Source: Ferruginibacter sp.
GTDB taxonomy: Bacteria > Bacteroidota > Bacteroidia > Chitinophagales > Chitinophagaceae
Reading direction: 5' to 3'
Length of the DNA stretch: 64,000 bases
Assembly (NCBI GenBank): GCA_025963635.1
Contig: JAOQAK010000021.1
Span: 62,001 to 126,000 of the forward strand
Part shown: piece by piece, positions 1 to 64,000 of the stretch
Layout: each line of letters begins with the position of its first letter
How positions within the stretch are numbered: position 1 is the stretch's first letter
Notes under the pieces: model-generated
Told to the model about the DNA's origin: nothing
The model's input: the letters and a program-made list of their open reading frames with translations, nothing else
Databases searched by the model: none
Program-made: the position numbers and the translations under genes

Positions 1-254
1 TCGGGCGCTACATCAGGGAGTGCATCTGGAGGCGGTACTTCAGGTAGTGCAGGTTCAGGTAGCGGTAGTCAGTTTCCGGTGGAACATCTGGCACCGATAC
101 CAGTACCAGAGGCAGCAGGACTAACAAATCAGGAAAGAAATCTAAATCCAACTCCGGGTCTACATCAGGCAGTACATCCAGCTCCGGTTCTACATCAGGC
201 GGTACATCCGGTTCAGCTGGCGGAAGTACAACTCCCCCTCAACCTCAAAAATAA
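1..254 (+). pseudogene. 3' end of a Gly/Ser/Thr-rich low-complexity protein, frame disrupted
   Basis: The first ~69 bases read in frame 1 as a Gly/Ser/Thr/Ala-rich tract. From base 69 the same composition continues in frame 3 to a TAA at 252-254, with C-terminal residues STTPPQPQK. Frame 1 loses the composition after base 69, and frame 3 has TAG codons before it, so the real gene needs a -1 shift at about 68-72. Losing one T from AGTTCAG would explain it. The second part contains a 30-nt repeat (about 159-218) encoding SGSTSG-type decapeptides. The 5' end is outside the window. It could be a surface or linker-type protein; I do not recognise a family. The shift may be a real mutation or a read error. 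Confidence 0.6.
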
Positions 255-303
255 ACTGAAGATTGCTCCAAATCGGTTTGCAAACACATGGATCATGTAC
301 CAT

Positions 304-350
304 CTTAAAAAAGAAACTGTCCTGAAAATTGAGACAGTTTCTTTTTTAAG
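304..350. terminator. Strong bidirectional intrinsic terminator
   Basis: An 18-bp perfect inverted repeat (304-321 and 333-350) with an 11-nt loop. The stem base is A6 on the left and T6 on the right, so either strand gives a hairpin running into a U tract. It lies 50 nt after the stop of the Gly/Ser-rich gene. Confidence 0.9.
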
Positions 351-706
351 ATTACTCGAGTCAGAGTATAGTTGAATGTTCCAGTGAAATTAGGAAAACA
401 GTATTTCAATGATGAACAAAGTAATTGGCGTTAACCGTACTCGTTATATTACTACTTACAAAATCAGTTATCGTGTTATTATACGTAAACAGACCAATGG
501 CAGTGCCAGGAGTGGTGAATAAGTGAACAAGCGAATTTTTCAAAATATCGCGATGTCTACAAACCAGTACAAAGCAACAAGCCTCGCTGATCACTCGTTC
601 TAAGAGCATAGTAACAGTTGTTCGCTTCTAATTATTTATTTCCGTAATGGAGATATACGTATACCTTTGATAGCCTAACCCTTATCCCAACCCGCACCCG
701 TATCCC
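351..706. other. Intergenic region ahead of the PKD protein
   Basis: No convincing gene. A short minus-strand open frame (406-609) has no recognisable features. The only signal seen is the candidate promoter at 662-669. Confidence 0.5.
662..669 (+). promoter_or_regulatory. Candidate Bacteroidota -7 element (TACCTTTG)
   Basis: TACCTTTG matches the Bacteroidota primary sigma -7 consensus TAnnTTTG and lies 37 nt before the ATG at 707. No clear -33 TTG/TTTG is visible at the usual spacing. Confidence 0.5.
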
Positions 707-3403
707 ATGAGAAAAGTTGTTCTCCTTACCCTGTCCTGCACATGTATATTTTTTTCAAATGTATACCCACAAGGTTGTCCGCCTAATATCGATTTTGAAA
801 CAGGAAAATTTGATCACTGGGATTGCTTTGTAGGAACAACTTCTGCAAACGGAATACAAAATACGATCACCTTACTGCCTTCTTTACCACTCCCGAACCG
901 GCACGAACTGATCTCTGGCAACAGTCCTCAACTCATGGACCCTTATGGCAATTTCCCGCAGTTGTGCCCCTATGGCGGCAACTATTCCGTGAAGTTGGGA
1001 AACAATAATATTGGTAAAGAAGCCGAAGGCATTTCCTACACCTTTAAAATACCTGCTGTTGAAGATACTTTTAGCTTTACCTATTTTTATGCAGTTGTAT
1101 TCGAAGATCCAAGCCATTCTGCCATAGAGCAGCCCCGCTTTTTTGTAACTGCATACGACGTAGCGACGGGTAAACTTATCAACTGTGCTTCCTATAATTA
1201 TATAGCCAACGGAGCCATTCCCGGCTTCCAGGTTTCGCCAAATCATCCGGGAGTACTTTATAGAAACTGGTCTCCGGTGTCAATACAATTTGCCGGTCTC
1301 GGCAATCATACGGTACGGTTAGAATTTAAAACCGCCGATTGCACACAAGGCGGCCATTTCGGTTACGCTTACCTTGATGTAGGTACTGGTTGTTCCAATA
1401 TCCTTGCTACTGCACCCTATTGTATAGAAACCAATTCTTTAATTCTAAATGCACCTTACGGTTTCCAGGCTTATACCTGGTACAACGAGAATTATACCGC
1501 CGTCATAGGAAACCAGCAGTCAGTTGTATTATCCCCACCACCCGCCACCAGCGGCATTTTCCATGTAGATATCGATCCATACCCAGGTTACGGCTGCAGG
1601 GATACCGTTAGTGCGATTGTATTACCCTTGTCTGTTCCGGATACGCCGGCAGCATCTGTTTATACTTTTTGCCAGTTTCAATCTGTAATGCCATTGACAG
1701 CAGTTACTTCACCACGCTGCGATCTTATTTGGTATAGTGTAGCTTCCGGTGGTATCGGCAGCCACCAGGCACCTGTGCCGGCTACGTCAGTACCTGGCAT
1801 TTTTAATTACTATGTTAGTCAAAAACTTTTGTTCGGCTGTGAGAGTTTACGAAAGAAGATTACGGTAACAGTGGTCCCAATGCCGGCTGCTTCATTCATC
1901 ATTAACAATACCCGGCAATGCCAGCAGGGTAACCTTTTCATATTTACCAGCACTTCCGGCAATTTACAAAATGCGGTACTTACCTGGAACTTTGGCGACG
2001 GGCAAAGCATGGATTCAGCGTCCGCCTCTGTAAACCATATTTATACAACACCCGGCACATTTACAGTAAAGCTGCGAGCGGCCAATACTTTAAGTTGTTT
2101 TACCGAAAAACAGTTCCAGGTTACTGTAGTACCCAAGCCGCTGGCTGATTTTAATTTCCCTTCCCTTGTTTGTGAAGGCCAAACCCCGGTGATCATCAAT
2201 AATACTTCAACCACTGGTGGACTATCTACCCTTAACAGCTGGTGGTGGAATATCAATGGCAGCATTTATTCGCTGCAAACGCCGCAACCTTTTATCGCTA
2301 ACACTCCGGGACAATACCCTGTAAAACTTGTGGTAAGAACTGCGGAAGGCTGTGGCTCAGATACTGCAGTAAAAATGATACCGGTCCGCTACAGGCCTGC
2401 TGCTCCTTTCACTTTCAGCCAGCTACTTTGCGAAAATGAAATTGTACAGTTTAACAACGGCTCACTTTTGCCTGCCGCAGCGCAACCGGAATTTATAAAA
2501 AACTGGTATTGGCAGTTTGATAACTCCATCAGCAACACTGGCAAAAACCCTGCGGAGTATTTCTCAACGGGCATGCACCAGGCAAGTCTTATTGCCGAAA
2601 CCAATTACGGCTGCAAGAGTCTTACAGTAGCCAATAGTTTCCTGATAAACCCCAAACCACATGTCCGTTTAAACATTACCGATTCATGTGCCATGCGGAC
2701 AATTACTTACCAGGCAAGTGAAATCACCGGCATGACGATTAAATCATTTTGGAATTTTGGAGATGGTGTCAGCCAATTACCTAACATGATTTACAAACAG
2801 TTTGATACTGAAGGCAGCCATGTGCTCACCCTGGTGAACGAAAGCATCCACGGGTGCAGGGATACAGTAGTGAGGCCCTTTACCATTTTTGAGAACAAGG
2901 CTTCTGCCGGACGGGATACGATTACTGCAATGGACGAGCCTGTTCAATTAAATGCCCATGGAGATCCAGACTGCAAGTATTTATGGTCACCCGCTTCGGG
3001 GTTGAATAACTCCACTATTGAGAATCCCGTTGCTATACTTCAAAACGACCAGTTGTACCACCTGGATGCCATCACAAAAGAAGGTTGTGACAGTCACACA
3101 AAAATTCTCATCCGTCGCTACAAAGGCCCTGCCTTGTATATACCAACAGCGTTTACACCTAACGGTGATGGGAAAAATGATTTACTTAAAGTTTTTCCCG
3201 TGGGCATTCGCTCTTTTGCTTACTTCGCCGTATTCAATCGTTTTGGCCAGCAACTTTTTTTTACAAAGGATTATGGTAAAGGCTGGGATGGTTGCTTCAG
3301 AGGCAATAAGCAGGATCCGGGTGCATACATTGCAATTGCGAGCGCAGTAGATTACAAAGGAAGCATCATTGTCCAAAAATTGAGTGTGCTGTTGTTGAGA
3401 TAG
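707..3403 (+). CDS. Secreted PKD-domain protein with type B T9SS (CHU_C) C-terminal domain
   Basis: 898 residues. Residues 1-22 form a Sec signal peptide. The middle is a chain of beta-sandwich modules, with PKD signatures NFGDG at about 427 and about 684 and Cys pairs recurring along the chain. Residues ~810-898 are a gliding-motility-associated C-terminal domain, with the hallmark FTPNGDGKND and a GWDG...PGAYIA segment. By family knowledge this domain directs export through the type IX secretion system, so the protein is expected on the cell surface or outside the cell, perhaps in adhesion or polymer binding. No catalytic domain is recognised. It is a stand-alone gene with its own candidate promoter. 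Confidence 0.9.
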   Translation: MRKVVLLTLSCTCIFFSNVYPQGCPPNIDFETGKFDHWDCFVGTTSANGIQNTITLLPSLPLPNRHELISGNSPQLMDPYGNFPQLCPYGGNYSVKLGNNNIGKEAEGISYTFKIPAVEDTFSFTYFYAVVFEDPSHSAIEQPRFFVTAYDVATGKLINCASYNYIANGAIPGFQVSPNHPGVLYRNWSPVSIQFAGLGNHTVRLEFKTADCTQGGHFGYAYLDVGTGCSNILATAPYCIETNSLILNAPYGFQAYTWYNENYTAVIGNQQSVVLSPPPATSGIFHVDIDPYPGYGCRDTVSAIVLPLSVPDTPAASVYTFCQFQSVMPLTAVTSPRCDLIWYSVASGGIGSHQAPVPATSVPGIFNYYVSQKLLFGCESLRKKITVTVVPMPAASFIINNTRQCQQGNLFIFTSTSGNLQNAVLTWNFGDGQSMDSASASVNHIYTTPGTFTVKLRAANTLSCFTEKQFQVTVVPKPLADFNFPSLVCEGQTPVIINNTSTTGGLSTLNSWWWNINGSIYSLQTPQPFIANTPGQYPVKLVVRTAEGCGSDTAVKMIPVRYRPAAPFTFSQLLCENEIVQFNNGSLLPAAAQPEFIKNWYWQFDNSISNTGKNPAEYFSTGMHQASLIAETNYGCKSLTVANSFLINPKPHVRLNITDSCAMRTITYQASEITGMTIKSFWNFGDGVSQLPNMIYKQFDTEGSHVLTLVNESIHGCRDTVVRPFTIFENKASAGRDTITAMDEPVQLNAHGDPDCKYLWSPASGLNNSTIENPVAILQNDQLYHLDAITKEGCDSHTKILIRRYKGPALYIPTAFTPNGDGKNDLLKVFPVGIRSFAYFAVFNRFGQQLFFTKDYGKGWDGCFRGNKQDPGAYIAIASAVDYKGSIIVQKLSVLLLR

Positions 3404-3427
3404 CTATGCTAAAGTAGATAAACACAA

Positions 3428-3477
3428 GGCGCCTGTTCGGTATACATTATGGCGCCAATTACCGGTATCCTGGTAAT
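3428..3477. terminator. Two small hairpins after the PKD gene
   Basis: GGCGCC at 3428-3433 pairs with GGCGCC at 3451-3456, followed by ATTACC/GGTAAT (3458-3463 and 3472-3477). There is no T tract, so terminator function is a guess from position. Confidence 0.3.
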
Positions 3478-3512
3478 GTTTCCTTGGCCATTTTCAATTC
3501 AAATTAATATTC

Positions 3513-4184
3513 ATGGGACTATTCAATTTTTTTAAGAAGAAAAAAAACGCCCCAATGCAACCCAATCCAATCCATACTATTTTTGAAGATAGCATATCAG
3601 CAACTGTGCAAAAGCTGGATGAACTGGGCTACTTCAAATATGCTAAAAAGAACGATCTGGAAGAATTAAAAACGGAGGTTTTTAATAGTCTGAAGAATGA
3701 GGGGTATCTATCAACAATACACATTGAAGAAGCGCCCTACAACTCAAAAGATTTCAGGCATTATTGGCTGGACGGAGAAGCATTGTTTGAGCCCGATGGC
3801 TTTACTAATTACTTTAAAGACTTTGGGCATTTCTTCAAAATGATAGATATGAAATTTATCATTACAAATCATATTGAAGAATGGGATGCGGAAAATGAAA
3901 TACTAAACCATAGCATCACTATCAACAATAAAGAATATGCAATTTTTACAAACTTCAACGGCATCGGGTGGAGTGAAGCCGCCAAACGATTTGCAGAAAT
4001 ACTGAATGATCAATTTATTATCCAGGGAAAAGATGAAAAGATTTATTTAGCGAGTGGTGGAAACGATGGATATGCAGTGATCTTAACGGAAGCTCAGTTT
4101 AATTTACTTGATCCGCTTCTTAATGCTTCAGCTGACAGACCATTAAAAATTGAAGATTGGTGCAAATTCATGCAAATTAATTAG
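3513..4184 (+). CDS. Conserved-looking hypothetical cytosolic protein
   Basis: 223 residues, not recognised. The N-terminus is basic and aromatic (MGLFNFF followed by KKKK), which could associate with membrane. There is no signal peptide or transmembrane segment. The rest is acidic and mixed alpha/beta, rich in Phe, Tyr, Asp and Asn, with codon use like its neighbours. It is separated by over 100 nt from the PKD gene and converges with the aldehyde dehydrogenase, so it is probably monocistronic. The composition resembles small immunity or SMI1-like proteins, but no motif supports that. Confidence 0.65.
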   Translation: MGLFNFFKKKKNAPMQPNPIHTIFEDSISATVQKLDELGYFKYAKKNDLEELKTEVFNSLKNEGYLSTIHIEEAPYNSKDFRHYWLDGEALFEPDGFTNYFKDFGHFFKMIDMKFIITNHIEEWDAENEILNHSITINNKEYAIFTNFNGIGWSEAAKRFAEILNDQFIIQGKDEKIYLASGGNDGYAVILTEAQFNLLDPLLNASADRPLKIEDWCKFMQIN

Positions 4185-4196
4185 GGGTATGTTAAA

Positions 4197-4255
4197 CGTC
4201 AATTGTCAATGGCAAATGGTCAATAATTGACGCTTGATCATTCACCATTCACGAA
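4197..4255. repeat. Intergenic CAATGG/GGTCAA repeat with hairpin
   Basis: CGTCAATT (4197-4204) pairs with AATTGACG (4225-4232). The loop and flanks repeat TCAATGG/TGGTCAAT and CATTCACCATTCACG words. The same words recur at 30251-30286, so this is a dispersed intergenic repeat type. Confidence 0.55.
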
Positions 4256-4323
4256 TATAACCTTCACTTTACACTTAGCATATCACCAGCTTATCGCAAA
4301 TGATAAGACCTACCTAGGCATCC

Positions 4324-4354
4324 GCAGGACAGCTTAACAATCAGCTATTCCTGC
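4324..4354. terminator. Hairpin between convergent genes
   Basis: GCAGGA-c-AGCT pairs with AGCT-at-TCCTGC around an 8-nt loop, 6 nt beyond the stop of the minus-strand aldehyde dehydrogenase. It has no T tract. It probably insulates the convergent pair. Confidence 0.4.
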
Positions 4355-4360
4355 GTTTGC

Positions 4361-5959
4361 TTACGATTCAAATTCAATCATTTCATTTGTATATTGGCCA
4401 TTTAGCTTGCGCATGATCCCAAGTGGGTTGTCATTTTTTAAAGCCTCTGGCAGAAAGTCGTGTGGACAATCCTGCAAACAGACAGGTCGAACAAAACGCT
4501 TGATCGCTTCAGTGCCAACAGAGGTAGAACGTGCATCCGTTGTTGCAGGGAATGGCCCGCCATGCACCATTGCATGACAAACCTCCACGCCTGTTGGTAT
4601 GTTGTTGTACACTACCCTGCCTACCTTGCTGCTCAAGGCTGCTATACAATCTGCAAAATTCTCTATGTCTTTATTTTCACCAATTACTGAACCGGTTAGC
4701 TGCCCTTGTAACGACTGTAAAGCCTGTAACATGGACGCCCTCGTTTTGCAAACAACCACAAGGCTTGCGGGACCAAACACTTCGTGCTGTAGTGCAGGGT
4801 TACTGATAAAAGCGGCGTCGCTTACCTGCAATAACGCTGGCGATCCTTTGTATGCTGATGCGTTATCTTCACCATAGTAAATGGTTGTTACTGCTTCATC
4901 ACTTGCAAGGCTTTGCCTGCTTTTATAATAATTATTGCACACCGCAGGGTTCAACATGGGAGCGGCAGGCACATTGGCCAATAGTTCTGCCAGTTTATTG
5001 ATCAATGCCGCAGAAGCTTCATCATCCATTAAAAACAATACACCCGGGTTGGTGCAAAACTGTCCAGCGCCTAATGTAACCGAACCCGCAAGCATGATTG
5101 CCACGGCCTCATGATCGTTTTGCAGCTTTTGTGGCAAAAGCAATACAGGGTTGATGCTACTCATCTCTGCATATACCGGAATGGGCGTTTCCCTTTCATT
5201 GGAAGCCGTTTTAAAAATTGACATACCAGCAGTAAACGAGCCGGTAAAACCGATTGCCTTTATACCGGGATGTTTCACCAGTTGCCTCCCCGTTACGGCA
5301 CCACTACCGATCACAAAAGAAAAAGTACCATCGGGCATTCCGCATTTCTCTATAGCGGCCCTAACAGCAGATGCCATTAATTCGTTGGTACCCAAATGCG
5401 CTTCGTGTGCTTTTACAATCACAGGATTGCCTGCGGCCAATGCAGATGCGGTATCACCGCCTGCAGTGGAAAATGCGAACGGAAAATTACTTGCACCAAA
5501 AACCGCAACAGGACCGATGGGCACCAACATCTTTCTCAAATCGGCCCTCGGTAAGGGCTTGCGATCCGGCAATGCCGTATCGATAACAGCTTCCACCCAG
5601 GAACCTTCCCTTAACAGCTCAGCAAATAATTTAAGCTGGCCAGTAGTTCTTCCTCTTTCGCCTGTCAACCTACCTTCCGGCAAGCCGGATTCCAGCATAG
5701 CACGCTGTATCAGCAAATCTCCCACAGCCATAATTTCTTCCGCGATGGTCTCTAAAAAAACAGCCCGTCTCAACGGAGAAACATTCTTATAAGTTTCAAA
5801 AGCAATCGTGGCCTTGTTAACAGCCTCGTCGATTTCCTCCGCGGTTGCTACTATAAAGTTTTCCGGTAACGTTTCTTGTGCTACCGTACTGAATACTTGT
5901 AAAACCTGGTCGCCTTCTGCGCTCTCTGCTTGCCCGATAAGATTATATCCCTTCAGCAT
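4361..5959 (-). CDS. NAD(P)-dependent aldehyde dehydrogenase, alpha-ketoglutarate semialdehyde dehydrogenase type
   Basis: 532 residues, the usual length for the KGSADH/2,5-dioxovalerate branch of the ALDH superfamily. Visible motifs: FGASNFPFAFSTAGGD with the cofactor lysine in NPVIVKAHEAH (about 178), GFTGS, the general-base Glu in EMSSINP (about 266), the nucleophilic Cys in GQFCTNPG (about 300) and EVFGP. The family oxidises alpha-ketoglutaric semialdehyde to alpha-ketoglutarate at the end of oxidative pentose, uronate or hydroxyproline catabolism. No pathway genes flank it; tamL lies upstream on the same strand. It could serve the product of the inositol oxygenase at 54.2-55.1 kb, but that is inference. 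Exact substrate is uncertain. Confidence 0.88.
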   Translation of the reverse strand: MLKGYNLIGQAESAEGDQVLQVFSTVAQETLPENFIVATAEEIDEAVNKATIAFETYKNVSPLRRAVFLETIAEEIMAVGDLLIQRAMLESGLPEGRLTGERGRTTGQLKLFAELLREGSWVEAVIDTALPDRKPLPRADLRKMLVPIGPVAVFGASNFPFAFSTAGGDTASALAAGNPVIVKAHEAHLGTNELMASAVRAAIEKCGMPDGTFSFVIGSGAVTGRQLVKHPGIKAIGFTGSFTAGMSIFKTASNERETPIPVYAEMSSINPVLLLPQKLQNDHEAVAIMLAGSVTLGAGQFCTNPGVLFLMDDEASAALINKLAELLANVPAAPMLNPAVCNNYYKSRQSLASDEAVTTIYYGEDNASAYKGSPALLQVSDAAFISNPALQHEVFGPASLVVVCKTRASMLQALQSLQGQLTGSVIGENKDIENFADCIAALSSKVGRVVYNNIPTGVEVCHAMVHGGPFPATTDARSTSVGTEAIKRFVRPVCLQDCPHDFLPEALKNDNPLGIMRKLNGQYTNEMIEFES

Positions 5960-6135
5960 ATTGTATTTTTATAAAAGGTAAATGATGTGTTGAATGATCT
6001 TTAGAAATACTAAGTTATGAATATTTGGACTGGCGGGATAATACAGGTGTGATATCAGGTATAAAGCGACGCTTTAATACAAGAACGTAATTAACCGATG
6101 TGATTGTTGGCTTATTCCCGCTTAGCAATTCACGC

Positions 6136-8484
6136 TTAAAAAGGGTAGCCTATAGCAAGGTTTAAGACGAGATTTTCCTTTCGCCATTGACTGCTTCCGA
6201 AGGATATTTTATCGAACACCCATTTAGGTCCACCCACTGCATACGGTTTGCGGATGGGAAATGCAGCGTCTACACGAAGCACTAAAAAGTTGAGGTCAAA
6301 TCTCAAACCTGCACCTGTGCCGACTGCAAGCTCATTTAAAAAATTTTTACTGAACTTGGAACCCATCCTCGCCGGATCTGTACGCATGGTCCATATATTA
6401 CCGGCATCTACGAAAAAGGCACCCCGCACAACAGAAACGATCTTGAAGCGGAGTTCGGTATTCATCTCCAGTTTAATATCACCGGGCTGATCCGGAAAGA
6501 AGGTGGTGGTATCTTTAAGACGGGCATAATATGTGCCCGGGCCAAGACTACGGGCCCTGTAAGCCCTGATGCTATTGGTACCGCCAATAAAGAATTCTTT
6601 GATAAAAGGCATCGTTAAACTATTGCCATACCCATACCCGGCACCTAGGATGATCCTGCTTGCAAGCATATTGATTTGCTGCCTCCGCCTCGGCTGACCG
6701 ATCGCCAGGTAATGCCGTAATTCAGTTTCGCCGCGGACATATTGAGAAAACGGAGTTTGGAAGATCTTCTTTTGTTTACCATTCGCCACATCGGCACCGG
6801 TTAATAATCCCAGGATATTGCCGGATAAATCCACATTGCCATTGAAATAGAAATTATGCCTTTTATTATTAGGCTTGGCGAGTGAGTTGTAATTAAAGTT
6901 ATAATTAGAGCCGATAATAAACTGCTTTTCTATGCTTCGGGCCAGCGTAATATTCTTAATCAGGCTATCATTAAACTGCTGCGTAATGCCTGTTGGCAAA
7001 ACGTAATTCAACGCGATGGGGTTAAACTTGTGTTCGGTGGTGATGGATGAATTCCATACCCAGCCATAACTTGTTTTAAAAGAGTTGAGTGTATACTGGT
7101 CAGTGCGCCTGAAATATTCATACCCAAGATTGATCCTTGTTTTAGCAACGAAATCACTGTTTTTACCAAAGCCGATATGGGGGATAACACGTGGGATCAG
7201 CAGATCGAGATCGCCGCCAAAGCGGGTAGTCCCCACGTTCTGCTGACCTGATATCTGCGTCTCCAGGCCAATAAATCCGCTTAAGCTCAACTGTTCTGCA
7301 CTACGAAAAGTATTCCGGTTTTTGAGGCTGATGGTAAAATCTGTACCACTCGCATTATTCGATTTGGTAAGGGCAGATATTTGCGCCTTTGCTGAATACT
7401 TATTGAGCGGCGACAAATAATACATCGCATTCAGCCTCCTGTCATCAACGGTATCTACTTCTTCAAAACGGGCTTTAACAAATTTATACACTCCAAGACT
7501 TACCAACCTGCTGAGTGTAAGATTATGGTCGTTCCGGTTGTAAATGTCTCCCGGATGAAAACGTATATTTCGTTTAAACATCCTCGGATGGAATTTCTTA
7601 TAGGTATCCACTACATAGAAGCTATCATAAAAAACAGCGTTGGCCTTTGAGAAGGTAGTATCGGTATCAATATTGTAATCGGCATAAATAATCACATCTC
7701 CAATGCGGTAGGGATGCCGGGCCTGTGGAGGCGTTTCGGGCTTTACCTGCATATAGATGTTTACTTTGGTGTTGCCCACTGTGCTGTCTACTTTTGCCAG
7801 CAGGTAATTTTCACTGAAAAAGAAATATCCTCTCTGTTTCAACCGGGTATCAATTCTTATTCTTTCTGCCTTTATAACATCCAGGTCGTAGGCTCTTCCC
7901 CTGCGGAGGGTTGATCTCCTCGTAACTGTCCTTATTGCTTTGCTTAACTCGCTTGAATCGGTGGGGAAATTGACAGTGTCAATCAGATATTGCAAACCGG
8001 GCCGCACCGTAAACACAGCTGAGGTACGCTTCCTTTTAGTGGTAGTATCAAAACTAACTTTGCCTTTAAAATAGCCCCTGTTCTCGAGCCGGTTAGTCAT
8101 TATGCCCCGGTTCTTTTCAAAGTTTACTGAACTCGCATACACAGGAGGTTCACCTAATTTATTCCTGATTATATACCGGAGCCCTTTACCAGTGGGCTTT
8201 CCGGCTATATTGTAAAACCACAGTTTGGGCCTTAGTCCAAGAATGGTAAAGTTAGGCTTTGGTAAAATGATCGATTTCAATTCGTCTTTGAGCACAGCTT
8301 TTTGAGATTTGGCACTGCTATCAGAAGAAACATATTTTATCCTGGAGCCAACGTACAATGTCTCTCCTTTAGGAAGATATTTTGTATTGTTGCAAGATGC
8401 TAAACACATTATCCCTATACATATGATGATGCCTGAGAAAATATTTTTCCTGAAAAAATTAGCTTCGATTATTAAATGATTCAC
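6136..8484 (-). CDS. tamL: Lipidated TamA-like Omp85 protein (TamL)
   Basis: 782 residues. The N-terminal signal ends in a lipobox-like LASC (residue ~31), predicting a lipoprotein. POTRA-like repeats follow, roughly residues 40-370 (strand-helix patterns with GDIYN and GYFF turns), then an Omp85/surface-antigen beta-barrel. The barrel has FFIGGTNSIRAYRARSLGPG (the conserved RGF/RAY-type lid motif) and a terminal aromatic strand. Lipidated TamA homologues paired with TamB are characteristic of Bacteroidota. It lies 136 nt downstream of tamB on the same strand. The expected role is outer-membrane biogenesis (protein insertion or lipid transport with TamB). The 5' intergenic is rich in TTAATT words. 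Confidence 0.88.
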   Translation of the reverse strand: MNHLIIEANFFRKNIFSGIIICIGIMCLASCNNTKYLPKGETLYVGSRIKYVSSDSSAKSQKAVLKDELKSIILPKPNFTILGLRPKLWFYNIAGKPTGKGLRYIIRNKLGEPPVYASSVNFEKNRGIMTNRLENRGYFKGKVSFDTTTKRKRTSAVFTVRPGLQYLIDTVNFPTDSSELSKAIRTVTRRSTLRRGRAYDLDVIKAERIRIDTRLKQRGYFFFSENYLLAKVDSTVGNTKVNIYMQVKPETPPQARHPYRIGDVIIYADYNIDTDTTFSKANAVFYDSFYVVDTYKKFHPRMFKRNIRFHPGDIYNRNDHNLTLSRLVSLGVYKFVKARFEEVDTVDDRRLNAMYYLSPLNKYSAKAQISALTKSNNASGTDFTISLKNRNTFRSAEQLSLSGFIGLETQISGQQNVGTTRFGGDLDLLIPRVIPHIGFGKNSDFVAKTRINLGYEYFRRTDQYTLNSFKTSYGWVWNSSITTEHKFNPIALNYVLPTGITQQFNDSLIKNITLARSIEKQFIIGSNYNFNYNSLAKPNNKRHNFYFNGNVDLSGNILGLLTGADVANGKQKKIFQTPFSQYVRGETELRHYLAIGQPRRRQQINMLASRIILGAGYGYGNSLTMPFIKEFFIGGTNSIRAYRARSLGPGTYYARLKDTTTFFPDQPGDIKLEMNTELRFKIVSVVRGAFFVDAGNIWTMRTDPARMGSKFSKNFLNELAVGTGAGLRFDLNFLVLRVDAAFPIRKPYAVGGPKWVFDKISFGSSQWRKENLVLNLAIGYPF

Positions 8485-8620
8485 GTTCGTTACGTCACCG
8501 TATGTTTATGTTAAAAATTGCCAGCCCACTCTATCAAAAAATCATTAAAATTGACAATGCATTTTTTATTTCCACATCCTGATTCTAAATTCTTAATTCC
8601 CAATTTTTAATTTTTAATTC

Positions 8621-11600
8621 TTAATTCTTTAATTCCCCACTATCCAATTTTTTCTGTTCAGCTTCTTCTTTCTTAAGCGCTTTCTTTTCTTCCTTCTCAA
8701 ACTTTATCCGCCGTTTTTCTTCCTCTGTTTTACGATTTAATATTTGTTTAAACTCATTAAAATCAAAAGTGAAAATAAACGATACGCCTGTCTCAACTAC
8801 CTGGCCTTCCACTACTCCTTCATAACGGTTACGGCGATATGCACGCAGAGTATAGCGGTTGTCTTTGCTTAAGAGGTAATCGACCGCTACATCGCCGGCA
8901 ATATTGCTGGAGTTTTGATTGGTGTTGGCAGGACCTTCCAGTTCGAAATTGCTGCCAACGCTTACCCGCAGCCGATCGTTTAGTAAGCTTTTTGAAACTC
9001 CCACCGTAAGATCCGTTCTGTTGGTTCTTGTACCTGTTGAATAATCGTCTTCAGAATTTACGCCAAAATTCAGGTCAACCCCTTTGATCAGGCTACCGGC
9101 CAGGTTGTTTAGCTGCTCGGTTAAAATCCGGCTTACGCTTGTTCTTGCAGTACTGGCCAGGGATGTGCCCTCTGCTGAATTTTCCAGGGGATTCTCCTGT
9201 ACAAATCTTCCAAGCAGCAATAGTGCGAAAACCTGCTTATTTAATTCGGCATCATCCCGGCGGATCTGCTCCAATTTATTTTCAACATCGGTCCATTTTG
9301 ATTTTTGATCATCCGGTAATTCAATGTCAAAAGTTATTACCGGCTTCAGCAATTCACCTTTCATTTTCAATAATACATTGAAAGGCACTTTTGCTTTATA
9401 CTTGTTGATATCAGATGCAGAGAGGTTGGCCAACTCGCTTTGTAAGAGGTTAACCGGTTGAGTATTGGCAATATAAATTGCGGTAATATCCACGGTAGCG
9501 CTCATCAGATCTCCCGTCCAGGTGAGCACACTTCCGGGCTGGATAATAAATTGCCTCTTAAGTAAACTAAGGCTTAACTGGTACGACCCATTCTGCAGTT
9601 CGTAATTTCCGGTGAGACTGATCTTGCCACTTTTATCAAATCCCGCTGCCAGGTTGGCCTTACCTCTTATTCTCAATGCATCGCCACTGCGCTCATCTAT
9701 TATTAATGTAATCTGGGCTGCAGTATCCGACTGCAATGTGCCGGTAACATCCAATCCGGCCAATTGAGGGTAGCGGGTCAGCGTGTCCATCACCATCCTA
9801 AAAAGGCTGTCTCTATTTCCGCCATATGCATCAACAAATTGAACCACCCCGTCGCGGCTCTCTATTTCCGGGTTTGAACTCGGAAGTATAAAGGTGATGT
9901 CAGTGGCTTTATTAATTTTAAGGTTAGCATCAACTCTTGGAGCCGTTAAAGTACCCTCTACATCAATGTCAGCATCCATGTTTAATCTTCCATAATAAAT
10001 GGCACCAGGTTGCTTGGATACATTTAATACCCGGAAATCTTTAGCGGAAAGATTGAGATTAAATGAATAGGTTTTGTAATCCTGTGTAACAATTTTACCA
10101 TTCAGTATAGCCTTGTTTCCTGCAGAATCAAGCATTGTAAACTGGTCAAAAGTTAATATCTCATGAGATGCCACCCTGATAGCTTCGTCGGGCAAGTGTA
10201 ATTTTTCGCCGGTTGCGGCAGGTGTGATATTTGCATTGTCAAAATGCAAACTTCCATTCAGATCAGGATTAGCAGTTGTGCCCTTTATATCAACACTGCC
10301 TTTAAGACTGCCATCTGCCTCTGTTAATGCGCCAAAGGTAAATGGCTTTACACTGGCCATATTGAAGTTATTAACGCTCAGCTTCAGATCCATCCGGCTT
10401 TCGCCAGTATAATATTTTCCAGCCAGTCTTACATCATTGCCCTTACCGGTGATCGCGACATCTGCATTGTATGCGTTAGCAGTTTCATTATCTATCTTAA
10501 CAATGATATTGCCTACGGTATCTTTATTAAACGTGAGCGTATCAATAGCGATGTTGGAAGTAAAAATAGGTGTGGTCATCGCATTTTTTACCAGCACATT
10601 CCCGTTAATAACACCATCCAGTTGCAACGAATCCTGCTCCGCAAGATTGGTTAGTGTTTTTATGTGAAAGTCTTTTAAGGTAACTGCAATTGGCGCGTTA
10701 GTATTTTCTGTTTGCGAATTGATGGTGAGTGATTGACCACTGTTATCAATACTGAAATTATGAACGATAATGCCAGTGCTGTCGTATTTAATGTAGTTGG
10801 TTTTATCAACCGACCAATCATTATAGTCCAGCATCAGGCTATCAGATAAATTAACTCTAATAGCGCCCTTGTCCTGGGCAAGCCTCGCTCCCAACTGGTA
10901 TTTGTCGTCTCCGTCAGAATCTTTAATATTTAATTTTGTATACAGCTCGTTGTTCGCTATATAACCATCGAGGTTGGTTTTTTGCAGTTGAAAACTCTTG
11001 CTGCCCGCCTTGTTAACAGAAAGGGCATAATCGAATTTGTTCCCGGCATTACCGGCTGTAAGCGTCAAACTATCCAATACCTGTGTGCCCATCTGCACTT
11101 TGGGCGCATTTACGAGCAGGTTTAATTTTTGAGCCGGCCCATCAAAGCCTGCATTTATCCTAATGGTATCCGTGCCCAATAACGAAGGCACGAAAACAAA
11201 TAGTAAACTGTCCGGAATAATTGCGGCATTTAAAGTCCATTTATCTTTTGTTAAGGTAGTATCCTTTACGCCAAGATCGTAATACTTATTGATCACCCGC
11301 ATTGCGCCAGGACCGATCGTTGCCAGGTTATAATTTCCGGACAAGGTAGCGGTTGCAATCTGTGACCGGAGGGTAACAATCTTGCCGGTATCAGTGGTGT
11401 GTGCAGCAATGGTAATGGTGTCGGCGTTATAACGCTTACCTTCATTGTACACCACCAGTTCGCCTATTTGGATAGTGCCTTCCGGCGCATTCATATCTGT
11501 TTTCGGAATCTCCGCATTTAAGCTTCCATGTATCCGCAGATCCGTGGTGGTAAAGCCCAGCGGCTTCATCAATACACTGTCCAGCATTAGCCGCAATTTT

Positions 11601-13657
11601 ATGTTAGTCGCAAATTTATCGTCTACCATTGCCTCGCCGTTGAGCCGGAAAGAAAGGCTTTTATCTGCCATGCCGGCATCCAGGATGGTATATCCCCGCC
11701 TTACTGAAGCGGTCAGATCGAGGTTTTGATAATTGTATCCTTTTATAAAAGCAGATTTCACATTCGCCCTGGCATTGGTATTCATTTTTGATGGCTTAAA
11801 ACCGCTTCCTTTGGCAGCAAAGTTTAAGGTTACTTTACCCACCATTGTATCCTGTTTGGTGAGATAGCCCACATCCACATTGTTGAGATTGCCTTTAAGA
11901 TCGTACGTTTCATTGGCGCTATTCAAATAGCCCGACAATCCGGCATTGCCTTTATTGGTTTGCAATACCAGGTTGGTAGTAAAATTAGTTGCCAGCCCTT
12001 TAAAACTACCGCTCAGCTTCATCGATTCCGGCAGGCGAATATTTGCAGGAATGGTACCGGGTGGCAGGAAGTGAACGAGATCAGTTTTGGTAGTTTGAAA
12101 ATTAGTGATGTTAAAATCGTAAAACGTTCGTTTAGGATCAGGCAGGCCCTTGATGGTGCCCGACATGCTCAGCATGGTATTACCAATTCCGCTTACCTGG
12201 AAGCCGGGAATGATGAGATTATTTACAAATCCCCTAACCCTTGCATTCACATGAATCACGGCATTTTCATTCCCCTTCAGGTTAGTCGCCAACTGCGGCG
12301 CAAAAACCAGGATATCTTTTGCCGCAAGATCGCTTTTAATAAAATTGGCATCCAGGTACAGTTTACCCATGTCTTTGGTTACCGCTTCAAGCGACGGATA
12401 CTTTACCGATATATTATCACGGATAAGCGTTCTATCAGTTTTAACATACAGATTTTTTAAAGCAGCACCGGTATCGCTGTAACTGAAAACAGTTTTCAAC
12501 TGCTGAAGATTAAAACCGCTTTTCTCCCTGAATCCACCATCTGTAATGTTGCCGGCATACATTGTAGGTGTAAATGCAAAATTGTTTCCTTTTAGTTTAA
12601 AGCTATCTATTTTAAGATGCCCATAGTCCATTCCTTTAGAAAGCCTTGGTTTATTGTTGTCATCAAAAGCAAGGTTATTATTTTCAAAATCAATGGTATT
12701 GATGGACACCTTCCATAAATTGTTTACCTGCGCAGCCACTACTTTATTGATCTCTTTTTTTACCACTTTGGTTTCCTCTGATTTTCCAAGTACAATGGCT
12801 GCATTGGTATTATGCAATTTGATCTTTTCGAGTTGAACATCGAGTTTGGCAAGATCAATTGATTTTACTTTTCCCAATAACTCACCAAGATGGATATTTG
12901 CACCCATCACCGACACATCATTCCTGTAATCAAAACCGATATTTTTTACCGAAATATTATCCAGCCCCAGCTGCAGTTTAAAAGGCTCATTACTTTTAGC
13001 TTCCACTACGGCAGTGGGTTGAAATTTTACCAAAGGCTTGCTTTGATACATGTGCCCTGATACATTTTCAAGTACAATATCAGGAAGTGAAAACGCCATT
13101 TTATCGAGGTCAAACTTTTTGAAGGCCGTTTGAAATTTCCCCAGCCGAACCATGAAATCTATTGCCGACTGGTTATCTTTAAAAGAAGCGGCAATGTTAC
13201 TTAACTCAATTTTGTCAACACTTACCTGCATGCCACCGGAAGTATCTTTCGGTTCATTTGAAGGGGATTTGCTTACGAAAGCGTCCAAAATGTATTGGTA
13301 GTTGAAAACGGTGTCAGTGCCCAGCCGGGAGATCTTTGCATTGATATCTTTGAGTTCGATATAGTTAACTTCCAGCTTGCTGTTAATCAGTTTTAACAAC
13401 GCAATATCTACCCGTAATTTTCCACCGTAGAGTAAAGTGTCTTTTTTCTGGTCTTCAAAATAAACCCCCTCCAGCACAAGCTTTTTTGGAAAATCAAGCG
13501 ACAGCTTTGCAATTGCCACCCTGGTATGGATTTTATTTTCGAGATAGGAAACAACCTTCTTGCGGGCAAAATTTTGCACAGCGGGTACTTGGATGAGTAT
13601 ATATATCAACAACACAAGGAAAACGATGCTCCCGGCTATCCAGGCCAGCACTTTCAA
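8621..13657 (-). CDS. tamB: Translocation and assembly module protein TamB
   Basis: 1678 residues. One N-terminal transmembrane helix (about 4-24), then a very long repetitive beta-rich AsmA/TamB-type body. A C-terminal DUF490/TamB domain covers about 1290-1640, with the FDKSGKISLTGNYELQNGSY region. The end is a Lys/Glu-rich tail. Family role: a periplasm-spanning hydrophobic groove linking inner and outer membranes and working with TamA/TamL. The start used is TTG at 13655-13657; the upstream frame is open for only 14 codons and has no ATG or GTG, and TTG places the hydrophobic segment at the very N-terminus. It precedes tamL as a probable operon. Confidence 0.9.
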   Translation of the reverse strand: MKVLAWIAGSIVFLVLLIYILIQVPAVQNFARKKVVSYLENKIHTRVAIAKLSLDFPKKLVLEGVYFEDQKKDTLLYGGKLRVDIALLKLINSKLEVNYIELKDINAKISRLGTDTVFNYQYILDAFVSKSPSNEPKDTSGGMQVSVDKIELSNIAASFKDNQSAIDFMVRLGKFQTAFKKFDLDKMAFSLPDIVLENVSGHMYQSKPLVKFQPTAVVEAKSNEPFKLQLGLDNISVKNIGFDYRNDVSVMGANIHLGELLGKVKSIDLAKLDVQLEKIKLHNTNAAIVLGKSEETKVVKKEINKVVAAQVNNLWKVSINTIDFENNNLAFDDNNKPRLSKGMDYGHLKIDSFKLKGNNFAFTPTMYAGNITDGGFREKSGFNLQQLKTVFSYSDTGAALKNLYVKTDRTLIRDNISVKYPSLEAVTKDMGKLYLDANFIKSDLAAKDILVFAPQLATNLKGNENAVIHVNARVRGFVNNLIIPGFQVSGIGNTMLSMSGTIKGLPDPKRTFYDFNITNFQTTKTDLVHFLPPGTIPANIRLPESMKLSGSFKGLATNFTTNLVLQTNKGNAGLSGYLNSANETYDLKGNLNNVDVGYLTKQDTMVGKVTLNFAAKGSGFKPSKMNTNARANVKSAFIKGYNYQNLDLTASVRRGYTILDAGMADKSLSFRLNGEAMVDDKFATNIKLRLMLDSVLMKPLGFTTTDLRIHGSLNAEIPKTDMNAPEGTIQIGELVVYNEGKRYNADTITIAAHTTDTGKIVTLRSQIATATLSGNYNLATIGPGAMRVINKYYDLGVKDTTLTKDKWTLNAAIIPDSLLFVFVPSLLGTDTIRINAGFDGPAQKLNLLVNAPKVQMGTQVLDSLTLTAGNAGNKFDYALSVNKAGSKSFQLQKTNLDGYIANNELYTKLNIKDSDGDDKYQLGARLAQDKGAIRVNLSDSLMLDYNDWSVDKTNYIKYDSTGIIVHNFSIDNSGQSLTINSQTENTNAPIAVTLKDFHIKTLTNLAEQDSLQLDGVINGNVLVKNAMTTPIFTSNIAIDTLTFNKDTVGNIIVKIDNETANAYNADVAITGKGNDVRLAGKYYTGESRMDLKLSVNNFNMASVKPFTFGALTEADGSLKGSVDIKGTTANPDLNGSLHFDNANITPAATGEKLHLPDEAIRVASHEILTFDQFTMLDSAGNKAILNGKIVTQDYKTYSFNLNLSAKDFRVLNVSKQPGAIYYGRLNMDADIDVEGTLTAPRVDANLKINKATDITFILPSSNPEIESRDGVVQFVDAYGGNRDSLFRMVMDTLTRYPQLAGLDVTGTLQSDTAAQITLIIDERSGDALRIRGKANLAAGFDKSGKISLTGNYELQNGSYQLSLSLLKRQFIIQPGSVLTWTGDLMSATVDITAIYIANTQPVNLLQSELANLSASDINKYKAKVPFNVLLKMKGELLKPVITFDIELPDDQKSKWTDVENKLEQIRRDDAELNKQVFALLLLGRFVQENPLENSAEGTSLASTARTSVSRILTEQLNNLAGSLIKGVDLNFGVNSEDDYSTGTRTNRTDLTVGVSKSLLNDRLRVSVGSNFELEGPANTNQNSSNIAGDVAVDYLLSKDNRYTLRAYRRNRYEGVVEGQVVETGVSFIFTFDFNEFKQILNRKTEEEKRRIKFEKEEKKALKKEEAEQKKLDSGELKN

Positions 13658-14008
13658 CGTTTTTCTTATAACTTTCTTCGCAGTCAGAGTTGTAAATTTT
13701 TAATATTTAGAATTTGAACAGGTTAATCAATCAACTCCCCATTAATTGCATATAACCATTGATGGCCGCATTTTAGCCACATTCATCATATGTATAGCAA
13801 TTTGATAAGGAAAATTTCCGATGTAATATAATCACTCCCAATACTAACACGATCCGGAAGTTGAACGGTTCTTTGTGTGTTTACCTATTGGATAGACAAT
13901 CTTTATACCATATTCCGCTCCGCACGACTTCTTGTGGGTGAGAATAGGGATGGACATATGGCGGTATGAGAAGCATTTCGCCTCAGGGTAAGGTGTTGAA
14001 TTTTCTTT
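13658..14008. other. Intergenic region, nothing recognised
   Basis: About 350 nt between the YdiJ-like gene stop and the tamB start, both minus strand. It is AT-rich without a clear hairpin, promoter box or coding fragment. It presumably contains the tamB promoter. Confidence 0.5.
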
Positions 14009-16927
14009 TCACACCAGTGCATCCCATAAAATCTCTACAGGATGCAATGCGATTTTTTTGGTCCCGTCTTTTATCTGGTGCCTGCAGGAAGTGCCTGATG
14101 CAGCGACTATTGTTTCCTCCGAAAAATTCCGTACGAAAGGAAACAGCACCAGTTCACCGATCTTTTGTGACACTTCATAATGCTCGGCCTCGTACCCAAA
14201 TGCCCCTGCCATGCCGCAGCATCCCGAGGGTATGATCTGTACCTGGTAGTTCTCAGGGATGCTGAGCATTGTATTGCTATAATGCTGGGAGGATAAAACT
14301 TTTTGGTAACAATGCCCGTGAACAGCCACTATTCGTTTCTCCTTTGTAAACATTGCCCGGTTGATGTTGCCTTTTTCCAGCTCCAGGCAAATAAATTCTT
14401 CAATGGTAAATGTGTGCTTCGCCAGCTGCACCGCTTTTTGTTTATTTGCTGGTACAGCAAGGTCGATGTATTCATCCCGCAAGGTGAGGATAGCAGAAGG
14501 CTCAACACCAGTAATGGGAATTTCTTCAGAAACGCTTTCTGATAACAGGTTGATATTTTGATTGGCGATCCTGGCTGCCTGTTTTACCAGTCCCTTGGAT
14601 AGATAAGTGCGGCCGCTTTCGACATGGGTGGGAATGATCACTTCATAACCTAAAATTTCGAGTAAAAGGATTGCCTTTTTGCCAATTTCAACATCATAAT
14701 AATTGGTGAATTCGTCACAAAAGAAATGCACTTTTCTTCCTGTCTCAATGTCATTCTTCATTCTCTTTTTATGCCAGTTGGCAAGGGTGGTACCGGCTAA
14801 CAAAGGCATCGTTCTATCGGGGTGAAAGCCCACCATTTTGTTAGCCAGCCGCCGCATGGTATTATTGCCGAAAATAAAATTATAACCCCAGGGAAAGATG
14901 GAAGCAAGCTTCATTTGACGGCTAAAATTACCGATGAGTTTTGCCCTAAAAGGAATGCCATTTCTATCATAGTACTGCTGTAAAAACTCAGCCTTCATTT
15001 TTGTGATGTCGACACCTGAAGGACATTCTGTTTTGCAACCTTTACAACTCAGGCAGAGGTCCATCACTTCCTTAATTTCCTGGTGGTTCAACGGCTCAAC
15101 ATCATCCGGGCTGCTTAAAAACTGTCGCAGGATATTGGCTCTTGCACGGGTGGTATCCTTTTCATTGCGGGTAGCCATATAACTGGGACACATAACGCCT
15201 CCGGTAATTTCGCTCTTCCTGCAATCGCCTGAACCACTGCATTTTTCAGCCAGGCGCAGCATACTTTCCTGACCGGAGAAATCAAAATTTGTTTTTAGTT
15301 TGGCGGGACGGTTACCAATATTTACCCTCAGGTGCTGGTCCATTGGTGGAGTACCCGTTATTTTCCCCTTATTAAAAATGCCTTGCGGATCGAATAATTG
15401 CTTGACATCTTTAAATAGCTGGTAAGTTCCCTTGCCCACCACGGTTGATATATATTCACCTCTTAAACGCCCGTCGCCATGTTCGCCGGAAAGTGAGCCG
15501 TTATATTTTTTTACCAACTCAACCGTTTCGGAAAGAATATTCCGGAATGTTTCCACTCCTTCTGCCGTTTTTAGATTGATCATGGGTTCTACATGCAATT
15601 CCCCCGCTCCTGCGTGTGCGTAATATGCAGCATTCACTTTGTATTTATTAAGAATTACCTGCAGGTCTTTGATATAGGCTGGTAATTCTTCCGGTGCTAC
15701 CGCGCAATCTTCTATTAAATTCACCGGTTGAATATCGCCTGGCAGGTTGCGCAATAAACCCAAACCTGCTTTTCTTACATCCCATGCATATTTTGTTTCT
15801 GCGTTGTACAGCACCGGAAAGGCATACCCATAACCACTTGTCTCCAGTGCATTCACCAGGCTGAGCGCACGCAGGCTCGCGGCTTCTTTTGTGTGCTCCA
15901 TAAACTCGACCATTAATACTGCCGCGGGATCGCCTTCTATAAAGAAGCAATTTTTATGGTACTCCGGATGAGCTTTGGTAAAATTCATGATGTACCGGTC
16001 CACCAATTCGGAGGCCATCGGACTGTGTTGTAATGCAATGATGTTTGCCCGCAATGCATCGTCGATCGAATGGCAATGCACGCAAACGAGGGCGATCTCT
16101 TTTGGCGGCAGATCGATCAGTTGCAATTTTATTTCGGTGATAAATGCAAGGGTGCCCTCTGAGCCGGCGATGAGCTTGCAAAGATTAAAAGGTTCGCCTG
16201 ATGGCGAGAAGGGTTGCATTTGCAATAAGCTATCCAACGCATAGCCGGAGTTTCTTCGTACTACGGATGCTTTGGGAAAATGTTGCCTGATCAGTTGCTG
16301 GTTGGACTCATCTTCCAGCAGGTGATAAAGGCCTTTATATATTTCTTGCTTAATGCCACTGTATCCATTGTAATCAATTGGCTCATTTTTAAAAACACCC
16401 GTTTCGCCATCCGACATAATCGCCGCAACTTCCAATAAATTTTCCCTTACGGCTCCCCAAACAATGCTATGCAATCCACACGAATTATTGCCTACCATAC
16501 CGCCCATCATCGCCCGGTTGGCTGTTGAGGTTTCGGGGCCAAACATTAGTCCGTATGTGAGCAGGTATTTATTAAGGTCATCCCTGATTACACCCGGTTG
16601 CACTTTCACCCATTTCTCTGCTGCATTTACTTCGATTATTTTGTTGAAATATTTGGAGATATCCACTACGATTCCATCGCCTACAACCTGGCCGGCCAGG
16701 GATGTTCCGGCTGCCCTGGGGATTAAGGTTACCTGTTGAAGGCGGGCAAATTCAACCAGTTGTTGTATATCGGTAATATTTTCCGGAATGGCTACAGCAA
16801 GTGGTTTCTCCTGGTATACAGAAGCGTCGGTGGAGTAAGCAAGCAATTGGGTTTGATGAAGCGGAGATTGGTTGTAATACAATGCGCCATCGAGTTTAAT
16901 TGCAAGCAGTTCGAGTTGAGTAAGCAC
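14009..16927 (-). CDS. ydiJ: YdiJ-like FAD-linked oxidase/Fe-S oxidoreductase (D-2-hydroxy acid dehydrogenase family)
   Basis: 972 residues, close to the length of E. coli YdiJ. Residues ~1-470 are a PCMH-type FAD-binding half with a GlcD/D-lactate-dehydrogenase C-terminal domain (PRAAGTSLAGQ, GGMVGNNSCG, GSLSGEHGDGR). A ferredoxin-like segment follows, with Cys clusters at about 562 (CSGSGDC) and about 626 (CLSCKGCKTECP). The end is a heterodisulfide-reductase-like CCG domain (GHCYQK and SGCCGMAGAFG near 904). Family members oxidise D-2-hydroxyglutarate or D-lactate and pass electrons through Fe-S clusters. The start is GTG at 16925-16927, with no upstream in-frame ATG. Substrate not determinable from sequence. 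Confidence 0.88.
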   Translation of the reverse strand: MLTQLELLAIKLDGALYYNQSPLHQTQLLAYSTDASVYQEKPLAVAIPENITDIQQLVEFARLQQVTLIPRAAGTSLAGQVVGDGIVVDISKYFNKIIEVNAAEKWVKVQPGVIRDDLNKYLLTYGLMFGPETSTANRAMMGGMVGNNSCGLHSIVWGAVRENLLEVAAIMSDGETGVFKNEPIDYNGYSGIKQEIYKGLYHLLEDESNQQLIRQHFPKASVVRRNSGYALDSLLQMQPFSPSGEPFNLCKLIAGSEGTLAFITEIKLQLIDLPPKEIALVCVHCHSIDDALRANIIALQHSPMASELVDRYIMNFTKAHPEYHKNCFFIEGDPAAVLMVEFMEHTKEAASLRALSLVNALETSGYGYAFPVLYNAETKYAWDVRKAGLGLLRNLPGDIQPVNLIEDCAVAPEELPAYIKDLQVILNKYKVNAAYYAHAGAGELHVEPMINLKTAEGVETFRNILSETVELVKKYNGSLSGEHGDGRLRGEYISTVVGKGTYQLFKDVKQLFDPQGIFNKGKITGTPPMDQHLRVNIGNRPAKLKTNFDFSGQESMLRLAEKCSGSGDCRKSEITGGVMCPSYMATRNEKDTTRARANILRQFLSSPDDVEPLNHQEIKEVMDLCLSCKGCKTECPSGVDITKMKAEFLQQYYDRNGIPFRAKLIGNFSRQMKLASIFPWGYNFIFGNNTMRRLANKMVGFHPDRTMPLLAGTTLANWHKKRMKNDIETGRKVHFFCDEFTNYYDVEIGKKAILLLEILGYEVIIPTHVESGRTYLSKGLVKQAARIANQNINLLSESVSEEIPITGVEPSAILTLRDEYIDLAVPANKQKAVQLAKHTFTIEEFICLELEKGNINRAMFTKEKRIVAVHGHCYQKVLSSQHYSNTMLSIPENYQVQIIPSGCCGMAGAFGYEAEHYEVSQKIGELVLFPFVRNFSEETIVAASGTSCRHQIKDGTKKIALHPVEILWDALV

Positions 16928-17001
16928 CGTCTTTAACAGGATTTTTATGATTTGTTTGATTTGTTTGATTTGCGCATTATATTCAAGGCATTGTGATGGG
17001 C

Positions 17002-17151
17002 GATTTTTTGATGTCTGATTTCTTTTTGAATTTTGATGCCTTTACAAGTTTGTTCACCTGCAGTTAAAGACCACTATCGCCCTGATTAGCTTGGTGCGCC
17101 ATCATCAAATGCCTTCTTATATCAGACATCAAAAAATCAGACATCAGACAT
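17002..17151. repeat. TCAGACATC repeat arranged as an 18-bp inverted repeat
   Basis: GATTTTTTGATGTCTGAT (17002-17019) is the exact reverse complement of 17121-17138. Further TCAGACATC copies run to 17151 and touch the stop codon of the aldo/keto reductase. The ~100-nt interior is non-coding. The same words recur at 35789-35815. It may act as a terminator or as an intergenic mobile repeat. Confidence 0.7.
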
Positions 17152-18140
17152 CATTTTAGTATTTGCTCTATCGAATTTAATTCAGCTTCGCTGAAGTTTA
17201 TATTTTCAAGGCAATGCAGTGAATCTGCTAATTGCTCCGGCTTGCTTGCACCGATCAGTACCGAAGTTATTCGGTTATCTTTCAGGAGCCAGGCGAGCGC
17301 CATTTGCGCCAGGGATTGATTCCTTTGCTGTGCGATGTCGTTCAGTTGCCTGATCTGGTTGATACGGGTTTCAGATACATCTTCCTCCTTCAAAAATCCG
17401 TGCGGCTTTGCAGCCCTTGAATCGGCCGGAATGCCGTGTAAATATTTATTGGTGAGCAGCCCTTGTGCAAGCGGAGAAAATGGAATACAACCTACCCCTT
17501 CCTGTTCCAATGTATCTAACAATGCTTCTTCAACCCAGCGGACAAACATGGAATATTTTGGCTGATGGATGAGGCAGGGTGTTCCCATCTTTTTCAAAAG
17601 ATCGATCGCTTTGGCGGCTTCAACCGCCGGGTAGTTGGAGATACCAACATATAATGCTTTGCCCTGCCTTACGATGAGGTCTAGAGCTGCCATGGTTTCT
17701 TCCAGGGGTGTGTCAGGGTCAGGGCGGTGGTGATAAAATATATCAACATACTCCAATCCCATCCTTTTCAGGCTTTGATCGAGGCTGGCAACCAGGTATT
17801 TTTTGCTTCCCCAATCACCGTAGGGGCCATCCCACATGGTATAGCCGGCTTTGGAGCTGATGATCAATTCATCGCGGTACGCAGCAAAGTCTTCCCTCAG
17901 TATCTTACCAAAATTTTCTTCGGCGCTTCCCGGAGGCGGGCCATAGTTGTTGGCAAGATCAAAATGCGTAATACCGCTGTCGAATGCCAGCTTTAATATC
18001 GCCCGGCTATTTTCAAGCGTGTCTACATGGCCGAAGTTGTGCCACAAACCCAATGAAATAGCGGATAATTTAATCCCACTGTTGCCACAGCGGCGGTACT
18101 GCATGTTTTGGTACCTTGTTTTGGAGGCTAGATAACTCAT
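17151..18140 (-). CDS. Aldo/keto reductase, YghZ (L-glyceraldehyde-3-phosphate reductase) type
   Basis: 329 residues, typical of the AKR14/YghZ branch. The opening (ASKTRYQNMQYRRCGNSGIKL) and GLWHNFG are characteristic of that group. Catalytic tetrad candidates: Asp and Tyr in FDLANNYG, Lys in IISSKAGY and His in YHHRPD. The cofactor-binding end includes SVLIGASKPEQL. The family reduces small aldehydes with NADPH in the cytosol. It is preceded 88 nt upstream by a large hairpin and appears monocistronic. Physiological substrate is uncertain. Confidence 0.9.
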   Translation of the reverse strand: MSYLASKTRYQNMQYRRCGNSGIKLSAISLGLWHNFGHVDTLENSRAILKLAFDSGITHFDLANNYGPPPGSAEENFGKILREDFAAYRDELIISSKAGYTMWDGPYGDWGSKKYLVASLDQSLKRMGLEYVDIFYHHRPDPDTPLEETMAALDLIVRQGKALYVGISNYPAVEAAKAIDLLKKMGTPCLIHQPKYSMFVRWVEEALLDTLEQEGVGCIPFSPLAQGLLTNKYLHGIPADSRAAKPHGFLKEEDVSETRINQIRQLNDIAQQRNQSLAQMALAWLLKDNRITSVLIGASKPEQLADSLHCLENINFSEAELNSIEQILK

Positions 18141-18227
18141 TGCTGATTTTTTTTGACTGGTTGGATATTTTTTTGCGAAGCTACTTCAGATAGGGTTCTT
18201 GTTACCAATATTTTTTGGAATCTTTTA

Positions 18228-18286
18228 TTAGCCGGTTAAGCCGGTGAGTCACTCTTTGGGAGTGACTCACCGGCTTAACCGGCTAA
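18228..18286. repeat. Palindromic hairpin element, family 1, copy A
   Basis: A perfect 27-bp stem (18228-18254 with 18260-18286) and 5-nt loop TTTGG. The inner 14 bp (CCGGTGAGTCACTC) are shared with copies at 39005-39053 and 61998-62054. The outer 13 bp (TTAGCCGGTTAAG) are unique to this site but fully paired. It lies between the SusCD-lipoprotein operon end and the aldo/keto reductase start. Confidence 0.9.
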
Positions 18287-18292
18287 CAAAGA

Positions 18293-18318
18293 AAAGACTG
18301 CCTTATGAGACAGTCTTT
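18293..18318 (-). terminator. Probable terminator of the SusCD-lipoprotein operon
   Basis: AAAGACTG (18293-18300) pairs with CAGTCTTT (18311-18318). On the minus strand it is followed by a TTTTCTTT-type tract, 175 nt past the lipoprotein stop. Copy A of the palindromic element follows directly. Confidence 0.55.
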
Positions 18319-18493
18319 ATAAAAGCGAAGATGAAACTTTCAATTGATGATGACAAATACAAACTGCGGGAGAACATCGCTCCCTCCTGCACTACTGTAC
18401 AAGTGTGCGACGCCTCCGAAGCCGGGGGTGGAAATATTGCCCGGACAAAAAAATTACTTCAACTTTAAACAGCAATCGATATTTAAACAGCAA

Positions 18494-19360
18494 CTATGAC
18501 TTTTTAAATTTGATTAAAAAAGTGCGCCCAAAACCCGCCCCTGTGGAGGTGGTAATCGTTAAGCGTACGGAAAGCGTTTTATCGCAGGGCAGTACCACAT
18601 TGTCAACGCTTGGCGCTGTTTCGGCAACGTACAAGGTACCGTTGGCGGAATACCTGCCAAAAGAAACGGGATTAACCGCTGTTGAATTGTTTGGATTGAT
18701 AGTGATCACAATGGGCTTTACATTGAAAGCAGTGGGATATACAAATGACAAATGATTTGCATCCACTTTTGTTAATGTTACCACGTCGCCAGGGAAATAA
18801 TCTTCCCATTCGTCTATGACAATTCTCACATCGCCTGCAAAATCATCCACGTTGAATTTACAAATGGCAGAATATCTTAAAAATGTACTTGCCCCGGGGA
18901 TGTTTGCTGTGCCACCGGAGAACTGTGTACCTACCGCCGGGAAGGCTGGCAGCTTTTGGCCGCCAGGCAGCGTGATATCAGCGCCGATATCAAAAAAGTC
19001 GCCCAAAACTATCAGTGAACCAAATAAGGCAATTAACTGTGCACCTGTGATAGAAAGGTTGGTAGGATAAGTGGTTACATCGGCCTTGATAGTTTTGACG
19101 ATACTTTTATTGCCGTTTTTAATCACAACGATATCCATTTTCTGTGGAGGAATATCTTGCGGAAAAAGTAAACCTACGTCGAAAGTGCCTTTGAACAAAG
19201 CAGGATCTTTACTCACATCAATAACCGCTTCACTGTTGGTAACGGCAGTTATGCTTGGCACTGGTACACGTGTGAGCGCTGGCACTTTGCCGTTATCTGA
19301 TTTCCGGCAGGAATACAATACCGATGTAAATAACAAGCTATATAAAAATACTTTTTTCAT
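18494..19360 (-). CDS. Lipoprotein of unknown function, third gene of a SusCD operon
   Basis: 288 residues from the preferred ATG at 19358-19360. A longer open frame begins 15 codons earlier, but MKKVFLYSLL...VLYSC is a clear type II signal peptide with lipid-accepting Cys18. The mature part is beta-rich, with strands such as DIVVIKNGNKSIVKTIK, and lacks recognised catalytic motifs. It lies 190 nt downstream of susD on the same strand, with a dispersed repeat in between. By context it is probably a surface or periplasmic accessory lipoprotein that binds the substrate imported by the SusCD pair. No family name can be assigned. Confidence 0.75.
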   Translation of the reverse strand: MKKVFLYSLLFTSVLYSCRKSDNGKVPALTRVPVPSITAVTNSEAVIDVSKDPALFKGTFDVGLLFPQDIPPQKMDIVVIKNGNKSIVKTIKADVTTYPTNLSITGAQLIALFGSLIVLGDFFDIGADITLPGGQKLPAFPAVGTQFSGGTANIPGASTFLRYSAICKFNVDDFAGDVRIVIDEWEDYFPGDVVTLTKVDANHLSFVYPTAFNVKPIVITINPNNSTAVNPVSFGRYSANGTLYVAETAPSVDNVVLPCDKTLSVRLTITTSTGAGFGRTFLIKFKKS

Positions 19361-19400
19361 GATGTATATTTTAAATTCAATTTTTAATGTTTCGTCTTTT

Positions 19401-19542
19401 GCCACTAATTACACTAATTGACACAAATAATACAGGGTAGTATTTTGGATGTTATTGTATTCGTAACTGCAAAAAACATTTGTATTCATTCGTGCATTCG
19501 TGGCTATAAAACCTTTTGTTTTTTCATTCGTGCATTCGTGGC
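19401..19542. repeat. GCCAC...GTGGC-bounded intergenic element, copy 1
   Basis: It begins GCCACTAATTACAC and ends CATTCGTGCATTCGTGGC at 19504. A second copy of that right end closes at 19542. The same left and right ends bound 60302-60421. It lies inside the susD-lipoprotein intergenic space. Confidence 0.6.
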
Positions 19543-19550
19543 AAACCTTA

Positions 19551-21251
19551 CTATGGCATCCAGAAAACTTTCATGCTGTTTACCAGGTCTTTTTGCGCCG
19601 GTGCATTGGAATTGGTTTCTAGCTCTGCCTGGTACCATGGCAGTGAGTTCGGGTAAGGCCTTTGCAATTGCACCTGCACCGCTGGCTGGGCCCCGGCAAT
19701 TTGCGGGTTGCCATTCACCGGTGGCTGAACAAATCCATTGGGTGCCATTACCGGATCATTGGGATTGAAAAGGATGGGATAACCCGTTCTGCGTATATCC
19801 GTATACTGATCCACGGCACTTCCAAAACTTGAAATCCATTTTTCTGTGATGATCATTTCCATCTTCTTTGCCGCACTGGCCGCATCAAATTGCGACATGA
19901 TTGCATTGATATAACTGGTGACTTTTGTGGTACCACTCAAGGCTGGAACTGACTGTGCGGGCTTGACATAGGTAGTGATCACATAATCCACTTGTTTGAA
20001 AGATTCGGTAAGGGCTGCCTGCAGCGTTGCTTTTGCATCTCCGGGAGCAAGGCCGGCCTGTATCAGCTCAGCTTCCAGGTACAACCTGTCAGCATAGGTA
20101 ATGAACCTGTAAGGTGCGGCACCGGTACCGCTGGCCGAATTGGCTATACCGCCTGCTCCATCATCATACCTTCCTCCTACCGGGTAAATACCCATGAGGC
20201 TGATTATATTTTGTGCGTTTCTATCCCTGTTGGGCCCCCTTGATCCGAAATAGATGGAAATGAATGCGCTGTCCCGGTACTCGGTGGGATCAGGTGTTAC
20301 AGCCGTTTTTTTAATTTGATTATATATATAGTAGGGCACCCGTGGGTCTTGAATGCCTGATGTAAAATGATTGTGATTGTATCCCTGCAAAATTTCATAA
20401 AACCAGGGGCTGATGTGATTACTACGCTGGGTAGCGGTGTAATCCCCGAAACCAGGATTTCTATCATCGGTTGCACCATTGGGGCCGTAAGCTAGCAGGA
20501 AACTTTCGTTGGTGGCCGCGATGAGTTTGGTGGGATCACTTAATAGCTGGGTCACTTCAGCGGAAACATTTTTTACCTTCCTGATCTGGGTGTATAATTT
20601 CAGCTTGATTGTGTTGGCCGCCTTGATCCATTTTGCGGTGCTTCCACCATAGATGATATCGTCTGCCTTGGGTTTGTTGAGGTTAAGCGCTGTAGTGTTA
20701 TTGATGTCGGCAATGCCCTCATCCAACAATGCAAACAGCTTTGGATAAATAGCAGCGTCATCATCAAATTTTGGATAGCGAATACTCGAATCCAGCCGGT
20801 TGGCTTCAGTAAAAGGAATATCACCGAAGGCATCTACAAACTGGCTATAGCCATAAGCCTTTAAAATTTTTGCAATGCCCGTGTATTGCCTGTCGCCGTT
20901 TGCGGCTGAGATTTTAATGATCTGTTCAAGATTTTCGAGCGCTCCCTGGTACATGGTAACCCAGGCGGTACCGATGTAAAAAGCTGTACCGGTAGTACCA
21001 TACTGGTCCTGGTTTTCGCGGGTAGACAACTGGTGAGTATACACAGATAATATTTCTGACAAGCCTCCAAGGCTTCCATTCCCGATGGCTAATGAATTGC
21101 CGATGGCATTTTCTGCTGTGGGAAGTAATTTGGAAACCTCCACTCTTAATGGATTGTTTGGGTCTTTATTAATGTCCAGGAAATTCTTTTTGCAGGAAAC
21201 AAAAAGCAGGCTTACCGAAAAAACGATTATGAATTTGAAACTTTTTCGCAT
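19551..21251 (-). CDS. SusD/RagB-family outer-membrane lipoprotein (SusD-like_2 type)
   Basis: 566 residues. A type II signal peptide ends in LLFVSC (Cys20), followed by the typical KKNFLDINKDPNNP. The body is alpha-helical (TPR-like) as in SusD, with YAFGDIPFTEA-like (VDAFGDIPF) and a C-terminal NGNPQIAGAQ region. The opening resembles the SusD-like_2 (PF12771) branch often paired with peptide or glycan SusC proteins. SusD lids capture substrate at the cell surface and hand it to SusC. It starts 17 nt after the susC stop, so the two are co-transcribed. Substrate unknown; no enzymes are encoded next to it. Confidence 0.92.
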   Translation of the reverse strand: MRKSFKFIIVFSVSLLFVSCKKNFLDINKDPNNPLRVEVSKLLPTAENAIGNSLAIGNGSLGGLSEILSVYTHQLSTRENQDQYGTTGTAFYIGTAWVTMYQGALENLEQIIKISAANGDRQYTGIAKILKAYGYSQFVDAFGDIPFTEANRLDSSIRYPKFDDDAAIYPKLFALLDEGIADINNTTALNLNKPKADDIIYGGSTAKWIKAANTIKLKLYTQIRKVKNVSAEVTQLLSDPTKLIAATNESFLLAYGPNGATDDRNPGFGDYTATQRSNHISPWFYEILQGYNHNHFTSGIQDPRVPYYIYNQIKKTAVTPDPTEYRDSAFISIYFGSRGPNRDRNAQNIISLMGIYPVGGRYDDGAGGIANSASGTGAAPYRFITYADRLYLEAELIQAGLAPGDAKATLQAALTESFKQVDYVITTYVKPAQSVPALSGTTKVTSYINAIMSQFDAASAAKKMEMIITEKWISSFGSAVDQYTDIRRTGYPILFNPNDPVMAPNGFVQPPVNGNPQIAGAQPAVQVQLQRPYPNSLPWYQAELETNSNAPAQKDLVNSMKVFWMP

Positions 21252-21268
21252 GTTGTAATTTTTATGGA

Positions 21269-24200
21269 TTAAAAATTAACCTTAAGGTTGATACCATATC
21301 TTTTGGTGGTAGGCGCAGCAGAGAGCTCGATACCTTGTGTGGAACTGGCGCCATAAGAATTCACCTCGGGATCGAAATTGGTATACTTTGGAAAATTAGG
21401 CGCTAAAAACCAAAGGTTCCGCCCGGACACACTTAATGTTGCTGACCCGATGGGTAATTTTTTAAAGAACGATTTTGGAAATTCATAGCCGATGGTAACT
21501 TCCCTTAGCCGGTAAACGGTGGCATCATAGGTATTCCATTCTGCCGCGGTATTGCCGCCGAAAGTGGCCCCGTTGTTGGTGTTGGGAGAAAAGTATAAAT
21601 CGTTGGTGGTAATGGCGATGGTATTCGGAATGGTTTTGCCTCCATCTAAAATGGCTTTGCCGGTAGATGGATCACCGAGTATGCCGGGGATAATCCAATC
21701 ACTCAAGCGATCTTTTGTATCCAATGATACACCCCTGCTCAATATTTGTGAAACGGTTACTGTATTGATATCTCCTCCAATGGTCATATCAAACAATGCA
21801 CTCAGGAAAAAGCCTTTGTAAGAAACCGAATTGGTGATCCCCAGTTTGTAATCCGGGTTGGGATCGCCGATGATGTCCAGTTCGTTCGACTTGATCATGG
21901 CGCCAGTGCCGGGATTAATCAGGATTGCACCGGTGGCGCTGTCCCGTAAAATCTTTTCTCCCCGTAAAAAGCCAAACGGCTTGCCGGCCTCGAGGTAAGG
22001 TCCGAAATTATTAAACACGGGCTTCAAATTAAGCCTGTCAACTCCTTCGATCAGTTCCTTAACAATGTTCCTGTTACGGGTGTATGCTGCGTGAATGGCC
22101 CAGGTTACATTTTTAGTTTGAACCGGTTTTACGGTGAGATCTATCTCAATGCCGGTATTGTTGATCCTTCCATAGTTTGTATTAAATGTGGAGTAGCCTG
22201 AAGAGGATGGAATGGAAATCGGTGCAATGAGGTTAGTAGAATTCCGGTTATACCAGGAGAAGTCGACATCTATCCTTTTTATAAAAAAACTAAGCTGTGT
22301 CCCCACCTCAATCTCTGTAGTAAATTCAGGTTTAAGATTAGGGTCGTTGGCGCCTACTGCTACTGTAGCGGTAGGTTGTCCAAGGATATTTGCGCTCAGG
22401 TTGAAAACATTATCCAATGAATAGGGCAATGCGTCCCTGCCTACTTTTGCCCATCCTGCCCGCAGTTTCGCAAAGTCAAGAATGTTGCTTTGCATTTTTA
22501 GCGCATCGGTAACAATGAGGGAACCAGATACGGAAGGATAGAAATAACTACGGTTCGCTTTTGGCAATGTTGATGACCAGTCATTTCTACCGGTTACATC
22601 CAGGAATGCGAAATTTTTATAGCTGAGTGAAAGGTCACCGTACACACCTGTTAAGCGTTGCCTTTCGTAGTAATCGCCCAATGAGGGAACAGGCACTCCA
22701 TTGACAATGGGGCCAAATATTTGTTGCGAGGTATTGCCCAATGTATAGGTGCCACGGGTGATGAATTTGTTCCCGGTGGCAATCTGGCGGGTGGTGGTGC
22801 GTTGGTTGATGTTATTACCTGCTACCAGTTTTACACCGAAATCCTTATTAATCGTTGGGTTAAAAGTTAGCAACAAATTTGATTCAATCTCCTGCTTCCT
22901 GTAGTTGTCCACCACGATTCGTCCAAGGCCTTCAGCGGCCCTGGAACTGATCTCTGTGATCTCTCTTCTGTCTAAGGCGTTTACATTGTTGCCAAGATTA
23001 TAATCTACCCTTATCCATTTGTTGACATTGAAATCGAAGTGGATACCAGCAATCGTTCTTTCTTCATGAGTAGTAGCGATATTATTTTTGGCAGACCATT
23101 CCGGGTTATCAAATTGCCCGCCGCCGTTCCAGGTAAGGTTGTTGCCTGCTTTATCCTGGTAAGGTAAGTCTGTATCCCAGTTGCGCCCTAAAAATAAAGA
23201 ACGGGCAAATAACGAAGCAGCGCCTCCTACCTGGTTTTCACCAAAAAAACCGCCCTTTTGGGTTGAGCGGCTATAACTTAAATTACCACGTACATTTAAA
23301 CCGATGCTCAATTTGGTAGCACCGCCAAGTCCGACATTTGCCCTGTTGAAAGACGAGTTGGGTACATACCCGTTTTGGGTTAATTGAGAAGCAGTAAGCG
23401 CCACAGAACTTTTTTCATCGCCGCCGTTGACCCCAATGGAGTTTTCAAAAACGCTCCCTGTGTTGAAAAGATTTTTTACATTATTAGGAAAAGCCTGGTA
23501 TTTAATATTGCCTGAGGCAGGAAACAATTCGGGATAGGCTGCCTGGTAAGATGCAAAATTCGGAACAGAATCCCGGCTGCTAAAAGCTGGTCCCCACGAG
23601 CCATTAGACGCTGGGGAAAACAGGAAATTGGCCCCTGTGCCATAATCATTTTGATATTGCGGCAGGTTGGCTATTTTTTCCATGGAAGCTGAACTGCTAT
23701 AATTTATTTCCAGGCCCTTGCGGCTTCTTGCTGCGCTGCCCGATTTTGTGGTGATGATCAACACGCCATTGGAAGCCCTGGATCCATATAACGCTGCTGC
23801 GGACGACCCTTTTAAAACACTCATTGAAGCAATGTCGTTTGGATCAAGATTGCTGATACCACTTGAATAAGCAGTGCCGCCGGAGGTTTGTGAACTGGTG
23901 GTCACCTGGTCATTACTATAGGGTACACCGTCTACTACGATGAGCGGCTGATTGTCACCAAAAAAAGATGAGTTTCCCCTGATCTGAATTCGGGTAGCAG
24001 CGCCGGGAGTTCCCTGCGAAGTACGGATATCAACACCGGCAACTTTGCCCTGTAATGATTTCAATACATCTGGTTCTGATTTCTGAAGCAGGGTTGCGGG
24101 ATCTACTTTACCCACGGAATATCCCAGGGCTTTATCGCTTCTCCGAATGCCGAAGGAGGTTATTACTACTTCTTCCAATCTTCTTTCTTCCTTGGTGAGA

Positions 24201-24481
24201 ACGATGTTTAAAACGGTTTGTCCCGCCAGGTCAACTTCCTGGGGAACATACCCTATCATGGTAAAAGCCAATCGTTGAGTACCCGCCGGAACAGATATGC
24301 GGAAAGATCCGTCTGCTCCCGTCTGTGTACCTTTTGTGGATCCCTTTGCCTTGATGGTAGCACCGGTTAAGGGAGTTCCTTCTTTATCTTCAACGATTTT
24401 TCCGGTGATGACTTTAGCTTGCGAATGTGCAAAAACTGCAAGAAAAAGCAGTGGGATAAAAAGGAGTAAATGTTTTCTCAT
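21269..24481 (-). CDS. SusC/RagA-family TonB-linked outer-membrane transporter
   Basis: 1070 residues. Signal peptide 1-20 (ends AHSQA). A carboxypeptidase-regulatory-like domain spans ~22-105 (GKIVEDKEGTPLTGATIKAKGSTKGTQT). A TonB-box-like segment follows (LEEVVITSFG), then the plug domain (~120-235) with LIVVDGVPYSNDQ and ASMSVLKGSSAAALYGSRASNGVLIITTK, and a 22-strand-type barrel. It closes with the terminal aromatic YGINLKVNF. It imports oligosaccharides, peptides or similar nutrients powered by TonB-ExbBD. It is first in an operon with SusD and a lipoprotein. No ECF sigma/anti-sigma pair is adjacent; the nearby LytTR module could regulate it, but no site is seen. Confidence 0.95.
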   Translation of the reverse strand: MRKHLLLFIPLLFLAVFAHSQAKVITGKIVEDKEGTPLTGATIKAKGSTKGTQTGADGSFRISVPAGTQRLAFTMIGYVPQEVDLAGQTVLNIVLTKEERRLEEVVITSFGIRRSDKALGYSVGKVDPATLLQKSEPDVLKSLQGKVAGVDIRTSQGTPGAATRIQIRGNSSFFGDNQPLIVVDGVPYSNDQVTTSSQTSGGTAYSSGISNLDPNDIASMSVLKGSSAAALYGSRASNGVLIITTKSGSAARSRKGLEINYSSSASMEKIANLPQYQNDYGTGANFLFSPASNGSWGPAFSSRDSVPNFASYQAAYPELFPASGNIKYQAFPNNVKNLFNTGSVFENSIGVNGGDEKSSVALTASQLTQNGYVPNSSFNRANVGLGGATKLSIGLNVRGNLSYSRSTQKGGFFGENQVGGAASLFARSLFLGRNWDTDLPYQDKAGNNLTWNGGGQFDNPEWSAKNNIATTHEERTIAGIHFDFNVNKWIRVDYNLGNNVNALDRREITEISSRAAEGLGRIVVDNYRKQEIESNLLLTFNPTINKDFGVKLVAGNNINQRTTTRQIATGNKFITRGTYTLGNTSQQIFGPIVNGVPVPSLGDYYERQRLTGVYGDLSLSYKNFAFLDVTGRNDWSSTLPKANRSYFYPSVSGSLIVTDALKMQSNILDFAKLRAGWAKVGRDALPYSLDNVFNLSANILGQPTATVAVGANDPNLKPEFTTEIEVGTQLSFFIKRIDVDFSWYNRNSTNLIAPISIPSSSGYSTFNTNYGRINNTGIEIDLTVKPVQTKNVTWAIHAAYTRNRNIVKELIEGVDRLNLKPVFNNFGPYLEAGKPFGFLRGEKILRDSATGAILINPGTGAMIKSNELDIIGDPNPDYKLGITNSVSYKGFFLSALFDMTIGGDINTVTVSQILSRGVSLDTKDRLSDWIIPGILGDPSTGKAILDGGKTIPNTIAITTNDLYFSPNTNNGATFGGNTAAEWNTYDATVYRLREVTIGYEFPKSFFKKLPIGSATLSVSGRNLWFLAPNFPKYTNFDPEVNSYGASSTQGIELSAAPTTKRYGINLKVNF

Positions 24482-24949
24482 ACGTGTTAAATTTCGCTTG
24501 TGAATACAATGAACAGGGAACAGTGCCTGCCATAATGAATATTGACGCAGTCACCGCAGCACATTGCTCAAGACAACCAAATTAAAAGAAACACCGCTGG
24601 TCAACCGTTGTAAAAGCGTGAAGTATTGAAAACAAATACCCAGTCAGAAAAAAAAGGAGTTGGCTTATACCCGTATAAATAATTTAACAACAGCTTAAAA
24701 CAATAAGGAAGATTATCCAGCGCAAAACCCGAGGTATTTTAAAAAAAGTGAATGCCTGTATTTTGAAAAAACGAGTTGCACAGAATGCGTCTGATCGAAA
24801 CGAGTTAGCAGGTAGCAGCAAAAAATGATTGGTAAATTATCGTTGCAAATTTAAAAGCGTTGCCACATCACCGAAGGCACAGTAAAGGATAATAATTCAA
24901 AATAAAAAAGAGGTTGCAAGATTAGGAATCAAACACCTTTGGGATGGGC
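24482..24949. other. Upstream region of susC
   Basis: About 470 AT-rich nt without a gene. On the minus strand TAAATTTG (24846-24853) matches TAnnTTTG. If used, it would give susC a leader of ~360 nt; chance is a real alternative in such AT-rich DNA. Confidence 0.35.
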
Positions 24950-24981
24950 AAAAAAAAGAGTCCCCTGTAAAAACAGAGGAC
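24950..24981 (-). terminator. Intrinsic terminator, minus strand
   Basis: On the minus strand, GTCCTCTGT and ACAGGGGAC (one mismatch, T4 loop) are followed by TCT and T8. It would end transcription coming from the LytS-like gene and the fragment at 25043-25189 before susC. Confidence 0.75.
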
Positions 24982-25042
24982 GTTGTGCTTTACGAAAAAC
25001 AAAATTAAGGCACATGAGAATGATGTAGGGCTATTTCAATTA

Positions 25043-25189
25043 TCAACCGATTAGTTCATTGTTTTTGTCTTCATAAAAATAGCCAGATTCACTTTTATAG
25101 AAGTCATCAAATTGATTGAACCATGATTTTTTTCTACCGAATGGCAACAAACAATGACTGAGATATTTAGCCCCGGTCGGCACCGAAGG
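25043..25189 (-). pseudogene. Possible C-terminal fragment of a lost gene
   Basis: An open frame of 48 residues ends at TGA 25043-25045. It reads protein-like (KYLSHCLLPFGRKKSW... then SGYFYEDKNNELIG), with balanced aromatic and charged residues and no start codon context. Upstream it is cut by an in-frame TGA inside the palindromic element at 25174-25197. It may be the tail of a gene truncated when that element or a deletion arrived. Family not recognised; a chance open frame cannot be excluded. Confidence 0.35.
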
Positions 25190-25309
25190 TCAGACCGGGA
25201 TGCTGATACCCGCGATGGTGGATTGACTTGAATACCGGTGTTGGAAACAATGTTAACATGCTATCGTAATCACGGTCTGACCTTCGGTGCCGACCGTGGT
25301 TACGATAGC
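25174..25309. repeat. Palindromic hairpin elements, family 2, two inverted copies
   Basis: A 24-nt core at 25174-25197 is exactly inverted at 25273-25296. Each copy is a hairpin with GGTC/GACC at the stem top and the same 14-nt loop (GGCACCGAAGGTCA or its complement). The outer stems differ. The left copy has only CCC/GGG. The right copy has an 18-bp stem (25260-25277 with 25292-25309, one G-T pair). The TAA stop of the adjacent kinase gene (25300-25302) lies inside the right copy. Confidence 0.85.
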
Positions 25310-26397
25310 ACAATCGAACTAAGATTAATCTCCAGGCATGTTTTGACCGATTCAGTTTGTATACTAACACTTAGCTGGTTACTGCCGGGATAGAGAAGAT
25401 TGAGTCGCTTTTTTACCTGGTAAATTGTATCTCTTTTAGCATTGGTGAGCGTAGAGGTTTGGTGGGGTTTGCTATTGTGGATTTCGAATTTTAAAGTATC
25501 CCTAACAACAGATAACCGGATGATCACAAAATCGGATGCATCATTTTTATTCACCTGCTGGGAAAAAACATTTTCCACGAGTGGCAAAAGAACAAAAGAA
25601 GCAATTTTTTTACCACTGATATCACCCGAAACTTCCATGCTATAATTTCCAAAGTTTTTGGTGCCTGCTCTTTCCAGCTCGATGAACTCGTTAAGAATTT
25701 GTACTTCTTTTTCTATATCTACCTGCGTATACTGGTATTGACTTACGATAAAAAGGGTGATTTTTTGAAGGCTCGAGATCATGCCCGCAATTTCAGGAGC
25801 AGTTCGCAACGATATATCATGCACCCTGGAAAAAGTATGGCCGAGAAAATGCGACTGTGTGTGATCGTTATGAATAAAAGCCTCCATCTGCTCTTTCTGG
25901 GATGTGAGTACATCATTTTCACTTTTTTTGATGTACCACATCTTCCCGAGTTTGATAGCTGCCGCGAGGCAACCTTCCATATTAAATGTCAGAAAAAAAT
26001 AAAAAAAAGCCCAAATGAGCGGGCTATCCATACTTTGTCTTTTTATACCGAAATAGTCATGAAGATGTGGAACAACGAATGTATTATATCCATGGTATAC
26101 GAAAAACCCGATTATAGCAAACAGGAACCACAACACCACCATCCAAACATACATGCCCCTGAAAAGGAAGCGGGGAAAAAGGAAATAAATAATCGAATAA
26201 CAAAAGGTCATATCGATCGGTGTGGAGGCCAATACTTCCGTAAGTGAGGATAAAAAAGCAGTGTGAAAACCATAACCGGGAGTTCTTCGAAGCGTTGCTT
26301 CTACGGTGAAATAAGATATCCAGCCAAGCCAAAAAAACACATGCCGCGAAATTCTGAAATTCGGTTTATTTGAAAATACAAGGCTGTCAATATACAT
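25300..26397 (-). CDS. Degenerate LytS-type (His_kinase/PF06580-like) membrane protein
   Basis: 365 residues. About four transmembrane helices lie within residues 18-155, followed by a linker and a LytS-like cytoplasmic region. The canonical PHFLFNSLN motif is reduced to SHFLGHTFS (His183 kept; Pro, Phe-Asn lost). The N-box survives as LPLVENVFSQQ (Asn276), but the glycine-rich ATP lid (GxGLxNxxxRL) is absent, replaced by DTIYQVKKRL. It is therefore probably an inactive or altered kinase that senses or scaffolds. It lies downstream of a receiver-less LytTR protein on the same strand. Its stop codon sits within a palindromic element. Confidence 0.8.
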   Translation of the reverse strand: MYIDSLVFSNKPNFRISRHVFFWLGWISYFTVEATLRRTPGYGFHTAFLSSLTEVLASTPIDMTFCYSIIYFLFPRFLFRGMYVWMVVLWFLFAIIGFFVYHGYNTFVVPHLHDYFGIKRQSMDSPLIWAFFYFFLTFNMEGCLAAAIKLGKMWYIKKSENDVLTSQKEQMEAFIHNDHTQSHFLGHTFSRVHDISLRTAPEIAGMISSLQKITLFIVSQYQYTQVDIEKEVQILNEFIELERAGTKNFGNYSMEVSGDISGKKIASFVLLPLVENVFSQQVNKNDASDFVIIRLSVVRDTLKFEIHNSKPHQTSTLTNAKRDTIYQVKKRLNLLYPGSNQLSVSIQTESVKTCLEINLSSIVLS

Positions 26398-26616
26398 ATG
26401 AATGATTTATGAAAATAGCTGTACGGGCACAATACATCCTTCAGCAGGCGATAATTTTCAGGAATGGGACCAACATTCGATGGGTGTATCACCCGGTTCA
26501 AAATAATCATTTTTTATCAAAGAGAGATGAATACTACTATAAAGGCAGATGGCACGCATCAGCGGGCTCCTTAATTTGTAAGATTTCCGGGGCCCTATCG
26601 CTCAGCAGACGACAAT

Positions 26617-27030
26617 CTATAAACTGGCAATCCATTCCCTGAAATTGGGTGCAGTGTATTGGCTCACCTGGATATCACCTTTCATCCATTCGGGAGAAGC
26701 AAGGTGAATAACAATTTTACCGTATTCGATCACCTTAAACTCTTTGATGGCATCACTATTAACAATTACACTCCGGTTTACCCTGAAGAAGTTCCTGGTA
26801 TTTACCACCTCTTCAATTTCAGTGAGACATTTGTCGATGATGAATTTTTTGCCTGAAAAATCAATGGCAAAGATCAGCCGGTCAACTGAATAAAAAACCG
26901 CAATATTTTTTATATTCAGCGGGATATAAGTGTTACCCCTTTTGGCAATAATTTTATTTTTTACCTGACCTTCTCCTTCGGGTTTATAAGATTGTACCAT
27001 GGTAATGACAAGGGTTATTTTGTTTTTCAA
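26617..27030 (-). CDS. Stand-alone LytTR DNA-binding protein without receiver domain
   Basis: 137 residues, essentially one LytTR domain (about 25-135). It has the family signature NFFRVNRSVIVN, a preceding FIIDKCLTEIEEVV helix and FREW near the end. There is no receiver domain, so no phosphorylation site. An alternative ATG at 26998-27000 (MVQSYKPEG) would remove 10 residues and gives an equally good protein. It precedes the degenerate LytS gene by ~220 nt and is divergent from a complete LytS/LytTR pair. It probably regulates transcription directly; its target is unknown. Confidence 0.82.
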   Translation of the reverse strand: MKNKITLVITMVQSYKPEGEGQVKNKIIAKRGNTYIPLNIKNIAVFYSVDRLIFAIDFSGKKFIIDKCLTEIEEVVNTRNFFRVNRSVIVNSDAIKEFKVIEYGKIVIHLASPEWMKGDIQVSQYTAPNFREWIASL

Positions 27031-27413
27031 TCAGCTATCTAAATATGACAATAAAAAAAATTGATTCGATGAAAAAAAACGACCTAAATAACCGAAGCAG
27101 GAAATTAATAAACTCAAACCCATAAAATTGATGCTGAAAATAAAAGATGTTTAAATTACCAAAGGACTGGTTTATGATCCATCAAAAAAACAAAATAAAG
27201 TAATGGCAATGCAAGTTTTTTCCGTCTCTTGCAGATTGCTAGTACTCTACCAGTTCAATAGATTAAATGGCCCAACCGTTCATCAGCCATGCAGGCCAAA
27301 TGAAAGTATTTTGGCCCGTCAATAACGAAACAAATTAATAAAGGTCGAATACTAATTTTATAAACTTTAGATTAGCGGAGAGATTTTAGAACAAATTTCG
27401 CAGGCATTCAATT
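27031..27413. other. Divergent regulatory region between two LytS/LytTR modules
   Basis: 383 AT-rich nt between the divergent LytTR (minus) and LytS (plus) starts. Both promoters must lie here. No exact TAnnTTTG box, clear direct repeat pair or coding fragment was identified. Confidence 0.5.
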
Positions 27414-28442
27414 ATGGTAATCAGCAACTATACAGAAATCATCGCGAAATCAATATTGGTGCCACTTGCAGGCATTTGTATACCGTTCATCACAGGGCTT
27501 TACAAATACCTGGGTTACCCACTCCAGCAAGCGATTACTCATGTATTGCTGCCATGCGTACTGGTGTCATTTCTCATTTGGGAAGGTAATGTGAGAACCA
27601 TGCGGCAGCTCCGAAATAAATGGTACCGGAAAGATCAATATGTTTACAGTGACTTTATGCGGCGTATTGCCATTCATCTCCTGTTTACGTTTTTCATTTC
27701 GCTTACCGGCATATCGCTCATAATGTATGCAGCGGGCAAAAGCGATTCCGGAATTCTCTTCAAAACCATTGCGGCAGTTATCATTTTTGTGATCATTGTA
27801 ACCTGCGTGTACGAGATCATTTATCTTACCGAAGAAAGAGAAACGAGCACGCTAAAAGCTGAAGAACTCAACTATGCAAAATCAGAAGCAGAGCTTACTG
27901 CGCTTAAGAACCAGATCGACCCACACTTTATTTTCAATTCAATTAATACACTCAGTCATTTGATCAAAACCGCACCAGAAGTAGCCTATTTGTTCAATAA
28001 TAATCTTGCCACCATTTACCGCTATATTCTTTTTAATAAAGACAAAGAATTTGTGTTGCTGAAAGAGGAACTTGAATTTGTAAGTCATAATTTCTATCTC
28101 TTCCGCATACGCTATGAGAAGGCGGTTAATCTACTTATAGAAATTGCAGATGTCAAAACGGAAAATTATCTTATCCCGCCTATCTCTCTGCAATTGCTCG
28201 TGGAAAATGCGATTAAGCACAATGAGTTCAGTGACGAGTTCCCCATGAACATTTCAATACAGGTAAACAACAATTTCGTTACCGTTAAAAATAAGATTAT
28301 ACCGAAAAAATATTTTCTTCCCTCTTCTAAGATAGGATTGCATAACTTATCCAACAGATACCGCATACTTACAAAAAAGGAAATTATTGTAGAATCTGAT
28401 GCGGGCTATTTCATTGTTAAATTACCGCTACTAACTTATTAG
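27414..28442 (+). CDS. LytS-family sensor histidine kinase
   Basis: 342 residues. About four transmembrane helices lie in residues 10-137, followed by a short coiled linker. The catalytic region has all LytS hallmarks: LKNQIDPHFIFNSIN (phospho-acceptor His171), an N-box PPISLQLLVENAIKHN and a G-box KIGLHNLSNRY. It autophosphorylates and passes phosphate to the LytTR regulator encoded 2 nt downstream. The signal is unknown because there is no extracellular sensor domain of size. This is the intact counterpart of the degenerate kinase at 25300-26397. Confidence 0.92.
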   Translation: MVISNYTEIIAKSILVPLAGICIPFITGLYKYLGYPLQQAITHVLLPCVLVSFLIWEGNVRTMRQLRNKWYRKDQYVYSDFMRRIAIHLLFTFFISLTGISLIMYAAGKSDSGILFKTIAAVIIFVIIVTCVYEIIYLTEERETSTLKAEELNYAKSEAELTALKNQIDPHFIFNSINTLSHLIKTAPEVAYLFNNNLATIYRYILFNKDKEFVLLKEELEFVSHNFYLFRIRYEKAVNLLIEIADVKTENYLIPPISLQLLVENAIKHNEFSDEFPMNISIQVNNNFVTVKNKIIPKKYFLPSSKIGLHNLSNRYRILTKKEIIVESDAGYFIVKLPLLTY

Positions 28443-28444
28443 CT

Positions 28445-29203
28445 ATGCTGAAAGTACTTATTATTGAAGACGAGAAACCAGCTTTAGAAGGCCTCTTATT
28501 AAAACTCGAAGCACTCAACCTCGATATTGATGTTATCGCAACTACCAGCTCAATCCATGAGACCATACAATGGTTTAACCATAACCGCCAACCAGACCTG
28601 ATCATTATGGATATTCATCTTACAGATGGTTTATCCTTTGGAATTTTCGAAGCCACCAATATTACGGTGCCGGTAATTTTCTTAACTGCCTATGATGAAT
28701 TCATCATCAAGGCATTCGAGTACAATGCCATCGACTATATCCTTAAACCGGTGGATGATACAAGGCTGATGGAAGCCGTTAAGAAATACTATTTTCTCCA
28801 AAAGCATTTCATTGGAAACTATTCCGCCCTTGTAAATTCTATCAAAGAAAAAAATCAAAAAAGAAACCGGATCATCATCCGGAAAGGGATGGAATTTCAA
28901 AGCATTAAAGCAGATGATATCGCCTGCTTTTACACAGAACATAAGCTCATTTTTTCGATAGATAAAGATTCCAAAAAGTTTTTAACAGAAGCCCGTAATC
29001 TTAGTGAGTTAATTGAGGAACTGGATGAACATACTTTTTTTAGGGTAAACAGGAAATACATCGTGAATGTGAATTATATAAAAAGATTTATACCCTCCGA
29101 AAAAAGCAAAGTGGTGATCGACCTAACGATACCGGTGAACGATGAGATCGTTGTTAGCCAGGAAAACTCTGCAGAATTTAAAAAGTGGATGAATGCGATT
29201 TAA
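28445..29203 (+). CDS. LytTR-family response regulator
   Basis: 252 residues. A CheY-like receiver (1-~125) has acidic pocket residues near 8-9, phospho-acceptor Asp56 (LIIMDIHL), the switch Thr in FLTAYD and Lys in YILKPVDD. A LytTR DNA-binding domain follows (~145-250), with FFRVNRKYIVNVNYIKRF. It starts 2 nt after the kinase stop, so the pair is translationally coupled. Target genes are not evident; candidates are itself, the divergent LytTR and the SusCD operon. Confidence 0.93.
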   Translation: MLKVLIIEDEKPALEGLLLKLEALNLDIDVIATTSSIHETIQWFNHNRQPDLIIMDIHLTDGLSFGIFEATNITVPVIFLTAYDEFIIKAFEYNAIDYILKPVDDTRLMEAVKKYYFLQKHFIGNYSALVNSIKEKNQKRNRIIIRKGMEFQSIKADDIACFYTEHKLIFSIDKDSKKFLTEARNLSELIEELDEHTFFRVNRKYIVNVNYIKRFIPSEKSKVVIDLTIPVNDEIVVSQENSAEFKKWMNAI

Positions 29204-29330
29204 ACAAGCCGCTGCTTACCGATCTGGGGTTGCCAATCTTTTCAATAGTACTACAAATTGTTAAACTCTTTAGAAGGCTGACAACCCTTTAACCGTGCAG
29301 GAATACAATGCCGGTTTATATTATTCAGCG

Positions 29331-29338
29331 TACCTTTG
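29331..29338 (+). promoter_or_regulatory. Candidate -7 element (TACCTTTG)
   Basis: The same octamer as at 662-669, 18 nt before the ATG of the SelW-like gene, implying a short leader for the SelW-mobA pair. No clear -33 element. Confidence 0.5.
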
Positions 29339-29356
29339 CTGCTATAAAAACGGCGC

Positions 29357-29656
29357 ATGAAACCTACTATTACCATTGAATATTGTCCCCGTTGCAATTG
29401 GTTATTAAGATCCGCCTATATGGCGCAGGAATTGCTAACCACCTTTGCTGACGACCTTAAAGCTGTAACCCTGCAACCCAGCGAAGTAAATGGAGATTTT
29501 CATATTTCGGTGAACGATAAAAAGATATTTGACCGTAAAGATTATGGTGGGTTTCCCGAAATAAAAGAATTGAAGCAAATGGTGAGGGACGTTGTGAGCC
29601 CGGGTAAAAGTTTGGGACATGCGGATACAAAACCGCATCATATTGATGACATTTGA
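29357..29656 (+). CDS. SelT/SelW/SelH (Rdx) family thioredoxin-like protein
   Basis: 99 residues. It opens with the strand ITIEYCPRCNW containing the redox CxxC motif (Cys10, Cys13), where selenoproteins carry Sec; here both are Cys. It then follows the small alpha/beta Rdx fold (LKAVTLQPSEVNGDFHISVNDKKIFDRKDYGGFPEIKELKQMVRDVV). Members are thought to act in thiol redox reactions in the cytosol. It lies 4 nt before mobA and is probably co-transcribed, suggesting some role near molybdenum cofactor or nitrate metabolism; that link is inference. Confidence 0.9.
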   Translation: MKPTITIEYCPRCNWLLRSAYMAQELLTTFADDLKAVTLQPSEVNGDFHISVNDKKIFDRKDYGGFPEIKELKQMVRDVVSPGKSLGHADTKPHHIDDI

Positions 29657-29660
29657 ATAG

Positions 29661-30254
29661 GTGAAACTTATGCTGGGTGTAATTTTATGCGGAGGACAAA
29701 GTACAAGAATGGGTACCGACAAAGGGCTTATAAAGCTGCATGCCAATACCTGGGCACAAACAGCGGTAGATAAAATATCTTCGCTTCATGTCAATGTAGT
29801 TTTATCTGTCAACGAAAATCAATACAGTGACTACAGTGAAGTATTCCCGGAAAAGCAGTTAATTAAAGACAACCCCGAATTGACAATAAAGGGACCACTG
29901 GCAGGGGTTTTAAGCGTTCATCTACAGTTTCCGGGAGAAGACCTTTTTGTACTGGCTTGCGATATGCCCCTGATGGACGCCGTTATACTGAACGGGTTGC
30001 TGGGCGCATACAACGAACAACCTTCTGCCGAAGCTTATGTTTTTACCAGGAACGATGAACCGGAACCACTCTGCGCCATTTATACTGCCAAAGGATTGGC
30101 CTACATTATTCATTTATTGAAAGCAAAGGAACTTACCAGGCATAGCATGAAATTTATGCTGGAGCATATACATACCTGTACCATCCCGCTCCATGAAGAT
30201 CAAAACAAATATTTCCGAAATTTTAATGCGCATGCGGAATTGAACGGGCTGTGA
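29661..30254 (+). CDS. mobA: Molybdenum cofactor guanylyltransferase
   Basis: 197 residues, typical for MobA. A Rossmann-like nucleotidyltransferase with the signature LGVILCGGQSTRMGTDKGLIK, a metal-binding ACDMPLM and EPLCAIY further on. It attaches GMP to Mo-molybdopterin to form MGD, which NasC/NapA-type nitrate reductases need, fitting the nitrate reductase gene 1.7 kb away. The frame opens with GTG at 29661; an ATG at 29670 leading straight into the first beta strand is equally likely the true start. It follows the SelW-like gene by 4 nt. Confidence 0.93.
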   Translation: MKLMLGVILCGGQSTRMGTDKGLIKLHANTWAQTAVDKISSLHVNVVLSVNENQYSDYSEVFPEKQLIKDNPELTIKGPLAGVLSVHLQFPGEDLFVLACDMPLMDAVILNGLLGAYNEQPSAEAYVFTRNDEPEPLCAIYTAKGLAYIIHLLKAKELTRHSMKFMLEHIHTCTIPLHEDQNKYFRNFNAHAELNGL

Positions 30255-30286
30255 ATCGTGAATGGTCAATGGTCAATGGTCAATGA
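30251..30286. repeat. 7-nt-period repeat (GGTCAAT)
   Basis: After GTGAATCGTG, three tandem AATGGTC-type units follow. It is related to the words at 4197-4255. The surrounding 30255-30466 has no gene; it also holds CCTTTGCGTCTTTGCGTGAAA-like doubled words at about 30431. Confidence 0.6.
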
Positions 30287-30466
30287 TGAAAAGTCAGACG
30301 TCCCAAACGGCTCTTAAGAGTGAAAGTGTAGAATTCAAAAGAGTGTTTGCGATACTCTCCATGCAATTGGAGGACGAATTTATTTCAACGCCCCGATAGA
30401 AAATCAGATAAAATACTTCAGCAACTTTGCTCCTTTGCGTCTTTGCGTGAAAGCCTTTGCAAACAA

Positions 30467-31957
30467 CTAACACAGCATCAACTTACCTGCTTCAATCTTA
30501 TTAAAATCCTCCTTTGGCGCTTCACACAATGAGCAACAAAAAGATGCCGGGAGATTTTCAAACCGGGTGCCTGACAAAATATCTTTTTCGATATCGCCCA
30601 AATCCTCATCATACACAGATAAGCAATGACTGCATTGGTATAGGTAAGAAAGTTTCACTTGCTTTGCAGCTACATCTTTGGTAACAACAGGTTTCTTCGG
30701 CAACGCAACCTGCATGGATTGCTGCTGGGCATAATAAGAAAGTATTGCACGCCGAAGTTGTTCCGCCAGTAAAAATTTAGGATTGTCTTTACTATAAACA
30801 TAACCGGTTCTCTCATTCGGATTAAAATCTTTAGCGCAGAGAATATCATATACATGAAAAAAGCCGATACCGGCAATGGTAATCAACGGCCTTTTTCTTA
30901 CAAGTATACTGCTGAATACCTCTGTCTTTTTCCTTGTCTTAATTCCAATGCAAAGTCCAAAACTGCGGATATCATCCTTGTGTAATCCCTTTAATAAATA
31001 ATTTTTTAAAGCCAAACCATCCTTGCAATCGTCTTCCACCTGGAAGTTAAGTTCGTTGGCTGCATGGCGCACATTCACCTGGTGCTTTGCCAGCAGGCTG
31101 TTCCAGTAAGCCCTGTCCTTTTCCTCTATATTTTTAATGATAATAGTTTTCCATGGCGTGGAGCACAGTTGCCCAATCTTAGTGTGCAGGCATAACTGGC
31201 ACAGCTCCTTTAGAAAACTTACCGAATACATTTCATCCCTCCGGTAGATACCCAGCCAATATTTATCCTGGTACCGGTTTAAGCCTTCATAATACGGCAA
31301 ATTAAACGACGGCAAACGGGCTGGCGAAGCAGAGGTTTTGGTGATATAATCCTGCCTGGTTACCAACTTAAAAAGATCGGCGCCATTGGCGAGCGGGTTG
31401 TCATAAAACTGCTTTTCATTGCGGAATATTATTTCTTCAATATCCCGGCTCATTCGTGCCACATCATTGGTGTACACCATCTCATTCCATTCGTAAATAA
31501 TATTGGTTTTAGGAAAACGTATAAACAAATGCCAGAAATGCGGTGCATTCAATGATGCCACCCAGTTAATATTACCGGTAAGTATCGGCGTAAAACTCTG
31601 GTTACTATCAGAGATATTTATTTTGAGCCTTGGCTGGTAATCCATCAGGTCAAAAATATCTTTGTACACGCCTTCGCTCAGCCAGGTATTCGTAATAAAG
31701 ACTTCTTCGGCGGGATATGAACTGATGATATTCGGAAAATCGTCATGATCCACTTCATAAAAAATCCCCAGCAGGTCCAGTTCCTTTTTCAAAGTAGCAT
31801 AATGCTCATTCAGCACTTCAAGGAACAACTGCTGGCGCAAGCCAAAACTTACTTTACCAACAACGGCTTTACCTGCGGCAATCAATACATTGTACAATTC
31901 ACCGGGAGAAATAATACCGCCGCGGAAATTGATCTTTATCGTAAGTGAATATTTCAT
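30467..31957 (-). CDS. Sulfite/nitrite-reductase-like protein fused to a C-terminal rubredoxin domain
   Basis: 496 residues. The first ~75 residues match the ferredoxin-like half-domain of nitrite/sulfite reductases (NFRGGIISPGELYNVL then SFGLRQQLFLEVL). A second such half ends in CSTPWKTIIIKN (about 274). The paired CxxxxxC/CxxxC motif that holds siroheme and 4Fe-4S is not present. Residues ~440-490 are a rubredoxin: YQCSHC, YDEDLGD, LPASFCCSLC (two CxxC). This suggests an electron carrier that has lost the reductase active site. It lies 34 nt downstream of the nitrate reductase gene in the same operon, so it may feed electrons to it. Fold assignment of the middle is moderate. Confidence 0.75.
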   Translation of the reverse strand: MKYSLTIKINFRGGIISPGELYNVLIAAGKAVVGKVSFGLRQQLFLEVLNEHYATLKKELDLLGIFYEVDHDDFPNIISSYPAEEVFITNTWLSEGVYKDIFDLMDYQPRLKINISDSNQSFTPILTGNINWVASLNAPHFWHLFIRFPKTNIIYEWNEMVYTNDVARMSRDIEEIIFRNEKQFYDNPLANGADLFKLVTRQDYITKTSASPARLPSFNLPYYEGLNRYQDKYWLGIYRRDEMYSVSFLKELCQLCLHTKIGQLCSTPWKTIIIKNIEEKDRAYWNSLLAKHQVNVRHAANELNFQVEDDCKDGLALKNYLLKGLHKDDIRSFGLCIGIKTRKKTEVFSSILVRKRPLITIAGIGFFHVYDILCAKDFNPNERTGYVYSKDNPKFLLAEQLRRAILSYYAQQQSMQVALPKKPVVTKDVAAKQVKLSYLYQCSHCLSVYDEDLGDIEKDILSGTRFENLPASFCCSLCEAPKEDFNKIEAGKLMLC

Positions 31958-31991
31958 TACAAAAATTTAATTAAAACAACCATCCTAATTA

Positions 31992-34900
31992 TTAAACCAT
32001 TGACGGAAGAAGTTCTTTAAATGGTACTGGTACGGTTTCGCCCTTCAAAGAAATGTCGTTGCTGAGCCCTTCCAGGATTGCTTTCACCTCTGGCCGGCAA
32101 CTGCCACAGCCCATACCCGCTCCCGTAAGCTGGCACAATTGCAACAGGTCGGTACAACCTTCCTTTATTTTATTTTGAAGATTACCTTCTCCTACCCCAC
32201 TGCAACTACATACTAATTTACCAATTACCGGCTCCGCTTTTTTACCGCTGCGCAATAACTGCAGGCGTTTATCACTCAGTTCGATCTTATCCTGGATCAA
32301 ATCACGAAACTCGAGGAACTCACTTTTGTCGCCAATCAAAATTGCACCTACTAAACGATCATTATGGATAATACATTTTTTATAGTAACGTTTTGATTTA
32401 TCTATAAAAACTACTTCTTCATAACCCTTCTCATCAGGGCATTCGGCCAGTCCCAATGAACACAGCTCAGTGCCATGCATTTTCAATATATTCATCAACA
32501 GGGAGCCATCATAGTACTTTGAAATATCACCGCTTAAGTACCTGGCAACAATTGACGCCTGTTGCTCTGCGGCGGCTGTTATTCCATAAAGAAAACCTTT
32601 AAACTCAGCGATCTCCCCAATAGCAAAAATGTGCGGATCGCTTGTTTGCAAATATTCATTCACCACCACACCACGCTTACATTCAATATTTGCAGACCTG
32701 GCGATCTCGATATTCGGCACCGTACCGATTGCCACTACAATGGCCTGGCAATTGATCAGCAAGCCACTCTTTAAGCGAATACCCGTGATATCTTCCTTTC
32801 CTAAAAAACGATCGATCTCATCGTTATAATATATGTCCACACCCTTATCAACCAATTCCTCGTGTAGCAACTGGCTACCCAGCGGATCCAATTGCCTGTC
32901 CATAAGGCGTGATATACGTTGAACAATCGTGACCGCTACACCAACCTCACGCAGTGATGCGGCCAATTCTATACCCAACAGCCCGCCGCCTAATATTACT
33001 ACGGTCCCTTTCGCCGGATCAATATGATCTTTAAAGCCATCTGCATCCTTCCTGCTCCGCATGGTAAAAATCCCCGTTAATGAAGGCATGTCCCTCAACA
33101 CAGCGGCACGACTACCTGTAGCAATTACCAGCACATCGTATGCATGCACTTCGTTATTGCTATCCGTAACTGTTTTGTTTATTCTGTCAATTGTTTTAAT
33201 ACTTAGACCGCGGTGCAGCCTGATATTGTATTTTGTTTCTTCTTCATCCGTCATTTTCACCAGGTTACTCCAGGGTAATGCGCCACTGATATAATCGGGT
33301 AACAATACACGGTTGTAAAATGGAAAATTTTCTTTACTGAATATTTCAATCTGGTCATCTTCATTTAACGCACGATAACTTTTTACAAACCCACAAGCGC
33401 CTGCGCCGGCACCAATTACAATGATCTTTTTACCGGCTTTCTTGTAGCTCGTAACCTCAACGGCAGTAAATTTAAAATCAGGTTCTTTGCTTTTAGGATC
33501 CACTACATTCGCGGTAAGATTATTGGCCCTGTTCAAATCATTGTTCAGTATCTTGCCCCAATGCATCGGCAGGAAAACGACACCCTTTTTGATATCGGTA
33601 GAATATTTAGCTTTCACCCTAACAAGGCCTTGCCTGCTGGTAATCTCCACGAGTTCATTCTCTTTTATTCCGCGTTCTTTTGCATTTTCCGGATGAATTT
33701 CTAAAAAAGATTCACTGATGTGTTGTTTCAGCTTATTTACTTTGCCGGTTTTGCTCATGGTATGCCACTGGTCGCGGATGCGGCCGGTAGTAAGTATCAA
33801 AGGAAAAAATGCATCCGGATGCTCGCTCTGGTTATGATCAGGAAAAGAATGGATGATCGCCTTTTGTGAAGGAGTATAAAATTTATGATCTGTAAACAAT
33901 CTTGCCGTACCATACCCATTATTCAATTTAACAGCGCCGGCATTCATCGCTGCTGTATAGGGCCATTGAACAGATCGCTTCTCCTTTAGGATATCATAAT
34001 TTAAACCACTCACATCAACGTTGGTACCAGCCGTTAGTGCAGCGTGCTCGGCAAATATCTCCGCCATATTCTCAAAATCAAATCCTTTGAAACCCATTTT
34101 TTGCGCAAAGCGGCAAATGATTTCTGCATCCGGGATTGCTTCGCCGGGTCCGTCCACAATTTTGTTCAGGATACTGATGCGGCGTTCCGCATTTGTCATG
34201 GTTCCTTCCTTTTCTGCCCATGCGGCTGCGGGCAGCACCACATCTGCATATTGTAAGGTTTCAACGCTATTACTGATATCCTGCACCACCACAAATTTGG
34301 CTTTCTTTAATCCTGCCTCAGCTACCCGTACATCGGGTAAACTGATCAACGGGTTGGTGCACAAGATCCAAACAGCTTTCAGCTTGCCGCTATTTAAAGC
34401 GTCAAACATCTCCGTTGCCGTTAGTCCCTCCTTTGGAGCGATTGTGCCTAATGGTATTTGCCAGAATTTCTCAACTTCATTCCGATCGTTTTCTTTTGAT
34501 AGGTCACGGTGAGCCGGCAGTAAATTTGCCAATCCACCCACTTCACGACCACCCATTGCATTTGGCTGTCCCGTTAATGAAAATGGCCCTGAGCCTGGCT
34601 TACCGATATGCCCCGTGATCAGGTTCAGGTTAATCAGCGATAAATTCTTGTCCACGCCGATCACGCTTTGATTCAGGCCCATTGTCCACATAGTAATAAA
34701 TCCTTTGGCCTTGCCAATATAAGAAGCTGTTAACCTGATATCACTCTCTTTTATTCCGCAGATCGCTGCAGCATCAGCAACCGTTCTTGCAAATACAGTA
34801 TCGCGGTATTTTCCAAAACCTTCCGTGTTATTCTCCAGGAAATCAACATCAATATTCCCTGCCTCAATCAAACATCTTCCAATGGCGTGATGCAACGTAA

Positions 34901-35642
34901 TGTCTGTACCCGGATTCAACTGCAGGTGCAGGTTCGCAATAGAACAGGTTTGGGTTTTCCTGGGATCACTTACGATGATCTTCAGGGCAGGATTTTTTTC
35001 TCTCGCCGCTTCTATCCTTCGCCACAAAATAGGATGGCACCAGGCAGGATTTGCACCGGCAACAAAAATACAATCCGCCAGTTCAAGATCATCATAACTA
35101 ACGGGTACGCTATCTTCTCCCAGGCTCATTTTATACGCTACCACCGCAGAACTCATACATAATCTCGAGTTGGTATCAATATTATTCGTGCCGATAAAAC
35201 CCTTTACCAATTTATTTACTACGTAATATTCTTCTGTAAGGCATTGGCCGGATGCATAGAATGCTACCGAATCCGGACCGTATTTATCAATCAATGTTTT
35301 GAAGACTGCTGCAGTTCTTTCGAGGGCTGTATCCCATGATACTCTTTGCCTGGGCAGATTTTTTGCATACCGCATTTCCGGGTACAGCAGTCGATCGCTT
35401 GTATCCGCCACCGTGTAGTGCAGGTTCATTCCCTTGCTACACAGCATGCCCTTATTAACCGGGTGATTTGGATCGCCTTCCAGTTTCAGACTTCCCTGCT
35501 TATCTTTTTGCAAAATGATACCACAGCCCACGCCGCAATAGCAACAGGTAGTAGCATTCGCATTTCCTTCCGCCGCGATGGCTTCAACAGACTTTTCTTT
35601 GCCGGTCGCTATTGGTTGATAGTTATGTTTCAAATCGGTCAA
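31992..35642 (-). CDS. nasC: Assimilatory nitrate reductase fused to NAD(P)H-diaphorase and BFD-like domains
   Basis: 1216 residues. Residues 33-68 carry a 4Fe-4S motif (C33-x2-C36-x3-C40-x27-C68), followed by the Mo-bis-MGD oxidoreductase and its molydopterin dinucleotide-binding barrel to about 735. Residues ~745-1140 are an FAD/NAD(P)H pyridine-nucleotide oxidoreductase like the N-terminus of NirB (IIVIGAGAGACGF, VVILGGGLLGIELA, IFAIGEIAEF). Residues ~1142-1190 are a bacterioferredoxin-associated-like 2Fe-2S domain (CSC and TGAGMGCGSC). A single chain could thus take electrons from NAD(P)H to nitrate, which usually needs separate NasB/NasC subunits. It is encoded between the transporter and the rubredoxin fusion. 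Confidence 0.92.
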   Translation of the reverse strand: MTDLKHNYQPIATGKEKSVEAIAAEGNANATTCCYCGVGCGIILQKDKQGSLKLEGDPNHPVNKGMLCSKGMNLHYTVADTSDRLLYPEMRYAKNLPRQRVSWDTALERTAAVFKTLIDKYGPDSVAFYASGQCLTEEYYVVNKLVKGFIGTNNIDTNSRLCMSSAVVAYKMSLGEDSVPVSYDDLELADCIFVAGANPAWCHPILWRRIEAAREKNPALKIIVSDPRKTQTCSIANLHLQLNPGTDITLHHAIGRCLIEAGNIDVDFLENNTEGFGKYRDTVFARTVADAAAICGIKESDIRLTASYIGKAKGFITMWTMGLNQSVIGVDKNLSLINLNLITGHIGKPGSGPFSLTGQPNAMGGREVGGLANLLPAHRDLSKENDRNEVEKFWQIPLGTIAPKEGLTATEMFDALNSGKLKAVWILCTNPLISLPDVRVAEAGLKKAKFVVVQDISNSVETLQYADVVLPAAAWAEKEGTMTNAERRISILNKIVDGPGEAIPDAEIICRFAQKMGFKGFDFENMAEIFAEHAALTAGTNVDVSGLNYDILKEKRSVQWPYTAAMNAGAVKLNNGYGTARLFTDHKFYTPSQKAIIHSFPDHNQSEHPDAFFPLILTTGRIRDQWHTMSKTGKVNKLKQHISESFLEIHPENAKERGIKENELVEITSRQGLVRVKAKYSTDIKKGVVFLPMHWGKILNNDLNRANNLTANVVDPKSKEPDFKFTAVEVTSYKKAGKKIIVIGAGAGACGFVKSYRALNEDDQIEIFSKENFPFYNRVLLPDYISGALPWSNLVKMTDEEETKYNIRLHRGLSIKTIDRINKTVTDSNNEVHAYDVLVIATGSRAAVLRDMPSLTGIFTMRSRKDADGFKDHIDPAKGTVVILGGGLLGIELAASLREVGVAVTIVQRISRLMDRQLDPLGSQLLHEELVDKGVDIYYNDEIDRFLGKEDITGIRLKSGLLINCQAIVVAIGTVPNIEIARSANIECKRGVVVNEYLQTSDPHIFAIGEIAEFKGFLYGITAAAEQQASIVARYLSGDISKYYDGSLLMNILKMHGTELCSLGLAECPDEKGYEEVVFIDKSKRYYKKCIIHNDRLVGAILIGDKSEFLEFRDLIQDKIELSDKRLQLLRSGKKAEPVIGKLVCSCSGVGEGNLQNKIKEGCTDLLQLCQLTGAGMGCGSCRPEVKAILEGLSNDISLKGETVPVPFKELLPSMV

Positions 35643-35788
35643 ATTATTGATAGTTTTTATGTTCCGAACTTCAGTATTTCAATTAAGCCGCATTGGCGTC
35701 GCACTCGTGTACATTTTATCTTTGCGCAACCTGCCCGGACGCTTCCGCTAAAAACAAAATCATTCTTTGCTAGCAATGGTAAAAAAAA

Positions 35789-35815
35789 ATCAGACATCAA
35801 GAAATCAGACATCAG
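35789..35815. repeat. TCAGACATC direct repeat
   Basis: ATCAGACATCA occurs twice, separated by AGA. It is the same word pattern as 17121-17151 and lies just beyond the stop of the transporter gene. Confidence 0.6.
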
Positions 35816-35822
35816 CTATTGT

Positions 35823-37115
35823 CTATACCACCTGCAACTTACCATCCTCAACCACCGTTTTATCTTCCACTGACACCGTAAATCTTGTGATCAATACTAC
35901 CAGTGAAACACCAATCACCGCATACCCGATATATTGGAATGCCTGTATGTAAGAAATGGTAGTGGACTTGAATAAAAACCCAAACAACATTCCTCCTACA
36001 TTACCTCCTGCACCAACAATACCGCTTACCATGCCCACATTTTTTTCATTTACAAACGGCGTAATGGCATAGGTGGCACCATTGGCCATTTTCAGAAACA
36101 AAGCAAATGTCACCATCGATACAATGGCCATTTCCAGGGAACCAGCCATTGCGAAAAGTAATATTCCACAGCCTTCCAGCAGCAACATCGTAGCCAGTAA
36201 AATTCCTTTTCCTCTCATACCATATTTTTTACCCACTTTATCTGCTGAGATACCACCAAGCGCACGGGCGAAAATATTCATGAACCCAAATGTGCCTGCC
36301 CAAAAACCTGCTGCACCTTGCTTTAAATGAAACGTATCTGTAAAGTGCAATGCAGCCACACCATCAAAGGTGATCTCCATGCCAAAACAAACTGCATATG
36401 CCAATGCTAATGACCATACCCGCCAGTCGGCCAGTATGCTCCAGTCTGTTCCGGAGTTTGCTTTTTTCAGGCGGTTAATGTCTTCGTAATTTCCCTGCGG
36501 TGTATCTTTTGTATACCTGTAGTAAACAAATGCCATTACTAAAAGCATTATTCCCGGTAGCACCATCGCATATCGCCATGCTTCAGCCTTTGTATATCCA
36601 AAGCCTACAATGGTGGCAAAAATAACCGGCATCAACATATTGGTGACGCCTCCCCCCAGGTTTCCCCATCCGCCTGCAACTGCATTTGCTGTTCCTTTGA
36701 TATTAGGCGCAAACATTACCGATGTGTGAAACTGTGTTATCACAAATGAAGCTCCAATAACACCGATGGCTAAACGAAACAAAATAAAGGAAGTATAACT
36801 ATGTGCCAGTCCCACCAACATTACCGGGAATGCACCGAGGATCAGTAAAGCTGTATATGTCTTGCGGGGCCCCCAGGCATCGCATAATTTACCAATGATT
36901 AATCTTGCAAAAATGGTTGCCGATACGGCAGCAATAATGGTATTACCCACCTGCGACTTTGTTAAACCGAGGTCTGCACGGATCGTTGGCATCAAAGGCG
37001 CCAGGCCAAACCATCCAAAAAAGCAGGCAAAGAAAGTAAGCCAGGTGATATGGAAGGTCTTCATTTGAATACCTTTAAAACTAAGTATGTTTAAATTCGT
37101 TAGCGGCTGATTCAT
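35823..37115 (-). CDS. nasA: MFS nitrate/nitrite transporter (NarK/NasA family)
   Basis: 430 residues, 12 predicted transmembrane helices. The nitrate-signature region is visible (GGWGNLGGGVTNMLMP in the first half and GIVGAGGNVGGMLFG in the second), along with the MFS loop motif GKLCDAWGPRK. Family role: nitrate uptake or nitrate/nitrite exchange across the inner membrane. The open frame starts at 37115, but MKTFHITWL at residue 18 (37064) is the more usual NarK start, placing the first helix at the N-terminus. It lies upstream of the nitrate reductase and downstream of the barrel gene, all on the minus strand. Confidence 0.92.
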   Translation of the reverse strand: MNQPLTNLNILSFKGIQMKTFHITWLTFFACFFGWFGLAPLMPTIRADLGLTKSQVGNTIIAAVSATIFARLIIGKLCDAWGPRKTYTALLILGAFPVMLVGLAHSYTSFILFRLAIGVIGASFVITQFHTSVMFAPNIKGTANAVAGGWGNLGGGVTNMLMPVIFATIVGFGYTKAEAWRYAMVLPGIMLLVMAFVYYRYTKDTPQGNYEDINRLKKANSGTDWSILADWRVWSLALAYAVCFGMEITFDGVAALHFTDTFHLKQGAAGFWAGTFGFMNIFARALGGISADKVGKKYGMRGKGILLATMLLLEGCGILLFAMAGSLEMAIVSMVTFALFLKMANGATYAITPFVNEKNVGMVSGIVGAGGNVGGMLFGFLFKSTTISYIQAFQYIGYAVIGVSLVVLITRFTVSVEDKTVVEDGKLQVV

Positions 37116-37259
37116 AATTTTAAATATTTTTTGTTTAATGAATGTATTTATTAGAACTTTTCTGTCGAAGAGTTAAGTATTTATCTTGATGTTATCTAGA
37201 CCAGGTTTGTGAAAGGGTACTTGTTTAATCAGTCAATCCTGTAAATGAACATCGCCGGT

Positions 37260-38858
37260 CTATTTTTTATTGGCACCAGGTTTTGCATAAAAGAAATCAG
37301 GAGTAAAGCGAAGCATTAAATAAAACCAGTTGCCGGTTTTTTTATAAGTGTCTGCCACCGCATCGGTTGTTGCCTGCCCTTTGGCAAAGGTCATACTGTT
37401 GGTAGCATTCATAACGGAGTAGCCCAATTCAATATTGGTAAACTTATTCATGTTATAATTCAACAAAAAGTCCAGCTCATTTCCGAGTTTCTTATCGATA
37501 AAAGTGCCATCAGCTTTCTTCATGTCTTTATCGGTTGAAAACAAATGAAAGTCAACCCCCGCAGTAACTGTATTGCCTGTGTATTTAAATTTGAGATAAG
37601 GATTTTTCAATCCCCCGGCTGGGGAACCTGTTCCAACATAGAAATAATCCATGTATCCCCAATGCTTGTGTGGTGTGCCATACAAGGGATCAAATTTTTC
37701 ATCTTCAGCGGTTTCAGCGTTATTTCCACTTAATACGTCATAGCCGGGGGTAATACTGATCTTACCTTTTTGATAAGTAGCAGCGATCGTGTAGTGATAT
37801 GCATTCTTCATTTTAATGCCATCCCTGTTTTTTCCGCTTTGTGCATAATATGCAGCCTGTATGGCTATCTTCCCAAAGCCGGATGCATTGCCCATTGTGC
37901 GATTAACCATTAAACCGTATGTGTAACGGCGGTTCAGGCCTGAGTAATCGTACGTATCCGCTGCACCGGCTGAAACAAATCTTTTGCCGTAAACATATCC
38001 TGCTGCTGCACTACCCACCGAGTCTGTTTTGTATTTTCCAAAATTGTCGTTAAAGAATAATGCAGAGAATTTTGTTTGATTGAATTTCTTGGTAATATAT
38101 AAACTGGTGAAAGACTTGTAATCCTGGTTGCCGCCATTGGTTGTTGGAGGGTTCAGCCAAACGGGCGTCCCCGTTTTGGTACTATTGTTGCCAGCATTAC
38201 CCGCTGGTGCCATAGGCAAAATACCTGCAGGCGTTGGAACCAATACACCGGCTGAATTCTTAACGTAAGGTGATACATTCGAAGGGACATATGAAGTTCC
38301 CGAAACTCCAAATGCATCAGAGTTTTGATTGAATGCATAGCCCAGATCTACCTGCCAGCCATTGTGAACGGTTTTCAACAGCGCCATATCGTGCCGACGC
38401 CCCTGTTGCAGCCAATCGAGGTTTCCAATAAGCCTTACATCATCATAAATTAATTCCTGCCGTCCAACTTTTAAGCTCATGAAATCAACGCCGGTTGTCC
38501 TGATGGCAGTATCCGCTTTATTGAATAAAACAAGATCAGCCCAGCCTTCATGTAACATCAGTTTGTTACCGTCTGCATTGGAAATAGTGGATGCATCCTG
38601 CCCCCACACCCTTACATCCTGTACACTTGCACCAAAGGTTAACCGGTCCCATTTATATCCAAAAATCAACCTGGTTCGCTGGGACGTAAACACCGCTGAT
38701 TTAGATCCTTTTACAACGAGGTTGCCTAGCCCGTTTCGAACCTCCGTTCGGGTGCGCAACTGCCCGGTTAGGGAGACTTGTCCTTTTGCCTGGAAAGCAA
38801 ATAAGGCAATGATACATGGCACTGAAATGGAAATGCATGTTTTAAATTTTTTAGCCAT
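37260..38858 (-). CDS. Outer-membrane beta-barrel of the alginate-export (AlgE-like) family
   Basis: 532 residues. Signal peptide ~1-26 ending FQAKGQ, then an all-beta protein with amphipathic strands (SLTGQLRTRTEVRNG, RTRLIFGYKWDRLTFGASVQDVRVWGQD, SLKVGRQELIYDDVRLIGNLDWLQQGR). This is the pattern of alginate_exp-type barrels, closing with FYLMLRFTPDFFY. Family members are passive outer-membrane channels. Placed between the nitrate transporter and nirD on one strand, it is probably the porin through which nitrate or nitrite crosses the outer membrane. No TonB plug domain is present. The specific substrate is inferred from context only. Confidence 0.8.
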   Translation of the reverse strand: MAKKFKTCISISVPCIIALFAFQAKGQVSLTGQLRTRTEVRNGLGNLVVKGSKSAVFTSQRTRLIFGYKWDRLTFGASVQDVRVWGQDASTISNADGNKLMLHEGWADLVLFNKADTAIRTTGVDFMSLKVGRQELIYDDVRLIGNLDWLQQGRRHDMALLKTVHNGWQVDLGYAFNQNSDAFGVSGTSYVPSNVSPYVKNSAGVLVPTPAGILPMAPAGNAGNNSTKTGTPVWLNPPTTNGGNQDYKSFTSLYITKKFNQTKFSALFFNDNFGKYKTDSVGSAAAGYVYGKRFVSAGAADTYDYSGLNRRYTYGLMVNRTMGNASGFGKIAIQAAYYAQSGKNRDGIKMKNAYHYTIAATYQKGKISITPGYDVLSGNNAETAEDEKFDPLYGTPHKHWGYMDYFYVGTGSPAGGLKNPYLKFKYTGNTVTAGVDFHLFSTDKDMKKADGTFIDKKLGNELDFLLNYNMNKFTNIELGYSVMNATNSMTFAKGQATTDAVADTYKKTGNWFYLMLRFTPDFFYAKPGANKK

Positions 38859-38950
38859 AGTTTTGGTGTTTGGTTTTAAGTTGTGATCAATTTAGAATCA
38901 GCCCCGGTTCAATTTCCACATCGGCCGGGGTTTTTATTTTATAAAATCTT

Positions 38951-38986
38951 ATTACACGAATTTTTAAAAGGCGAATTACACGAATT
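38951..38986. repeat. Doubled ATTACACGAATT word
   Basis: A direct repeat of the 12-mer at 38951-38962 and 38975-38986. It resembles the left ends of the GCCAC elements at 19401 and 60302. It lies between nirD and the barrel gene. Confidence 0.5.
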
Positions 38987-39004
38987 AAGAAAGGCCTTTG
39001 CAAC

Positions 39005-39053
39005 CGTATAACCCGGTGAGTCACTCCCAAAGAGTGATTCACCGGGTTATACG
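39005..39053. repeat. Palindromic hairpin element, family 1, copy B
   Basis: A 22-bp stem (39005-39026 with 39032-39053, one G-T pair), loop CCAAA. The core CCGGTGAGTCACTC is shared with copies A and C; the outer arm CGTATAAC is specific to this site. The nirD stop codon (TAA, 39047-39049) lies in the right arm, so the element forms the end of the nirD message. Confidence 0.9.
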
Positions 39054-39400
39054 ATGCCTATAAATATTTTACCTTCCTCTACTTTTACCGGATACGTTTT
39101 TATACTGCATTCATCACCGGTAAGGCATTCGCCTGTTGCGAGTGAAAATGTTTTTTTGTGAAAAGGACAGGCTACTTTTGGTTCATCCTGCTGTGTGCCG
39201 ATCATACCACGACTAAGCGCCATTTGCATCCGGTGCGGACATTCATTTTGTGTAGCGTACCATTCGCCGCGACGGGCAAAATGAAACAAGGCAATCTGGG
39301 TTTCACCATATTTCACGCATACGCCTCCGTTAGCAGGCACATCCTCTGTATGACATGCCGGAAACCATGTGATTGTATTTTGATCTGTGAGTGTTAGCAT
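39047..39400 (-). CDS. nirD: Nitrite reductase small subunit (Rieske 2Fe-2S)
   Basis: 117 residues, typical NirD length. The Rieske ligands are visible as CPH (Cys54, His56) and CPFH (Cys78, His81). NirD is the small subunit of cytosolic NADH-nitrite reductase reducing nitrite to ammonium with NirB. It lies 190 nt downstream of a 48-residue ORF that itself follows nirB. The last codons and the stop are built into a palindromic hairpin element, an unusual arrangement. Confidence 0.93.
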   Translation of the reverse strand: MLTLTDQNTITWFPACHTEDVPANGGVCVKYGETQIALFHFARRGEWYATQNECPHRMQMALSRGMIGTQQDEPKVACPFHKKTFSLATGECLTGDECSIKTYPVKVEEGKIFIGIV

Positions 39401-39589
39401 GACTTATAGTTTTAATAGTTATCTAATCTGAACATGACACATATGGGGTCAATGCAAATGATTTTGTAATACTGTATTTGGCAGACAATCGAAAAAAAAT
39501 AGCAGGCAATCGAAAAAACAGGTAAGCAAATTTTAAAAGCAGCAACCAATCGCGGAGTGGGTATTTAAATGGATGATGGACGATATTAA

Positions 39590-39736
39590 TTATAGTGATA
39601 AAGCCTTTTCGAATCGTAATGCAATCCCAGTTTCCTTCCGTTTTATATACCCTAATTCAACAATTGCTTCCGCCAGAAGGCTGAAGTTCCTTGTAGCAAT
39701 AATGTTGAATGGAGCGTCGCCAATGCAGTACCACAT
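39590..39736 (-). CDS. Small ORF (48 residues) directly after nirB
   Basis: ATG at 39734-39736, stop TAA at 39590-39592. An in-frame TAA lies 6 nt before the ATG, so the protein is complete as read. The sequence is protein-like: MWYCIGDAPFNII, ATRNFSLLAEAIVELGY, IKRKETGIALRFEKALSL, suggesting a strand, a helix and a strand. It begins 24 nt after the nirB stop and is probably on the nirB-nirD transcript. No signal or membrane segment. It could be a small accessory factor for nitrite reductase or the tail of a lost gene. Family not recognised. Confidence 0.55.
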   Translation of the reverse strand: MWYCIGDAPFNIIATRNFSLLAEAIVELGYIKRKETGIALRFEKALSL

Positions 39737-39760
39737 TGCTTCTTAGCCAGGCTAAAAAAA

Positions 39761-42331
39761 TCATTTCCAGTCTGCCACCTTTTTCTGTTCCCTCATTGGC
39801 TCGAATTTTATAGAAGGATCTTTTATTTCGGGAGCGTTTACAAAATGTGTAAACCGCTTTTTAATTTCCGGATTTTCAATGGCTTCTTTCCACTCGCATT
39901 TATAACAGTTTACGAGGGTTTGCATTTCAGCCTCCCATTCTGCTGACATGCCGAGGCTATCATTGACTACCACATTGCGGAGGTAATCGATGCCGCCCTC
40001 CATTTTATTGAGCCAGGTAGCAGTTCGTGTTAAGGTGTCGGCAGTTTTGATATAGAACATTAAAAAGCGGTCAATGTATCTGATGCAGGTTTCGTCATCG
40101 AGGTCAGCAGCCAGTAAGAGTGCATGCTGCGGTTTACTTCCGCCGTTGCCGCATACATGAAGGTTCCAGCCTTTTTCGGTAGCAATGATTCCGAAATCTT
40201 TGCTCTGGGCTTCGGCGCATTCGCGGATGCAACCGCTTACGCCGCCTTTTAATTTATGCGGCGAGCGAAGGCCGCGATATCGCTCTTCGATGCGAATGGC
40301 AAAACTAACGCTGTCGTGTAGCCCAAAACGGCACCAGGTACTGCCCACGCAGCTTTTAACAGTGCGCAACGATTTCCCATAGGCATGGCCGCTTTCAAAA
40401 CCAGCTTCAATTAGCTGTCGCCATATTTCGGGCAAATCATTCAGGTGGGCTCCGAAAAGATCAATCCTTTGCCCGCCTGTAATTTTTGTGTAGAGATTAT
40501 ATTGTTTGGCAACCTGGCCTATAACGATCAGTTTATCAGGAGTAATTTCTCCGCCGGGAATACGGGGCACCACTGAATAAGTTCCGCCTTTTTGAATGTT
40601 GGCCAAAAAACGATCATTGCTATCCTGGGCAGTATCATTTCCTTTTTTCAAAATCATCTCGCCCCACAAACTGGCAAGTATGGAAGCTACCGGTGGTTTG
40701 CACAATTCACATCCATCACCCGTACCCAGTCTATCCAGCACCTCATCGTACGACTTCAGCCCATGCAATTTCACAAGGTCAAACATCTCCTGGCGGCTGT
40801 AATGGAAATGTTCGCACAATACATTGCGCACATATTTACCCTGCGCCTTCATGGTATACAATACCAGGTCTTTCACCATAGGTATACATCCTCCACACCC
40901 GGTACCCGCCTTTGTACATTTCTTAATGGCATCCACCGTTTCGCAGCCTTGTGCGGAAACTGCATTGCAGATATCACCCTTGCTTACACTCTCGCAACTA
41001 CATATCATCGCGTCATCAGGCAAGCCCTGCCCGCCCCCGCCTGCAGCGGATTCGCCACCTCTTGAACCCAATATCAGGTCTTCCGGGTTAGCAGGTAAAG
41101 GCATTTTGTTTTTGCAGGTCTGTAACAACATGTTGTACTGGTCTGCGTCACCTACCAATATCCCTCCCAATAACGCTGTTCCATCAGCAGCTATATTGAT
41201 CCTTTTGTAAATACCTTTCATGGTATCTTCAAACACTACGGTCCTGATGTTTTCGCCTTCTAAAAAAGGATCTCCAAAACTCGCAACATCGATCCCGATC
41301 AGTTTGAGCTTGGTACTCATATCGTAGCCGAGGAAAGCTCCCCTGCCCCCCGAAGGTGGGTTCTGGACTTCAATGGCTGTAACCTCTTTTGAAATATCAT
41401 CAGTTATTTTCGCAGGTGAATTTAGAAAAGCCAGATTCCTGGCCACCACATCAGCCATTTCGTAGCCGGGCGCTACCAGGCCATAGATCATTCCATTGTA
41501 TAAAGCACATTCGCCTATGGCAAAGATGCAAGGATCATTGGTTGCCAACTTCTCATTAACTACTATTCCACCGCGTGAGCCGGTTTCCAGGCCGCAAAGC
41601 TTTGCCAGTTCGTCCCTTGGTTTAATACCCGCTGAAATCACTAGCATATCCACATTGATGGAGGTACCGTCGGAGAACTGCATGCCGGTGATGACTTCAT
41701 CCCCCAATATTGCGCTGGTATTTTTGCTGGTATGAATTTTCAACCCCAGCAGTTCCAATTTGTTCCTTAAAATGGCGGAGCCGGCATCATCAATTTGCCG
41801 TGGCATGAGACGGGGTGCAAATTCAATTACCTGTGTATTCGATATCCCAAGGTCCAGCATCGCTTTAGCAGCTTCGAGGCCCAGGAGGCCACCTCCTATT
41901 ACTGCTCCTGTTTTTGCATGACGGGCATGTGTGCTCATCATTTCAAGATCTTCAATGGTTCTATATATAAAGACACCTTGTTTATCCACTCCCGGAATGG
42001 GCGGAACAAAAGCTGCGGAGCCGGTTGCCAGTACGAGGTAATCGTATGATTCAGTGATGCCTTTATGCGAATGGATCTTTTTGGCGGTGCGATCAATGGA
42101 TACAATGGGATCGGCAAGATGAAGGCGTATATTATTTTCATGGTACCATTCTATCCCTGCCATTGTAAGGTCTTCGGCAGTTTTGCCTGCAAAGAATTCG
42201 CTGAGGTGTACGCGATCATAAGCGGGCCGGATCTCTTCTCCAAACACAACCAGTTCTATTGAAGCCCTGGATAATATCTTTTCACAAAACTTATACCCTA
42301 CCATTCCATTTCCGATAACGACTACTTTCAT
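39761..42331 (-). CDS. nirB: NAD(P)H-dependent nitrite reductase large subunit
   Basis: 856 residues. Domains in order: FAD/NAD(P)H diaphorase (about 1-400; VVIGNGMVGYKF, AVIGGGLLGLEAAK), a BFD-like 2Fe-2S domain (MICSCESVSKGD and TGCGGCIP), a second shorter Cys pair (CELCKPP), and sulfite/nitrite reductase ferredoxin-like and catalytic domains. The siroheme/4Fe-4S ligands are CVGSTWC (about 660) and GCIRECAEA (about 700). With NirD it reduces nitrite to ammonium by six electrons in the cytosol. It is divergent from cobA, which makes its siroheme precursor. The ~195 nt between them hold the shared regulatory region. Confidence 0.95.
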   Translation of the reverse strand: MKVVVIGNGMVGYKFCEKILSRASIELVVFGEEIRPAYDRVHLSEFFAGKTAEDLTMAGIEWYHENNIRLHLADPIVSIDRTAKKIHSHKGITESYDYLVLATGSAAFVPPIPGVDKQGVFIYRTIEDLEMMSTHARHAKTGAVIGGGLLGLEAAKAMLDLGISNTQVIEFAPRLMPRQIDDAGSAILRNKLELLGLKIHTSKNTSAILGDEVITGMQFSDGTSINVDMLVISAGIKPRDELAKLCGLETGSRGGIVVNEKLATNDPCIFAIGECALYNGMIYGLVAPGYEMADVVARNLAFLNSPAKITDDISKEVTAIEVQNPPSGGRGAFLGYDMSTKLKLIGIDVASFGDPFLEGENIRTVVFEDTMKGIYKRINIAADGTALLGGILVGDADQYNMLLQTCKNKMPLPANPEDLILGSRGGESAAGGGGQGLPDDAMICSCESVSKGDICNAVSAQGCETVDAIKKCTKAGTGCGGCIPMVKDLVLYTMKAQGKYVRNVLCEHFHYSRQEMFDLVKLHGLKSYDEVLDRLGTGDGCELCKPPVASILASLWGEMILKKGNDTAQDSNDRFLANIQKGGTYSVVPRIPGGEITPDKLIVIGQVAKQYNLYTKITGGQRIDLFGAHLNDLPEIWRQLIEAGFESGHAYGKSLRTVKSCVGSTWCRFGLHDSVSFAIRIEERYRGLRSPHKLKGGVSGCIRECAEAQSKDFGIIATEKGWNLHVCGNGGSKPQHALLLAADLDDETCIRYIDRFLMFYIKTADTLTRTATWLNKMEGGIDYLRNVVVNDSLGMSAEWEAEMQTLVNCYKCEWKEAIENPEIKKRFTHFVNAPEIKDPSIKFEPMREQKKVADWK

Positions 42332-42475
42332 GAGGTTTAGTTTAAGATTACTAAATAGCAGGCAATTATCGTATTAAAAATAATCACATGTAATAATTAT
42401 AATGAGGTTTCATTAAATATCACGTGTCAATTATTGTGCATATCATAAAATTATGGTATTAATTTCAATTATGTG

Positions 42476-42483
42476 TATATTTG
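42476..42483 (+). promoter_or_regulatory. Candidate -7 element (TATATTTG) for cobA
   Basis: It matches TAnnTTTG and lies 43 nt before the cobA ATG. A loose TGTGA...TCACA dyad (42482-42499, 8-nt spacer instead of 6) overlaps it and could be an operator for the Crp/Fnr protein encoded downstream. Confidence 0.5.
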
Positions 42484-42526
42484 TGAAGAATAAATCACAT
42501 ATTTTAAAAGTTAATATATATATATT

Positions 42527-43294
42527 ATGATTATTCCTCTTCTGTCTCTTGTAGGTGCAGGACCTGGAGATCCTGAATTAATAACATTGAAAGCAATTAG
42601 GATAATTGCCTCTGCCGATGTTATATTATATGACGCCTTGGCCAATGAGGAGTTATTAGAGTATGCCGCTCCAAATGCTATCAAGAAATTTGTAGGCAAA
42701 CGTTATGGATGCCATGCGTTATCACAAGCCGAAATTAATATGGAGATTATCGAATATGCTCATAGCCACGGACACGTGGTAAGATTGAAAGGTGGGGACC
42801 CATTTGTATTTGGGCGGGCACAGGAAGAGATAGCAGCAGCAAGGGCCGCAGGGATAGCGGTACAGGTAATCCCAGGCATCTCCAGTGCAATTGCGGTGGC
42901 CGCATCTCAAATGATACCTCTTACCTGCAGGGGAATAAATGAAAGCTTTTGGGTAACTACCGGCACCACCCAATCCGGTGAGATATCAAGGGACATTCAA
43001 TTGGCTGCACAATCCTCCGCCACTGTGGTTATATTAATGGCAATGAGCAAGCTTGAAATGATAATGGATATATTTACTACAAATGGAAAGGCTAATACCC
43101 CGGTTGCAATTATCCAGGATGGCACTACACCCAATGAAAAAATGGTAATCGGCAAAGTAAAAGACATATTATTTAAATCACAATATGCAGAATTAACGAA
43201 CCCTGCAATAATTATTGTAGGAGACGTAGTGTCCTTACACCCATCCCATCTTGTAACCATTGCCCGTGAAAACAGTTTGTTGAAACAGCGATGA
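42527..43294 (+). CDS. cobA: Uroporphyrinogen-III C-methyltransferase
   Basis: 255 residues, single-domain SUMT. Motifs: VGAGPGDPELITLKA at the N-terminus, RLKGGDPFVFGRAQEE (SAM and substrate loop), PGISSAIAVAA and IPLTCRG. It methylates uroporphyrinogen III at C2 and C7 to precorrin-2, the siroheme precursor required by NirB. There is no CysG-type dehydrogenase/ferrochelatase fusion, so the last siroheme steps must be encoded elsewhere. It is divergent from nirB and 107 nt before the Crp/Fnr gene on the same strand. Confidence 0.94.
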   Translation: MIIPLLSLVGAGPGDPELITLKAIRIIASADVILYDALANEELLEYAAPNAIKKFVGKRYGCHALSQAEINMEIIEYAHSHGHVVRLKGGDPFVFGRAQEEIAAARAAGIAVQVIPGISSAIAVAASQMIPLTCRGINESFWVTTGTTQSGEISRDIQLAAQSSATVVILMAMSKLEMIMDIFTTNGKANTPVAIIQDGTTPNEKMVIGKVKDILFKSQYAELTNPAIIIVGDVVSLHPSHLVTIARENSLLKQR

Positions 43295-43401
43295 TTCTTT
43301 TTATAGCTTCGCCCGGCATTGCCAATCCATACTACATCCTGTTTGGTATCAGCGTTACTATTATTTTTTTTCCGTTGCGATATACCGCTTAACTTCCAAC
43401 T

Positions 43402-44091
43402 ATGAAAAACAAGAAAGATTGCGATCTCTGCAGTTGCTTTTTTTGCAAGCTTTGTTTACCCGAATGGTTACCGGCAATTAAAGCGAACAAGCAAACCATT
43501 CAATTTAAAAAAGGTGAACTGATCTTCAAAGAGGGGGAAGAAGTAAAAGGAATTTATTTTGTTTTTACCGGTACGGTGAAAGTGCATAAAAAATGGGGAA
43601 AGGAAAAAGAACTGATCATAAGGTTTGCTAAGAATGGGGATATAATTGGACACCGGGGACTCGGGGAAGATACCTCCTACCCGGTATCCGGCACTGCCAT
43701 CGAACCGACTACTGTGTGCTTTGTTGATCTTGATTTTTTTAAAACAACGCTCAAGGTAAATAATGAATTTGCGATCCGTTTACTGATGTTCTATGCAGAT
43801 GAATTACAACGGTCAGAAAGGAAGATGAATAATCTTGCTCATATGCAGGTGAAGGGCCGAATCGCGGATGCTTTGGTCACCCTTAAAAACAAATTCGGCG
43901 CTACCGGCGATGGAGCTATCAATATCCTCTTAAGTCGCCAGGACCTTGCCTCTTACTGCGGCACCACTTATGAAACAGTCTTCAGAATACTAAATGAATT
44001 TAACGAAAAAAAGATCATCACTGTAAATAACAAAAGCATTGCGATCCTGAACGAAGCCGAATTAAAAGATCTCTCAAGAGAGACGAATTAA
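43402..44091 (+). CDS. Crp/Fnr-family regulator with N-terminal cysteine cluster
   Basis: 229 residues. The N-terminus is CDLCSCFFCKLC (Cys7, 10, 12, 15, 18), followed by a cyclic-nucleotide-binding-type beta-roll (~30-120, with another Cys at 106), a dimer helix and a winged HTH with SRQDLASYCGTTYETVFRILNEF (recognition helix). The Cys arrangement, four-plus N-terminal and one in the beta-roll, is reminiscent of FNR [4Fe-4S] sensors but not identical in spacing. It plausibly senses oxygen, NO or iron status and controls the divergent nirB/cobA region. Lies 107 nt after cobA. Ligand unproven. Confidence 0.85.
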   Translation: MKNKKDCDLCSCFFCKLCLPEWLPAIKANKQTIQFKKGELIFKEGEEVKGIYFVFTGTVKVHKKWGKEKELIIRFAKNGDIIGHRGLGEDTSYPVSGTAIEPTTVCFVDLDFFKTTLKVNNEFAIRLLMFYADELQRSERKMNNLAHMQVKGRIADALVTLKNKFGATGDGAINILLSRQDLASYCGTTYETVFRILNEFNEKKIITVNNKSIAILNEAELKDLSRETN

Positions 44092-44109
44092 TAAATTTCG
44101 TTACTCTTT

Positions 44110-44592
44110 TTATTTGGGTTGCTGTCGTTTATATAATCCAACCAGTTCTCCGAAACCTATAATGTATTCACTCATTACTTTTTCTAACTGCGCTTTATCG
44201 GTAGTGGGTGGAAGATCGAGCAAATCACTAAGCGCATACACTTTAAAGAAATATCGATGGGTACCGGAAGGCGGGCAAGGTCCGCTGTAATGATTTTTGC
44301 CGGAATCATTTATACCCTGCACCCCATGCACCCCGTTTTCCTTTAAATGGTGAGTAACCGGTATATTCCATACAATCCAGTGTACCCATGTTTTTGAAGG
44401 TGCATCCGGATCATCTACAATCAACACTAAACATTTTGCATCAGCAGGGATATTTTCGATATTGAGCGGGGGACTCGTATTGACGCCCTCGCAGGTAAAT
44501 TTTGCGGGTATCAGTTCATTGTCCGCAAATGCCTCACTGCTGATCTTTAAACTTTTATAGTTTACTGCAACAGTAGCTTCTTCATTTTTCAT
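44110..44592 (-). CDS. YbhB/YbcL-family PEBP protein (Raf kinase inhibitor-like)
   Basis: 160 residues, the normal length. PEBP signatures: LVLIVDDPDAPSKTWVHWIVWNIP and GPCPPSGTHRYFFKVYAL, with conserved Asp-Pro-Asp and the His that line the anion pocket. There is no signal peptide. Bacterial members are of unclear function; phosphate or small-molecule binding has been suggested. Convergent with the Crp/Fnr gene (18 nt apart) and 9 nt downstream of a small proline-rich ORF on the same strand. Confidence 0.92.
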   Translation of the reverse strand: MKNEEATVAVNYKSLKISSEAFADNELIPAKFTCEGVNTSPPLNIENIPADAKCLVLIVDDPDAPSKTWVHWIVWNIPVTHHLKENGVHGVQGINDSGKNHYSGPCPPSGTHRYFFKVYALSDLLDLPPTTDKAQLEKVMSEYIIGFGELVGLYKRQQPK

Positions 44593-44601
44593 ATACCGGT
44601 T

Positions 44602-44796
44602 TTATTGTACAGAAGGAGGTACTTCAGATGGAATGTCCGGCTGAAACGGCTCTTCCGGAAAAACATCAGGAGTTGTGTCGGGCGGCAATGGTGGATTTTC
44701 AGGAACAGTCTCCGGTATTATTTCGGGTGTTTTCGGTGGCAGGGGCGCTTCTTCTGGTATTGGAGGAATTTCCCCTGGTGTTGTTGTTTTTGCCAT
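44602..44796 (-). CDS. Small proline/glutamate-rich protein
   Basis: 64 residues, MAKTTTPGEIPPIPEEAP onward, a loose repeat of PE(x)PP / PxxPE units to the end. It lacks Cys, Trp and hydrophobic segments and is probably disordered. It is placed 9 nt before the PEBP gene and likely co-transcribed. The opposite strand is also open (Gly/Ser or Arg/Phe-rich readings), so the strand choice rests on the regular PxP pattern and operon position. No function assigned. Confidence 0.55.
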   Translation of the reverse strand: MAKTTTPGEIPPIPEEAPLPPKTPEIIPETVPENPPLPPDTTPDVFPEEPFQPDIPSEVPPSVQ

Positions 44797-45138
44797 AATG
44801 CTTTCTTTTAAAATGAAATACTTTTATCTACTAACTATAAAGTTTAAATCAGATAAAAAACCATGCCTGAAAGTAGAATTAAATTATAAAGATACTTCGG
44901 TTACGAACAAACTTGTTCAGGAATTTAGAGCATCCAAAGAATGAACAGTAAGCTCAAAATAAATTAAAATAGCTGTCAAATAGCACATTGCCTTTTTTCT
45001 TATATGGGTAGCCATTTTTGACACTGACTAATAGTTACCTGTTATCATGAAAACTCCTGTTTGCAGATCTTACAACTTAATCAGCAACCAGGAGTTATAT
45101 CGCAATCAATGCACAATGACAATCGATCAGTTTACCAG
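44797..45138. other. Intergenic region between Pro-rich ORF and SusD
   Basis: AT-rich. Apart from the hairpin at 45052-45096 no gene or promoter box was recognised. Confidence 0.5.
45052..45096 (-). terminator. Hairpin downstream of the second SusCD pair
   Basis: AACTCCTG (45052-45059) pairs with CAGGAGTT (45089-45096), extendable inward with one mismatch. It lies 42 nt beyond the susD stop with a short T4 on the minus strand. Long loop, so a moderate call. Confidence 0.5.
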
Positions 45139-46830
45139 TTAGTAGCTGGGATTCTGGAGTAAATAGCCCGGCAAGTTAGATGCACCATCAATGGCGGTTT
45201 GAGGAATAGGAAATATTCTCTTTTGTTTATCAGTGTTTGTTTTTTCGGTCCAGGATCCTTCATATTTTCCAAACCGGATCATATCGGTACGCCTGACCAT
45301 TTCCCAATAAAATTCAAATCCCCTTTCCCTGAATAAAAGATCAAGCGTTATAGATGTCAACGGCGCTGCGGGAGTAGTTACTGTTCTTGCAGCTCTCACC
45401 GCATTAACATCGGCCAGTGCTGCGGCCGGAGGATCTCCTTTTCTCAACTTTGCTTCAGCACGCATCAGATAAATATCAGCAAGCCGAAGAATAACAATAT
45501 CATGCTCCCCAAAGTTTCTCCCGCTGACAGAAGTTTTACTGAACTCATATTTTTCGACCCTGTAACCGGTATTGTAATTGCTGCCCGCAACGGTAAAGTC
45601 GATGCTTTCAGTAAAATTCACCGGAAGGGTGGGCTTATTGCGGGTATCATAAAATAATTTACCCACTAACATTTTACCATCCGAACATTTCAGGAATACG
45701 CCACTCTTTCTTATAAGGCCATATTGCTGACCTCTTAAAATTCCTCGGTTAATATTAAAACTGGCAGCATCTACACAGGAATCAGCGGGGTTAGAATAAA
45801 TAGAGAGATTTTGTTTATAAAAACGCGGATCAGCTGCCGCAGGATCCACTGGAAGATTTGCAGTTACCCATGTCTGGTAAAAATCAGGCGTTATCCCAGG
45901 CCCGTCAGTTCCATTGGCACCGGTGTATGCGGGTAGCGGAAACTGATCGCCGGATATGGAGAAATACGCCATACGATTATGCCCGTTCAAATTAGAGCGT
46001 TGGTCTACAGCGAAAATGAGCTCTTTGTTAGTATGGTTGTTATCATTGAAAAGGGAAAAATAATCATTGGATAAAGCATACTGTCCTGAGCTGATGATCT
46101 TATCACAATATTCAATCACTTTCTCCATATCATCGGGTTTGAAGGAAGGGGTAGCACCATATACATCCCGGTAAACCGCTGCATTTAAGTGCAGGCGGGC
46201 CAGTAAACCCCACACGCCTGCTTTTGTTAATCGCCCCGGCCCGGTGGTATTATCAAGTACAGGTTCTATGGCTAGTAACTCCGATTTGATATACGCAATC
46301 GCCTCCTCACCACGTAAAATTTTGGAGGTTTCCCCCAGGTCATCTTTCACGAAAATCAATCCAAAAAGATCGAGTGTTAACATTGAATAATAAGCCCGCA
46401 TTCCTCTTGCTTCAGCTAAAAACCTGGCAGCATTAGCATCCTTATTGGCGGGAAGCGTATTGATCGCTGTAATCGCCCTTGAAATACCTTGTAAAATGTG
46501 ATTCCAGGTACTTCTTACATTTGGATCCGTGCTGGTAGTCTCATGCTTGTGCAGGGAAACATAAATTCCGTTGTCGCCCCAGTCGGTTCCACCCCTGTAT
46601 GGTAAAATCGCTTCATCAGTTGAAATTTCCTGTAATGCAAAATAGTTGGTGTGCATAAAAATATCTTCCAATTTTGCATACACGGGCGCAATAATGCCTT
46701 CTGCAACTTGCGTGTCGGTAAGCCCGGTAACAGAAGATTCATCTAATACTTTCTCTTCCAATTTTGTACATCCGTTAATCATCAGTGTGATTACATAAAT
46801 ACAGCAGCATATTAATATTTTCTTTGTCAT
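45139..46830 (-). CDS. SusD/RagB-family outer-membrane lipoprotein
   Basis: 563 residues. Type II signal with lipobox MINGC (Cys21). The SusD N-terminal and C-terminal domains are recognisable: LRLADIYLMRAEAKLRKG and RERGFEFYWEMVRRTDMIRFGKYEGSW near the end, then KRIFPIPQTAIDGASNLPGYLLQNPSY. It starts 11 nt after susC, forming one operon. A surface substrate lid for the LacI-controlled locus at 45-57 kb. The decayed SusD tail at 53516-53865 is related in the same C-terminal segment (NDMIRFGQFESSYG, RRIFPIPTTAL). Confidence 0.94.
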   Translation of the reverse strand: MTKKILICCCIYVITLMINGCTKLEEKVLDESSVTGLTDTQVAEGIIAPVYAKLEDIFMHTNYFALQEISTDEAILPYRGGTDWGDNGIYVSLHKHETTSTDPNVRSTWNHILQGISRAITAINTLPANKDANAARFLAEARGMRAYYSMLTLDLFGLIFVKDDLGETSKILRGEEAIAYIKSELLAIEPVLDNTTGPGRLTKAGVWGLLARLHLNAAVYRDVYGATPSFKPDDMEKVIEYCDKIISSGQYALSNDYFSLFNDNNHTNKELIFAVDQRSNLNGHNRMAYFSISGDQFPLPAYTGANGTDGPGITPDFYQTWVTANLPVDPAAADPRFYKQNLSIYSNPADSCVDAASFNINRGILRGQQYGLIRKSGVFLKCSDGKMLVGKLFYDTRNKPTLPVNFTESIDFTVAGSNYNTGYRVEKYEFSKTSVSGRNFGEHDIVILRLADIYLMRAEAKLRKGDPPAAALADVNAVRAARTVTTPAAPLTSITLDLLFRERGFEFYWEMVRRTDMIRFGKYEGSWTEKTNTDKQKRIFPIPQTAIDGASNLPGYLLQNPSY

Positions 46831-46841
46831 AGCCCAATATT

Positions 46842-49800
46842 TTAAAATGAAAAATTTAATCCAAAGATGACAGACCTCGCTTTTGGATAACTTAGAAAAT
46901 CAATTCCGTACGAGGAAACACCATTGATCGTTCTGTCTGTATTTACTTCAGGATCATAACCGTCGTATTTTGTGGATACAAAAAGATTTTGCCCTGTTAT
47001 AGACAAGCGTATGGCGGAGATATATTTGTTGATCCCCATCCGGTTGGTATTAAAATTATAACCGAGTGAAACATTATTCAACCGCAGGTAAGCCCCATCT
47101 TTCAAATACCTGGTGCTCACAGGTGCCGAATTACTGGTAGATTCTTTCGGATCTGCAATGGCTGCACGGGTGGTATTTACGTTTTTAGATAACTTCAATT
47201 TGTAAAAGCTTGCATTCGCTGTATTATCATAGATCTTATTGCCTGATACGCCATTAAAATTGATGTTGAGGTCAAACCCCCTGTATGCTGCTCCACCATA
47301 AAAGCTATAGATCAGGTTGGGTAATGCGGTGCCTGCGGCGATCCTGTCTTTATCAGAAATGATATTATCACCATCCAGATCGCGGTAAACGCTTAAGCCG
47401 TTGGCATCAAATCCCGTAAATTCCTTTAAATAAAATGTACCGATCGGTTCGCCATTGATATAACCATTGATGGTGGCCGACGTTAAACCCGATCCTGAAG
47501 CTGATCCGGAGGGTATCACCGAGTAAGGAGATTTTTCTACTTTATTTTTCAGGTAAGCGAAATTGCCTCCTATGTTGAAAGTGATGCCATTGTTGGTTTT
47601 ATAGCGGTAGTCCAATTCAAATTCGAGGCCGGTATTGGTGATGGTCATGTCTTTTACATTGGTCCAGAAAGTACCCGCCGGTTGAACAGGATCTGAAGGA
47701 ATTACCTCGAGCAGTATGTTGTTGGAGATTTTCTTGAAAACATCAATGGAACCTGTAAGGGCGCTATTCCAAACACTGAAATCTAATCCAAGATCCGTTT
47801 GTTTTGATTTTTCCCATTGTATGTCAGGATTGGCAAGCCTTGAGTAAGTAGTGCCGGCAGGATACTGGCCTGCAGGAGTAAGCGGGTAACTGGTACTGGC
47901 GGATACCTGGGAGGTAAACAAGGCCTGCGTAATTTTTGAAGGGATTTCCTGGTTGCCGGTGAGCCCCCATCCTGCTCTTAATTTTAGATTGTTGAAAATG
48001 GAGTTTTTCATAAAGGCTTCCTCGGAAATCTTCCATCCCACCGAGAAAGAAGGAAAATATCCATATTTATTATTCGCACCAAATTTAGAAGATCCGTCCG
48101 CCCTGAAATTAGCTGTGACCAAATATTTATTATTGTATTGGTAATTGATTCTTCCAAAAAAAGATTGCAATTCGTTGATAAAAGCAAAGCCGCCGGGCCG
48201 GTTGGTGGCCAGTGTCAATTCCTGCCCCAAACCAGGGTTATAAATGGGTTCTACAGGAGAGATTGGAAACCTGTTGATACTATTATTTCTGCCCTGCACA
48301 AAGATCTTTTGATAAGAATGCCCGGCCAATGCAGAAAAATTATGCTCGTCAATTTTGAATGTATAGGTAAGATAATTTTCGATCAACGTATTCCTGTTAC
48401 TATTGTAATAGGATTCCAGTCTGCCATCCCGCAAAGGAACTGCATTGGGCAAAGCCTGTAAATCACGCGTTGAAGTTGAATTGTCTACACCGAAATTGAG
48501 TTTATAAATAAGTCCTTTGATAAGCCTGAGCGAAGGCGAAATATTACCAATCACCCTGTTGATGGTGGTGATATCCTTATCCAGGTCAAAATAGATCAAA
48601 GGATTATTGATATTCTGGTACTGGGCCGGCTTACCATTTGCATCGTAGGCCGGATAGGTAGGGTTGTTGCCAATAGCATCTCCAATGATGGAACCGACGG
48701 GAGGCAGCAAATTTTTAGTGTTTGCAACATTAAGGTTCGCTTCCAGGACCAATCGGTCATCCCAAAATTTTTGGGTAACATTAAACCTGCCGGTATACCT
48801 TTTTAGCTCATTTGCTTTGATGATCCCTTCCTGCATCTGAGTTCCAAAGGAAGCATAGTAAGTAAGCTTTTCGGCTCCACCACTTAGCGTCAGGTTATGG
48901 TTTTGTGTAAAGGCAGTACGGGTAACCACTTTTTGCCAGTCGGTAGAACCACCCTGGTCATCTATGGCGCCACCCAGTTTTGGAACTTCCGCCCTGAATT
49001 CGCTGGCCGACAAAACAGGTAGTTCCCGGGCCAGTTTTGAATACCCGATATTGGATGATACCGAAAGCGTGGAAATGCCTGCCCTACCTCTTTTGGTGGT
49101 AATAATGATAACACCGTTTGCCCCGCGTGCGCCATAGATCGCGGTAGCAGATGCATCTTTCAAAACATCAATAGATTCTATATCCTGTGGGTTGATGAAA
49201 TTCAACGGATCACCACCGCCGGTACTTGAATTATCCAATGGCAGACCATCTACTACAAACAAAGGCGTGCTGCCGGTTCTTACCCCGCCGGGGCCCCTGA
49301 CCGTTATACCCAAAATGCCGCCGGGTTCACCACTGGCAGAGGTTACATTTACCCCGGCTACCTTACCTTGTAAAAGCTGCTGGGGAGTATTGATGATCCC
49401 TCTATTGAACGCTTCACTTTTTAAAGATTTAACAGCGCCGGTGACATCTTTTTTATTCTGGCTTCCATATCCGACTACTACCACCTGGTTCAGTTCAGTA
49501 GGATTGCCGGTTAATTCAATGGCAAGGTGGGTGCTGGCTCCTACCATAATCTCCCGGGTGATATACCCTATATAGCTGATTACAAGCACGCTGTTATTAT
49601 CGTTCACCGCTATAGTAAACTCACCTTTTGCATTCGAAGAAGTAGTTCTGGAACTTCCCTTTAAAGCAATTGTTGCACCGGACAGCGGCTTTTGGGTAGT
49701 AGCATCCGTAATTGTACCACCAACGGTTTGTTGCGTATTGACAACGCTTTTATCTCCCGTAATTCCTTCCGCAAATGAAGTAACAGGCGATAAATAAGAA

Positions 49801-49865
49801 AACCACGTGAAAATTGCAGCGGAAATGAATGTCAGCTGGCGCTGAGAAAATAGAATTTTACTCAT
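46842..49865 (-). CDS. SusC/RagA-family TonB-linked outer-membrane transporter
   Basis: 1007 residues. Signal ~1-32 (ends SFAEG), carboxypeptidase-regulatory-like domain ~45-120 (GGTITDATTQKPLSGATIALKGSS), TonB-box-like LNQVVVVGYGSQ, plug ~135-245 with LFVVDGLPLDNSS and IESIDVLKDASATAIYGARGANGVIIITTKRG, then the barrel ending VIFGLNFSF. It imports a nutrient bound by SusD. A LacI-type palindrome lies 127-140 nt upstream of its start (49992-50005), near-identical to the one beside lacI and MIOX; the transported compound is therefore plausibly inositol-containing. Confidence 0.95.
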   Translation of the reverse strand: MSKILFSQRQLTFISAAIFTWFSYLSPVTSFAEGITGDKSVVNTQQTVGGTITDATTQKPLSGATIALKGSSRTTSSNAKGEFTIAVNDNNSVLVISYIGYITREIMVGASTHLAIELTGNPTELNQVVVVGYGSQNKKDVTGAVKSLKSEAFNRGIINTPQQLLQGKVAGVNVTSASGEPGGILGITVRGPGGVRTGSTPLFVVDGLPLDNSSTGGGDPLNFINPQDIESIDVLKDASATAIYGARGANGVIIITTKRGRAGISTLSVSSNIGYSKLARELPVLSASEFRAEVPKLGGAIDDQGGSTDWQKVVTRTAFTQNHNLTLSGGAEKLTYYASFGTQMQEGIIKANELKRYTGRFNVTQKFWDDRLVLEANLNVANTKNLLPPVGSIIGDAIGNNPTYPAYDANGKPAQYQNINNPLIYFDLDKDITTINRVIGNISPSLRLIKGLIYKLNFGVDNSTSTRDLQALPNAVPLRDGRLESYYNSNRNTLIENYLTYTFKIDEHNFSALAGHSYQKIFVQGRNNSINRFPISPVEPIYNPGLGQELTLATNRPGGFAFINELQSFFGRINYQYNNKYLVTANFRADGSSKFGANNKYGYFPSFSVGWKISEEAFMKNSIFNNLKLRAGWGLTGNQEIPSKITQALFTSQVSASTSYPLTPAGQYPAGTTYSRLANPDIQWEKSKQTDLGLDFSVWNSALTGSIDVFKKISNNILLEVIPSDPVQPAGTFWTNVKDMTITNTGLEFELDYRYKTNNGITFNIGGNFAYLKNKVEKSPYSVIPSGSASGSGLTSATINGYINGEPIGTFYLKEFTGFDANGLSVYRDLDGDNIISDKDRIAAGTALPNLIYSFYGGAAYRGFDLNINFNGVSGNKIYDNTANASFYKLKLSKNVNTTRAAIADPKESTSNSAPVSTRYLKDGAYLRLNNVSLGYNFNTNRMGINKYISAIRLSITGQNLFVSTKYDGYDPEVNTDRTINGVSSYGIDFLSYPKARSVIFGLNFSF

Positions 49866-49991
49866 TTGTAAGAAGTTTAGTTTTGATAAATGAACAGGGA
49901 AAAACTCAACCTGTCCTTATGGAAAAGCAATTCGTACTACTAAAATGAGAATTTTAGATGTGGAATCGAAACATACCACAAGTTTTATTTA

Positions 49992-50005
49992 CGAAACCGT
50001 TTTCG
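49992..50005. promoter_or_regulatory. LacI-type operator upstream of susC
   Basis: CGAAACCGTTTTCG, one base off a perfect palindrome, within ATTTACGAAACCG...ATTGAA that is nearly identical to 55197-55219. On the minus strand it sits 16 nt upstream of TATGTTTC (49968-49975), a near -7 box, so binding would cover the -33 region and repress. Confidence 0.75.
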
Positions 50006-50302
50006 TATTGAATATAAACCTGATAGGAATGCATTCTATCTATCTCACAAGTTTTTCCAGTTCAGTCGTATTTTCCTCGCTTATAATTTATAAAACCCGA
50101 TACTATATCAATAACACCGAACTGACGGCAATGTAGTGCAAAACCGATTTTATTTTGACTGGTGGATATTAAGAAATAGTGATTTAAAAAATTGGCTGCG
50201 GGAAAACAATAAACTGCCTTAACGGGCATACCTTGCAGAGCCAGCAGCCTCCCTTAAAATATTTCAACGGGACTATTTCTATACAACCGAAATTAACACA
50301 CT

Positions 50303-51145
50303 ATGAATATTAAAAAATTTCCATTCGCTCTTATGATTATTTGTCTTGGTTATTGTGCTCATGGGCAAACGCTTATTGTCGGCACTTATAATTTAAGGTA
50401 TGACAATTCAAGGGATTCGGGAAACTTGTGGACAGATAGGGCGCCGGTGGTGGCTGCGCTGGTACGATTCCACGACTTCGATATTTTCGGTACCCAGGAG
50501 GGCTTAATCAACCAATTGAACGACATCAATAATGCTTTGCCACAATACAGTCGTTATGGCGCAGGCAGAGATGATGGAAAAGATAAGGGAGAGCATTCCG
50601 CCATTTTCTATAAAAAGGATGTATTTAGTCTATTGAAAAAGGGCGATTTCTGGTTATCTCAAACCCCGGATACACCATCGTTGGGATGGGATGCCATTTG
50701 CTGTAAACGTATCTGCTCCTGGGTATATGTTCAACATGTAAGAACAGGAAAGAAATTCTATTTTTTCTCGGCCCATTTTGATCACCAGGGAGTGAAGGCC
50801 CGCATAGAAAGCAGTAAACTGATCTTACAAAAAATAAAGTCCATTGCGGGAAACGAAGCGGTGATATTTACAGGTGACCTCAACGGCTCACAAAGCAGCG
50901 AATGGTATCAAACCCTTGCTAATTCCACCATCCTGAAAGACAGCTACAAAGAAGTAAAATACCCCTATGCGAATAATGCATCATTCAATGCTTTCGGCGC
51001 ATCACTGAAAAGCAACGAGATCATTGATCACATCTTTATCAGCAACCATTTTACCGTTAAAAAATGGGGTATCCTTACTGATACTTATCATGGCAAATTT
51101 CCTTCAGACCATTTCCCCATATTGACTGAGGTAACGCTGAAATAG
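50303..51145 (+). CDS. Secreted endonuclease/exonuclease/phosphatase-fold hydrolase
   Basis: 280 residues. Sec signal 1-21 (ending AHGQ), then an EEP fold with the full catalytic set: Asn in GTYNLRYDN, Glu in FGTQEG, His in FSAHFDHQG, Asp/Asn in TGDLNGSQSSEW, and the closing SDHFPI. EEP enzymes cleave phosphodiesters or phosphomonoesters, including inositol polyphosphates and sphingomyelin. Exported and located beside SusCD and upstream of an inositol oxygenase locus, it might release inositol from a phospho-conjugate; this is inference. Divergent from susC, ~300 nt from the operator. Confidence 0.88.
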   Translation: MNIKKFPFALMIICLGYCAHGQTLIVGTYNLRYDNSRDSGNLWTDRAPVVAALVRFHDFDIFGTQEGLINQLNDINNALPQYSRYGAGRDDGKDKGEHSAIFYKKDVFSLLKKGDFWLSQTPDTPSLGWDAICCKRICSWVYVQHVRTGKKFYFFSAHFDHQGVKARIESSKLILQKIKSIAGNEAVIFTGDLNGSQSSEWYQTLANSTILKDSYKEVKYPYANNASFNAFGASLKSNEIIDHIFISNHFTVKKWGILTDTYHGKFPSDHFPILTEVTLK

Positions 51146-51233
51146 AAGTTTGGAAAAAGCAACCAGGTGAAAGGATGTAACAAGTTGTCCAGTAGATCGG
51201 CATAAAACCCGGCATCTGAATTTCTAACATTGT

Positions 51234-52865
51234 CTACCAAAAAACGGTATACAGTGCCGTTAAAATCCCTACAATAATTATCGAGCCTATTGCAAATTCA
51301 GGCGTTATACGGAACATGGATTTATCCACTTCAATAACATGCACATCATTGGCTTTATTAGGTTTGAGAAGCGTCATGGCTACCATAATCAACACCACCG
51401 CTATAAAAGTGATCGTCATCCTGTCGAGGAATGGATAATCGGGGAAAGCCCCATTTGTCCAGACTGGTAAAAATTTCAAAACCGTTGAAATCGGTATGGT
51501 TAACACTGCACCTGCCAACGCTGCACTTGCAGTAGTACGTTTCCAGAACATTCCAAGCAGGAAAATAGCCAATACCCCCGGCGAGAAAAATCCAACATAT
51601 TCCTGGATGAACTGGTAAGCCTGGTCGAGCGATTTTAAAGCTGGTGTAACGATGGCAGCGATCACCATTGAAAATACCACGGCCCATCTTCCCACCCGAA
51701 CCATCTTTAGCTCTGTCGCTTCTTTATTAAAATATTTTTTATAAATATCCATTGAAAAGATGGTGGAGATGCTGTTTGCTTTACCTGCAAGAGAAGCCAC
51801 GATCGCTGCAGTTAAGGCAGCAAAGGCAATCCCCTTTAAGCCGGCAGGCAACAAATTCATCAGGGTAGGATAAGCATGGTCTGGCTTGATATTACCAGCT
51901 GCATCGGACATCTCCGGATGGAACATTCCTTTGTTGTGCAATACATACATAACAATACCTGGCAACACGGCGATTACCGGCACCAGTAATTTCAAAAAGG
52001 CGGCAAATAAAATTCCTTTACGGGCGGTTTTCAGATCGGCGCCCAGTGCACGCTGAACAATGTATTGGTTACATCCCCAATATGCGAGGTTATTTACCAG
52101 CATGCCGCCAAATAAAACTGATAAGCCGGGCAACTCTTTGTAGTATTTATCCGAAGATTTGAAGATCATGTGGAAATGTTCGGGTGCCTCTTTCCGCAAC
52201 ACCGACATCCCTTTAAAGATGTCCCTGCCAAATCCAAACTCTTCTGATAATAAGGAAAGGGCGAGGTAAGTGGTTACCAGTCCGCCGATGATTAAAACCA
52301 ATACCTGTATCACATCGGTATAGCCAATTACTTTCATACCACCCAAGGTTACTACCATTGAAAATATTACAAGGCCTACAATGCTCCATTCAAAGCTAAT
52401 ATTGGAAATAGATGATATGGCCAGTGCACCGAGATATATGATGGAAGTTAAATTCACAAACACATACACCAGCAACCAAAAAACTGCCATGATGGTACTT
52501 ACCTCATCGCTGTACCGCCTGGATAAGAACTGCGGCATTGTAAATATTTTATTCTTCAGGTAGATGGGGATGATATAAACGGCTACGATAATTAATGTTG
52601 CCGCCGCCATCCACTCGTAACTTGAGATGGCAAGCCCAAGTGCAAAACCAGAGCCCGACATACCGATAAAATGTTCAGCGGAAATATTGGAAGCGATCAG
52701 GGAAGCGCCAATGGCCCACCAGGTAAGCGATCCTTCCGCTAAAAAGAAATCTTTTGAACTGGTGACGGTTGATTTCTTTTTGTGATAGATATAATATCCG
52801 TAAGCAGATACCGCGAAAAAATAAACAAAGAAGACGATGTAATCGGCAGTTTGCAGTGTATTCAT
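51234..52865 (-). CDS. Sodium:solute symporter (SSS/SGLT family)
   Basis: 543 residues from the preferred ATG at 52863-52865 (MNTLQTADYIVFFVYFF), which begins the first helix. The open frame continues 56 codons upstream, but that part reads as non-coding repeat. About 14 transmembrane helices. Family motifs: ASNISAEHFIGMSGSGFALGLAI, YWGCNQYIVQRALGA, GKANSISTIFSMDIYKKYF. SGLT/SMIT-like members carry sugars or myo-inositol with Na+. Its location between the phosphatase and inositol oxygenase makes it the likely inner-membrane importer for the same substrate. Confidence 0.92.
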   Translation of the reverse strand: MNTLQTADYIVFFVYFFAVSAYGYYIYHKKKSTVTSSKDFFLAEGSLTWWAIGASLIASNISAEHFIGMSGSGFALGLAISSYEWMAAATLIIVAVYIIPIYLKNKIFTMPQFLSRRYSDEVSTIMAVFWLLVYVFVNLTSIIYLGALAISSISNISFEWSIVGLVIFSMVVTLGGMKVIGYTDVIQVLVLIIGGLVTTYLALSLLSEEFGFGRDIFKGMSVLRKEAPEHFHMIFKSSDKYYKELPGLSVLFGGMLVNNLAYWGCNQYIVQRALGADLKTARKGILFAAFLKLLVPVIAVLPGIVMYVLHNKGMFHPEMSDAAGNIKPDHAYPTLMNLLPAGLKGIAFAALTAAIVASLAGKANSISTIFSMDIYKKYFNKEATELKMVRVGRWAVVFSMVIAAIVTPALKSLDQAYQFIQEYVGFFSPGVLAIFLLGMFWKRTTASAALAGAVLTIPISTVLKFLPVWTNGAFPDYPFLDRMTITFIAVVLIMVAMTLLKPNKANDVHVIEVDKSMFRITPEFAIGSIIIVGILTALYTVFW

Positions 52866-52870
52866 TGCAA

Positions 52871-52895
52871 TGGTTGAAGGTTGATGGTTGATGGT
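52871..52895. repeat. 7-nt-period repeat (GGTTGAT/GGTTGAA) before the symporter start
   Basis: GGTTGAAGGTTGATGGTTGATGG lies 6 nt before the ATG, so on the minus-strand message the 5' UTR reads as CAACCATCAACC repeats. Similar to 62666-62713 in front of leuD. Confidence 0.6.
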
Positions 52896-53102
52896 GAAGA
52901 AGTAACCGGCAATTTGCAAACTATTATTGGCATTACAAACGTTTACGGTAAGGCAATGATAATCTATTCCTTTAATTTTTCCTTCTTTAAAAAAAAAAAG
53001 AACTACCATATGGTATGCAGATATTTTAGACAAAAAATCCGGAAGCCCGTTTTATAACAATCACCGAATGATCTTTTTACAATTAATGTTCAAATAATTC
53101 CC

Positions 53103-53448
53103 TTAGCCAAAACTGAACTTGTGATTAAAGGGAGTTTCCCCGGTGAGATAACCATGCTTTCCTTCGGTTCTCAGATTTCCGAAATGCGTACTGTATCTTT
53201 CCCCCGCCAAACCTTTGATGAGTTTATGACTCACTTTACCGGGACCAAAACGTATGGTATCGGCTCCCGACTGAAATTCACCATAGCCGGTTTCGAGAAA
53301 ACTATTTCCATCTTCCGCCATTGATACACCTGATAAAGCCCTTTCATCTGAAAAGCAAAGTTCAATGGTAACATTTACACCTGCCTGTCCTGTAATCGAA
53401 AATAAAGATGGTCAGCGCACCCATTTTCAAAAAAGCTTTTCTTTTCAT
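53103..53448 (-). pseudogene. Frameshifted small secreted beta-rich protein
   Basis: The minus strand begins at ATG 53446-53448 with a signal-like MKRKAFLKMGALTIF. The reading frame must then shift by one near the TTTATTTTC stretch (about 53400-53410) to continue as GQAGVNVTIELCFSD, ALSGVSMAEDGNSFLETGYG, RFGPGKVSHKLIKGLAG and GETPFNHKFSFG to the stop at 53103. The first frame ends at a TGA soon after. The long C-terminal part is clearly coding in character. It looks like the last beta-sandwich domain of a secreted enzyme joined to a signal peptide. Family not named with confidence. Confidence 0.65.
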
Positions 53449-53515
53449 TTTGATGAGACATTTAAATTCAGGAAGAAAAATCCCGGGGCAGCATACCCCG
53501 GGAGATTATCGAAAG

Positions 53516-54097
53516 CTACTCACTGCTATGATTGTAGCCGGGGTTCTGAGTTAATGAAGGATTGTTAGCCAGTGCTGTAGTAGGGATTGGAAAAATACGG
53601 CGATACGTATCCGCATTGGTTTTACTCAACCCATAACTGCTCTCAAATTGACCAAACCGGATCATGTCATTTCTATGCCAGTCTTCCCAGGCAAATTCCC
53701 GGCTCCTTTCAACGTAAATATCATTCAGTGTTACATCTGTAAGTGCGGGAGAAGTAGTACGATTGGCCCTTAATGAATTCACCAAAGAAAGTGCCGTAGC
53801 GCCCATGGTGGGGGTTCCACCTCTCAGGATGGCTTCCGCTTTCATCGAAAGAATATCCGAAAATCATCGCCGGGTTTGGCCGTTGTACTAAATGTGCCTT
53901 CCGTATCTGTTGTGGTTACTTTTTAGTGTCCTTAATGGTAACCGTTACACCTGCTGCAGGCGTCCCCTTACTGTCAGTTTTGGATCCGGTTATTTTTTGT
54001 TGATTCTGGGCCTTTGCAGTTTGAATGGCTGAACAACCAATATTAGCAGCAATGAACGCCAACCACACTTAAACAGCGTTAGTATTGCTAATGCCAT
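53516..54097 (-). pseudogene. Remnant of a SusC/SusD pair fused by internal deletion
   Basis: From 54097 the minus strand encodes a signal-peptide-like start and the beginning of a SusC regulatory domain (QKITGSKTDSKGTPAAGV, IKDTKK then, after a frameshift, TTTDTEGTFSTTAKPGDD). At about 53862-53870 it switches directly into the last ~110 residues of a SusD (SDILSMKAEAILRGG, FAWEDWHRNDMIRFGQFE, YRRIFPIPTTAL) ending at 53516. At least two frameshifts occur in the SusC part. The rest of both genes, several kb in intact homologues, is missing. Dead gene pair, lying between the symporter and MIOX. Confidence 0.85.
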
Positions 54098-54219
54098 AAT
54101 AGTTAGTTTACTTTTTAAAAAATTGAAGAAAAAAAAAATTCACAGTCATCCCGCCCTTACCTTAATTGTACAATTCTACATAAGGTGACAGGAATGATAA
54201 AATACCTTGTGGAGACAGA

Positions 54220-55113
54220 TTAAAACTTCAGGGTTGCGGGCAAATATTTTGTAACCAGTGCTTCGTAATAAGGTCTTAGGGAATTCCAATCAGGAGGCGT
54301 TGGGTTTTTGGAATACAGGTCGTAAGGATTGAACAGGTCTACCCATTTAAACATCTCATGGTCGTGTTCATTCATCAGGTGATCGTATGCATGTTCCCGA
54401 TGTTGTGCATAGAAGGAATGGTATCGCAGCATATAAAGCCCCGCCTCGGGCAAATAATCTTTTGCCATTTGGTAAACGTATTCATCGTGGCCCCATGAAA
54501 GATGAACATTGTTTAAACCGCAATTGGGAGAATACACGCCATATTTTGTGTTGTAGCGCTCATCATTAAAATCAGGACTATCCTTAAAAAATTCCGGATA
54601 CACTATTTTGTCGGAAAAGGCACAGCCCACCGGGAAGGTATCTCCCACCACAGCCCATTGAGGTTCACCAAACAGGCACAAAACTTTGCCCATATCATGC
54701 AACAGCCCAACCATCACCATCCAGTCTGGATGACCATCCCTGCGGATGGCTTCGGAGGTTTGTAACAGGTGTTGAAACTGGTCGAGATCGGTATCCGGGT
54801 CAGAATCATCTACTAACTGGTTTAAAAACTGGAATGCATCCCAAACGGGCATTTCCTTTTTATCAAACCGGAGATAATTTTTCTTTTTTTCCAGCACAAA
54901 ATCATAAGTCTGGTAAGTATGGTTTAACCTGTAAAATTCACGTACCGTGTCTCGCTGGGGCGTTTCATAATTACGATATTCTTCTGTAGATTTTTGAGCA
55001 GCGATTGACGACGGGTCGGGATAACGTTGCAGTACATCTTCTTCCCACACATCCAGGCTGCTTAGCGGATTAATTTGGTGTTGATCCAAATCACTTGAAG
55101 TAGTAGGTGTCAT
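54220..55113 (-). CDS. myo-Inositol oxygenase
   Basis: 297 residues, close to animal MIOX (285). The di-iron ligands can be aligned: His115 (HLLQTSEAIR), His139-Asp140 (LLHDMGKV), His209 (SWGHDEY), His232 (RYHSFYAQH), Asp265 (FNPYDLYSK). The segment NYETPQRDTVREFYRLNHTYQTYDFV is also characteristic. The enzyme opens myo-inositol with O2 to D-glucuronate in the cytosol. It is divergent from lacI; a perfect LacI-type palindrome lies 88 nt upstream. With the symporter, phosphatase-fold enzyme and SusCD it suggests an inositol uptake and oxidation locus. Bacterial MIOX is less common than the IolG route. Confidence 0.93.
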   Translation of the reverse strand: MTPTTSSDLDQHQINPLSSLDVWEEDVLQRYPDPSSIAAQKSTEEYRNYETPQRDTVREFYRLNHTYQTYDFVLEKKKNYLRFDKKEMPVWDAFQFLNQLVDDSDPDTDLDQFQHLLQTSEAIRRDGHPDWMVMVGLLHDMGKVLCLFGEPQWAVVGDTFPVGCAFSDKIVYPEFFKDSPDFNDERYNTKYGVYSPNCGLNNVHLSWGHDEYVYQMAKDYLPEAGLYMLRYHSFYAQHREHAYDHLMNEHDHEMFKWVDLFNPYDLYSKNPTPPDWNSLRPYYEALVTKYLPATLKF

Positions 55114-55200
55114 ATAGCAAGGTTTTTGGTGTGTATAGTTTCGAACTGCGAAAATGAACTTTTTCTCCTTGGTTTGATAGCGAAATTCACTTTTTATTTA

Positions 55201-55214
55201 CGAAACCGGTTTCG
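55201..55214. promoter_or_regulatory. LacI-type operator between MIOX and lacI
   Basis: CGAAACCGGTTTCG, a perfect 14-bp palindrome. On the plus strand it lies 19 nt upstream of TAGCTTTC (55234-55241), a near -7 box for lacI, so it overlaps the -33 region. It can serve the divergent MIOX promoter too. Same sequence context as 49992-50005. Confidence 0.82.
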
Positions 55215-55276
55215 AATTGAAGCAATTTTTGTGTAGCTTTCGGCTTTCTAAAACTAACCAAAATGAAAACCGGGCG

Positions 55277-56290
55277 ATGAATAAGCTTACGATGAAAATG
55301 TTGGCCAAAGAGCTTCGCCTTTCCGTTGCTACCGTTTCAAAAGCAATCACTGATAGCCATGAAATCAGCAATAAAACCAAGCTAAGGGTAAATGAACTGG
55401 TTCAAAAATTAAACTATGTTCCTAATCATTATGCAAGTAGTTTGGGCCGAAGGAACAGCAAAACAATTGGTGTAATTATCCCGGAGGTAGTGGATAGTTT
55501 TTTTGCCCAGGCGATAAACGGAATTGAATCTATTGCACAGGAAAAAGGCTACTCCGTGTTAATTTATTTAACCCATGAAAGTTTTGAAAAAGAGAGAACT
55601 ATTTTGAAAGATTTTGAAAGTGGACGGGTAGATGGCGTTTTAATGTCAGTAAGCAGGGAAACCACCAAGGGTGACCACATTAATGGATTGATGGATAAGG
55701 GCATACCGCTCATTTTTTTCGACCGGGTATTCGATGGCATAGAAACTACCAAAATAATTACCAATGATTTTGAAAGTGCTTACATGGCAACAAAGCACCT
55801 CGCTAAACATGGATGCAAAAAGATTCTCTTCCTGTCATTTTCAAACATCCTTTCTATCTCCTGTAACCGGTTGAACGGCTACAAAAAAGCATTGCTTGAA
55901 TGCAATATGGAAGTAACCGATAAAAATATACTCAACTTCAACAATGATCCGAAATCGGATTACCTGCTTTTAAAGAAAAAATTAAAATCTGCAAAACGGG
56001 TAGATGGCATTTTAGCCTCGGTGGAAAAACTTTCTTTTCCAATTTACCAGGCGTGTGAAGAATTGAAGCTTACCATACCAGGTGATGTGCAGGTGATCAG
56101 TTTTTCTAATTTAGATACTGCTTCCTTTTTAAATCCACCGCTTACTACCATTGCCCAGCCTGCATTTGAAATTGGAAGAACAGCAGCTTCGATATTGATG
56201 AAAGCTTTGGGAAGAAAGGCTTTTGAATTGCAAAAAGAAGATATTGTGATACCTTCTACTTTGGTGTTGAGGAGGTCAACCTACATTTAG
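55277..56290 (+). CDS. LacI-family transcriptional regulator
   Basis: 337 residues from ATG 55277 (MNKLTMKMLAKELRLSVATVSKAI). The open frame extends 20 codons upstream, but the HTH normally begins at the N-terminus and a -7-like box lies in that extension. The LacI HTH and hinge helix (YVPNHYASSLGRR) are followed by a periplasmic-binding-protein-like sensor (TIGVIIPEVVDSFFAQAINGIE, TTIAQPAFEIGRTAA). Flanked by its presumed operator, it probably represses lacI, MIOX and the distant susCD until the inducing sugar or inositol derivative is present. Confidence 0.92.
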   Translation: MNKLTMKMLAKELRLSVATVSKAITDSHEISNKTKLRVNELVQKLNYVPNHYASSLGRRNSKTIGVIIPEVVDSFFAQAINGIESIAQEKGYSVLIYLTHESFEKERTILKDFESGRVDGVLMSVSRETTKGDHINGLMDKGIPLIFFDRVFDGIETTKIITNDFESAYMATKHLAKHGCKKILFLSFSNILSISCNRLNGYKKALLECNMEVTDKNILNFNNDPKSDYLLLKKKLKSAKRVDGILASVEKLSFPIYQACEELKLTIPGDVQVISFSNLDTASFLNPPLTTIAQPAFEIGRTAASILMKALGRKAFELQKEDIVIPSTLVLRRSTYI

Positions 56291-56303
56291 CCCGGCCCCC
56301 CTG

Positions 56304-56321
56304 CCCCGCTAGCCAGCGGGG
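56304..56321. terminator. GC-rich hairpin after lacI
   Basis: CCCCGCT (56304-56310) pairs with AGCGGGG (56315-56321), loop AGCC, 14 nt after the lacI stop. No T tract; probable transcript end between convergent genes. Confidence 0.5.
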
Positions 56322-56385
56322 GGCTTGTACTCTGTGAACTCTTGTAGAATAACCTGAAGCTATTTACTACGTATCTGTTTATTTA

Positions 56386-57501
56386 TTAACTGATCATGAT
56401 TTTTTTTCCTGTTGCGGCGGCTTCATAAATGGCTTGCAATACTTTCATATCCTTCCATCCTTCCTCGCCTGTTATGTGATTGGGGAGTTGCTTGTTTTCC
56501 AATAAAACTTTTGCAATGGCATCGCATTGGACAGCTTGCTGGTTGATGACAGGAAAACTCAATTCGCCTTTGCTTGTTCTTCCTTTGAAAGGGCCATAAC
56601 TGATCGCCGGACTTAGCTCAAAAAACCCCTCATCTGCCGATGCGAAAAACCGGTCGATATTACAATTATAAGTACTTGATGATGTGCCGACAGCTCCGCT
56701 GGGAAATTGCAGTTGCCAGGTGATGGATTCTTCTACTTCCTTAAATAAATTTTTGTTGTTGACGGGGCCAAATTGTGCTGTAACTGACACCGGTTCTTCT
56801 CCCAATACATAGCGGTTGCACTGTACGCAATACACCCCCAGGTTCATCAATGGGCCGCCGCCGGATAGTGCTTTCTTTAGCCGCCATTCATTTGGATCGC
56901 CGCTTTTATATCCAAGTGACGATTCAATTAAACGGACCTGGCCGAAAACCTTTTCCTGCCCAAGCCTTTTAATTTCCATATTATACGGTTCGTAGTGCAA
57001 CCGGTAGCCGACAGCCAACTGTACACCTGTCTTTTTACATGCATCAATCATTTCCCTGCAATCAGCGGCGGTGATGGCCATGGGCTTTTCTACAATCACA
57101 TGTTTACCCGCTTTTGCCGCACGGATAGTATATTCTTTATGCATTGCATTCGGTAACACTACATACACAAGATCAATGTCTTTATTATTGGCGATTTCAT
57201 CGAAATTCTGGTAATTGTAAATATTTTTTTGCGGGATAGCATACTTCTTTTGCCATTCCACGGCTTTTGATGGAGTGCCCGTTATGATGCCTGCTAACCT
57301 GCAATAGGTCGAAGCTTCAAGGCCGCTGGCCAGATAGCCTGCGTACCTCCCTAAACCACAAAGTGCGATATTCAATTTTTTGCCCTCGTAATTAACTGCT
57401 TCGGAAATATTCACAAATGACGGAAGCGTGGCAGCCATTGCAGCAGCACCGGCGCCAACACCCATATTTTGCAAGAATGAACGGCGTGATAAAATTTTCA
57501 T
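56386..57501 (-). CDS. Tat-exported Gfo/Idh/MocA-family oxidoreductase
   Basis: 371 residues. A Tat signal is visible (SRRSFLQNM then an Ala/Gly-rich stretch), followed by a Rossmann domain (IALCGLGRYAGYLASGLE) and the family Lys in VIVEKPMAI, with the C-terminal GFO_IDH_MocA domain (GGGPLMNLGVYCVQ). Members bind NAD(P) tightly and interconvert sugars or oxidise inositols (IolG relatives). Like glucose-fructose oxidoreductase it is exported with its cofactor. At the edge of the inositol locus it may convert an inositol or sugar substrate in the periplasm; the actual substrate is unknown. Confidence 0.88.
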   Translation of the reverse strand: MKILSRRSFLQNMGVGAGAAAMAATLPSFVNISEAVNYEGKKLNIALCGLGRYAGYLASGLEASTYCRLAGIITGTPSKAVEWQKKYAIPQKNIYNYQNFDEIANNKDIDLVYVVLPNAMHKEYTIRAAKAGKHVIVEKPMAITAADCREMIDACKKTGVQLAVGYRLHYEPYNMEIKRLGQEKVFGQVRLIESSLGYKSGDPNEWRLKKALSGGGPLMNLGVYCVQCNRYVLGEEPVSVTAQFGPVNNKNLFKEVEESITWQLQFPSGAVGTSSSTYNCNIDRFFASADEGFFELSPAISYGPFKGRTSKGELSFPVINQQAVQCDAIAKVLLENKQLPNHITGEEGWKDMKVLQAIYEAAATGKKIMIS

Positions 57502-57557
57502 TGCTGTTTCTTTTGGTGACTAATTTACGAAAGAACTGTCTCCCCGCGGGCATCCTG

Positions 57558-58757
57558 CTAATAAATCCCCGCATGATTTACCAGGAACTTTTTTGCATCC
57601 CTGCATTCCTCCACATTATACGAAGACCAGAAAAAGTCGTACAAGCCATTCATTAGGTAAACCTTTTTATACCCTTTTTTGGCAAGCATTCCTGCAAACT
57701 GGTATGCTTCTCCACGACCGTATACAAGGATTGGCAAAGCTTTATCAGTTGGTAATGAGTAATGTTCAAAATCCTTTTCCGCAACATTTATAGCGTTCCG
57801 GATATTGCCAAGGTTTTTCCAGCTTAACTTGTCCCGGTTTTCAAATTCTGATGCAGGCCGGGTATCATAGATGGCTAGATTGGATTCATTTTTTAACAAC
57901 TTAAGTGCACGGACAGGATTAACTATTTTGAAGGGCAGGCTGGGTTCAAGAAAATTAAGGTTCTCGTCGCTTGCAACGAGGTCATTTAAACCTCCCAGTA
58001 AATGATACACGCTTGTAAATCCCGCTGATGCCAATTCGGTGGCGGCCCTTGCGGCATCACCATCTCCGCTGGCTACGTATAAGAGTATCGGTTTTTGTTT
58101 ATGTTTTTCCAGTTCAGAAAGCCTTTGTTTTAAATTCGCATAAGGAATATTAATAGCTCCCCTCACCCTGCCAATGTTGTTTTCTGCGGCCGAATCTTTT
58201 GAAACGAATTGTAGTTCAGGTCTTATGTCCACCACCACTAAATCCGGTTCACTTTTAAGCATGTCCACTGCTTCTGCATTCGACACATTTTTGTAGCCCA
58301 GTCCCGAAACGATCCATTCTTTTTTACAGGGAAATTCGTCCGTAGTCATCTGGTTTAGATGCGACATGCCACCATTTAGATTGTAGAAATTTGAGAAACC
58401 ATTTTCTGCGAGCAATTTACTTACCCTGCGGCTCCGCTGGCTATGGGAGCAATAGACTATTAAAGTTTTATCCCTGAACTGGTCGAGTATGGCGGGATTT
58501 TTTTTCATGGTATCAATCTCCATGTTGATAGCTCCCTTCAGGTGCCCCATGTTAAGGCTATTATACTGCGAGGTGTCACTGTATTCACCTGCTGAACGCA
58601 CATCCAGCAAAACAATCCCTGGGTTTTGCTCCGCCAGTTCACAAAGATCTTTTGCAAATATGGTCTTGTAAAGGCTGTCGAATTTTTGCGGATGCTGGGC
58701 CATCGCTGCATGAGAAACAAAGAAGAAAAACAAGTACCAGCTTAATCGTTTTTTCAT
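57558..58757 (-). CDS. Secreted protein with three tandem rhodanese domains
   Basis: 399 residues from ATG 58757 (MKKRLSWYLFFFFVSHAAMAQ), chosen because it begins a clean signal peptide; the frame is open 29 codons further. Three rhodanese-like repeats lie at about 35-145, 155-275 and 280-395. Only the first has the catalytic cysteine loop (IVYCSHSQRSRR, Cys103). The second has YVASGDGDAA and the third VYGRGEAYQFA at that place, so those lack the sulfur-accepting Cys. Predicted periplasmic thiosulfate or persulfide transferase, or a binding scaffold. Gene 57 nt upstream of the Tat oxidoreductase's start, same strand. Confidence 0.85.
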   Translation of the reverse strand: MKKRLSWYLFFFFVSHAAMAQHPQKFDSLYKTIFAKDLCELAEQNPGIVLLDVRSAGEYSDTSQYNSLNMGHLKGAINMEIDTMKKNPAILDQFRDKTLIVYCSHSQRSRRVSKLLAENGFSNFYNLNGGMSHLNQMTTDEFPCKKEWIVSGLGYKNVSNAEAVDMLKSEPDLVVVDIRPELQFVSKDSAAENNIGRVRGAINIPYANLKQRLSELEKHKQKPILLYVASGDGDAARAATELASAGFTSVYHLLGGLNDLVASDENLNFLEPSLPFKIVNPVRALKLLKNESNLAIYDTRPASEFENRDKLSWKNLGNIRNAINVAEKDFEHYSLPTDKALPILVYGRGEAYQFAGMLAKKGYKKVYLMNGLYDFFWSSYNVEECRDAKKFLVNHAGIY

Positions 58758-59036
58758 GTTGCTTTTATTGAGATGGAAAGATGATGACTTTATTGGATAC
58801 CGGGCAAATTGATTGATCAGCCAAGTGGCGAATGGACATACCAAAATAGGTTGATTTTTTATTAATGAAAATAAAATTGATGAGGAACGGAAAAAGGAGC
58901 AGTATGATTGTTTATCAATTCGTCGTCGGGGAAGATGAATGCCAACCTATCTGCTATTGAACTGATAGCGAATCGGAAATAGCCGCTTTGTTAAGCCGGA
59001 TGGTAGGTTTATCCTTGCACAGCAATTTTCGACAAT
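58758..59036. other. Intergenic region between leuB and rhodanese gene
   Basis: No gene, repeat family member or clear promoter seen apart from the adjoining terminator at 59037-59072. Confidence 0.45.
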
Positions 59037-59072
59037 AAAAAAGGCAGCGAAAAGTATTGACTTCCCACTGCC
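59037..59072 (-). terminator. Intrinsic terminator after leuB
   Basis: On the minus strand GGCAGTG...CGCTGCC (one T-G pair) is followed by TTTTTTATT, about 22 nt after the leuB stop. Marks the end of leuCD-cimA-leuB. Confidence 0.7.
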
Positions 59073-59094
59073 CGGTATAAACGTTTTGGATTTT

Positions 59095-60168
59095 TTATAA
59101 AAACTTCAAAACTTCGTTGCCCATTGCTTCTGTGCCCAGGATTTTATCTTTAGGAGTTGCCGCATCAGCAATATCGCGGGTGCGGTAACCTTCTTTTAAT
59201 ACCTTATCGACCGCACTGATCACGAGTTCGGATTCTTCCTTCATGCCAAATGAAATATCGAGCAATAAGGCAGCGGATAAGATCGAAGCCAAAGGATTGG
59301 CAACACCTTTGCCGGTGATATCGTGGGCAGAACCATGGATGGGCTCATACACACCCGTGCCATCCCCAACAGAAGCGGAGGCAAGCATGCCCATGGAACC
59401 AGCGATCTGCGAAGCTTCGTCGGTTAAAATATCTCCAAACAGGTTGGCAGTAACCACCACATCAAAACGGCAGGGATCTTTTATCAGCAACATAGCCGTT
59501 GCATCCACAAACTGGTATTCTACTTCCACATCGGTATATTCCAATGCCAGCTTTTGTATTTCCTCGCGCCATAGACGGCTTGTTTCCAACACGTTGGCTT
59601 TATCCACCGAGCACAATTTTCCGCGACGGGTTCTTGCAGCTTCGAAAGCTTTACGGCCGATTCGTTCTACTTCATACCGGCTGTATTCGGCAACATCATA
59701 GGCCGTATCTCCGTTGTTTTTCCTTCCTTTTTCACCGAAGTAAATATCGCCGGTAAGCTCCCGGAAAAATAAGATATCTGCCCCTTTTAATATTTCGGGT
59801 TTGATGCTGGATGCACTAAGTAATTCATCAAATAATTTGATCGGGCGGAGGTTGGCATACAAACCCAACTCCTTTCTCATTTTAAGTAAGCCTTGCTCAG
59901 GACGAACTTTTGCTGAAGGATCATTATCATATTTTGGATGCCCTACCGCACCGAACAATACTGCATCTGCATTCTTCATTTTTTGCAGGGATTCTGCCGG
60001 CAAAGGATCACCGGTGGCTTCTATCGCAACATGGCCGATCAATGCATCATCGTAGGTGAATTCATGGCCAAATTTAGCCGCTATTTTATCCAGCACTTTT
60101 TTACCAACTGCTGTAACTTCCTGCCCAATGCCGTCACCCGGAACGATGAGTATTTTCTTTTTTGCCAT
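59095..60168 (-). CDS. leuB: 3-Isopropylmalate dehydrogenase
   Basis: 357 residues, normal length. Motifs: IVPGDGIGQEVTA at the N-terminus, RPEQGLLKMRKELGLYANLRP (substrate Arg residues), FFRELTGDIYFG, the Mg-binding DAAAMLL-like VDATAMLLI and NLFGDILTDEASQIAGSMGMLAS, and GSAHDITGKGVANP. It oxidatively decarboxylates 3-isopropylmalate; in bacteria with citramalate synthase it also handles 3-methylmalate for isoleucine. Last gene of the leuC-leuD-cimA-leuB set; 258 nt separate it from cimA and contain a dispersed element. Confidence 0.95.
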   Translation of the reverse strand: MAKKKILIVPGDGIGQEVTAVGKKVLDKIAAKFGHEFTYDDALIGHVAIEATGDPLPAESLQKMKNADAVLFGAVGHPKYDNDPSAKVRPEQGLLKMRKELGLYANLRPIKLFDELLSASSIKPEILKGADILFFRELTGDIYFGEKGRKNNGDTAYDVAEYSRYEVERIGRKAFEAARTRRGKLCSVDKANVLETSRLWREEIQKLALEYTDVEVEYQFVDATAMLLIKDPCRFDVVVTANLFGDILTDEASQIAGSMGMLASASVGDGTGVYEPIHGSAHDITGKGVANPLASILSAALLLDISFGMKEESELVISAVDKVLKEGYRTRDIADAATPKDKILGTEAMGNEVLKFL

Positions 60169-60301
60169 TGCCGTTTTTTTATTATTATAATAAATTGATT
60201 ACTTAAGGTTGATGAGTATTGTTGCCAATAGATTTTAAAAGTATAAGAGGGCGATGCAAGGATGATGCTATGAAAACCTGAAGCCCGGACCAAAAATGTT
60301 T

Positions 60302-60421
60302 GCCACTAATTACACAAATTTTCACGAATAAAAATAACATGTCTGCCGAGACTTAGGGCCACAAATATTTGTGAGACAGAAACCATTCAAACACATTTGT
60401 GTTCATTCGTGCATTCGTGGC
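60302..60421. repeat. GCCAC...GTGGC-bounded intergenic element, copy 2
   Basis: Starts GCCACTAATTACAC and ends CATTCGTGCATTCGTGGC. The termini are as in 19401-19504, while the interior differs. An internal pair CACAAATATTTGTG (60360-60373) is palindromic. It lies within the leu gene set between cimA and leuB. Confidence 0.6.
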
Positions 60422-60426
60422 GTCTT

Positions 60427-61950
60427 CTAAATGATGTTTAGCATCTTTTCTGTTGCCTTTATTGCTGCTACCGTTTGGTCACTGTCGAGACCACGGGTTT
60501 TAAATTCTTTGCCGTTGTGTACCCAGGTAATGATGGTTTCGCAAAGTGCATCGGATTTGCCACCCGGCGGAATGCGAACAGTGTAGTCTACCAATACCGG
60601 TAAAGCGCTTTTCTTTTGCTGGTAGATTTTATTCAGTGCATTTACAAAAGCATCATACTGGCCGTCGCCCTGCGCATGCTCTTCAAATGATTCTCCTTTG
60701 ATACAAATACTCAATGTAACCGAAGGCCGCAAATCTTTTGAATGGGTGAGCACATAGTTTTTTATCTGCACCTTTTGCTCAATATTATTGCTGTCTAAAA
60801 TGTCGGAAATAATATAGGGCAGATCGGCCTGGGTAACCATTTCTTTACGGTCGCCCAATTCGATTACGCGTTGGGTAACTTTCTTCAGGTCTTCATCCGA
60901 AAGTTGAATGCCGAGTTGCTGCAGGTTGTTATCAATATTAGCCTTGCCGCTGGTTTTCCCGAGCGCATATTTACGTTCACGGCCAAAACGTTCAGGCATC
61001 AGGTCGTTGTAATAAAGATTGTTTTTTTTGTCGCCATCAGCATGGATACCCGCAGTTTGGGTAAATACGTTTTCCCCCACAACAGGCTTGTTGGCCGAGA
61101 TACGAAAACCTGAAAAAGCTTCCACCAGTTTACTGGCGGTATGCAATGATTTTTCGACCACGCTGGTTTCTACTTCCGGCATGAAATCGTTCAATACTGC
61201 GATAGCACTTGCGAGCGGCGCATTGCCGGCTCTCTCGCCCATACCGTTCACCGTTAGATGCAATCCATGTGCGCCTGCCTTCACTGCTTCGAGCGCATTG
61301 GCTATGCCCAGGTCGTAATCATTGTGGGCATGAAAATCGAAATGTAATAAAGGGTAACGTTTTACCAGTTCGGAAACATATTCAAAAGTTTCCGAAGGAA
61401 TTAAAACGCCCAATGTATCGGGTAATAAAACACGTTTGATGGGTTGATGCTGCAAGAAATCGAGATATTGTAAAACATAGGCTTTCGAATTGCGCATGCC
61501 ATTGCTCCAGTCTTCGAGGTAGATATTACATTGCAGCCCTTTTTTATTTGCGAGTGCAATTACATTTGCAATGTCTGCAAAATGCTCTTCCGGTTTCTTT
61601 TTTAACTGGTGGGTAAGATGATTTAAAGATCCCTTCGTAAGCAAATTCATTACGAGTGCACCAGCTTCCAGCATCCAGTTTACGGAGGTTTCGCCGTCCA
61701 CAAAAGTAAGCACCTCTACCTTGTCCAGGTATCCGTTTGCTTTTGCCCAATTGGTGATTTTTTTCACCGCCTGGAATTCACCTTCTGATACCCTTGCAGA
61801 AGCTATCTCAATCCTGTCAACCTTTACGTCTGTTAGCAAAAGCTTGGCGATGGTCAATTTTTCAGAAGCTGAAAAGGATACGCCACTGGTTTGTTCACCA
61901 TCCCGAAGCGTGGTATCCATGATCTCTATATGCCTGCGATTTTTTTTCAA
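60427..61950 (-). CDS. cimA: Citramalate synthase (LeuA2/CimA-type 2-isopropylmalate synthase homologue)
   Basis: 507 residues. An HMGL-like TIM barrel begins with the metal/catalytic IMDTTLRDGEQTSGVSF. It shows HFDFHAHNDYDLGIANALEAVKAG and NGMGERAGNAPL, then a C-terminal LeuA allosteric domain (VDYTVRIPPGGKSDAL, DSDQTVAAIKATEKMLN). The segments IEIASARVSEGE, MNLLTKGS and NIYLEDWSNG resemble, from memory, the Leptospira citramalate synthase rather than LeuA. The leucine and tyrosine there correspond to its pyruvate pocket. It would make (R)-citramalate from pyruvate and acetyl-CoA for threonine-independent isoleucine synthesis. An IPMS role is the alternative. Confidence 0.82.
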   Translation of the reverse strand: MKKNRRHIEIMDTTLRDGEQTSGVSFSASEKLTIAKLLLTDVKVDRIEIASARVSEGEFQAVKKITNWAKANGYLDKVEVLTFVDGETSVNWMLEAGALVMNLLTKGSLNHLTHQLKKKPEEHFADIANVIALANKKGLQCNIYLEDWSNGMRNSKAYVLQYLDFLQHQPIKRVLLPDTLGVLIPSETFEYVSELVKRYPLLHFDFHAHNDYDLGIANALEAVKAGAHGLHLTVNGMGERAGNAPLASAIAVLNDFMPEVETSVVEKSLHTASKLVEAFSGFRISANKPVVGENVFTQTAGIHADGDKKNNLYYNDLMPERFGRERKYALGKTSGKANIDNNLQQLGIQLSDEDLKKVTQRVIELGDRKEMVTQADLPYIISDILDSNNIEQKVQIKNYVLTHSKDLRPSVTLSICIKGESFEEHAQGDGQYDAFVNALNKIYQQKKSALPVLVDYTVRIPPGGKSDALCETIITWVHNGKEFKTRGLDSDQTVAAIKATEKMLNII

Positions 61951-61997
61951 TGAATAGAAAGACTGTGTTTATTTGGAAGTTTGAGTGGACGTCGCCT

Positions 61998-62054
61998 CGT
62001 TCCGTTTCCCCGGTGAGTCACTCTTTAGGAGTGACTCACCGGGGAAACGGAACG
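61998..62054. repeat. Palindromic hairpin element, family 1, copy C
   Basis: A perfect 26-bp stem (61998-62023 with 62029-62054), loop TTTAG. Core CCGGTGAGTCACTC as in copies A and B; outer arm CGTTCCGTTTCC unique yet fully paired. It lies 7 nt after the leuD stop and 47 nt before the cimA start. Confidence 0.9.
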
Positions 62055-62061
62055 CTAACTG

Positions 62062-62658
62062 CTAAATGGCTTTTGCTGTAGCGAAGGAAACGATATCAGG
62101 CTTCATCGCCTGTAAATAATCGATGTCATCGAAACCGTTTAAAAGATTGTTCTTTTTATAGCCATTGATGTCAAAAGATTCTTTTTCGCCAGTGGCGAGA
62201 ATGCTGATGGTTTGTTCGGGTAGACTTACTTCAAACTGAGCCTTGGGATCCGCCTCGATAGCAATGAAGATTTTTTCTAAAAAATCAGGAGTTACCTGCA
62301 CAGGCAAAATCCCCATATTGATGGCATTGTTTTTAAAGATATCCGCAAAAAAGCTGGATACCACGCACCTGAACCCATAATCATAAATTGCCCAGGCTGC
62401 GTGCTCACGGCTGCTGCCACTGCCAAAATTGGTTCCTCCAACTAATATTTTCCCCGAGTAAATAGGATTGTTTAAAACGAAATCCTGTTTGGGTGTATTA
62501 TCACTATTATAGCGCCAATCGCGGAACAGATTATCACCAAAAGCTTCCCGTTTGGTAGCTTTTAAAAAGCGGGCGGGAATGATCTGGTCTGTGTCGATGT
62601 TCTCGATTGGTAAAGCAACTGCGGTGCTTGTAAGGACATTAAATTTATCGTAAGCCAT
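62062..62658 (-). CDS. leuD: 3-Isopropylmalate dehydratase small subunit
   Basis: 198 residues. Typical LeuD: PIENIDTDQIIPARFLKA at the N-terminus, NFGSGSSREHAAWAIYDYGFRCVV in the swivel domain and NAINMGILPVQV. With LeuC it isomerises 2- to 3-isopropylmalate (and citramalate to methylmalate). Its ATG follows a block of 7-nt-period repeats (62666-62713), which forms its 5' leader; the stop is 7 nt from a palindromic hairpin. Confidence 0.95.
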   Translation of the reverse strand: MAYDKFNVLTSTAVALPIENIDTDQIIPARFLKATKREAFGDNLFRDWRYNSDNTPKQDFVLNNPIYSGKILVGGTNFGSGSSREHAAWAIYDYGFRCVVSSFFADIFKNNAINMGILPVQVTPDFLEKIFIAIEADPKAQFEVSLPEQTISILATGEKESFDINGYKKNNLLNGFDDIDYLQAMKPDIVSFATAKAI

Positions 62659-62665
62659 GTTAAAA

Positions 62666-62713
62666 GGTTGAAGGTTAATGGTTGAAGGTTAATGGTTGAA
62701 GGTTAAAGGTTGG
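62666..62713. repeat. 7-nt-period repeat block directly upstream of leuD
   Basis: GGTTGAAGGTTAATGGTTGA-type units, three 14-mers plus a partial. On the minus-strand message the leader reads AACCTTCAACCATT repeatedly and ends 7 nt before the ATG. Related to 52871-52895. Confidence 0.75.
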
Positions 62714-62763
62714 AAAATCGGCAGTTGAGAGTTTTTTCGTAATCTTCGATGATCTCTCATTAC

Positions 62764-64000
62764 TCATTCCGCCTCATCCTTCATCAATTCTCTTGGATCG
62801 GTTACATAGCCTGTCACTGCGGCAGCGGCTGCAACGAGTGGGCTTGCCAGTAAAGTACGACTGCCTGGTCCTTGTCTTCCTTCGAAGTTGCGGTTACTTG
62901 TGCTCACTGCGTATTTTCCGGCAGGTACCTTGTCGTCATTCATTGCCAGGCATGCAGAACAGCCGGGCTGGCGTAAGAGGAAACCTGCTTCTGTTAATAT
63001 ATCCAAAATGCCTTCTGCCTTAATTTGCTCTTCCACAATATGGGAGCCGGGTACCACCCAGGCGGTAACATGATCGGCTTTTTTGCGTCCTTTTACGATA
63101 GAGGCAAAAGCCCTAAAATCTTCGATGCGGCCATTGGTACAACTTCCGATAAATACATAGTCCACTTTTTTGCCGATCATCTGGTCTTCTTCATGAAAGC
63201 CCATGTATTTGAGCGATTTTTCGTAAGTGGCAGTGCCGCCTTTCAAGTCAGCGCCTTTTGGAATTGATTTAGAAATCCCCATGCCCATGCCTGGATTTGT
63301 TCCGTAGGTGATCATCGGTTCTATATCTGCGGCATCAAAAGTATATTCAAGGTCAAATTCAGCACCTTCATCTGTTTTAAGTGTTTTCCAGTAGGCAAGT
63401 GCCTTGTCCCATGCCGCTCCTTTAGGGGCGAGTTCACGGCCGTTGATATAAGAAAAAGTGGTTTCGTCCGGTGCAATCATACCGCCTCTTGCACCCATTT
63501 CGATGCTCATATTGCAAACGGTCATGCGGCCTTCCATGCTCATGTTTTCAAAAACATCGCCTGCGTATTCTACGAAATAGCCCGTTGCACCAGCTGTGCT
63601 TAATTTTGAAATAATGTAAAGCGTAACATCCTTTGGGGTAACTGCTTTTCCTAAAACACCATTTACGTTGATGCGCATTTTCAGCGGTTTTGGCTGCATA
63701 ATGCATTGTGATGAGAGCACCATTTCCACTTCAGACGTACCAATACCAAACGCAATGGCACCAAAGGCACCATGGGTGGAAGTATGAGAATCACCGCAAA
63801 CAATGGTCATTCCCGGGAGGGTAATGCCATTTTCTGGTCCTACCACGTGTACAATACCATTTTTTGGATTACCCAAACCCCAATGCGATATGCCATATTT
63901 TGCCGAATTCTGTTCCAATGCCCTCAGCTGGTTGGCAGATAATGGGTCTTCCACCGGTAAATGCTGGTTGATGGTGGGCGTGTTGTGATCGGCTGTGGCA
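62764..64000 (-). CDS. leuC: 3-Isopropylmalate dehydratase large subunit (5' end outside window)
   Basis: About 412 residues are present and the frame is open to the window edge (TADHNTPT, the substrate-binding segment, near the edge); roughly 50-60 N-terminal residues are missing. The GTG at 63952-63954 is internal, not the start. Aconitase-family motifs: [19 protein letters not shown], the 4Fe-4S ligands in IGSCTNGR and [10 protein letters not shown], and [19 protein letters not shown] at the end. Partner of LeuD, whose ATG lies 105 nt downstream. Confidence 0.95.

Follow-up and report, generated by a model that had tools for sequence, protein, structure and literature searches.

Dispersed hairpins in a Ferruginibacter genome and its relatives share a conserved core, carry outer stems that are paired at each site yet unrelated between sites, and are associated in the relatives with a gene for a RAYT-like protein. 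On balance, we favor reading the hairpins as REP-like mobile elements of a divergent Ferruginibacter RAYT system, in which fold-back of the inserted core copies ~10 nt of host flank; the outer stem is apparently a mirror copy of the neighboring DNA on one side. The dissemination of REPs has been called poorly understood in one account (PMC8266576), and a locally copied stem may be a scar of how tiny mobile hairpins spread.

Core hairpins in the window, the host genome and its relatives

The window, the whole stretch of 64,000 nt that was analyzed, contains three such hairpins, all of which had been described in a first-pass annotation and were found in place. The features are as follows, with the strand given where one was assigned.

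18228–18242: outer arm 1 of hairpin 1 (site-specific); pairs 15/15 with 18272–18286 (L002)
18243–18271, plus strand: conserved core of hairpin 1, with a 12-bp stem and the loop TTTGG; covariance model 54 bits
18272–18286: outer arm 2 of hairpin 1, partner of 18228–18242
18293–18318, minus strand: distinct terminator-like hairpin that follows the gene at 18494–19405 (minus strand), beside but outside hairpin 1
39005–39014: outer arm of hairpin 2 away from the NirD-like gene; pairs 10/10 with 39044–39053 (L007)
39015–39043, minus strand: conserved core of hairpin 2, with one wobble; covariance model 50.8 bits
39044–39053: outer arm of hairpin 2 on the gene side; the NirD-like gene has its stop codon within this arm
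39047–39400, minus strand: gene of 117 aa, putatively NirD-like from its sequence; 3′ end overlapping the arm of hairpin 2 (open reading frame and orthologues)
61998–62011: outer arm of hairpin 3 away from the gene; pairs 14/14 with 62041–62054 (L003)
62012–62040, plus strand: conserved core of hairpin 3, with the loop TTTAG; covariance model 52.2 bits
62041–62054: outer arm of hairpin 3 on the gene side, 7 nt past the stop of 62062–62658 (minus strand)

The core common to all three consists of GGTGAGTCACTC, a 5-nt loop, and the complement, although the exact identity claimed in the annotation does not extend to hairpin 2, which has a single wobble (GAGTGATTCACC). A search of the window for GAGTCACTCN5GAGTGACTC with up to 3 mismatches gave 3 matches against 0.03 expected, and an Rfam scan of the window at gathering scores gave no match. 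The outer stems are perfect (15, 10, and 14 bp at L002, L007, and L003, respectively) and, as had been noted, largely unrelated in sequence, except that the three bases adjacent to the core are partly conserved. The placement of all copies at gene ends is accurate for sites 2 and 3 but not for site 1, where the hairpin lies ~200 nt beyond a stop codon, with the terminator-like hairpin (1 found against 0.3 expected from shuffles) in between and the next start 88 nt downstream. All three window copies are single, with no inverted pair. The idea of hairpins built on a repeated CGAATT motif was rejected, as the motif is not enriched in the window.

In the host genome, 12 matches to the core pattern were found with up to 2 mismatches and none to a reversed control pattern, and a covariance-model search returned 19 core copies (E up to 1). 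Outer stems of 5–19 bp are present in 18/18 measured copies; the nineteenth, L011, has a 9-bp outer stem judged by eye and is missing from the stem scan because its core has a deletion, which the scan filters out (L209 and L239 likewise have no row in the hairpin scan). When flanks were swapped between copies within the host, a stem of at least 5 bp arose in 20/306 swaps, the longest being 7 bp, which bears out the earlier argument that these stems cannot come from simple duplication of a fixed element. The measured lengths include the three partly conserved core-adjacent bases, mostly C in the host; from roughly the fourth base outward the sequences are unrelated.

The expectation of genome-wide pairing stands for the host, but across 17 genomes together only 71/129 measured hairpins have an outer stem of at least 5 bp, a count that derives from 131 hairpins at fetched loci among the matches listed, two of them dropped from stem measurement for short flanks, and that is partly non-independent, including as it does overlapping array members, orthologous sites in G003 and G060, and two G048 loci that are probable alleles. 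By genome, the proportions were 18/18 (G000), 12/18 (G031), 8/12 (G045), and 9/13 (G048). The 71 stems have a median length of 10 bp, with 39/71 within 9–11 bp. Core hairpins are enriched at gene 3′ ends: for 37/71 stems a long open frame terminates between −7 and +20 nt from the arm edge, against 121/3000 random window positions. Stems accompany 31/37 perfect cores and 40/92 imperfect ones, as expected if stems arise with new copies, though this statistic is confounded by genome, stems being present within the host on 9/9 perfect and 9/9 imperfect cores. Among isolated hairpins, 27/79 lack a stem. Neither IMG/VR, searched with the exact pattern, nor plasmids, searched with a 35-nt query, gave a match to the hairpin.

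A RAYT-like gene between core hairpins

Hairpins of the relatives flank a gene for a divergent single-tyrosine HUH protein, with a core hairpin within ~105 nt on both sides in 9/10 strong-match genomes and on one side only in G031. Among the matches listed, hairpins are present in 10/10 strong-match genomes against 6/83 others (p = 1e-9), a strong match being one of E 8.4e-80 or better, with the cut placed post hoc at a gap in the list; taking all gene matches at E 1e-10, the proportions, again among the matches listed, are 13/32 and 3/61 genomes (p = 4e-5). This co-occurrence of gene and hairpin points to a RAYT/REP-type system. A search for a RAYT-like transposase gene had been suggested from the window alone, and such a gene was found in relatives but not in the host genome, which has no match at E 1e-10 though its stems are the most regular.

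Three of three proteins match NCBIfam NF047646 (REP_Tyr_transpos) at E 7e-10 to 2e-6, with scores of 27.8–39 bits that fall under the cut-off of 80, and two proteins score 13.5–15 bits against PF01797, under its cut-off of 23. Residues H62, H64, and Y155 are invariant in 6/6 sequences and correspond to a putative HUH motif and one catalytic-type tyrosine. In a structure model built from six sequences (mean pLDDT 73), the protein is predicted to have a Y1 fold like that of E. coli TnpA-REP, its closest PDB structure being the E. coli RAYT 4er8 (E 1.2e-4; TM 0.45 by query and 0.60 by target); a search of PDB sequences with the RAYT alignment gave no match. The flanked gene, the NF047646 matches below cut-off, and the 4er8 match agree with the REP/RAYT-type assignment guessed at in the annotation. 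Ordinary Y1_Tnp genes, above cut-off in 81/93 genomes, were rejected as the partner, the core being found in 0/20 regions around them (3 of the host's 6 matches included).

Where orthologous hairpins next to the RAYT gene are compared, G003, G060, and G048 differ in their arms, and in G003 and G060 each set of arms is paired, which suggests that arms are rewritten after insertion too. G003 and G060 have in common all hairpin copies compared between them and so offered no empty site.

Origin of the outer stems

At xylA in G048 and G052, the xylA stop codon lies within the gene-side arm (TTAATTACAA), of which the far arm (TTGTAATTAA) is an exact reverse complement; the 3′ end of the gene encodes N[RQ][FY]I followed by a stop in 21/21 loci read, G048 and G052 included. 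Because the gene-side arm holds the native stop and the far arm mirrors it exactly, the copied arm is probably the far one. At L029 in G048, the arm overlaps a stop codon, and by our reading the aligned orthologues have their stop in the same column. Sequence comparison at these two sites thus supports a native gene-side arm and a copied far arm, which fits the proposal of the first-pass annotation that one arm is rewritten from the other. In the host nirD gene, FIG[IV] is followed by V, a residue found at this place in 0/14 orthologues, and the gene-side arm of hairpin 2 may therefore not be fully native. A comparison of paralogues of the L145 protein was uninformative.

In 17 hairpin-free xylA orthologues the arms are absent, the far arm being matched at 5–8/10 bases within 150 nt, and inverted repeats close to the stop reach 7 bp at most, by a measure (loop up to 12) that suits empty sites and is blind to outer stems at filled ones. 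The arms are likewise absent from 14 nirD orthologues (far arm matched at 5–8/10 bases). In one of these, from G022, which is among the nearest relatives of the host, a 7-bp hairpin with different arms lies close to the stop; it also matched a loose core pattern and may be an eroded relative of the hairpin. At the single locus where they were compared, the host and its nearest relatives show ~81% identity. At site 3 the orthologous intergenic DNA did not align; at the L236 site, G004 is without the hairpin and the intergenic alignment is weak; and the G056 polA site was compared against a hairpin without a usable stem.

In the reading we favor, the transposase would recognize the 29-nt core and place it at a new site, often directly past a stop codon; the 3′ end of the inserted hairpin would fold back, ~10 nt of the host flank next to it would be copied, and the strand would be rejoined. 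The resulting site would run flank A, core, reverse complement of A, and the rest, so that each copy would carry its own perfectly paired outer stem. We infer that copying is coupled to insertion, proceeds by fold-back synthesis, and is performed by the RAYT-like transposase. Against this reading stand the lack of a gene match in the host, the stemless isolated hairpins, the differing arms of orthologous hairpins at the RAYT gene, the V residue at nirD, and three host copies, described below, that share part of a stem. A bolder form, possible but tentative, is that an HUH system spreads a minimal hairpin by snap-back synthesis and leaves a ~10-nt inverted target copy as its scar, not a direct target-site duplication; if true, this would make the insertion chemistry a new one and would let REP spread be read out directly. 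Were the stem an inverted copy of the target flank, every copy would record the template side and the length of synthesis, and the mechanism would therefore be readable from genomes and open to in vitro tests that need a single protein and a short oligonucleotide. Such copying would, in addition, naturally generate new perfect hairpins at the ends of genes.

The main rival, which we consider rather unlikely, is template switching after insertion (quasipalindrome mutagenesis), in which the core stalls replication and the nascent strand copies itself outward, so that the palindrome is extended and kept perfect with no special transposition step. The mechanism is described for E. coli in an account of such mutations (PMC7202029), and it would suit both the individually paired arms of the orthologous G003 and G060 hairpins and the two probable G048 alleles, one stem of which differs by a paired A-T to G-C change. 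It sits less well with the many stemless hairpins in the same genomes (6/18 in G031 and 4/4 in G063), with the clustering of stem lengths at ~10 bp, and with the association of stems with perfect, presumably young cores, confounded by genome as that is. Another rival, that selection maintains a paired RNA or DNA hairpin (to protect the mRNA 3′ end or for termination) while the arms drift freely and acquire compensatory changes, is improbable: it would account for the position of stems near stop codons, a gene-end location also reported for REPs elsewhere (PMC3733652, in part), but core pairs are kept no better than outer pairs (in the host, 13/216 core and 1/90 outer pairs are unpaired, p = 0.07, not significant; outer pairs are not significantly cleaner in G031 or G045 either), and a T-tract follows the stem in 0/38 rows.

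That the stems travel with the element and only appear site-specific is very improbable. Three host copies, L101, L104, and L011, do have part of the stem and flank in common (ATGAATTTyCC / GGrAAATTCGCGAAT), but beyond position −3 there is no excess anchored similarity between copies in any of four genomes, by an ungapped test that is blind to shifted matches such as these three; this absence of residual similarity between arms also speaks against selection, and the native stop codon in the xylA arm against travelling stems. We give scarcely any credence to insertion of the core into the loop of a pre-existing hairpin or terminator, the other mechanism offered in the annotation. Other bacteria do have REPs inside palindromes (PMC3733652, section 7), and the G022 nirD hairpin could be read as such a target, but the stem abuts the core directly with no loop remnant, site 1 has a separate terminator-like hairpin of its own, and the outer arms are absent from the 17 xylA and 14 nirD orthologues. 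A run of at least 5 T in 8 nt, as in an intrinsic terminator, follows the stem in 0/38 rows (37 stems beside a stop codon), and the window holds no palindrome with arms of at least 9 bp and a loop of 0–2, and four with arms of 8 bp.

Relation to known systems

As in RAYT/TnpA-REP systems with REP/REPIN elements (Bacteroidetes-type subclass 2.6 / group 5 and others), a single-tyrosine HUH protein is accompanied here by hairpins beside its gene, dispersed copies elsewhere, and enrichment near gene 3′ ends, and inverted hairpin pairs ~50–175 bp apart, resembling REPINs, occur among the matches listed in G003, G060, G048, G063, and G043. The GTAG/CGTC foot of REPs is absent here, positions −1 to −4 being mostly C, C, C, and A/T in the host and variable between genomes, and the protein motifs are NH[AST]H, FQ, and Y[VT]xxNxxKH, against the NH[LIV]H, WQ, and YIH[QN]NP given in a description of subclass 2.6. 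Whereas REPs are stated to number usually >100 per genome (PMC2817692), copy number here is low, with 19 in the host and at least 42 matches, both strands counted, in G031. Site-specific paired outer stems have no mention in the portions of the RAYT/REP descriptions compared. In PMC3733652, as far as its examples go, REPs lie within longer palindromes, as here (GTAG-15 of A. variabilis, GTAG-23 of T. roseum, and CGTC-1 of H. neapolitanus), with one consensus per family, whereas here the palindrome varies from site to site. E. coli quasipalindrome mutations resemble the proposed step in that an inverted repeat is perfected by nascent-strand copying, but as outlined in PMC7202029 they correct existing imperfect arms, whereas here a ~10-bp stem is tied to a mobile core. 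The TnpA of IS200/IS605 has a Y1 fold in the structure search, as is predicted here, but the present gene sits between REP-like hairpins.

Core hairpins and their outer stems

The first-pass annotation had described three hairpins in the window, and all three were recovered at its coordinates:

18228-18286, site 1, outer stem of 15 bp
39005-39053, site 2, at the end of a NirD-like gene, outer stem of 10 bp
61998-62054, site 3, outer stem of 14 bp

They share the core GGTGAGTCACTC-N5-GAGTGACTCACC, with a single wobble in copy 2. This pattern was matched three times in the window against 0.03 expected, and 12 times in the whole host genome against none for the reversed pattern, which excludes chance for the core matches. 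With a covariance model derived from 22 cores, 19 core places were located in the host.

An outer stem of 5-19 bp flanks the core in all 18 measured host copies; swapping flanks between host copies gave at least 5 bp in 20 of 306 combinations, the longest being 7 bp. Among the 129 hairpins of the retrieved loci, 71 carry a stem of at least 5 bp (median 10 bp; 9-11 bp in 39 of the 71), and stems are rarer where a neighbouring hairpin lies within 200 bp (19/50) than in isolated hairpins (52/79). In the host, pairing is slightly cleaner in the outer stem than in the core, a difference that is not significant. The three bases adjoining the core are partly fixed genome by genome: the host has mostly C there, G031 has C at -1, and in G048 positions -2 and -3 are predominantly A and C. 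Past these three bases, the arms showed no excess of anchored, ungapped similarity among copies in the four genomes tested. A longer, shifted flank is common to three host copies (L101, L104, and L011), so some stems may be inherited. Several host copies, these three included, have a flank like AATTCGYGAATTTCCC before the core, as do L009, L098, L005, and L103 less clearly; such copies perhaps form a subfamily with an inherited stem.

Gene ends and the two arms

For 37 of 71 stems, a long open frame has its stop between -7 and +20 nt relative to the arm edge, against 121 of 3000 random window positions. No T-tract follows the stem in any of 38 rows, and site 1 is situated beyond a separate terminator-like hairpin.

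In two relatives (G048 and G052), the hairpin follows a gene that we take, from its C-terminus, to be xylA. The gene-side arm, TTAATTACAA, includes the stop codon, and the far arm, beyond the core, is its exact reverse complement. This C-terminus reads N[RQ][FY]I followed by a stop in 21 of 21 loci, G048 and G052 included (3 further loci yielded no reading). Inverted repeats near the stop of 17 hairpin-free xylA loci do not exceed 7 bp (loop up to 12), and the best agreement with the far arm within 150 nt is 5-8 of 10 bases. G003 and G060 carry a hairpin at the same xylA place with imperfect arms. At the G048 locus orthologous to site 3 (L029), the arm covers a stop that aligned orthologues lacking the hairpin share. 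At site 2 the stop lies inside the gene-side arm, but the preceding residue is unlike that of all 14 nirD orthologues, so this site is at most compatible with a native gene-side arm. Those orthologues agree with the far arm of site 2 at 5-8 of 10 positions, and in one of them (G022) there is a 7-bp hairpin whose arms are different and which may be an eroded relative.

A RAYT-like gene among relatives

Hairpins were found in 16 of 93 genomes (covariance model, E 0.01). A protein of ∼225 aa resembling RAYTs (REP-associated tyrosine transposases) is encoded between core hairpins in G021, G045, G063, G060, G048, and G003, and likewise in G023, G074, and G088; in G031 a core hairpin was detected on one side only of the gene. 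The protein has the motif NH[AST]H and a tyrosine, Y155, that is conserved, matches NCBIfam REP_Tyr_transpos below threshold and Pfam Y1_Tnp weakly, and its predicted structure (mean pLDDT 73) has as best PDB match 4er8, in which the E. coli RAYT is in complex with a REP hairpin. As in REPINs, inverted hairpin pairs occur in several relatives.

Hairpins are present in each of the 10 genomes that match strongly (E 8.4e-80 or better, the cut being placed where the list shows a gap), against 6 of 83 others (p = 1e-9). When all matches at E 1e-10 are counted, 13 of 32 genomes with a match have hairpins, against 3 of the 61 without one (p = 4e-5), and the wider family thus includes members not accompanied by this hairpin. 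The host carries hairpins and lacks any match at E 1e-10, so the maker would be a gene since lost, a gene absent from the assembly, or a different enzyme. In L137 (G021), L134 (G063), and L136 (G045), the RAYT-like gene adjoins what we take from sequence to be polA, purU, or a DsbA-like gene; its location differs in G003, G060, and G048, which indicates that it moved or was lost more than once. Two G048 contigs (L138 and L142), seemingly two alleles of one RAYT locus, differ in one outer stem by a compensated base pair.

In the literature, the dissemination of REPs is called poorly understood (PMC8266576), one Bacteroidetes RAYT subclass is credited with "atypical secondary structures" (PMC6006769), and consensus palindromes enclosing REP elements are on record (PMC3733652); among the matches listed, no paper on this hairpin element was found.

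Possible arm copying, and other repeats

Arm copying may be coupled to insertion, as the narrow range of stem lengths and the many hairpins without a stem in the same genomes suggest; stems also accompany 31 of 37 perfect cores against 40 of 92 others (p = 3e-5, confounded by genome). Arms may instead be rewritten after insertion: a hairpin upstream of the RAYT-like gene occupies the same place with differing arms in G003, G060, and two G048 loci, a paired change at the next hairpin separates those two loci, and in the pairs G074/G088 and G000 (the host)/G048 a shared gene border bears a hairpin in both genomes, the two stems being unrelated. Both processes may be at work. Published work describes quasipalindromes made more perfect by template switching (PMC7202029) and, within mitochondrial coding genes of Nematomorpha, perfect inverted repeats whose arms are likewise of local sequence (PMC6649704).

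Other repeats in the window are:

302-352, long inverted repeat without the core, arms 20 nt, loop 11
25259-25310, long inverted repeat without the core, arms 19 nt, loop 14
38899-38937, hairpin CCCCGG-CCGATGTGGAAATTGAA-CCGGGG in the gap that separates the NirD-like gene from the next
62660-62715, repeated units of the GGTTGAAGGTTAAT type

Rfam gave no match in the window, the CCCCGG hairpin region included; this hairpin may be a conserved leader or terminator element, as it is found again with little change downstream of nirD in G022, G045, G065, and G055. The GGTTGAAGGTTAAT-type repeat has matches in many genomes of the genus, and similar repeats follow xylA in G000, G004, and G088.
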